A stretch of DNA of 23,538 nt from a virus: positions 1 to 23,538 of IMG/VR virus record IMGVR_UViG_3300021964_000550; one strand, 5' to 3'. Below are positions 1 to 23,538 of the stretch, piece after piece. The notes beneath the pieces were generated by a model. It ran no database searches, was not told where the DNA came from, and worked only from the letters and a program-made list of their open reading frames with translations. How positions within the stretch are numbered: position 1 is the first letter of the stretch; each line of letters starts with the position of its first letter. A program made the translations under genes and the position numbers.

Positions 1-98
1 AGTTTATAGTAGAGAATTTCTTGCTCTACGATATCCTTTACTAACTCTCTGTTAATATTTACTAATAAATTAAAATCTCTATTACTTCCAAATAGCAT
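1..98 (-). CDS. Virion/neck-type protein, N-terminal fragment
   Basis: The gene starts at 98 and runs off the left edge, so only about 32 residues are visible. They begin MLFGSNRDFNLLVNINRELV and continue into an acidic helix ending in ILYYK. The start ATG shares one base with the stop of the upstream gene (TAATG), which fixes the start and indicates translational coupling. The helical pattern and the position behind a neck-type gene suggest a head-tail connector such as a gp14-like neck protein. That is inference from place and general appearance only; no diagnostic motif is visible. Confidence 0.55.
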   Translation of the reverse strand, partial: MLFGSNRDFNLLVNINRELVKDIVEQEILYYK

Positions 99-394
99 TA
101 CTTACGTTCTATAGATTTTTCTGCTACTACCACATCATTAATAGGTGTATATTTATCTAAAGCATTTTTCTTAAGTGAGTTAAATGCTTCTAAACCTGAT
201 TTTTGTGATATTAACTTTACTTTTAATGTTTCTGTGTTAGGTCCTATACTAGAAGCTAGTGTTACTGTTGTTACTCCCGGTAGAGCTCTTATTAATTCCG
301 CTATCTTATTAGAGTTCTCATCATCGTACACCACTTGTATCATACCCTCGTATGTATAAAACTCTATTTCTGATATTATATTAGCTAATTTCAC
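98..394 (-). CDS. Small ferredoxin-like-fold protein, unknown function
   Basis: A 98-residue protein with alternating predicted strands and helices. A first strand around residues 10-22 carries IQVVYDD, a helix at 28-37 carries AELIRAL, then come PGVTTVTL, the strand TLKVKLIS, a helix GLEAFNSLKKNAL and a final strand DVVVAEKSIE. The beta-alpha-beta-beta-alpha-beta order fits a ferredoxin-like fold. It sits between two neck-type genes, overlapping its upstream neighbour by one base and its downstream neighbour by one base. It is therefore made from the same message as the neck genes and is probably a minor virion or assembly factor. No catalytic or metal-binding residues are apparent. Function unknown. 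Confidence 0.7.
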   Translation of the reverse strand: MKLANIISEIEFYTYEGMIQVVYDDENSNKIAELIRALPGVTTVTLASSIGPNTETLKVKLISQKSGLEAFNSLKKNALDKYTPINDVVVAEKSIERK

Positions 395-1536
395 TATCCT
401 ATGTATATAGTCATTGGGACTTCTTTTAAAGTCTTATTTAAATTTTCACTCTCATTGGCCTTACGTTCTAATTGTGATTGTCTTGATGTTTGATCGAGCA
501 TATCACGTAAACTAGTAATAAGACTTTCTTTTTCTGAACGTGCATCAGTAAGAAGGTCACTTTGATTAAGTGTAGCTTCTGAACCTGGTACAGGTACCGT
601 AGTATATTTACCTCTAATATAAGCTAATAACTCTTTTGCTAATGCTAAAGTGTATCTATATATCCAATCCCTACCAACACTGTTAATATGACTATAAGTA
701 GGGTTAGAATAAGGTACTTCTCCTACATTAGTTATTAAACTTTCATCTGTTCCTATTGCTGCTGCTGCTTTTTCATCAACTTTGTAGTATTCAAAGAATA
801 AACTACCGGATTCTGAAGGGATAGGGAATAGTTTTAACTTATTATTGTTTATTTCGAAAGAATAGGCTGATCTTCTGATTTGATCGTTAAATTCTATTGC
901 TTGAACCTTTAACATATCGTATGAAGCAGGCATTAATAAGAAATTAACACCAGGACTAAATGATCCAAAGTCAAAAGCATCCATTAACGATTGTATACCT
1001 GTTCCGGTACCAGCATAAGGGTCGAAGTAACGTAAAATAGCTGGTGGTGACTCGTAAAACACCTTTCTTACCTCTATACTACCAGTTATACCCTGATCAG
1101 ACGCCCAAGCATCTAAGTCATAGTTCTGTTGTGAGGCTGAGATAGGTAAAGAACCGCTATATTTAGTAACAATTGCCCCTACCTCTGCTTCTGTGCCGTA
1201 GTTTTTAGATATTCCTACTACTCTATTAAGGGAAGACCTTAATACCTTGTTATTAACACTACTACCAGTAGATGCTCCTTCAAGACTTAAGTAATTTTCT
1301 CTAATTTTATATTGGAAGACTTCGTTACCGTAAGTAGTAACTGCTTCTTCAAAGCAAGCATAAAAGGATCCTGATTGTAATTCTACATCCATCAAAGGAA
1401 AGCCTAATCTAGTAGCGCAAAAGCTTGCTACCTTATCTGCATCGCTTTGAAATTGTGTATCAGTATCATAGAATCCAAATGGAGTAGATCCAGTTACGAA
1501 AGAGGAACTACCATCCCATATAGAAATATTGGCCAT
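394..1536 (-). CDS. Head-tail connector / neck protein, gp13-like candidate
   Basis: A 380-residue soluble protein without signal peptide or membrane segment. Near the N-terminus is TPFGFYDTDTQFQSDADKV, followed by a segment on a cysteine-containing helix and MDVELQSGSFYACFEEAV. Near the C-terminus is a helix YTLALAKELLAYIRGKY, then VPVPGSEATLNQSDLL and a long charged helix to about residue 360. This layout resembles virion structural or connector proteins of marine T4-like phages. In T4 the neck is built from gp13 and gp14, and the gene's place directly after gp23, in its own promoter unit with two small genes behind it, fits a neck role. I did not find a T4 gp13 signature that would settle it; another minor head or tail-completion protein is possible. 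The start is set by ATG at 1536, 14 bases from the promoter octamer. Confidence 0.6.
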   Translation of the reverse strand: MANISIWDGSSSFVTGSTPFGFYDTDTQFQSDADKVASFCATRLGFPLMDVELQSGSFYACFEEAVTTYGNEVFQYKIRENYLSLEGASTGSSVNNKVLRSSLNRVVGISKNYGTEAEVGAIVTKYSGSLPISASQQNYDLDAWASDQGITGSIEVRKVFYESPPAILRYFDPYAGTGTGIQSLMDAFDFGSFSPGVNFLLMPASYDMLKVQAIEFNDQIRRSAYSFEINNNKLKLFPIPSESGSLFFEYYKVDEKAAAAIGTDESLITNVGEVPYSNPTYSHINSVGRDWIYRYTLALAKELLAYIRGKYTTVPVPGSEATLNQSDLLTDARSEKESLITSLRDMLDQTSRQSQLERKANESENLNKTLKEVPMTIYIG

Positions 1537-1550
1537 ACGTACAGTTTATA

Positions 1551-1558
1551 TATAAATA
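1551..1558 (-). promoter_or_regulatory. Putative late promoter of the neck-gene unit
   Basis: Coding-strand octamer TATTTATA, extended to CTATTTATATATAAAC, lying 14 bases before the ATG at 1536 and just after the gp23 terminator. The same octamer precedes six other transcription-unit starts in this window. Promoter function is inferred from recurrence and position. Confidence 0.6.
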
Positions 1559-1595
1559 GTAACTAATTTGGTAAGGTTTTATCAATACCTATAAA

Positions 1596-1623
1596 ACAAA
1601 AAAAGAGGGCTAAAAAGCCCTCT
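1596..1623 (-). terminator. Rho-independent terminator after gp23
   Basis: On the minus strand a perfect 7-bp stem, AGAGGGC paired with GCCCTCT around a six-base TTTTTA loop, is followed directly by a run of seven T. It begins 26 bases past the gp23 stop and ends about 37 bases before the next promoter octamer. This is a textbook intrinsic terminator and the only clear one in the window, suggesting that the heavily transcribed scaffold/capsid message is deliberately closed here. Confidence 0.92.
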
Positions 1624-1649
1624 CTTTATTATGAATCATAAATCCTATC

Positions 1650-3227
1650 TTATACAGTATCTAAGTCAGAAACGAAGATTTTTCCGTAGAATTCAGGACG
1701 TAACATCTTCTTAGCGTATCTTGTCATGATCCCTTTACGTGGAGTAAAGTTTGTTGGATCGTACACTAGAGGTGTCATGATTAATGGTACATATGGAGCA
1801 TATACAGCGCCAGTTTCAAGGAATTGAGATCCTCTGAAACCAACTAAGATAGTATTCTCAGTCATGTATGGGTTTTTGTATACTCTGTAACGGCTGTTAA
1901 GCTGTCCAACTTTCTGTACTCCCATTGCAAAATCCATTTGATCACCGTCAGTATCAGCAGCATATCCTGGAATTGATTCTAAGATTGTAGCTACTGAAGG
2001 AGAACATACTAGGAAGTTTGCTCCACCTCTTAAAGTTTTCTGGTGAATTTTGTTAGATACTTTTTGGATTTTAGTTCCTAAAGTTTGGAACCATTGTCCT
2101 TGAGTATTGTAGAAGTCAGAACTAGCGTTAGACCATGCAGATCCATTCCACTGTTTGTTGTTCTCAGCTGACCACTTTTCAGTTGTTCTTGCATCTTGAA
2201 TTAACATATCTAAGATCTCTAGATCGATTTCCATTGAGATATACTCACTTAATAGTGAAGTTAACTCAGCTTCTGCGTCTACAGAGTGATAAGCGTTAAG
2301 ATCTTGTGCGAACTCTGGAGTCCATTGTGCTTTTAACTTTCTAGTCTTAGCAACAACAGCCTCACTTCTTAACTCAACGTTAATCTCTGGGATTGTGATT
2401 GAGTTAGCAGTAGTATCTTCAAAGTCACCTCTTGAGTTATCAGCAGGTTGTTTGTGATACTTTACGTCTCCAGTTACAGTTGCAGTTGAAATTGCAGAAC
2501 CAGAAACAACAAATACTACGTTAGATCCTACTACGTCAGTTAATTCTGGGTGTGTAGTAATGTCTCCTCCGTTGTCATCTAATATTCTAAATGCTCTAAC
2601 TCCTTTGAAGTCTCCTCCTGATAAGTCACTTGTAGCGACTGATACAGTAAAGAATTCTGCAGGATCTAAATCAGCATTGTATCCTAAAGATGCAGATGAA
2701 GCAGAACCAGTAGCTTTGCTAGTTAATTCGATTGAAGCAGTGTTCAATGAATATCCGAAAGAACCTCCTCCGTATAGACCTCCTGAAGGATCAACGTCTA
2801 CACCGATTTTAGATTCAGCAGTTGATACGTTACCGTACATGTTACCGTCTGCAGACTTGTCTAATCTATCGTTTCCATATTTGAAATCTAGATAGAATAC
2901 AAGACCTGAAGGTAAGTTCATTGGTTGTACAGAAACGAAATCTTTTGCAGCGATTTGAGCGAATACCTTTCTTACTAAAGGTAAAGCAACTCCTGCCCAC
3001 TGCTCAGATCCACCAGCAGCATTGCCAATAGCATTTGCGCCAGTTTGTGATTGTTCAGCTACGATTTGTTTAGCTTGGTTTTCAAGAATTTGAGCCATTA
3101 CTGGTGACTCTTTTTCTCCAAGACCTTCTAACAAACCTGAAGCATTCCATTTGTCAGCTAAACGACCTGCATCAGCTTGTAAGCTTTTGAAGTTGTTTGA
3201 GCTTTCTAATAATGAATTAATTTCCAT
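1650..3227 (-). CDS. 23: Major capsid protein gp23
   Basis: The 525-residue protein (T4 gp23 is 521) forms the hexameric shell of the head. Features shared with T4 gp23 include an early ILENQAK segment (T4 has IFENQEK), the VQPMNLPSGLVFYLDFKYG segment (T4 VQPMNSPTGQVFALRAVYG), and RKLKAQWTPEFAQDLNAYHS followed by DAEAELTSLLSEYISMEID. Towards the end come YRVYKNPY, ILVGFRGS, GAVYAPYVPL and a TRYAKK segment. T4 gp23 is trimmed by gp21 after an (L/I)xE site; candidates here are residues 6-8, 32-34, 36-38 and 47-49. Local GC is visibly higher than in neighbouring genes, as expected for a very highly expressed gene. It follows gp22 by 32 bases with no promoter octamer between them, so the two should share a message. 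The start has no Shine-Dalgarno but an A/T-rich leader. Confidence 0.96.
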   Translation of the reverse strand: MEINSLLESSNNFKSLQADAGRLADKWNASGLLEGLGEKESPVMAQILENQAKQIVAEQSQTGANAIGNAAGGSEQWAGVALPLVRKVFAQIAAKDFVSVQPMNLPSGLVFYLDFKYGNDRLDKSADGNMYGNVSTAESKIGVDVDPSGGLYGGGSFGYSLNTASIELTSKATGSASSASLGYNADLDPAEFFTVSVATSDLSGGDFKGVRAFRILDDNGGDITTHPELTDVVGSNVVFVVSGSAISTATVTGDVKYHKQPADNSRGDFEDTTANSITIPEINVELRSEAVVAKTRKLKAQWTPEFAQDLNAYHSVDAEAELTSLLSEYISMEIDLEILDMLIQDARTTEKWSAENNKQWNGSAWSNASSDFYNTQGQWFQTLGTKIQKVSNKIHQKTLRGGANFLVCSPSVATILESIPGYAADTDGDQMDFAMGVQKVGQLNSRYRVYKNPYMTENTILVGFRGSQFLETGAVYAPYVPLIMTPLVYDPTNFTPRKGIMTRYAKKMLRPEFYGKIFVSDLDTV

Positions 3228-3259
3228 GATTGAAATAAAAGTTTTTAGTTAATTTTAAT

Positions 3260-4327
3260 TTAAATAATTCCAGCTAATTTTTGCATTCTTAGGACAGCAG
3301 AAGATACTTCATTAATTACTTCTGGTTTAGAAGCTGTAGTACCTGTAGCTTTACTAGCCATTCCTAATTTAGCTTCAGTAACGTTCTCTTTTTTAGTTGT
3401 AATAACGTTCTCTGAAACAGTTTCGAATACTAATTTTACCTCTTTAACAGTCTCAGCTTTATCAAATGCAGCAATTACGTTTACTTTTTGCGACTCTGAT
3501 AATGTATGAGATTTAAAGATTTTGTTTACATAAAGTAGTTTAGAGTTTAAAAGATTAACTTCCTGTAATTCTTTCTGTAAAGTGTCTATTGTATTTAAAG
3601 CTTCAGTTAATTCAGAATTTTCTTCTTTAACTTCTTCTTCGTTTACAACTTCTTCTTCAACAGACTCTTCCATTTCGTTTTCTTTTTTACCTTCTTCTAC
3701 TTCTTCTTCTGAAATTGATTCTAACTCAGCCAATAACTCGTCTAAGTCTATTTCTTCGTCGTCAGCAGCAGGCTCTTCGATAGCTTCAGGCTCATCACCC
3801 ATACCTTCGATATCACCAGCGTCTAAATCAGCTCCAATTTCTTCTTCACCATGTCCCATTTCTTGAGATATGATGTCGCGAATAAGATCTTTGAATTGAT
3901 CAACTGATAAGTCTCCTAATTCTTCGTCTCCTTCGACTTCGTCTTCGATTTCAACCTTGTCTTCAGATTCTTCTGAATCATCCTCAGCTGGTTCTGCATC
4001 CATTTCTTCTTCTTCCTCTGCAATTTCCCCCTCTATAGCTTCTTCCATTTCGTCTTCTTTAGAGTGATCTCCTTCTTCCATAGCATCGTCGTCAGATTTT
4101 TTACCTTCTTCAGTCGTTTCTATAGATTCTTCTACCTCTTCTTCAACTTCGTTTACTGTTTCTTCTTCAACTTTGGAATCATCCATTTCTTGAAGTTTTG
4201 CAGCTAATAAGTCTTTTAAATGAGGAGTTAAAGATTCTTCTAAAGCTTCCTTGGCGTTAGCAATAGCGGCTTCTCTTACAGATTTAGCTTCAGCAATAGC
4301 TTGCTTGAATAAATCTTTGTTTGCCAT
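3260..4327 (-). CDS. 22: Prohead core scaffolding protein gp22
   Basis: A 355-residue, extremely acidic, mostly helical protein (T4 gp22 is 269). The N-terminal 55 residues form an alanine-rich helix (IAEAKSVREAAIANAKEALE). Residues about 50-235 are dominated by Glu/Asp, low complexity. A coiled-coil then runs through LNTIDTLQKELQEVNLLNSK, and the C-terminus ends in a conserved-looking VLRMQKLAGII. In T4, gp22 forms the internal core on which gp23 assembles and is degraded by gp21 before DNA packaging; many (L/I)xE sites are present, including IAE at 11-13. Position between gp21 and gp23 matches T4 exactly. The gene has its own promoter and an unusual 94-base leader with two hairpins. Identification rests on gene order, composition and coiled-coil character. 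Confidence 0.93.
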   Translation of the reverse strand: MANKDLFKQAIAEAKSVREAAIANAKEALEESLTPHLKDLLAAKLQEMDDSKVEEETVNEVEEEVEESIETTEEGKKSDDDAMEEGDHSKEDEMEEAIEGEIAEEEEEMDAEPAEDDSEESEDKVEIEDEVEGDEELGDLSVDQFKDLIRDIISQEMGHGEEEIGADLDAGDIEGMGDEPEAIEEPAADDEEIDLDELLAELESISEEEVEEGKKENEMEESVEEEVVNEEEVKEENSELTEALNTIDTLQKELQEVNLLNSKLLYVNKIFKSHTLSESQKVNVIAAFDKAETVKEVKLVFETVSENVITTKKENVTEAKLGMASKATGTTASKPEVINEVSSAVLRMQKLAGII

Positions 4328-4349
4328 TTTAAAAAAATTTGTGTTTTCG

Positions 4350-4368
4350 TACGGTTATTTTAACCGTA
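4350..4368 (-). other. Leader hairpin upstream of gp22 (proximal)
   Basis: A perfect 8-bp inverted repeat, TACGGTTA and TAACCGTA separated by three A on the coding strand. It ends 22 bases before the gp22 ATG. No T-run follows it on the coding strand, so it is not an intrinsic terminator. It could stabilise the capsid message or modulate initiation. Confidence 0.65.
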
Positions 4369-4392
4369 ATGTGAAGTTTAAATGTGTTTTTG

Positions 4393-4413
4393 ATACAGTA
4401 TAAGTGACTGTAT
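4393..4413 (-). other. Leader hairpin upstream of gp22 (distal)
   Basis: A perfect 7-bp inverted repeat, ATACAGT and ACTGTAT, around a 7-base loop. It starts 8 bases after the promoter octamer, so it would sit at or very near the 5' end of the gp22-gp23 message. A 5'-terminal hairpin commonly protects mRNA from decay; this role is inferred. Confidence 0.6.
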
Positions 4414-4421
4414 ATTCTTTA

Positions 4422-4429
4422 TATAAATA
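4422..4429 (-). promoter_or_regulatory. Putative late promoter of the scaffold-capsid unit
   Basis: Coding-strand octamer TATTTATA, within TATATTTATATAAAG, in the 122-base gap between gp21 and gp22. It lies 92 bases upstream of the first base of the gp22 ATG region, much farther than in the other units (13-23 bases), leaving room for the hairpin leader. Confidence 0.6.
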
Positions 4430-4449
4430 TATACTATTTACAAAAACAA

Positions 4450-5028
4450 TTAAGCTCTTAAAATATCGTTAATTATAGAGTCTAATTTACTAAATTTAGA
4501 TACCTTAACTTTACCCTCTTGAAGTGATATAGGGTTCATAAAAGCACCATGGGTAGAAGGATTAGATACAAAGTCCCAGCATACTAGTTCAAAGTCTGGT
4601 TGTACCTCTAAAGTTCCTTCTGATGTTTGTTGAACTGATCCTGTTCCTCTTGATGAGATTCCTATAGTATGACCAGCCTTTATTATTTCTTTTACAATAT
4701 TACCGGCAGGAGTATTTAATAATTCTACCTTACCCATTAGGTCGTTTCCTTTCCAGTATAACTCTTTTACTATGTGTGAAGCGTTCTTTAGAGAGACAAC
4801 AGGAGATTCAGGATGATCCAATTCTCCGAAGGCGTTTCCTTTATTAACAAACTCATCTACATATTTTTTCGCTTCTCTTTCTAATATAGCTTTAGAATAA
4901 GTTCTACCGTTTTGGTTTTTTGCAATTGCTCTTTGCATTACACCCTCTACTTCGAAAGTTCCAGGCTTTTCCTTAGACTCTCTAATAGTTGGTTTAAACG
5001 GTGTAACGTCTACTAATAGTTGTGCCAT
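4450..5028 (-). CDS. 21: Prohead core protease gp21
   Basis: A 192-residue homologue of the T4 prohead serine peptidase (T4 gp21 is 212 residues). In T4 it cleaves scaffold, core and capsid proteins after (L/I)xE before DNA packaging. The expected catalytic landmarks are visible: GELDHPES with His72, a second conserved-type His85 in NASHIV, and the serine motif GISSRGTG with Ser125/Ser126. The early VEGVMQRAIAKNQNGRTYSK segment is typical of this fold. The start is one base after the stop of the 471-residue core protein gene, whose A-rich lysine codons directly precede it. It ends the transcription unit that begins at 7501. An IRE site at residues 15-17 could serve for self-processing. Confidence 0.94.
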   Translation of the reverse strand: MAQLLVDVTPFKPTIRESKEKPGTFEVEGVMQRAIAKNQNGRTYSKAILEREAKKYVDEFVNKGNAFGELDHPESPVVSLKNASHIVKELYWKGNDLMGKVELLNTPAGNIVKEIIKAGHTIGISSRGTGSVQQTSEGTLEVQPDFELVCWDFVSNPSTHGAFMNPISLQEGKVKVSKFSKLDSIINDILRA

Positions 5029-5029
5029 A

Positions 5030-6445
5030 TTATTTCTTTTCGTTTACTGGTGAAAACATTGTTTGTTTCGGTTCTTCTTCCATATTTTGAGCTGCGTCAA
5101 TTTCAGCTTTGGAGATAGTTCTTACTTTAGGAGTTTCTAATCCTTTAGTAAATCCTGTTTTGCTCACAGGTCTTAGATCCTTATTGAATGCTGCTTCAAT
5201 AGAAGGCGCTAGGAATGCTCCTACTTTTAATCCTTCTTCATTTCTTATATCACCAATAGAATCAAAAACTTTTTGAATCTTATTTCTAGACTTATCATAA
5301 AAAGATTCTATATCACTTATAATATTTTGTAACTGAATAACGGATTGTTTAAATCCTTCAAAGTCACCATAAGTATCTGCAAGTCCGGCTAGATGATTAG
5401 TAGCAGCTTCGTTAACTACTTGTTCTTCTAAAACTTTAGTAATAATGCTTTTTAAGCTTTCTTTAACTACCTCATCTTTACCCATAGCTTTTTTAATAGC
5501 TTTATCTTTAGCAGCCATATAATCGTCCGAATCTACATCTCCATCTCCGTCATGATCTTTACCTTTCTTTTCAGATACAGGCTCTTCTTCATTAAGTCTA
5601 TCATAGTTTATATCTATGAATTGTTCGAACTCTTCTAATGGATCATTACCGTCCATGAGATCACCCATATGAGTATTTAAAAAGTCTTTAATCATATCAT
5701 TAGAAACTTCATGATACTTTCCTTTAATAGTTTGAATAGCTAATGCTATGATTTGTTTCTTATCTAACTCCTCTTGTACTTCATCTATTTCTTCTTCATC
5801 TATTACTTCTTTCATTTTAGCTAATTTTAAAGCATCTTTTTCAGCTTTTTCTCTCTCCATGTCTCTAATCTTATCTGATGCCGCTTTTAGCTTATCTACT
5901 GGTATACCTAGTCTTGCAGCTAAATCATCTAATTTACCTTCGCTAAATAGTTCTTTAACTTCATTTAGTTCTGCTTTTTTCATTCCATTAAATACATCTA
6001 CACTATTTTTTCCGTCAGCAGGAACCATCTTATCGTGTTTATCTACACTACTAGATTCACCTGCCATAAGATTAAGGTAGTGATTTTGGTCTTTTTCAAG
6101 ATTTTTTATCGCTTTTTCTTTAGCCTTTCCATAATCTTCTTTAGTTATAGATTCTTGAGACATTAATCCCATAGCTTCTAATTCAGCATCAATACCTCTT
6201 TCTATTGCTTCTATAGAGAATTTATCATCTGATTTGATTCCTTCTATTTCGTACTTACCGTACATTTTAGGCATCTCTTCTTTTTCAGATATAAATCCTT
6301 TATTCTTTAGAATTTTTACAGTATCGTTGAATCCGTTAAGTGGAGTTATGAGAGCTGGATGTGCTATCCTAGCATCTCTTACAAATTGCTTTTTTGAAAA
6401 GCTTTCGCTTAGTACTCCTCGATATTTTTCAGTCAATGTTTTCAT
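5030..6445 (-). CDS. Prohead core / virion protein with EF-hand-like loop
   Basis: A 471-residue, mainly helical, charged protein. It takes the position of the T4 core genes 67/68 between gp20 and gp21, though no direct similarity to those is visible. Its N-terminus (MKTLTEKYRGVLSESFSKKQ) contains LTE at 4-6 and LSE at 12-14, both gp21-type cleavage sites. A coiled-coil-like region spans about 155-235. Residues 297-308 form a near-canonical EF-hand loop (Asp at 1, 3, 5, 9 and 12, Gly at 6, Val at 8). A separate C-terminal domain (about 348-440) includes HLAGLADTYGDFEGF and NEEGLKVGAFLAP. It overlaps the preceding 73-residue gene by 17 bases. A role as an internal core protein processed by gp21 is my inference; no enzymatic motif is evident. 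Confidence 0.75.
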   Translation of the reverse strand: MKTLTEKYRGVLSESFSKKQFVRDARIAHPALITPLNGFNDTVKILKNKGFISEKEEMPKMYGKYEIEGIKSDDKFSIEAIERGIDAELEAMGLMSQESITKEDYGKAKEKAIKNLEKDQNHYLNLMAGESSSVDKHDKMVPADGKNSVDVFNGMKKAELNEVKELFSEGKLDDLAARLGIPVDKLKAASDKIRDMEREKAEKDALKLAKMKEVIDEEEIDEVQEELDKKQIIALAIQTIKGKYHEVSNDMIKDFLNTHMGDLMDGNDPLEEFEQFIDINYDRLNEEEPVSEKKGKDHDGDGDVDSDDYMAAKDKAIKKAMGKDEVVKESLKSIITKVLEEQVVNEAATNHLAGLADTYGDFEGFKQSVIQLQNIISDIESFYDKSRNKIQKVFDSIGDIRNEEGLKVGAFLAPSIEAAFNKDLRPVSKTGFTKGLETPKVRTISKAEIDAAQNMEEEPKQTMFSPVNEKK

Positions 6446-6650
6446 CTAGATAGTCGAACATTTTAGTGTTATAAGGTCTTTTTTTATTCTTAGTAACTTT
6501 ATATCCTAATTTCTCAGCATACTTAGTTGCTCTATTTTTCTTTTTACCCTTCGAAAAAGCGAAAGGAGTTTGGTAACCGCCAACAGCACCGGTAGTGCTA
6601 ATTTCATCTAAAACTTCTTTAACCATTTTAATTATTTGACTTTTTTTCAT
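6429..6650 (-). CDS. Small basic core-type protein
   Basis: A 73-residue lysine-rich protein. Its N-terminal helix (MKKSQIIKMVKEVLDEIS) ends in LDE at 14-16, the (L/I)xE form cleaved by gp21-type proteases. It is followed by a Gly-rich TTGAVGGYQTPFAF stretch and a basic segment KKKNRATKYAEKLGYKV. Its size and place after gp20 are reminiscent of T4 gp67 (80 residues, a prohead core protein), but T4 gp67 is acidic and I see no sequence match. It overlaps the gene before it by 4 bases (ATGA) and the gene after it by 17, so it is translationally coupled to both. A DNA- or scaffold-binding internal peptide is possible. Confidence 0.7.
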   Translation of the reverse strand: MKKSQIIKMVKEVLDEISTTGAVGGYQTPFAFSKGKKKNRATKYAEKLGYKVTKNKKRPYNTKMFDYLDENID

Positions 6651-7501
6651 AAACTTTTCAATTCATTGATAAGCTCATAAAATTGCATCAAATTTACTAA
6701 ATGATTGTCAGAAATCTTTTCTTTCTTAGATAAGGGTTTAATTGTCTTAAATACCTCTTCTAATTTTATTTTTATTACTTCGTCTTTTACATTATCTTTT
6801 AAAGACTTAACTGCTGCGGCTACTTTAGTTAACTCTTCATTAACTATATTTCTTAATCTTGTAGTTGAACTAACTGCAGTAATAAACTCTCTTAAAATAG
6901 CTTTCTGCTCTGGAAGTAAAGTTTTGTAATTGTTATTAAATTTTTCTAATAAAATTTTAAACGTCAATAGTTTAAGATCTTTATCGTATTTAGAATACTC
7001 TTCTATAAGAGTGTCTTTAGCTGCTTCTTCGTTTTGAGGTGATGAAGTAAGATGTTCTAAAATAGTTACTTTATTAGAAACTAATATATCTGGGTTAATT
7101 ACGTCTAAAGCATTTTGAGCTTCCAATAAACAGTATAGTGCTGCTAATGGTTTATAATCTCTTACTTTAATAGCAAAAAACTCTTCTATATTATAATTAT
7201 CTTTTATCTCTTTTATGAGATTATATTTTAATTTTTTTAAAGCTACCGTGTCTATCTTTCTTGATACCTCAATTATAGTAGATACTATATTTTCAGCTTT
7301 CATTTGTGATACACCTCTATTTTTTAGAATGAATTCATATAGTTTGAATTCTCTAGTTAAAGAGGTTTTACCTGTGAAGTACTTTTTTAACAAAGAAACT
7401 GCTGATGAATCTTTTTTAGATAGCGTATCAGCTGCTATTTGCTTTACTAGCAATTCAAAAATAAGACCGGTATTTTTATACTTTGAATGTTTTATTCTCA
7501 T
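6647..7501 (-). CDS. Conserved-type helical protein downstream of portal
   Basis: A 284-residue, lysine-rich, almost wholly helical protein beginning MRIKHSKYKNTGLIFELLVK. Further segments are KKDSSAVSLLKKYF, YNLIKEIKDNYNIEEFFAIK and, near the end, LVNLMQFYELINEL. No transmembrane segment, metal site or catalytic motif is visible. It is the first gene of a unit that runs on to gp21 and has its own promoter octamer 18 bases upstream, and it occupies the place of the T4 core genes between 20 and 21. I read it as a head-assembly or internal core protein on context alone; the true function is unknown. Confidence 0.72.
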   Translation of the reverse strand: MRIKHSKYKNTGLIFELLVKQIAADTLSKKDSSAVSLLKKYFTGKTSLTREFKLYEFILKNRGVSQMKAENIVSTIIEVSRKIDTVALKKLKYNLIKEIKDNYNIEEFFAIKVRDYKPLAALYCLLEAQNALDVINPDILVSNKVTILEHLTSSPQNEEAAKDTLIEEYSKYDKDLKLLTFKILLEKFNNNYKTLLPEQKAILREFITAVSSTTRLRNIVNEELTKVAAAVKSLKDNVKDEVIKIKLEEVFKTIKPLSKKEKISDNHLVNLMQFYELINELKSL

Positions 7502-7519
7502 TAGTATACGGTTACTATA

Positions 7520-7527
7520 TATAAATA
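7520..7527 (-). promoter_or_regulatory. Putative late promoter of the core-protease unit
   Basis: Coding-strand octamer TATTTATA within ATATTTATATATAG, 18 bases before the ATG at 7501, in the 30-base gap after the portal gene. Confidence 0.58.
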
Positions 7528-7531
7528 TGTG

Positions 7532-9427
7532 TTAATTATCTAAATCCTTAAGTTGTGTTTCATCTAGCATTTTTGATGGAATTTCTTCTTTTTTCTCAAA
7601 AATTAAGCTCTTTTTTGATTCCATTGAATCTTTTATTCGATGATATATTGCCTGAGTAGTTAGGTTTGTTTCGTTTACGTTATCATTATCGGAAGGAAAA
7701 CCACCGTGCATACCTTGTTTACCTAGTCTATCTCTTCCTCCAACAGGATCATTGTTAGTTCCGTATACAGACATCTTCTCTTTAGGTCTTCCGCCTTCCG
7801 GACCAGGTTGACCATATTCACTATAACCAGCAGGAAGGTTAGCAGGCTCTCCACCTTTAGGAGTTGCTGTAGCTCTTCTTCCGTACATAGAAGCTAAATC
7901 GTGAGGAGTACCGTAAGAAGTACCAGATTTAGCAGGATCGTTACCTTCATTTTCAATTTGAGCTATTCTAAATAAACGTTTAGAGTCCTCTCTTACTAGA
8001 TCTCTCATTTCATTATACTGATCTTCAGATAAATTAAATATGTGATCGTAAATATAGTCAGAAGAGAATAATTTAGTATCTTTCATTTGATTAGCTAAAT
8101 CTATCTTTTCTTTTAGTAACGCTACTTTTTCTTGTTCGTAAATGACTGAAGGGTTAGTTAACTTAATCTCAAAGTTAGTTAAGCTTTCTCCTGTAAATCC
8201 TTGAGTATATAAATGTACTAGAGCTATCTTAGTTAACTCTGATTCCATTATTTTTTGTATTCTTTCTACAGTTCTTGCAAATCTTATATCTTCTGCAGCT
8301 AGCGTTGCTTTACCGTTTAAGTCTCCTTCGTATCCGAAATATGCTTTCGGTATTTTGAGAGCAGCAAACATTTTAGCCTGTAAGTATTGAACGTCATTTA
8401 CTCCGTCGTATTCTAATCCTTTAGTAGTTTCAATTCTAGTAGAAGTATCTCCTCCTCTAACAGGTAGGTAGAAATCTTCCATCATATTCTGCATATTGAA
8501 ACGTAAGTTGTATTGACCAGTTTGAGGATCCACATAAGGAGTCTTTTTCATCTGGTTAATAGTTTTTTGCATAAACTGCTCAACCTCATTTGGTGGAATT
8601 GCTCCTACGTTAATATAGAACATTCTCTTTTCAGGAGCTCTCATTATTCTATGAATTAACATAGCATCCTCCATTAAAGTTACTTGTTTAAATATTTTTC
8701 TAGCAGGCTCTAAATAAGAACGTCCGTAAGGTAAGTAGTTAGTATCTGAGATTAATCTAAAATGAGCTACCTCGTAGTTATCTAAATTAATAGTTCTAGA
8801 ATCTCTTTTAGGAATATAGTTAGGATCAGCAGAAGAAGCTATACCTTCAGGGTCTATAGTAAAAGTTACTTTAGCTGGTGCTTCAGGATCTTGTCCTTCA
8901 TGTCTAACCATATGATAGACTGTATATGGAAGTACATTATAGACACCGAATTTTTCAGCTATTTCCAACTTTAAGAAAAAATCTCCATACTTACACATAT
9001 TTCTAGTCCACGACCATAAGTTAAACTCTATGTTTAATACATCGTAAAATAAATTATAAAGTATTCTTTGAATATTTTCATCTGAGGACTTAATTGCTAA
9101 AACTTCATTTTGATCGTTTTTCAATGTAGCCTCGTCAGCTATAATATCTAATGCTGAGGCAATAATAGGATCTGTGTCCATAGCCTCATAATCAGAATAT
9201 AGTTGAATTCTTAACGTTTGATAATTAAGATTAGGATTAAAGATATTTTTGTTGTTATAGATATAAAGTCTACTGAATCTATCAACAAGAGAATTTGTTT
9301 GGAATTTACCAGTAGTCTGTATTTGATTAACATCAGCTATCTTAAGCTGGTTACCACCTACGTTTCTGACTACTACGTCGGTAGAGAAAAGTCTCGAAAG
9401 TCTACCAAAAAGAGATTTGTCCGCCAT
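7532..9427 (-). CDS. 20: Portal vertex protein gp20
   Basis: A 631-residue portal subunit (T4 gp20 is 524). The portal is a dodecameric ring at one head vertex through which DNA is packaged and to which the neck attaches. The N-terminal third has YSDYEAMDTDPIIASALDII. The central region has IHRIMRAPEKRMFYINVG, MMEDFYLPVRGG with a following IETTKGLEYDGVNDVQYLQ, and KMFAALKIPKAYFGY, the typical gp20 core. The extra length lies in a C-terminal Gly/Pro-rich, probably disordered tail (about residues 505-590) ending in a charged helix. It is alone in its transcription unit, with a promoter octamer 17 bases upstream. In T4, genes 18 and 19 separate 17 from 20; here the portal follows gp17 directly. 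Confidence 0.95.
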   Translation of the reverse strand: MADKSLFGRLSRLFSTDVVVRNVGGNQLKIADVNQIQTTGKFQTNSLVDRFSRLYIYNNKNIFNPNLNYQTLRIQLYSDYEAMDTDPIIASALDIIADEATLKNDQNEVLAIKSSDENIQRILYNLFYDVLNIEFNLWSWTRNMCKYGDFFLKLEIAEKFGVYNVLPYTVYHMVRHEGQDPEAPAKVTFTIDPEGIASSADPNYIPKRDSRTINLDNYEVAHFRLISDTNYLPYGRSYLEPARKIFKQVTLMEDAMLIHRIMRAPEKRMFYINVGAIPPNEVEQFMQKTINQMKKTPYVDPQTGQYNLRFNMQNMMEDFYLPVRGGDTSTRIETTKGLEYDGVNDVQYLQAKMFAALKIPKAYFGYEGDLNGKATLAAEDIRFARTVERIQKIMESELTKIALVHLYTQGFTGESLTNFEIKLTNPSVIYEQEKVALLKEKIDLANQMKDTKLFSSDYIYDHIFNLSEDQYNEMRDLVREDSKRLFRIAQIENEGNDPAKSGTSYGTPHDLASMYGRRATATPKGGEPANLPAGYSEYGQPGPEGGRPKEKMSVYGTNNDPVGGRDRLGKQGMHGGFPSDNDNVNETNLTTQAIYHRIKDSMESKKSLIFEKKEEIPSKMLDETQLKDLDN

Positions 9428-9444
9428 TACGGTATAGTTTTATA

Positions 9445-9452
9445 TATAAATA
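9445..9452 (-). promoter_or_regulatory. Putative late promoter of the portal gene
   Basis: Coding-strand octamer TATTTATA within CTATTTATATATAAAAC, 17 bases before the ATG at 9427. It occupies the 28-base gap between gp17 and gp20 and reaches almost to the gp17 stop. Confidence 0.6.
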
Positions 9453-9455
9453 GAT

Positions 9456-11030
9456 CTAATTTATTAACCAGGTAAGATCTTCATCACCGTGGTTAGTATT
9501 CATAATATAAGGATTATTCTGCATATTACCAACTGTTGTAATAACTGATGCATTTCTAGAATTTAGATTATTAAACGAAGAGAGTTGAGCTCTTGCTAAA
9601 TCCATTCCTTGTTGTCTCAACCTTAAGGCAGTATCTCTAACATATAATGCTGTTGCACAAGATACTAATAGATCATCATTATATCTATCTTGAGCTTGAG
9701 GTTTACCATTTTTCCATACGAATACTCTCATTTCACTAAGCAATCTTTTAGATTGTATAGTAACACTTTTTTCTCGAATATATTCTATCATTTTAGCAAT
9801 AACTAAAGGTCTTGTACGAGCAGACATAGTAAATCCTGGTACTAATTTATCCCTTTCAAACTTATGCATATATGATTCTACAGTTTCCATATTACTTTTA
9901 GCACTGTAGTAAAGGTTTCTATATTCTCTTTCCATTATCTGTTCTATAGTAGCCCATCCAATATTAGCGTTTTCTACTACTAATAATGCTTCATTATATT
10001 CTGATGCTATTCCTACTAAGAAGTTACCAAAATCCTTAGGAGATAATTTACCTTTATATTCAGCTACCTGAGTACATGTCTCTATATCAAATATATGAAA
10101 TGCCGAATAATCAGTAGAGTCACCTCTAGCAACGTCTGCTACAACCATGTAAGATTTAGAGTAGTCAACTCCTTCCCATACCCAAAGGTTACCGTCTATC
10201 CCTCTTCTTTCTAAAGGATCTTTTAAATAGGTTTGTTCGTAGTAAGCCATATCATCCGGTTCAAATACTGTATCACCAGAAGCTAAGAAATCACAGTCAC
10301 ATTCCTGTCCTGCCATTCTAGGTCCTAGGTCAGCATTTTGTTTTTCTCTCCAATTATCATCTCTTTCTGGATGTACTGTCCATGGTAATTTTATAGGTAG
10401 AAAACTATTTTCTCTTGATTCAGCTTTTTCCCATGTTTGATGAAACCAGTTACCAATACCGTTAGGAGTAGATAATGCCATACACTGTCCACCGGTAGCA
10501 AGTGTTTGCTGTGCAGCAGTAAATGTTTCTTCTATATTATCTATAAATGCGGCCTCATCTATAAGTAGGAGTGATACTGCTTCTGAACGTGCAGCATCTG
10601 CATTCGATGATTTAGCTGTTATTTTTGAACCATTTTTTAATCTTAGAGATAATTTGTTTTTCTCCTTAGCAGGTAACTTTAGCCATCTTGGTAACTCATC
10701 GTACATAAACATAGTCTTAGATACTAAGTTACGTGCAGTTGCTTGTGTTGTTGCTAATGCTAGTACGTTTTTATCTTTATGGAATAACATAAGCCATAAA
10801 CTATAGGCTGCTGCTAAAGTTGAAATACCTAACTGTCTAGACTTTAAGGTAATAATATATTGATGATCTTTGAAAAGATTAAGAACCTTTCCTTGAAAAG
10901 GATATAGATTAAAAAGTATACGTCCTCTAGTAGGGTGCTGAATGTAGCAATACTTCTTCATGAAGTACGCCGGATCTTTAGCGCACTTAATATACTCTTG
11001 TGCGATTATTTTTTTTATATCTTGTGCCAT
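9456..11030 (-). CDS. 17: Terminase large subunit gp17
   Basis: A 524-residue packaging motor (T4 gp17 is 610) with an N-terminal ATPase and a C-terminal nuclease. The ATPase has the Walker A position SRQLGIST at 64-71, Walker B LLLIDEA with Asp158 and Glu159, and the coupling motif ALSTPNG at about 185-191. The RNase H-like nuclease shows VVADVARGDSTDYSAF with Asp299, VVENANIG with Glu353, and YNDDLL with Asp452/453. These correspond to the T4 triad Asp401, Glu458 and Asp542. One oddity: T4 has SRQLGKTT, and here the lysine is replaced by Ile69, leaving Arg65 as the basic residue of the loop. The start ATG lies 5 bases after the stop of the nuclease-like gene. No gp16 small-terminase candidate was recognised in the window. 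Confidence 0.96.
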   Translation of the reverse strand: MAQDIKKIIAQEYIKCAKDPAYFMKKYCYIQHPTRGRILFNLYPFQGKVLNLFKDHQYIITLKSRQLGISTLAAAYSLWLMLFHKDKNVLALATTQATARNLVSKTMFMYDELPRWLKLPAKEKNKLSLRLKNGSKITAKSSNADAARSEAVSLLLIDEAAFIDNIEETFTAAQQTLATGGQCMALSTPNGIGNWFHQTWEKAESRENSFLPIKLPWTVHPERDDNWREKQNADLGPRMAGQECDCDFLASGDTVFEPDDMAYYEQTYLKDPLERRGIDGNLWVWEGVDYSKSYMVVADVARGDSTDYSAFHIFDIETCTQVAEYKGKLSPKDFGNFLVGIASEYNEALLVVENANIGWATIEQIMEREYRNLYYSAKSNMETVESYMHKFERDKLVPGFTMSARTRPLVIAKMIEYIREKSVTIQSKRLLSEMRVFVWKNGKPQAQDRYNDDLLVSCATALYVRDTALRLRQQGMDLARAQLSSFNNLNSRNASVITTVGNMQNNPYIMNTNHGDEDLTWLIN

Positions 11031-11035
11031 AACTT

Positions 11036-12178
11036 TTATTCTGTTTCATCTTCTTCAAGATAATTATTTGGAGCAGTTTCAAAAACACCTATTCTAGGAC
11101 CAAATAATTTCGGGCTAAACTTTTGGAAGTTTACTCCTTTACTTTTTAACTCTTTAGCCATTTTTTCTGCTGTGCCTTTTGTGTAAATGAATTTTCCATT
11201 ATTACCAGGAAGCTTACCTCCTCCAAAATCATGAACCATGAAATGCTTAAAACCTTCCTCACTTTGGTACTTTATAAAATGCTCTAGACCTACAGCTATT
11301 ACTAATGAATTTGCTGAGTTAAAATCCGAACTACTTAAAGAACTTAGTCCGACTCTATTTAAAACTGCATTAAATGCTGATACTGCTTTATCTTTATGAT
11401 CTTTATAAAGTTCTGCGACTAGAAAGCTAATATCCTGTAAGTCGTAACTAACTCCTTTGTAAACAGGTTTATTTTCTCCTTCAACACCTAATTCTCTAAA
11501 AGCATCAATAAACTCTTTATTACTACTTAAAGCACGTGAGTTAGATCCTAGTTTAGCTCCTTGACCTTTTACTTCGAATTCTTCATTATCAATTGCTAAA
11601 TCTCCTTTACCAGAAGCGTTGGTTACATTGTCAAATAAAAGTATCAATGCTAGTTCTCCCATTCCTACTCCTCTTTTCTTTTCGTCTTGAGCTGTATGCC
11701 TGAAAATTGCTTTAACTACATTAGTAGGAAGATTAGTTTGTGCAGAAATATCGTCGATTATATTACCGCCTCTATCTGAAGTATTAAATTTAGCTCCTCC
11801 TTTTTGTAGGTATTCAGAAAATTTTTTAGAGTCTTCTATAGGTAGATCTTCTATAATACTTTGAATTTGTTGAGAATACTGTTTATATATTTTGTCACCG
11901 TATCCTTTATCCTTTACTTTATTTCTAATTGATCTATAGTTACTAAAATTAGTTACTCTTTGATAAAGTTTTTTAATTTGTATATCATCAAGTGGAGCAT
12001 CAGATATAAAATCAATTATATCTTTTTTAGTAATTTCTTTCGGCTCTTGGTCTTCCTCTTTAACAAGCTCAGAAATAAGTCTATCTAGTATAGCTTTATC
12101 TTCCGGATTATTCATATCCGGTACACCTGTTTTAGTTCTCCAGGCCCATTCTGTGTATAGTTTGTCTGTTATATTCAT
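11036..12178 (-). CDS. PD-(D/E)XK nuclease-like protein
   Basis: A 380-residue protein whose middle carries the spaced residues of a PD-(D/E)XK nuclease. Glu175 is in GMGELALILLFDN, Asp193 in GKGDLAI, and Glu202 and Lys204 in FEVKGQGAKLG. The strand-turn-strand look and the Gly-rich continuation resemble restriction-type nucleases. The N-terminal 160 residues are helical and charged and could be a targeting or oligomerisation domain. It lies directly upstream of gp17 (5-base gap) and abuts the EF-hand gene, so it is co-expressed with packaging genes. Possible roles are DNA trimming during packaging or host-DNA degradation. T4 gp17 has its own, unrelated nuclease domain, so this would be an additional activity. 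Catalysis is inferred from motif spacing only. Confidence 0.68.
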   Translation of the reverse strand: MNITDKLYTEWAWRTKTGVPDMNNPEDKAILDRLISELVKEEDQEPKEITKKDIIDFISDAPLDDIQIKKLYQRVTNFSNYRSIRNKVKDKGYGDKIYKQYSQQIQSIIEDLPIEDSKKFSEYLQKGGAKFNTSDRGGNIIDDISAQTNLPTNVVKAIFRHTAQDEKKRGVGMGELALILLFDNVTNASGKGDLAIDNEEFEVKGQGAKLGSNSRALSSNKEFIDAFRELGVEGENKPVYKGVSYDLQDISFLVAELYKDHKDKAVSAFNAVLNRVGLSSLSSSDFNSANSLVIAVGLEHFIKYQSEEGFKHFMVHDFGGGKLPGNNGKFIYTKGTAEKMAKELKSKGVNFQKFSPKLFGPRIGVFETAPNNYLEEDETE

Positions 12179-12739
12179 TTAGTATCTTCCTTCTAGATCT
12201 TCTTCGTCCATTTCATTACCTTTCAAATCGATAGCATATCCGTATCCTTCTTTAGCATCGTCTCCGTCTCCATAGTCGCTATAAACTCCTCCTGAAATAA
12301 AATATCCGTTAGGATACTTTTCGATAGATTCTATTCTACCGTCATCATTAGGATCAAAATCTCCTATTTCGTATGTTTTACCTCCTACTGTAAGTTTCTT
12401 TAACTTTTTAGGTTTGAATGAAGGTTTATCGTCTTTAGATTTGTTTTTAACATATTCTGCAAACTGTCTATCTTGTATAGCACTAAGTTCTGGGTGAGAT
12501 TGAATACCGTTTTTTCCTACCTCTACAGACTGTATATTATTTTCATATCCTGGAGTATCACTATACCTAATAGATGCTTCCAGTCCTAATTCTTTAGCTT
12601 TTGCAACTAACTCCTCAGCATTTTTTAATTGTTCTTCTGGGGTATGTCCAACTACGGTCATACCTTCATTTACAGATCTACTGTTGGCAGTAAGTTTATT
12701 CTCTACTAAGAATTTTTTAAGGTCAAAATTATTTTTCAT
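12179..12739 (-). CDS. EF-hand-loop protein, likely virion-associated
   Basis: A 186-residue protein. The N-terminal segment MKNNFDLKKFLVENKL ends in LVE at 11-13, a gp21-type cleavage form. Residues 129-140 (DPNDDGRIESIE) make a complete 12-position EF-hand loop: Asp1, Asn3, Asp5, Gly6, Ile8, Glu9 and Glu12. It is followed by an aromatic Gly/Asp-rich C-terminus (PNGYFISGGVYSDYGDGDD). One loop without an obvious second partner suggests a structural calcium site rather than a classical paired EF-hand. The gene abuts the nuclease-like gene with no gap and follows the acidic-tailed gene by 14 bases. Function is unknown; incorporation into the virion is inferred. Confidence 0.7.
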   Translation of the reverse strand: MKNNFDLKKFLVENKLTANSRSVNEGMTVVGHTPEEQLKNAEELVAKAKELGLEASIRYSDTPGYENNIQSVEVGKNGIQSHPELSAIQDRQFAEYVKNKSKDDKPSFKPKKLKKLTVGGKTYEIGDFDPNDDGRIESIEKYPNGYFISGGVYSDYGDGDDAKEGYGYAIDLKGNEMDEEDLEGRY

Positions 12740-12753
12740 GTCTGTTATTATTA

Positions 12754-13806
12754 TTATGCTTCTGGTTCTTCACCTGCTTCAAAATCAACTGGTTCACCTG
12801 ATAGATCGGCTCCTCCTTCTTCTCCTCCTGCGTCATCCGGTTCTGGAATATCAGCAGTTCCTCCTCCTTCACCACCGGGGAAGTCTCCCCCACCGGTACT
12901 AGCATCATCTACATCCTCCCCAGAGGCTGCATCATCGCCTGCTCCTTTCATTGGACCTTCTTTGTACAGTATAGAAAGTTTATCTAAAGCTTGTTGATAG
13001 TCGTTTATTTTATTAAGATAGTACCTTTTACCCATTATCTGAGCTTCAAATGTTTCACCTGTCCATTTTAAAATATAATCTTGTCCGTTTTTAAGATTAA
13101 TTCTGAACGAAGAAGGACGAGGTGATATCCAGTCAATTGAGTCAACAAATTGTTTAAAGTCTTCAGTTTGTAGTTTTATTAATGCCTGTCTTAAAGAAGG
13201 AAACTTACCTAACATAATATCAGTAGCATCTTCTAATACTGTCTCTTCTGGAGCATCTGTGTTTGGTTCTTCCTCAGGTACTGGTTCTTCTTCTATTTCG
13301 TCTAATAAAGATTCATTTAATGTAGGTAGAGCTTTAATCTTGTCTACTGTTTCTGACATAATTCGTCTCATCTTCATTAATTCATATTGATCAGGTCTTT
13401 CGATTCTTAAATATCTTTGAAGTTTTCTAAAGTTAGTTTTAATAAGTTCAAATAGTTCTCTTGCATTTTTATCAGTTCTAATATCCTTATTATTCATCAA
13501 CTTTTTAATATCTAAAATAATATCATTAAAACTAGTATAGATACCTTCAAATGATGGTAACTTAATAACTTTATGTCCTATTGACCCTCCTTCATTATCT
13601 CCTTTTTCTTTCACATAACGATATAAGGTTGTCATATCTTTATCTACAAAGTCTCTACTAGGGTCCGGTGATACACCGTATCTTGATTCAATACTTTTTT
13701 GTACCTTAGGGTCTAAATCTTTAAAAGAGATAGTGTTTTCTCTTTCTTCCTCTTGTATAAGAAGTTTACCGTAAGTTTCTAATATAAGTTTTTCTAACCT
13801 ATGCAT
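12754..13806 (-). CDS. Acidic-tailed protein, candidate internal head protein
   Basis: A 350-residue protein beginning MHRLEKLILETYGKLL, with ILE at 8-10, a gp21-type site in an amphipathic helix. A helical part covers about 40-165 (TSFNDIILDIKKLMNNKD, FRKLQRYLRIERPDQYELM). A Glu/Pro-rich linker at about 170-190 is followed by a compact domain (about 192-285) with WISPRPSSFRINLKNGQDY and TGETFEAQIMGKRYYLNKI. Residues from about 288 are a very acidic Gly/Asp/Glu-rich tail. It starts one base after the stop of the 1005-residue gene, whose lysine codons provide the A-rich upstream sequence. No enzymatic motif is seen. The structured region could be a nucleic-acid or protein-binding domain with an acidic tail acting as a DNA mimic. 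Confidence 0.7.
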   Translation of the reverse strand: MHRLEKLILETYGKLLIQEEERENTISFKDLDPKVQKSIESRYGVSPDPSRDFVDKDMTTLYRYVKEKGDNEGGSIGHKVIKLPSFEGIYTSFNDIILDIKKLMNNKDIRTDKNARELFELIKTNFRKLQRYLRIERPDQYELMKMRRIMSETVDKIKALPTLNESLLDEIEEEPVPEEEPNTDAPEETVLEDATDIMLGKFPSLRQALIKLQTEDFKQFVDSIDWISPRPSSFRINLKNGQDYILKWTGETFEAQIMGKRYYLNKINDYQQALDKLSILYKEGPMKGAGDDAASGEDVDDASTGGGDFPGGEGGGTADIPEPDDAGGEEGGADLSGEPVDFEAGEEPEA

Positions 13807-13807
13807 A

Positions 13808-16800
13808 TTATTTCTTTTTCTTTTTATATCCTTTATGCCAGTGTTCTGTTTGAGTTTTAACTTCTAGTTCACTAACAGGAATATCTGTTACTGTCTTACC
13901 GCTTTCAAATAAAACATCATAGTGTGTTACTGTGTACTTACTACCTTCTTTTACTAGAGTATGTTTTTCAGGAATACAAGTTCCTTTTCCGTGTTTCTCA
14001 TGAACTACTTTAGCAGCACAATCATGTTTATACCCTGGTGCTGATTCTAAAGGATTTTCTGCATCTTGTCCTTGGTACTTAAGATCTTTAAATACTTTTG
14101 ATGATTTAGCTAATCCTGCTATAAATCTTTTTAGTAATCTACCTGGTACGTGAATGTATCTTGAATTAGGTCCATATCCTGAATATTTTTCAGTGATTTG
14201 TATTCCACTATTAGTCCTAGTAAATTGAAAATCCTTATCTACATGTAGGTCTGTTCCTTCATTAACTGATTCCTCCATATAATCTTCTAGATTCTTATCT
14301 ACTGGTAATTGAAATTTATCAGCTAAAGCTAATACTATTTCTGCTGCTGCATCTCTTTCTGATATATCATCGTTGTTAGCCATATTTTCTATAGCCTTTA
14401 AAACATCATCAAAATCTCCTCTTCCTTCGCTTAACTCTTGATCTCTACCTGTTCCTGCTATTTTATCATCTTCTTTGTCTAGAAGTTCTTTATGTTTTTG
14501 ATTTATTTTTTTTACTTTATCAATAAATGCCTTTCTTTTAGGGTCATCTTGAGGTAATTTATTCATAGCAGGAGCTTGTTGTTTAATAAGTCTCTTTGCT
14601 TTAATAATCTTATCCATCTCAGAATTTTCTTCTAATAATGAATCTACATTATATCCTAATTTTTTAGCAATCTGATATCTTAATTGATCATCCTGATATG
14701 GTCTATTACCGAAAGTATATCTTGAATCTCTTCTAGTTTCTATGTCTATATGACTAGCAGCTTTATCTCCTAATTTTTTTATATGGTAAAAGCCTAATGC
14801 TTGTTCTTTCATACCTTCTAATTGAAAATCATCAATATCTGAATATAGTACTTCATGTTCTCCTCCGTCTTGATCTACTGCAAATACAGAGTAATCACCC
14901 CACATATCATAATTATCCTGGTTACCACTTTTAGGATTATAGATAATTAAGTATTTATCATCATTAGTTCTAATCATAGCATCGTCAGCTTGTCCTAAGT
15001 AAGCTAATAATTTTTCTTTCGTATAATTACCTTCCAAAGCTAGTTGTTCTAAAGCAGGCTGCTTTTCTTCTGAGTCTAAGTAATGAAATGCTGCGGACAT
15101 ATAATCTCTAGCTAGGATAAGCTTTTTTTGCCACCAATTTGGAAAATCTACTTCACCATCGTACTTATCGTATTTATTTAACTTTTTAAATAGTTTAGCT
15201 GCATATTGTGCAGTTTCATATGCTGATGATTTAAGCATATTAGGTTCATCATCTTGATGTCCTATATCTTTATCTTCTTCCATATAATCTTTTTCTAATT
15301 CTCTATTTGACTGATAGTCTGTTTCTTCTTGATCTTCTGCGGCAATTAATAAATTACCTAATTCTTTATCGTTATTCATTTCAGGATTCTTAAGAGTAAC
15401 TGCATTTGGATGAGTATCTCCTCTACCTATATGAAGTTCGTAATCATCTTCAGAATAATTAGATTTAAGATGGTCTACTACTGCTTGTATCATATTTAAA
15501 TCGTATCCAAAAGCAAATACATCGTCTCTATCGTTAAAGCCTTCCATTTTATTTTTTTCAGCTGCTAAAAGAGCTTGTATTTTCATAATAGTATCCTTTT
15601 CAGGATGTTTATCTAATCTTTCTTTTTCTTTTGCGTCAGCAAATTCTTGATCTGTCATTTCTGATATTTTTTTAAAGTATTTTAACATCTCATTTTTTAT
15701 AAGCTCTAAATTAATAACAGGTTCCCCTGAAGGTTTAATACCTACATCAGATAATTTTATATCTTCATTATCAGCTAGTAAGTATAAAACATTATTAACT
15801 ATTTGGAATCTATATGAGACTTCCGAATTATTTTTATATACAATATGAATCGTAAATGCTCCTGGAGAAGAATCTCCTGATAAGGCTGAAGCATAAATGT
15901 CTTTTATTTTAGCTTGTGATACTTCATCGCCTGTTTGGTGAATAACTTTCACTATGGCTTTTCCAGCTTCATGTGCAATAGATGAAATTTCATGTTTAGA
16001 TAACTTTTTAACTGACTCTTGTTCGTTTATATCGTATTTTTGCAGTACAGTCATTATGCGGTCAATTTTCTTATCTATATCATTAAGTATAGCTCCATAA
16101 TCATCTGCAATTGGACCTCCTTCAGGTTCTGCTTCTTGCTCCATATTTCTTAAAACATCAGCTCTTTCGTCTTCTAAGTCTTGAAGTTTTGATTTTAAAG
16201 TCATAATTTTCTCTGGGCTAATATTCTGTCTACTTGGTTTAGCAGCTTTCTTTTTAGCCATCTTAGACTGTAATGCTCTTATTTTCATAAGAACCGGGTC
16301 GTTAATATCTTTAGCTTCGTCTACATCGTGACTTTTATCTACAATAGAAATACCATTAGATTCTAAGTCCATAGATACGTCGTATAAAAACTGTGCTGGA
16401 TCTTCGTCTGGTTCTCCATCGTCTTTAGCTCTAAAGTTAAAATAAATGATTACATTACCAGCTCCATCATCGTCTACAACGTCCATTTTAACATAAGTTG
16501 GATCTATATTACTATCTAATATATCCATTGCTTTTTTGTAATCAGCTTTCGATATTTTTATATAAGTTGTTTGATGTGGACCTTCTTTGGTTAACTGTAC
16601 ATTAGATCCATCGTCTGCTAGATCTTTAGCTTTCTTTTCATCATCGGTGAAGATTACTCCTTTTTCAGCTTCTTTTAATTGCTTTTCTAAAGATTCTTTT
16701 AAAAACTGTAGTTTTTGTGTTTTACCGGCAAGGTCAGTTGTAGAATTTGAATATTTACCGTCTTTAATAGCTTTAAGTGAATATTCACACTTTTCAAGAC

Positions 16801-16825
16801 GTGATTTTATTTCTTGGTAGGTCAT
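13808..16825 (-). CDS. Giant modular virion-type protein (1005 residues)
   Basis: The largest gene here. I do not recognise a single whole-length family; it looks like several modules joined by charged linkers. An N-terminal coiled-coil (1-55) is followed by a domain at about 85-175, another at about 280-385, and a helical block near 545-615 (SSAYETAQYAAKLFKKLNKY, VDFPNWWQKKLILARDYMSA). Then comes a beta-rich block near 645-690 (DDKYLIIYNP, DYSVFAVDQDGGEHEVLYSD), a segment RDSRYTFGNRPYQDDQLRYQ near 725-745, and a C-terminal module with two cysteines (YKHDCAAKVVHEKHGKGTC). The protein ends in five lysines. Possible gp21 sites sit between modules (INE, LLE, LSE). It opens a unit that ends with gp17. 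A structural or internal role is inferred. Confidence 0.72.
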   Translation of the reverse strand: MTYQEIKSRLEKCEYSLKAIKDGKYSNSTTDLAGKTQKLQFLKESLEKQLKEAEKGVIFTDDEKKAKDLADDGSNVQLTKEGPHQTTYIKISKADYKKAMDILDSNIDPTYVKMDVVDDDGAGNVIIYFNFRAKDDGEPDEDPAQFLYDVSMDLESNGISIVDKSHDVDEAKDINDPVLMKIRALQSKMAKKKAAKPSRQNISPEKIMTLKSKLQDLEDERADVLRNMEQEAEPEGGPIADDYGAILNDIDKKIDRIMTVLQKYDINEQESVKKLSKHEISSIAHEAGKAIVKVIHQTGDEVSQAKIKDIYASALSGDSSPGAFTIHIVYKNNSEVSYRFQIVNNVLYLLADNEDIKLSDVGIKPSGEPVINLELIKNEMLKYFKKISEMTDQEFADAKEKERLDKHPEKDTIMKIQALLAAEKNKMEGFNDRDDVFAFGYDLNMIQAVVDHLKSNYSEDDYELHIGRGDTHPNAVTLKNPEMNNDKELGNLLIAAEDQEETDYQSNRELEKDYMEEDKDIGHQDDEPNMLKSSAYETAQYAAKLFKKLNKYDKYDGEVDFPNWWQKKLILARDYMSAAFHYLDSEEKQPALEQLALEGNYTKEKLLAYLGQADDAMIRTNDDKYLIIYNPKSGNQDNYDMWGDYSVFAVDQDGGEHEVLYSDIDDFQLEGMKEQALGFYHIKKLGDKAASHIDIETRRDSRYTFGNRPYQDDQLRYQIAKKLGYNVDSLLEENSEMDKIIKAKRLIKQQAPAMNKLPQDDPKRKAFIDKVKKINQKHKELLDKEDDKIAGTGRDQELSEGRGDFDDVLKAIENMANNDDISERDAAAEIVLALADKFQLPVDKNLEDYMEESVNEGTDLHVDKDFQFTRTNSGIQITEKYSGYGPNSRYIHVPGRLLKRFIAGLAKSSKVFKDLKYQGQDAENPLESAPGYKHDCAAKVVHEKHGKGTCIPEKHTLVKEGSKYTVTHYDVLFESGKTVTDIPVSELEVKTQTEHWHKGYKKKKK

Positions 16826-16848
16826 AATATAGTTGTATTATATACGTA

Positions 16849-16856
16849 TATAAATA
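16849..16856 (-). promoter_or_regulatory. Putative late promoter of the terminase unit
   Basis: Coding-strand octamer TATTTATA in CTATTTATTTATATACGTATATAA, 23 bases before the ATG at 16825. The palindrome TATACGTATA overlaps and follows it. Confidence 0.55.
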
Positions 16857-16862
16857 AATAGA

Positions 16863-17492
16863 TTAACTATCCCAAATAACGTTTTTAAACTTTTCCGGTG
16901 AAATACCAAAAAAATCTGTTCGCCATTTTGTTTGTTCGAAAAAATCAAGATGATACCATTCATCTTTTTTCTTCCATATCTTAATAGCTACATCATCCCA
17001 ATCTAAGTTAAGAACTAATTGCTCAATTTCCAACTTTTTTTCTATCACAGCATCATATTCAAACGAATCCCATTCATAGTGAAATACTTCAAATACTGCA
17101 TCTTCTGATACATAATCAATAGATATGTCAATACCCCATTTAGGTTTCATTTTAACTAATTTAAATAACATAGGGTTACTTTCCTTAGCTATATATAGTA
17201 TTTGTTCTAGAGCTACAGAATCAAATGCTTTTCTTTCAAATAAGTCTGAGTGATTAATATGAGCTCCATTTCTTTTATCCCATACAAGCCAGTCACTCCT
17301 CATACAGTCTTCATGTCTTCTCTCTATAGGTTCGAATCCGTTTTTAGGTAAAAAAACTTGTTCGGCTTTAGTTAAATGATATCCATTTTGGTCAAATAAA
17401 TCTACACATTTAGGGTCTTTTAGAACCTCTACTTCATCTGTAGGATCTAAATAATACGCTTGTCTGTGAAGTTTATTGTCGGTTAATATCAT
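16863..17492 (-). CDS. Uncharacterised soluble protein
   Basis: A 209-residue acidic, tryptophan-rich protein that I do not recognise. It has no signal peptide, membrane segment or paired cysteines. Visible blocks are an N-terminal LHRQAYYLDPTDEVEVLKDP and a central KPKWGIDISIDYVSEDAVFE leading into VFHYEWDSFEYD. The C-terminal block is EWYHLDFFEQTKWRTDFFGI, ending KFKNVIWDS. The start is supported by a 4-base ATGA overlap with the upstream gene, so the two are translationally coupled. It is the last gene of a unit that begins at 19398. The mix of strands and aromatic residues suggests a compact beta-rich domain. Function unknown. Confidence 0.68.
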   Translation of the reverse strand: MILTDNKLHRQAYYLDPTDEVEVLKDPKCVDLFDQNGYHLTKAEQVFLPKNGFEPIERRHEDCMRSDWLVWDKRNGAHINHSDLFERKAFDSVALEQILYIAKESNPMLFKLVKMKPKWGIDISIDYVSEDAVFEVFHYEWDSFEYDAVIEKKLEIEQLVLNLDWDDVAIKIWKKKDEWYHLDFFEQTKWRTDFFGISPEKFKNVIWDS

Positions 17493-18589
17493 TTTTTCTT
17501 TCCGCCTTTCATATTAGCACACCAATGGTACATTTTACCTTTTTCACCGCCGTACTTTTTAGCTTTTGCTCTCAATGATGACACTGAACCTTTACATGAG
17601 GCTCCTGATTTTTTTACTCTACCGGGTCTAGATTTTCCTTTTACTTTACCATCGGCGTAGTTTTCTTTGTAGAGTTTCTCATCTACTACATATATTTTAT
17701 CCGGGGTAAAAGAATTACCTACTAATAACGTTTCTTTTTCAGATTCTTTTGAGTATTCTAAGTCTTTGGAAAGCTCTCCTGTAAAGTCAGGGTGTAAAAT
17801 AAAGTTAGGGTTGTCTAAAGAAACTTTTACATAGCCACCTACTCTACCAGGTGATTTTTTATGATCTATGTATCCAGAATAATGTCCAAATCCTTTAGCT
17901 ACCTGTTCGTCTATTGTAAAACTTAAATACCCTTTATCACTTCTCGATTTAACTTTTAAATTAGAAGGAGTTTCATACTCTGTAACCCCGTTAGAAGTTC
18001 TAATCGGTTTAAGCTTGTCGATGAATTCTTTTTTAAAAGTCATTCCTCTATAACCAAACTTGTTTCCACCTGTTCTTGGATCAAGTTCTTGTGGATACTT
18101 TTTCTTATCTTTAAGTAGTTTTTTCAGTAAGTCTAAATCAATTTCAGTATAATCGTCTATATATTTTCGCAGTTGATCTTTTACTTTACCGTCGGTGTAG
18201 TTTTCTTGTAGGTCAGATATATCTACAATCCAAATTTTTGGATCAACACCGTTTTTAACCTGACCTGAAAGCCTAGTATTACCGGCCACTAGGTCATAAT
18301 CGTTGTCAGAGAACTTTACAGCTATTGACATTTCGATTGTACCTTTTTTAAATGCGTCTTGGAATCTTTGTTTTTTAGGTTCTTCTAAACGATCAAATTT
18401 TAGATCAACATTACCTAATACGTTTTTAATCTTAGAATAAGATGTAACGTATCCTTTTTTAGCTATATCAATCCAACCTTGTTTACCCATTTTCTCAAAT
18501 TCAGGATATCTTATAGCTTCCTCCCATTCTGCAGAGAAGTTTGGATCTCTATAAGTTATACCTTCTACTATGAGTTGGATTAGTTTCAT
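17489..18589 (-). CDS. ParB-like plus ADP-ribosyltransferase-like fusion with Cys/Lys tail
   Basis: A 366-residue protein in three parts. It starts MKLIQLIVEG, with a gp21-type IVE site at 7-9. Residues about 20-125 look like a ParB/Srx-type domain (KMGKQGWIDIAKKGYVTSY, DYDLVAGNTRLSG). Residues about 175-305 show the spaced signature of an R-S-E class ADP-ribosyltransferase: Arg181 in GYRGM, Ser223-Phe-Thr in GYLSFT, and Glu284-x-Glu286 in SEKETLLVG, followed by PDKIYVVDE. A basic tail (315-366) has Cys332 and Cys357. The linker ENY(T/A)DGKVK occurs twice, at 129-137 and 309-317, exactly flanking the ART-like part. T4 makes the ARTs Alt, ModA and ModB, and Alt is packaged and injected; a similar role is plausible here. 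Activity is inferred. Confidence 0.7.
   Translation of the reverse strand: MKLIQLIVEGITYRDPNFSAEWEEAIRYPEFEKMGKQGWIDIAKKGYVTSYSKIKNVLGNVDLKFDRLEEPKKQRFQDAFKKGTIEMSIAVKFSDNDYDLVAGNTRLSGQVKNGVDPKIWIVDISDLQENYTDGKVKDQLRKYIDDYTEIDLDLLKKLLKDKKKYPQELDPRTGGNKFGYRGMTFKKEFIDKLKPIRTSNGVTEYETPSNLKVKSRSDKGYLSFTIDEQVAKGFGHYSGYIDHKKSPGRVGGYVKVSLDNPNFILHPDFTGELSKDLEYSKESEKETLLVGNSFTPDKIYVVDEKLYKENYADGKVKGKSRPGRVKKSGASCKGSVSSLRAKAKKYGGEKGKMYHWCANMKGGKKK
17638..17667. repeat. Direct repeat copy 1 flanking the ART-like segment
   Basis: A 30-base segment matching 18178-18207 with two mismatches (CTTTTACTTTACC, then ATCGGCGTAG, then TTTTCTT). It encodes the C-terminal copy of the ENYADGKVK linker. The two copies are 540 bases (180 codons) apart. 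Confidence 0.85.
18178..18207. repeat. Direct repeat copy 2 flanking the ART-like segment
   Basis: The 30-base partner of 17638-17667, with GTCGGTGTAG in the middle. It encodes the ENYTDGKVK linker that ends the ParB-like part. The in-frame spacing fits a duplication or recombination that placed the ART-like domain between two linkers. Confidence 0.85.
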
Positions 18590-19039
18590 TTATTTCTTTT
18601 TCCAGATTTCACCTCTTCTACATCTAACTACTGCTCCTGAAGCATAAGCTGATGGCCAGGTGTCATATTTTTGTTTTGCTAGTCTAGTACATCTATCGTC
18701 TTCTTGAAGTAAGTTTTCATTTTGTTGCATCTCTGCTATAGTTCCTACTACTAAGTTACGAATATCTTCTTTAGTTACTTTTGCTTTTTTTGTATTTTTC
18801 ACGACTGTTTTTCCTTTAGCTCCTGCTTTCTTTTTCTTTGCAGCAGTAGCGGCTCTTTGGCCTTTTGTTAAACTTTGTGCTTTTGCTTTTGGTAAACATC
18901 TATCTGGGTTCTTCTTATTTTTTGAAGTACCGCATTTACCGGCTATATTTCCAGAAGAAGATATACGTACCCACTTTTCTTTTTTAAACCAGTCTCTTAG
19001 AGACTCTAATGTGATATTTTTTACTTCTTCGTTAGTCAT
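18590..19039 (-). CDS. DUF5872-like small basic protein
   Basis: A 149-residue lysine-rich protein. Residues about 16-88 match what I know as the DUF5872-type pattern: WVRISSSGNIAGKCGTSK, NPDRCLPKAKAQSL and QRAATAAKKKKAGAKGKTVV, with Cys36 and Cys48. A short helix joins this to a second module at 113-149 (DDRCTRLAKQKYDTWPSAYA, then SGAVVRCRRGEIW) with Cys117 and Cys140. The four cysteines could bind metal or form crosslinks. The protein ends in KKK, whose A-rich codons lead straight into the next ATG with no gap. Its start shares one base with the stop of the upstream coiled-coil gene (TAATG). The high positive charge suggests DNA binding inside the head, but there is no direct evidence. Biochemical function unknown. 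Confidence 0.72.
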   Translation of the reverse strand: MTNEEVKNITLESLRDWFKKEKWVRISSSGNIAGKCGTSKNKKNPDRCLPKAKAQSLTKGQRAATAAKKKKAGAKGKTVVKNTKKAKVTKEDIRNLVVGTIAEMQQNENLLQEDDRCTRLAKQKYDTWPSAYASGAVVRCRRGEIWKKK

Positions 19040-19398
19040 TATGCGTTAAGTTCTGAGTGCATCATAAACATTCTTATAATAATAGCTGCTATAATACCGA
19101 ATATAATCCAAAGAGCTCTGGTGACTCCTTCTTTCCAGTTTTTAAGAGCTTCAACTTCAGCTAATTTAGCTTCAAATTCTTTTTGATTTGCTTGCAAAAG
19201 TTGCCTATGTTCAGTATTTTTATTAGTATTTACTATAACTCCATTGTCTGGGTTGAGAAGAGTATATTTCATTTCTGATATATCTTCTTTCAAATCAGTC
19301 ATGTCATTTTGCATTTGTTTCAGTTCTCCGTTAGGCATATGAGTCTTAATATGCTTTATTTCGTTTAAAACTGATTCAAGTAATTCCTTCTGTGTCAT
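19039..19398 (-). CDS. Coiled-coil protein with C-terminal membrane anchor
   Basis: A 119-residue protein. Residues 1-90 form a charged coiled-coil (GELKQMQNDMTDLKEDISEM, FEAKLAEVEALKNW) interrupted by LLNPDNGVIVNTNKNTEHR. Residues about 94-112 are one hydrophobic helix (ALWIIFGIIAAIIIRMFMM), followed by a short polar end. This layout of a cytoplasmic coiled-coil with a single C-terminal anchor is like XhlA-type lysis-associated proteins and some holins, so a lysis or membrane role is possible, but no lysin or spanin is nearby. LLE at 6-8 and LNE at 11-13 are also gp21-type sites. It opens its unit, with a promoter octamer 16 bases upstream. Confidence 0.72.
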   Translation of the reverse strand: MTQKELLESVLNEIKHIKTHMPNGELKQMQNDMTDLKEDISEMKYTLLNPDNGVIVNTNKNTEHRQLLQANQKEFEAKLAEVEALKNWKEGVTRALWIIFGIIAAIIIRMFMMHSELNA

Positions 19399-19414
19399 GG
19401 TAAGATGTATATTA

Positions 19415-19422
19415 TATAAATA
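19415..19422 (-). promoter_or_regulatory. Putative late promoter of the coiled-coil/ART unit
   Basis: Coding-strand octamer TATTTATA within ATATTTATATAATA, 16 bases before the ATG at 19398. It sits in a 27-base gap whose other end is the stop of the zinc-ribbon gene. Confidence 0.58.
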
Positions 19423-19425
19423 TAT

Positions 19426-20001
19426 CTAATCTATCTTTGACCTAATGTATTTAAGATACTCTTTAATTTCTGTAGACAGTTTAGATTTAACGGCTTGATC
19501 GTTGTTATTCCAGGTTTCTATATCCCCTTGTTCCGTCACATACGTATTAGTATATTCTAAAGATTCAGATGCCCATTCCTCGAGTTCATTAGCAAATTTA
19601 GTTAGGTTTCCTTTTTTAATTTCCTTTACATAACTATCGTATAATCCATTTCTTTTTAACTCAGCTTCAAATGCTACAAAACAATCTAAGCACATTTTAT
19701 TTATCTTATAGACTTGTATACTGAGGTGATTATTAATGGGTTTGCTACATTTAGGACAGGCATAAGGAACTTTTACTAACTTCTTAGCAGAATCTAATTT
19801 AGTAATATTCTGTTTAATACCGTTTTTGATAGTCCACTTCTTTCCAGACTCTTCCCATATATCGCCTTCTTCATAGCTAGAATGACTACGTCTATAACCA
19901 GTTTGAGATTTGGTTTTTGAAGTGTAGTCTTTTTTAACTAAATTACGTATACGATTTACATCTGAATGTTTGAACTCCTTTTTAAGAGTGTTATCACTCA
20001 T
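19426..20001 (-). CDS. Zinc-ribbon protein, unknown function
   Basis: A 191-residue protein with two CxxC knuckles, CPKC at 82-85 and CLDC at 104-107, about 18 residues apart, forming a probable zinc ribbon. The N-terminal 30 residues are basic and helical (KKEFKHSDVNRIRNLVKKDY). They are followed by EGDIWEESGKKWTIKNGIKQ, which reads as a short beta unit, and the C-terminal 80 residues are helical. The start overlaps the HAD gene by 8 bases and the gene closes its transcription unit. The mix suggests a DNA- or RNA-binding or structural protein. I know similar zinc-ribbon proteins as hypotheticals in marine T4-like phages; no specific function is supported. Confidence 0.72.
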   Translation of the reverse strand: MSDNTLKKEFKHSDVNRIRNLVKKDYTSKTKSQTGYRRSHSSYEEGDIWEESGKKWTIKNGIKQNITKLDSAKKLVKVPYACPKCSKPINNHLSIQVYKINKMCLDCFVAFEAELKRNGLYDSYVKEIKKGNLTKFANELEEWASESLEYTNTYVTEQGDIETWNNNDQAVKSKLSTEIKEYLKYIRSKID

Positions 20002-20560
20002 AACCTAATTCTTTTAATTTTTCTAAAACAGGAGTTATATCCCCTTTTTTTACTCTTAGAGCTATTCCACCTTTGGATGCCCATTCATTTATATTAGATT
20101 TTTTATCATCTATTAATATACTATTCTCATTAGCATATCGCTGTTTATCTGAAGAATAAGCAAATATGACTTTCGGTTTAGGGTTTAATTTATTTCTAAC
20201 CCATAAATTTTTACCTAACCTAGAAGTATTATTTCTAGATGGAGAGGTAAGTACTTTAGGATTATATTTACTAATAAAATTCCATAACTCTTCTCCTCTA
20301 GGCATCCAATCCATTCCAACCCAAAAAGCTACTCCGACTATACCGTCAATAAAGTTCCAAAATTCTTCTGGTCCAAATATATCTTCAAAGTCTTTTGGTT
20401 TATTTACTTTTTTAATATCCTTTAAAGGGTAGTACTTAGGTCCTACCTCTTGTAGTTTCTCATGAAACTTTCTTTCGAAATCTGTTAATACTCCATCCAT
20501 ATCACAATATATCTGATATTTAGGAGGTTCATTTAATAATTCTTTTAAACTTTTTTTCAT
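19994..20560 (-). CDS. HAD-superfamily phosphatase, deoxyribonucleotidase-like
   Basis: A 188-residue protein with the HAD motifs. Motif I is CDMDGVLTDF with the nucleophile Asp20 and acid/base Asp22. The motif II region is VLTSPS with Thr105/Ser106. Motif III is a lysine in the VRNKLNPKPK area, and motif IV is ILIDDKKSN with Asp151/Asp152. Small HADs with DxDGVLxDF are often 5'(3')-deoxyribonucleotidases that recycle nucleotides, which fits a phage, but substrate cannot be read from sequence. The N-terminus MKKSLKELLNEP has LNE at 9-11, the (L/I)xE form, though a proline follows. It lies 5 bases after the nucleotidyltransferase gene and overlaps the zinc-ribbon gene by 8. Confidence 0.85.
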   Translation of the reverse strand: MKKSLKELLNEPPKYQIYCDMDGVLTDFERKFHEKLQEVGPKYYPLKDIKKVNKPKDFEDIFGPEEFWNFIDGIVGVAFWVGMDWMPRGEELWNFISKYNPKVLTSPSRNNTSRLGKNLWVRNKLNPKPKVIFAYSSDKQRYANENSILIDDKKSNINEWASKGGIALRVKKGDITPVLEKLKELGYE

Positions 20561-20565
20561 AACCT

Positions 20566-21765
20566 TTAATTTTTAATTTTGTCTTCCCAATTTCGGAAAG
20601 TAATATTACCTACTAAGTAAGCTTCTTTTTCTAACTCTAATAACTTATCATCTTCGTTAGTATCTGTTGTTTGTATATTTCCTAATCTACCTTCTAGGTT
20701 TTGTATATGATGAACCATTTCATGAGCAAAAGATCTCATAACATCTTTAGGGTGTCGTCCTTCTACATACAGTACTACTTCTTTATTATTAGGATCGTAG
20801 TGGGCTGTTTTGCCAAAAAACGATTCTGATTCTGCAATATCTCTTCTTATTTTTATTTCAGGTAAAGGTTGAATATTCATACCTTCATCTAACATATATT
20901 CTAATATAGAGCCCATGAAAGGAGTATAATCAAATCCTACCTTATCGTCTTGGTGCTTTAAAGATACTTTAATATGGTCATTTTTATATTCTACATTAAC
21001 ACCGTCTGTACCTATTTGGTTCTCGATACGTTTAAATAAAGTTAGCAAGTAGTTTTTATCTGCTGAAGGAAGTATTGGCTCAGTAGAGAGTTTATTTCTA
21101 CCATTATCTTCAGATGTATCTTCTACAAAATATTCACTAACAAAAGTAGATATATTTGTACTTATTATTTCAGCTACTATTTTATCTTTCAAATCGTTTA
21201 ATATATTTAATATTTCTTCTCTAGATAACTGTTTAGGAAAAAAGTCTATGATCTTATCTAAATTACCTGATAAAATACTCTTTCTGAAATCTGTTGCTCT
21301 TACTCCTGAACCAGGAGCAGACTGTAATGCTAATCCTTCTACATTTTCTACATTATTAAATGTAGTAACTCTTTTTAAATCTACGAAATCTTCTTCACCT
21401 CTTAAACCAGTTACTGCTACAAATTGATCTTCAGGATACTCTCTTGCATAATCTTTAGCAGCAAACATTGGATTCTTTTGACCATCTACTATTTCTACGT
21501 TACCTAAATGTTTAATATAAATATTCCATATAGCAGTAGCTTCAATTTTATCTATACCATTTCTTTCTCCTCCTCCTATAAAGATAATAACTTTATCTAT
21601 TTTAGGTTTACTATTAGAACCTCCATTGAATAAGCTAGAAGCTTTCTCTTTATAATCATCTTTATTATATAAAGTACCATTATAAGAACCGTCGAGTAAA
21701 GATTTTACTACGTTAAAATGACCTCTATGAGGTGGTTTAAAAGCTCCTGGATATAATGCTATCAT
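20566..21765 (-). CDS. Nucleotidyltransferase fused to a zincin-like metallopeptidase domain
   Basis: A 399-residue two-domain protein. Residues 1 to about 175 are a nucleotidyltransferase of the cytidylyltransferase-like family: YPGAFKPPHRGHF with HxGH at 13-16, a glycine-rich IFIGGGERNG, and PGSGVRATDFRKSI, corresponding to the family's (S)GxxxR signature. Such enzymes activate NMN, phosphopantetheine or sugar/lipid phosphates with a nucleotide. A helical linker leads to residues about 300-399, which hold FAHEMVHHIQ, an HExxH zinc site with His348, Glu349 and His352, and a downstream glutamate cluster (LELEKEAYLVGN, Glu377/379/381) suitable as third ligand. The start is fixed by an ATGA overlap with the kinase gene. 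The N-terminal activity may serve NAD metabolism, which an ART would draw on; this is speculative. Confidence 0.82.
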   Translation of the reverse strand: MIALYPGAFKPPHRGHFNVVKSLLDGSYNGTLYNKDDYKEKASSLFNGGSNSKPKIDKVIIFIGGGERNGIDKIEATAIWNIYIKHLGNVEIVDGQKNPMFAAKDYAREYPEDQFVAVTGLRGEEDFVDLKRVTTFNNVENVEGLALQSAPGSGVRATDFRKSILSGNLDKIIDFFPKQLSREEILNILNDLKDKIVAEIISTNISTFVSEYFVEDTSEDNGRNKLSTEPILPSADKNYLLTLFKRIENQIGTDGVNVEYKNDHIKVSLKHQDDKVGFDYTPFMGSILEYMLDEGMNIQPLPEIKIRRDIAESESFFGKTAHYDPNNKEVVLYVEGRHPKDVMRSFAHEMVHHIQNLEGRLGNIQTTDTNEDDKLLELEKEAYLVGNITFRNWEDKIKN

Positions 21766-22703
21766 GCTAAGAATGATTGAACTTTACTGTCTATTTCTGC
21801 AGGAGAAGAATGTTGTAACTTCTCTTGGAATAAAGGACTAAATAACATCTCTGCTATACTCTCTAAAACGTCTTCATGATCTTTATCTCTTTTAGCTTTA
21901 GAGTCTCTATACTTATTAATAGCGTCCCTTAACTTATCATCTCCTGGGCCAGCACCAATCTTTTTATAGGTCTTTAAGAATGCAGTTTTTACAGCTTTGT
22001 CTTCAGATCTATTACCTCTATCGTAATCTATATCTTGTACCGCTTTATTAAACTCATCTTCTTCTTGTTTTGACATTACTACCGGCTTAAAAAAACTACT
22101 TCCTTCTATTCCATTTGCTTCATTATATTTTGAAAGATAGTCTTTTATTCCTGTAGGACCGTTTTTAGCAGCTGTATCAAAAGCTTTTATTTCTTTATCA
22201 TATTGACCGCCTCTTAAATTTACAAAAACAGAAAGATTGCCTCCTAATTTTTTATTAAATTCTCCTATTTTTTGATATGCATTTCGCCAAGTAGAGAATA
22301 CTGCGGGAGCAGGAATATTTCTATCTGCTCTAGCAAAGTTAGAAATATAAGATATCATAGGATGAGTATATACCATAACCATATAAACTTTATAACCCTT
22401 GTTTAAAAGATTATTTAAGTTTTTGTCAAATCCTGTTCCCGATGCAGTAGTATCCCAAACGAAACTAGTTCCTTCTGATGCTGCTGCTGTTACGTCCTTG
22501 TTGACTTGTCGACTGGCTGCTCCTAGATTGTTGTGATACGGATGGTCCGGATCCTCTACGTACTTGTCCGGGTTGAACTGTTCTAGGCTGTCTAATGATA
22601 GTTGGTTGAGTAGGTACGTTTTCCCTGCTCCAGCTCCTCCCGCCATTATTACCGCTTTCGGGCCTGCCGTAGCCTCTAATATTAGGTCTGATAGTTTTAT
22701 CAT
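21762..22703 (-). CDS. P-loop kinase, zeta-toxin-like
   Basis: A 313-residue protein with Walker A GGAGAGKT at 22-29, preceded by a hydrophobic strand AVIMA. FNPDKYVED follows at about 43-51 and the strand SFVWDTTASGTGF at about 80-92, typical of zeta-toxin/polynucleotide-kinase-like P-loop kinases. Another strand with a conserved-looking segment is KVYMVMVYTHP near 105-115. Substrate is unknown; nucleotide, nucleic-acid-end and sugar-nucleotide kinases share this layout. The N-terminus MIKLSDLILEA has ILE at 8-10, a capsid-targeting-like site. Its first 79 codons lie inside the lipoprotein gene in another frame. The P-loop itself is in this overlap, so a later start would destroy the enzyme and the overlap cannot be explained away. 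It overlaps the next gene by 4 bases. Confidence 0.82.
   Translation of the reverse strand: MIKLSDLILEATAGPKAVIMAGGAGAGKTYLLNQLSLDSLEQFNPDKYVEDPDHPYHNNLGAASRQVNKDVTAAASEGTSFVWDTTASGTGFDKNLNNLLNKGYKVYMVMVYTHPMISYISNFARADRNIPAPAVFSTWRNAYQKIGEFNKKLGGNLSVFVNLRGGQYDKEIKAFDTAAKNGPTGIKDYLSKYNEANGIEGSSFFKPVVMSKQEEDEFNKAVQDIDYDRGNRSEDKAVKTAFLKTYKKIGAGPGDDKLRDAINKYRDSKAKRDKDHEDVLESIAEMLFSPLFQEKLQHSSPAEIDSKVQSFLA
22465..22703 (-). other. Dual-coding (overprinted) region
   Basis: These 239 bases are read in one frame as residues 208-286 of the lipoprotein and in the +1-shifted frame as residues 1-79 of the kinase. GC rises to about 51% over 22501-22680 (my count, 92 of 180), against 23% and 32% in two neighbouring 60-base blocks I counted. 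No promoter octamer lies upstream of the kinase, so both come from one message. Confidence 0.75.
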
Positions 22704-23325
22704 TGTTTAACTTATTAGGGTTATTATATTCTCTTATTTTTATTTTATTATTACCTCTTTTAAGTAAATCAACAGAACGTCTTATTTCTATTTCTTTATT
22801 TTCTGGTATATTATTTATTCTTGATTTGTTATAACTTCTTTGAACTAAATCACTATACTGACTTCCTCTTCTAGTTTTAGCATAAGCTATATTTTGTCTA
22901 TTCCATATATGAAAGTTACTATAGTATGGGTCCCAACTATTCCATCCCCAGTTTCTAAATCCATAAGGATCCCAGCTATTAAATCCTCTCCATCCATAGT
23001 TAAAGTTCCAGTCAAACCAGAAGTCGTATCTGTTTACATATAGATCCCAAGGTGAAATATTTCTTCTATACTTGAATAAAAAGTTTCTATTATAAAAAGA
23101 ATAGTACCATCTAAGGTCTTGATTTATAGCATACTGAGTGTAATCCCATCTAAATCTGTTATCGTTATTAAACTTTCTGTATAATCCAAACTCACTATCA
23201 ATCACATCTACATTTATACCTGAAGAAGTTATAAATGCTTTAGGAGTATGATTAAGAGTAGCTAGTTTAAAATTACCACAGCTAGCCAATAAAAATAATA
23301 CAAATAAAAATGTTATTCTTTTCAT
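22465..23325 (-). CDS. Aromatic-rich phage lipoprotein
   Basis: A 286-residue protein with a lipoprotein signal peptide: MKR, a hydrophobic stretch ITFLFVLFLL and the lipobox ASC with Cys16, followed by GN. Residues about 55-140 are rich in Tyr, Trp, Phe and Asn, with an internal repeat (FNSWDPY at 115-121 and WNSWDPY at 128-134). From about 180 onward the protein is a basic, Arg/Asn/Ser/Gln/Pro-rich, low-complexity tail. It would be exported and lipid-anchored in the host envelope, where phage lipoproteins often block superinfection or help lysis; the actual function is unknown. The short SD-less leader carries the promoter octamer 13 bases upstream. The last 79 residues overlap the kinase gene. 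Bacteroidetes-type signal and composition support that host group. Confidence 0.8.
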   Translation of the reverse strand: MKRITFLFVLFLLASCGNFKLATLNHTPKAFITSSGINVDVIDSEFGLYRKFNNDNRFRWDYTQYAINQDLRWYYSFYNRNFLFKYRRNISPWDLYVNRYDFWFDWNFNYGWRGFNSWDPYGFRNWGWNSWDPYYSNFHIWNRQNIAYAKTRRGSQYSDLVQRSYNKSRINNIPENKEIEIRRSVDLLKRGNNKIKIREYNNPNKLNNDKTIRPNIRGYGRPESGNNGGRSWSRENVPTQPTIIRQPRTVQPGQVRRGSGPSVSQQSRSSQSTSQQGRNSSSIRRN

Positions 23326-23338
23326 ATAAATGGTTTAT

Positions 23339-23346
23339 TATAAATA
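23339..23346 (-). promoter_or_regulatory. Putative late promoter of the lipoprotein unit
   Basis: Coding-strand octamer TATTTATA within CTATTTATAATAAACC, 13 bases before the ATG at 23325. It sits at the very end of the preceding gene, whose stop is at 23348-23350. Confidence 0.55.
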
Positions 23347-23347
23347 G

Positions 23348-23538
23348 TTACACTTTTATAGTAGTAGGATAACTATTATAAATCGGTTCAGTATTAGGAT
23401 TCTCTAACTGATATAGCTCATATATGTTTTGAAATAGTTTAAAGTTTTTCTCTATATCATCAACCTGAAGTACTTTCCATCCTTTACCTTGCATTACTCC
23501 TTTCTGTTTGCTAGGTCCTCTCGATTTTGCTTTAATCC
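23348..23538 (-). CDS. Unidentified protein, C-terminal fragment
   Basis: An open frame entering from the right edge codes for 62 residues and stops at 23348. It reads IKAKSRGPSKQKGVMQGKGW, then KVLQVDDIEKNFKLFQ and a C-terminus ending in PTTIKV. The N-terminal part is outside the window. The basic start and helical middle give no family. It ends 22 bases before the lipoprotein ATG and appears to be the last gene of the preceding unit. Confidence 0.6.
   Translation of the reverse strand, partial: IKAKSRGPSKQKGVMQGKGWKVLQVDDIEKNFKLFQNIYELYQLENPNTEPIYNSYPTTIKV

Follow-up and report, generated by a model that had tools for sequence, protein, structure and literature searches.

Recurrent T4-type leader peptides on unrelated proteins suggest a particle-borne protein toolkit in a marine T4 relative

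Introduction

Which proteins accompany phage DNA into the cell has been established in just a few model phages. In T4, the internal proteins IPI, IPII and IPIII and the Alt protein carry a capsid-targeting sequence (CTS; Mullaney & Black 1996, as reviewed in PMC9026906 and PMC3012670), in which residues 4 and 7 mediate targeting and residues 8 and 10 form the cut site, while D at residue 10 permits targeting and blocks cutting (PMC9026906). Among the Dar proteins of phage P1, an N-terminal signal such as that of DarB sends a protein into the capsid for delivery (PMC9024508). The ejection proteins of the giant phages phiKZ and SPN3US bear propeptides ending in E that are removed by the prohead protease, and the diverged gp53 and gp54 have identical N-termini (PMC5694885). 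Virion proteins have also been catalogued for cyanophage S-CREM2 (PMC10665884), and NMNAT was found in S-SCSM1 and S-SM1 virions (PMC9602691, PMC3037559).

Here we analyse 23,538 nucleotides of viral DNA (IMG/VR record IMGVR_UViG_3300021964_000550, positions 1 to 23,538; hereafter the window), in which all features described below lie on the minus strand. As in T4, unrelated proteins share one tag, an N-terminal prodomain of about 10 residues with hydrophobics at positions 4 and 7, I/L at 8 and E at 10; gp21 (S77) is encoded by the same phage, and core proteins would share this protease with the tagged proteins, processing here being predicted. The leaders are short (9-14 aa) and terminate in [LIV]xE. 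They read MK(L/I)SxLILE, NFDLKKFLxE or MKKSQLxxIIKE, with several subtypes per genome, compared with MKTYQEFIAE in T4. Whereas T4 cargo genes are scattered, the predicted cargo here is more numerous, different in kind and encoded in the gp17-gp23 operon, and many of its members share a basic C-terminal tail. Dar N-termini, in contrast, lack a consensus and P1 appears to have no separate T4-like scaffolding system, while giant-phage propeptides mostly exceed 100 residues and end in A/S-x-E. The cyanophage enzymes resemble the window proteins in their T4-type leader and were detected in the virion by mass spectrometry, but host and cargo differ, and their NMNAT has a leader that the window nucleotidyltransferase lacks.

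Results

An initial annotation of this DNA had proposed that (L/I)xE peptides recur at the N-termini of packaged proteins, and all of these peptides are present as written, in the genes and on the strand to which they were assigned. We scored a strict CTS pattern, [LIVMFYW]xx[LIVMFYAC][LIVM]xE (a Φ-x-x-Φ-[LIVM]-x-E heptad), within the first 22 residues. Ten of the 22 window proteins carry it (the kinase, HAD, 119-aa, ART-like, 350-aa, 186-aa, 73-aa, 471-aa, gp22 and 98-aa proteins), compared with 1.15 +/- 1.0 (maximum 6 among 20,000) in shuffles preserving the composition of each N-terminus and 1.06 +/- 0.97 in internal 22-mers of the same proteins. The recurrence thus exceeds chance, although the bare motif on which it was originally based separates less well (13/22 versus 5.8 +/- 1.9 in shuffles). 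Bare (L/I)xE is too loose to serve as a packaging signal, as it also matches leaderless families: in the 284-aa family, which shows no sign of a leader, 52/53 homologs have [LIVM]xE within the first 16 residues. The full heptad, rather than (L/I)xE alone, is the signal. The strict expression also matches ~4% of genes outside the kinase-to-head block. Among T4 controls it recovers the IPII and IPIII leader MKTYQEFIAE but does not pick up Alt (MELITELFDE) or IPI, both of them proven internal proteins, and is therefore an incomplete detector.

Carriage of the leader is close to all-or-none by family. The heptad is found in 73/76 kinase, 21/21 350-aa (counted by direct BLAST, since the clustered '350-aa family' of 97 members also takes in the 149-aa family), 57/57 gp22, 25/25 73-aa, 60/65 119-aa, 24/39 149-aa and 13/77 HAD homologs. 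It is absent from homologs of gp17 (0/50), gp20 (0/50), the nucleotidyltransferase (0/78), the 191-aa protein (0/75) and the 209-aa protein (0/32), so that the absence first noted for these five window proteins extends to their families. In six related genomes pooled, 71/197 genes of the kinase-to-head block carry the heptad versus 46/1,143 other genes (Fisher P per genome 5e-5 to 2e-9), and the next two windows along the same 197 proteins give only 4/197 and 6/197 matches. We also grouped proteins into 150 families by body, with the first 25 residues removed beforehand. Taking one member per family, 27.5 carry the pattern versus 6.4 +/- 2.4 in shuffles. In such counts related sequences are non-independent, and single linkage may divide multidomain homologs among several clusters. 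More than half of the members have the pattern at residues 1-22 in 27/150 families, while any other 22-aa window gives 0-5; 19 of these 27 lack any member from the window, versus 2-5 for control windows. Scored with the heptad, the comparisons that the initial annotation had put forward, with other genes of the same phage and with shuffled N-termini across relatives, came out in its favour. Near-identical leaders are also found on many different bodies: MKLSxIILE-type leaders occur on 327 proteins across 44 body clusters, and NFDLKKFLxENK on 30 proteins across 16.

The zeta-toxin/PezT-like P-loop kinase (313 aa, 21762..22703; leader MIKLSDLILE, 22674-22703) matches Pfam Zeta_toxin (5.6e-12, 46 bits against a cut-off of 22.3), has the Walker A motif GGAGAGKT and weakly matches PezT in the PDB (2p5t, E 0.0059). 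Within its family, leader positions P7, P3 and P1 have entropies of 0.23, 0.39 and 0.00, compared with about 2.2 at P6 and P5, and the linker to the domain start is variable (2.4-2.9). These conserved and free positions fit T4 targeting at 4/7 and processing at 8/10, with 5/6 free. The HAD protein, resembling 5'(3')-deoxyribonucleotidases (188 aa, 19994..20560; leader MKKSLKELLNE, 20528-20560), matches phrog_2643 (2.7e-20) and scores 16.2 bits against Pfam NT5C, under its cut-off of 24.8. Its homologs mostly read MxxSIVDLLE followed by AYPLPE and often break the strict heptad (DLLE). The HAD leader noted originally is retained in a looser form, with [LIVM]xE within the first 16 residues in 75/77 homologs and the strict pattern in only 13/77.

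The 366-aa predicted cargo protein (17489..18589) combines the leader MKLIQLIVE (18563-18589), a ParB-like region, an ART-like region and a basic C-terminal tail (17489-17665). Its relatives with shuffled domains retain leader and tail (L104, L139, L141, L144, L146, L147). The ADP-ribosyltransferase label given to it originally draws on R-S-ExE-like motifs (YRG, LSF and EKE) that are invariant in four close relatives; a Pfam search gave no match, Foldseek found no PDB fold match, and two AlphaFold models were of low confidence (pLDDT about 45). Neither this protein nor the kinase has a match among cultured phages, and PADLOC returned only weak matches, mostly ATPase-type, for the predicted cargo. 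Leaders are also present on the 350-aa acidic protein (12754..13806; MHRLEKLILE, 13777-13806) and on the 186-aa protein (12179..12739; MKNNFDLKKFLVE, 12701-12739), near-identical copies of the latter leader being found on 30 proteins whose bodies fall into 16 clusters, and in genes 179, 194 and 195 of Flavobacterium phage vB_FspM_immuto (immuto; cultured on Flavobacterium sp. LMO8).

Several head and core genes of the operon carry comparable sites. The 73-aa core protein occupies the gp67/68 position between gp20 and gp21 (6429..6650) and begins with MKKSQIIKMVKE and then VLDE, with a boundary drawn after each (6603-6650). The 471-aa core-region protein (5030..6445; MKTLTE / MKTLTEKYRGVLSE, 6404-6445) has the MKTLTE peptide originally proposed, but the conserved [LIV]xE of its family usually lies at residues 11-14 (for example YRAVLE, YRGVLSE); [LIVM]xE occurs within the first 16 residues in 41/41 homologs. 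The gp22-like scaffold, recognized by position and acidic composition (3260..4327), starts with MANKDLFKQAIAE (4289-4327), and the major capsid protein gp23 (1650..3227; phrog_138, 3.5e-76) has a 58-aa prodomain to QAKQIVAE (3054-3227), Q[IV]V[AS]E recurring in its homologs. The prohead protease gp21 (Peptidase_S77; 4450..5028; Pfam S77 1.6e-34, phrog_207 2e-51), which itself bears an N-terminal (FKP)TIRE site, is presumed to be the processing enzyme for the leaders.

The 119-aa coiled-coil protein (19039..19398; N-terminal MTQKELLESVLNE), previously listed among the packaged proteins, is a doubtful member. It has a C-terminal transmembrane segment (residues 95-113, KD 2.43) and matches phrog_937 (hemolysin), and residues past the putative site remain conserved in its family. 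Its leader match is probably a coiled-coil coincidence, a false positive rather than a true CTS.

Enzymes detected in cyanophage virions bear similar leaders. In S-CREM2, a SAM hydrolase (MKDFDSFLEE), a kinase (MKRFDAFLTE), a cytidylyltransferase (MKNFSSFLTE), ORF13 (MKDLHSFLTE) and a Cas9-like protein (..RFASFMAE) have T4-style leaders, as does NMNAT in S-SCSM1 and S-SM1 (MKSFLQFLKE, MKKFSAFLNE), while the NMNAT homolog of jumbo phage 121Q is leaderless and starts at the domain. Enrichment over the whole S-CREM2 virion is modest (P 0.08 for the strict and 0.04 for a T4-derived pattern; 0.004-0.007 for the non-structural subset), and the T4-style pattern shows no overall enrichment among S-SCSM1 virion proteins (1/48 versus 3/255, P 0.5), only NMNAT fitting it. 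The accessible sections of the cyanophage reports mention no leader and leave carry-over contamination open; a literature search for immuto virion proteomics found none.

Discussion

We consider it probable, on sequence grounds, that these N-terminal peptides are T4-type capsid-targeting prodomains whose cargo would be docked, cut by gp21, kept in the head and injected. While the head is being assembled, the hydrophobic pair at T4 residues 4 and 7 would dock a protein into the core of gp22 type. The gp21 encoded by the phage itself would then cut past [L/I/V]-x-E, at T4 residues 8 and 10, leaving the mature cargo in the head alongside the DNA; like Alt and the internal proteins of T4, it would by analogy enter the host with that DNA. 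In the Immutovirus-like marine lineage the tag may be a portable module on about ten proteins per genome, comprising the zeta/PezT-like kinase, the nucleotidase-like HAD, the ParB-like/ART-like multidomain protein, several unknowns and core proteins. The originally proposed T4-like, gp21-processed leaders on unrelated proteins are strongly supported at the sequence level by family statistics, conservation at T4 positions, leader reuse, gp21 in the operon and the leaders on cyanophage virion enzymes, with the coiled-coil member doubtful, the HAD weaker and the ART label motif-only. We strongly infer packaging of the tagged proteins in this phage.

The same peptides could instead be a scaffold-binding tag without cleavage or delivery, an amphipathic peptide docking to the core with its E inside a helix, on proteins that assist assembly or exit with the scaffold. 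Some leader families (73-aa, 471-aa, gp22) are indeed core proteins by position, and D at P1 in 3/77 HAD homologs would fit the T4 D10 behaviour of targeting without cutting (PMC9026906). However, P1 E and P3 rank with the least variable positions of the kinase leader while the linker varies, no obvious assembly function suggests itself for the kinase and nucleotidase domains, and the same-tagged cyanophage enzymes remain in mature virions; we regard this alternative as unlikely.

Chance is a far poorer explanation. Lys/Leu/Ile/Glu-rich N-terminal helices of an AT-rich phage might match the heptad by composition, as the frequency of bare [LI]xE and the 119-aa coiled-coil protein illustrate, but the scarcity of matches in composition-preserving shuffles, other protein windows and genes outside the block, together with the near all-or-none families, makes this very improbable. 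Hardly more credible is paralogy, by which the N-termini would be alike through shared ancestry and not through selection for a targeting signal. Some bodies do share modules (the basic C-terminal tail, an HDCAAHVVHE domain), but without their first 25 residues the kinase, HAD, 350-aa and ART bodies cluster separately, and different leaders occur on one body (HAD; ParB-like/ART). Recombination that swaps leaders would agree with the capsid-targeting reading, under which an enlarged, modular T4 internal-protein system appears to describe the locus best.

As the same T4-kind tag appears to be placed on ten or so unrelated proteins, this marine T4 relative probably carries a particle-borne protein toolkit and delivers it with its DNA. 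By a narrower balance, we favour the view that one general code for cargo loading is common to marine T4-like phages, both Immutovirus-like phages and cyanophages, and consists of a portable CTS, in many cases joined by a basic C-terminal tail, that is shuffled onto freely exchanged effector domains; each phage would hold a lineage-specific arsenal of at least ten injected enzymes, and the code could be read from sequence to predict the cargo of uncultured phages. Applied to the abundant marine T4-like phages, such a rule would single out hundreds of unknown genes as candidates for a part in counter-defence or in taking over the host at the immediate-early stage. The leader would also give a reason why cyanophage virion proteomes repeatedly include NMNAT, kinase and SAM hydrolase, for which contamination could not be excluded by the authors in the sections accessible, and leaders from other T4-like phages might widen the choice of tags with which proteins can be loaded into phage heads.

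Two proteins overlooked in the initial annotation have leader-like N-termini. The 98-aa protein (98..394, GTG start) begins with MKLANIISE (368-394), its homologs having MKLTDIILE, MKLTQILSE or MKLIPLILE, with [LIVM]xE within the first 16 residues in 40/41. The 149-aa basic protein (18590..19039) has an N-terminal extension to ...NITLE ahead of SLRDW (19004-19039), where homologs read VRDIVKE ahead of SLRDW, and its match to phrog_23735 begins at residue 13, directly after the extension.

Genomic context and the N-terminal pattern

The 23.5-kb contig represents part of the genome of a T4-like phage akin to the Flavobacterium phages of the genus Immutovirus; its major capsid protein shares 70.7% identity with that of vB_FspM_immuto. 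Its main genes all lie on the minus strand and are transcribed in the order kinase, nucleotidyltransferase, HAD, 191-aa, 119-aa, 149-aa, 366-aa ART-like, 209-aa, 1005-aa, 350-aa, 186-aa, 380-aa, gp17, gp20, 284-aa, 73-aa, 471-aa, gp21 (a clear Peptidase_S77, 1.6e-34), gp22, gp23, 380-aa and 98-aa; the 73-aa and 471-aa genes take the position of T4 genes 67 and 68.

The initial annotation proposed that recurrent N-terminal (L/I)xE peptides mark packaged proteins. The listed peptides are real, but (L/I)xE alone is too loose a signal; the informative feature is the heptad Φ-x-x-Φ-[LIVM]-x-E, seen in the kinase (L4-SD-L7-I8-L-E10) and the 350-aa (L4-EK-L7-I8-L-E10), 186-aa (LKKFLVE), HAD (LKELLNE) and ART-like (LIQLIVE) proteins. 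In the ten-residue leader of T4 IPIII, targeting depends mainly on residues 4 and 7 and processing on residues 8 and 10, and Asp at position 10 allows targeting while blocking processing (review of Black's work, PMC9026906). The T4 leader MKTYQEFIAE (Y4, F7, I8, E10) has the arrangement of the window heptad. Run on T4, the pattern misses the proven internal proteins Alt and IPI and is therefore an incomplete detector. T4 gp61.1 (MKTFKEFIKE) and gp2 (MAIFQIINE), at 18966-19130 and 76061-76885 in the T4 loci (L338-L341), also have N-termini resembling capsid-targeting sequences (CTS), and by its sequence gp61.1 looks like a further internal protein candidate.

Enrichment over chance and across the genome

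The heptad occurs within the first 22 residues of 10/22 window proteins, compared with 1.15 ± 1.0 in composition-preserving shuffles (maximum 6 in 20,000 runs) and 1.06 ± 0.97 in internal windows of the same proteins. The sample comprised loci containing gp21 (80), the kinase (50), the HAD protein (80) and others, together with the whole immuto genome and five large contigs (168-191 kb). Proteins were clustered without their first 25 residues, so that the leader could not drive the clustering, and families of at least five members were counted (n=150). Most members carried the heptad at residues 1-22 in 27 families, versus 3, 4, 4, 5, 3 and 0 for the next six 22-residue windows, and sampling one member per family gave 27.5 matches against 6.4 ± 2.4 in shuffled controls. 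Of the 27 leader families, 19 lack any window protein (control windows give 2-5). Because the heptad was drawn up with the window and immuto already in view, the fair test lies in families and genomes outside both, and 15 of the 27 contain neither window nor immuto proteins. The split is sharp, the matching fraction rounding to 0.0 in 108 families and to 1.0 in 16. Direct BLAST homologs carry the heptad in the kinase (73/76), 350-aa (21/21), gp22 (57/57) and 73-aa (25/25) families; its claimed absence was borne out in gp17 (0/50), gp20 (0/50), the nucleotidyltransferase (0/78) and the 191-aa (0/75) and 209-aa (0/32) proteins. The original observation is right and non-random. The 119-aa protein, previously listed as tagged, should probably be removed: its C-terminal part contains a transmembrane helix (KD 2.43) and its conservation runs on past the Glu. 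It is probably a coiled coil and weakly matches phrog_937 hemolysin.

Enrichment over other genes of the same phages was likewise found: across the immuto genome and the five contigs, the heptad occurs in 71/197 genes of the kinase-to-head block, whose limits were drawn by eye around the head operon, versus 46/1,143 elsewhere (per-genome P 5e-5 to 2e-9). A few recurrent leader candidates lie outside the block, such as MKLDQLRKIIREEV and MKxLxxxIKxVISEAAKINFxGHxF.

Modularity of leader, cargo and tail

Counting back from the Glu (P1), kinase-family entropies are 0.23 (P7), 1.01 (P4), 0.39 (P3) and 0.00 bits (P1), with 2.2 bits at P6 and P5, values that carry a small selection bias because 73/76 members match. 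The four residues past the Glu reach 2.4-2.9 bits before the domain opens with a conserved P-K, so that the kinase N-terminus reads as a conserved tag, a free linker and then the domain. The leader NFDLKKFLxENK is found on 30 proteins whose bodies fall into 16 clusters, and leaders of the MKLSxIILE type on 327 proteins in 44 clusters; these cluster counts are maxima, since relatives with several domains may have been split. The HAD body, in turn, has differing leaders (MKKSLKELLNE, MxxSIVDLLE and MKKVMGNLADLLLE).

The 366-aa protein is a mosaic of leader, ParB-like region, ART-like region and basic tail, the ParB-like and ART-like labels being putative, motif-level readings without profile support; both structure models of this protein are poor, and a fold search gave no match. 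Its relatives keep leader and tail, having lost the ART-like part (loci L146, L147), carrying a zinc ribbon in place of the ParB-like part (L104, L141) or, at 73 aa, having almost nothing in between (L157, L159). The basic C-terminal tail (window 17489-17665; ENYADGKVKGKSRPGRVKKSGASCKGSVSSLRAKAKKYGGEKGKMYHWCANMKGGKKK) is common to at least 94 distinct proteins of the fetched loci, 46 of which have a CTS-like leader (L157, L159, L146 and L147 are among the tail loci).

Virion proteomes and proposed mechanism

For the T4-like cyanophage S-CREM2, 52 virion proteins have been published (PMC10665884), and its 219 ORFs were recovered for comparison. Among the non-structural enzymes detected in the virion, the SAM hydrolase starts with MKDFDSFLEE, the APH/ChoK-like kinase with MKRFDAFLTE and the cytidylyltransferase with MKNFSSFLTE; ORF13 starts with MKDLHSFLTE, and in the Cas9-like nuclease residues 18-25 read RFASFMAE. 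The T4-derived pattern marks 5/28 non-structural or unassigned virion proteins versus 4/167 undetected ones (P 0.004). The S-CREM2 authors were unable to exclude carry-over; the presence of the tag speaks for true packaging. The virions of S-SCSM1 and S-SM1 contain NMNATs (PMC9602691, PMC3037559) that start with MKSFLQFLKE and MKKFSAFLNE, and the homolog of jumbo phage 121Q begins at the domain itself. Across the S-SCSM1 virion proteome as a whole the pattern is not enriched (1/48 vs 3/255, P 0.5), so it serves well for enzymes and is no general rule for virion proteins.

Most likely, a tagged protein would be recruited to the gp22-type core through two hydrophobic docking positions, gp21 would cut the tag away as the head matures, and the mature protein would stay inside as cargo and then enter the cell. 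We strongly infer recruitment by the tag; cleavage and injection are inferred by analogy with T4, and HAD variants ending in Asp may be packaged uncut, like T4 D10. The earlier interpretation is right at its core, T4-type capsid targeting of many cargos; injection, its last step, is a prediction. This kind of system is already known; in the literature searched we found no description of this range of cargo, of so many leader subtypes or of the leader-cargo-tail modularity.

Other observations

The nucleotidyltransferase (window 20566-21765) lacks a leader throughout the window lineage, whereas cyanophage NMNATs have one. Its C-terminal part holds a motif like that of zinc metallopeptidases (HEMVHHIQ), an ISTFVSE site lies internally, and in a relative (G002 144835-146508) it is fused to the ParB-like domain. 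Outside the head block of G001-G005, two conserved small families start with leader-like peptides (MKLDQLRKIIREEV..., ...KSVISEAAKINFAGH; for example G002 2484-2924 and 25742-26104) and could be further cargo. A 380-aa protein (window 11036-12178) contains a PD-(D/E)XK-nuclease-like stretch (GELALILLF...KGDLAIDNEEFEVKGQG), and relatives start with MNLIDKVLLEW, which includes a leader-like site. A 286-aa ORF (window 22465-23325), whose N-terminus resembles that of a lipoprotein (MKRITFLFVLFLLASCG), shares ~240 bases with the start of the kinase gene in another frame.

Follow-up and report, generated by a model that had tools for sequence, protein, structure and literature searches.

A predicted nuclease gene beside the large terminase gene

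The window (the whole 23,538-nt stretch of IMG/VR record IMGVR_UViG_3300021964_000550 that was analyzed, from an uncultured T4-like phage) carries, on the minus strand, genes for the major capsid protein gp23 (1650..3227; Pfam PF07068, E 2.4e-81), a gp21-type prohead protease (4450..5028; Pfam PF03420, E 1.1e-32), the portal protein gp20 (7532..9427; Pfam PF07230, E 3.1e-76), and a gp17-type large terminase (9456..11030; Pfam Terminase_6N, E 4e-12; phrog_2, E 1.8e-49). Immediately upstream of gp17, and also on the minus strand, lies a gene of 380 aa with an ATG start (11036..12178), whose end is separated from the start of gp17 by 5 nt, the distance given in an earlier, sequence-only reading of this DNA. 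Next come an extra gene with the N-terminal tag FDLKKFLVEN (FDLKKFLVENKL; 12179..12739, minus strand) and a gene of a conserved family (12754..13806, minus strand; FPSLRQALIKL...DFKQFVDSIDW), here called the partner gene. The partner gene and gp17 constitute the conserved upstream and downstream flanks of the gene, and the extra gene sits between partner and nuclease.

The sequence-only reading had proposed that Glu175, Asp193, and Glu202-x-Lys204 fit the pattern of a PD-(D/E)XK nuclease, and this proposal held up. The codons for Glu175 (11654..11656), Asp193 (11600..11602), and the E-x-K motif Glu202-Val203-Lys204 (11567..11575), all on the minus strand, were verified, and E175, D193, E202, and K204 are invariant both in an alignment of 14 sequences and in one of 56 sequences that includes the window protein (where G172 and G192 are also among the invariant columns). 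Within the cluster to which the window nuclease belongs (49 distinct members, the window protein and that of Flavobacterium phage immuto counted in), only these four of the charged residues beyond position 42 reach ≥95% conservation, and a conserved His is absent. The sequence, as such, contains an acidic pair, a (D/E)-x-K motif, and a helix Glu in the arrangement of PD-(D/E)XK enzymes, a pattern that, as judged from the alignments, exceeds chance.

An AlphaFold2 model built on the 56-sequence alignment (mean pLDDT, 85.2) has a helix at residues 175 to 181, which Glu175 opens, and strands at residues 185 to 187, 194 to 196, and 199 to 205, an order that fits the one expected of a PD-(D/E)XK core. 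On the question of fold, then, the modeled alpha-beta-beta-beta order carries the predicted catalytic residues, but matches to known structures are only weak: a Foldseek search of the PDB with this model returned none of 62 rows at E ≤0.001, and the first model likewise returned none. In VIA-align, restriction enzymes account for four of the five rows with >100 aligned residues (among the rows listed), all of them weak, namely, MspI (1sa3; Z 3.6, 145 residues aligned at 5.7 Å), HinP1I (1ynm; Z 3.4, 154 residues at 6.0 Å), 3ndh, and NaeI (1iaw). The weak matches to enzymes of the MspI/HinP1I kind cover residues 136 to 366. A BFVD search with the first model matched two unnamed uncultured Caudovirales proteins (E ~1e-6).

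At the sequence level, the window nuclease matches no Pfam family at E ≤1, no NCBIfam family, and nothing significant in the PDB; a match to phrog_1657 (“head morphogenesis”; E 0.0034, residues 47 to 160) was too weak and was discarded. The protein shares with MspI/HinP1I-like type II restriction endonucleases the order of catalytic residues and the predicted secondary structure (the structure matches being weak), but it is fused to a phage module, its sequence match to them is not significant, and a Pfam scan of 18 window proteins revealed no methyltransferase family. Assignment as a nuclease is well supported by conservation and moderately by the model, and we regard the window protein as very probably a PD-(D/E)XK nuclease; the gene is classed as such on its sequence signature, with DNA cutting as its probable activity.

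A constant module joined to exchangeable bodies

The nuclease divides into a constant N-terminal module (~residues 1 to 40; 12059..12178, minus strand; MNITDKLYTEWAWRTKTGVPDMNNPEDKAILDRLISELVK) and a variable body (~residues 41 to 380; 11039..12058, minus strand), which holds the nuclease core (~residues 172 to 205) and belongs to cluster 0 of at least 10 body clusters. In relatives from viral contigs whose gp17 is 82 to 95% identical to that of the window, the module is 68 to 95% identical to the window's, while the identity of the whole nuclease ranges from ~70% down to ~30%, or the alignment extends over the module alone. A second module type (MNLID...), ~44% identical to the window type, is common in loci anchored on gp17.

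To limit bias, a sample of 80 loci (among the matches listed) was fetched by gp17 alone. The module opens the gene 5′ of gp17, at a distance of 2 to 12 nt, in all 69 of these loci with a readable gene start, and none of the 69 is an empty allele; in the remaining 11, the contig ends within the gene (including L119, where an in-frame stop lies 6 nt from that end). Each of 12 large records, selected for the presence of a module gene, has a single clear copy, and one of them shows a second, weak match (E 0.03). A module-like stretch (45% identity over 31 residues, E 3e-4) also occurs in an unannotated, 484-kb uncultured jumbo phage (LR756508.1).

By BLAST single linkage (E 1e-5), the 172 distinct module proteins (identical proteins were merged before counting) form at least 10 body clusters, a number that is a lower bound, with 80 of 541 relatives kept in the module-based scan and with single linkage merging subfamilies (e.g., clusters 2 and 3). 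Truncated genes (L192, L205, and L212) and one without a 5′ end (L006) were left out, as was L206 (227 aa) from the clustering only. Bodies of different clusters are not connected by BLAST. Conserved acidic and Lys residues occur in cluster 1 (E114, D140, E149, and K151) and cluster 2 (D235 and K250; numbering of the cluster representatives), and our reading of such motifs is that the remaining clusters are probably also nucleases.

Phages whose gp17 proteins are 97 to 99% identical bear unlike bodies. When the 113 loci in which a full gp17 adjoins the gene were compared (contigs that need not all represent different phages), bodies of different clusters were found in 39 of 113 pairs with gp17 ≥95% identical and nonidentical nucleases; the highest gp17 identity accompanied by different bodies is 99.1% (L117/L128), and the DNA flanks of these two loci are 98.5% and 96.8% identical. 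In 11 chosen pairs, DNA homology stops at codon ~35 to 43 and restarts between 20 nt before and 4 nt after the gene end. The module itself is matched at the DNA level in 10 of the 11 (the exception being L023/L106), and the pair formed by the window and L098, both in cluster 0, has an additional 61-nt match within the body. The module and the flanking genes are a conserved backbone, and the body is a cassette that is traded for unrelated bodies among close relatives; the gene is, in short, a cassette-swapped, polymorphic predicted nuclease.

Sharp replacement of a cassette between near-identical flanks could also be the work of a selfish, homing-type nuclease that cuts alleles with other bodies, after which repair would copy the cassette across the conserved flanks. 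Homing genes, however, are usually optional and free-standing; here, the readable gp17-anchored loci include no empty allele, each large record has a single clear copy, and every body is fused to a constant N-terminal module. Even with a similar replacement at another site in cultured cyanophages (see below) in its favor, we consider homing quite improbable.

Neighboring genes and a possible role in packaging

The invariable proximity to gp17 in the gp17-anchored loci is an argument for an accessory nuclease of packaging, in which the module would dock on the terminase or the portal and the body would trim or cut DNA at the start or end of packaging. The position beside gp17 is that of gp16 in T4. 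A replacement for gp16, the small terminase, has this position alone in its favor: no small-terminase family, nor any T4 gp4 family, is matched by the window nuclease at E ≤1 in Pfam or PHROG, although remote homology to gp4 may escape such searches. In phage HK97, the HNH protein gp74 is encoded next to the terminase; an HNH packaging protein of this type was rejected, on the lack of both a Pfam family at E ≤1 and a conserved His. A closer precedent is T4 gp4, a TnsA-like nuclease with a restriction endonuclease (REase) fold, described in passages of PMC7824862 as required for packaging, such that the view, taken in the sequence-only reading, that a second nuclease in the packaging unit is unusual for T4-like phages was too strong. 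HK97 gp74-type HNH proteins and T4 gp4 are, like the predicted nuclease here, linked to head or packaging functions, but gp74 has another fold (HNH) and similarity to gp4 is not detectable. Moreover, we know of no case in which packaging nucleases of either type are interchangeable between unrelated bodies.

Sampling by module rather than by gp17 gives a different picture of the neighborhood. Of the loci in the module-based scan, 74 had a complete gene followed by >150 nt of DNA (at most ~3.4 kb being available, and several loci having little); a gp17 match lies downstream in 7 of the 74 and is directly adjacent in 1. L207, L224, and L246 had too little downstream DNA and were left out of this test. 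In immuto, gp17 lies 1.4 kb downstream of the module nuclease. The partner gene lies ≤3 kb upstream in 175 of the 180 loci with ≥600 nt of upstream DNA and abuts the nuclease gene in 133. Abutment on gp17 is, as such, lineage-specific, and the upstream partner is the more constant neighbor. The earlier placement of an extra nuclease within the packaging unit consequently stands for the window lineage, in which the gene adjoins gp17, but does not extend to module genes in general, where abutment was found in only 1 of 74 loci. That the body is swapped under near-identical gp17 proteins, and that 73 of these 74 genes do not abut gp17 while the partner gene stays linked, led us to reject a packaging enzyme as the first choice; the protein is probably not one, and we consider this role unlikely.

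The same flanks bear on a second question, whether each body is accompanied by a dedicated immunity gene, as in polymorphic toxin systems. Among 98 gp17-adjacent loci with ≥600 nt of upstream DNA, 73 (spanning 7 body clusters) have the partner gene abutting upstream and gp17 following downstream, which leaves no room for one; the others comprise 22 loci, including the window, with something between partner and nuclease and 3 in which no partner was found, and in such loci an immunity gene may exist as a local exception. Both an immunity-gene model and membership in the polymorphic toxin class were rejected on these grounds.

Related predicted nucleases in cultured phages

The module nuclease has a cultured representative in gp078 of Flavobacterium phage vB_FspM_immuto_2-6A (immuto). 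Bodies related to those of clusters 3 and 5 are found in cyanomyoviruses (S-RIM44, S-SSM5, S-CREM1, and S-SCSM1; PHROGs 8438 and 1462), where these nuclease-like genes adjoin, or lie one gene from, NMNAT/cytidylyltransferase genes and where one is labeled a virion protein. They differ from the module genes in their genome position and, in the proteins examined, in having no N-terminal module. The L090 body type also has relatives among Sinorhizobium phages and in one Stenotrophomonas phage; in all, the six body relatives examined from outside the module phages are without the module. In four cyanophage records, the related bodies follow mazG at a short distance, and the 6 to 9 kb examined contain no annotated gp17, a location that also counts against a packaging role.

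Two S-RIM44 isolates (KX349294 and KX349295) carry two body classes at one site after mazG, with flanks that are 99.3% and 90.4% identical and with the whole gene exchanged; body exchange therefore occurs in cultured phages too. This is the replacement at another site that lends the homing explanation some of its appeal. The gene next downstream in these isolates contains KWDGAP, which resembles a nucleic acid ligase motif.

The body type shared with Sinorhizobium and Stenotrophomonas phages (KADFNL...VFISHKKAGG) is that of L090 to L094. L090 matches phrog_13937 as well as proteins of Sinorhizobium phage phiM12 and Stenotrophomonas phage vB_SmaS-DLP_6, all labeled hypothetical.

Candidate prohead-protease processing

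In T4, virion proteins lose N-terminal propeptides of 7 to 65 residues when the prohead protease gp21 cleaves after L/I-X-E, and the T4 internal proteins combine targeting sequences of 10 to 19 residues with divergent mature parts (both as given in passages of PMC9026906). By this consensus, the window module has a candidate site near its end, at I35-S36-E37 (12068..12076, minus strand). An L/I-x-E occurs at residues 30 to 50 in 170 of the 172 module proteins, a count that is not independent evidence, because all members share a homologous module and the motif can be inherited with it; in 98 of the 170, moreover, the first such motif falls within a predicted helix (at residue 32 or 33) and may have a structural role. 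A site at module Glu10 was rejected as the general cleavage site, with an L/I-x-E at residues 5 to 13 in only 53 of the 172.

The bodies, unconnected by BLAST between clusters, are more telling than this site count. Across 66 representatives, L/I-x-E was observed 152 times in the bodies against 215 expected (observed/expected, 0.71; z, -5.2). The lowest ratio among nine control patterns was 0.92 (for L/I-x-x-E), and L/I-x-D, L/I-x-N, and E-x-L/I were above expectation; in 266 control ORFs taken from these loci, L/I-x-E itself was observed 1,041 times against 944 expected (ratio, 1.10). Clusters 0 and 2 show a clear depletion, clusters 1, 3, and 4 a weaker one, and clusters 5, 6, and 7 none; individual bodies retain 0 to 6 sites (the window body has two, at residues 110 and 376). 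Among the control ORFs, 39 with a tag-like site at residues 4 to 16 had a ratio of 1.00, i.e., no depletion, which speaks against a general effect in tagged proteins or, alternatively, against those tags being targeting sequences.

Each of the 12 large module-bearing records encodes one gp21-type S77 prohead protease. In the window, gp23 has an I47-L48-E49 that falls 2 residues from the equivalent of T4 residue 65, where the T4 protein is cleaved, provided that the alignment (which begins only at residue 66 of the window protein) is extended without gaps. A further observation comes from S-SCSM1, in which gp282, a module-less relative of cluster 5, is annotated as a virion protein and lies beside a virion NMNAT. 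Mass spectrometry identified 45 virion proteins of this phage, and NMNAT-like proteins occur in cyanophage virions (PMC9602691, in passages that do not name gp282). The cluster to which gp282 is related is not itself depleted in L/I-x-E. For module-bearing phages, no virion proteome turned up.

These data also bear on an exclusion nuclease that would act inside the cell, remaining unpackaged and cutting superinfecting DNA, with the module serving only to hold the partner protein. Polymorphic bodies would suit such a defensive role, as would the linkage of the partner gene in 175 of 180 loci; but the specific depletion of L/I-x-E in the bodies and the virion annotation of gp282 are left unaccounted for, and we think this explanation improbable. 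Targeting of the protein to the head, followed by removal of the module, is the reading that the site and depletion data support, with a likelihood that we place slightly above even. A nuclease packaged together with the genome needs a restraint, which counts against a cargo role.

A proposed capsid-targeted nuclease payload

The reading that we prefer, and to which we give about an even chance, is that the locus encodes an exchangeable nuclease payload targeted to the capsid. The module would be a propeptide that brings the protein, a type II restriction-endonuclease-like PD-(D/E)XK body behind ~40 constant residues, into the prohead; the gp21-type protease would cut at L/I-x-E and remove the module; and the freed nuclease would stay in the head, to be ejected along with the DNA. 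Variation among the bodies would follow variation in their targets, the simplest target being foreign DNA in the infected cell, whether that of competing phages, satellites, plasmids, or the host. The phage's own genome would be spared if it lacked the recognition site or had it masked. That the nuclease acts on foreign DNA, and that the phage protects itself by avoiding the site, is a more tentative part of the proposal than is delivery in the head.

Among known systems, the closest are the T4 internal proteins that bear targeting sequences and, by analogy, polymorphic toxins. T4 IPI, IPII, IPIII, and Alt similarly have a constant N-terminal capsid-targeting sequence (CTS), divergent mature parts, processing by gp21 at L/I-x-E, and poor conservation between relatives (according to passages of PMC9026906). 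The present proteins differ in that the module is ~40 rather than 10 to 19 residues long, the payloads are predicted nucleases, the module end is a recombination boundary, and cleavage is predicted from sequence. With virion evidence consisting of the annotation of one module-less relative, we have not filed the gene as a T4-type internal protein. Polymorphic toxin systems follow the same modular logic, with replacement of the C-terminal part behind a constant N terminus, and the module nucleases have both of these features; the difference lies in the immunity gene, for which most gp17-adjacent loci have no space. It is conceivable, and we put it forward tentatively, that a large uncultured lineage of the T4 superfamily carries at a fixed locus a phage version of polymorphic toxins, in which a capsid propeptide is joined to interchangeable, injected nucleases directed against the DNA of competitors and in which site avoidance takes the place of an immunity gene. 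We found no description of such a locus in the literature, as judged by titles and abstract openings.

If the proposal is correct, a single recombination event can give the weapon that these phages inject a new specificity; it would resemble colicins or polymorphic toxins, except that the virion delivers it. Competition among these phages could then be tested directly with an isolate, Flavobacterium phage immuto, and the module could serve to find further cargo of the head. Even if the capsid claim is set aside, a nuclease gene that is present in every readable terminase-anchored locus and yet is replaced between phages whose terminases are 99% identical speaks for strong diversifying selection next to the packaging motor.

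Other genes of the window

The extra gene between partner and nuclease (12179..12739) is absent from the four relatives that were compared by DNA, in all of which homology breaks at positions -561 to -563. Its protein is mostly shared with L023 and L075, and only its first 19 to 43 residues are shared with L004, L028, L047, and L060; this family perhaps represents a second combination of tag and cargo.

Several other window genes were recorded in passing. A zeta-toxin-like kinase (Pfam E 5.6e-12), whose first residues are MIKLSDLILEA and which has an L/I-x-E at residue 10, is encoded by the ORF at 21762-22703. This ORF overlaps by 239 nt the minus-strand ORF at 22465-23325, which lies upstream on the same strand and whose start resembles a lipoprotein signal by eye. 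An NT5C-like nucleotidase, with a weak Pfam match, is encoded at 19994-20560, and the product of the ORF at 20566-21765, which has no Pfam match and is named by resemblance, has a start like that of NMNAT/NadR and contains a HEMVHHIQ motif.
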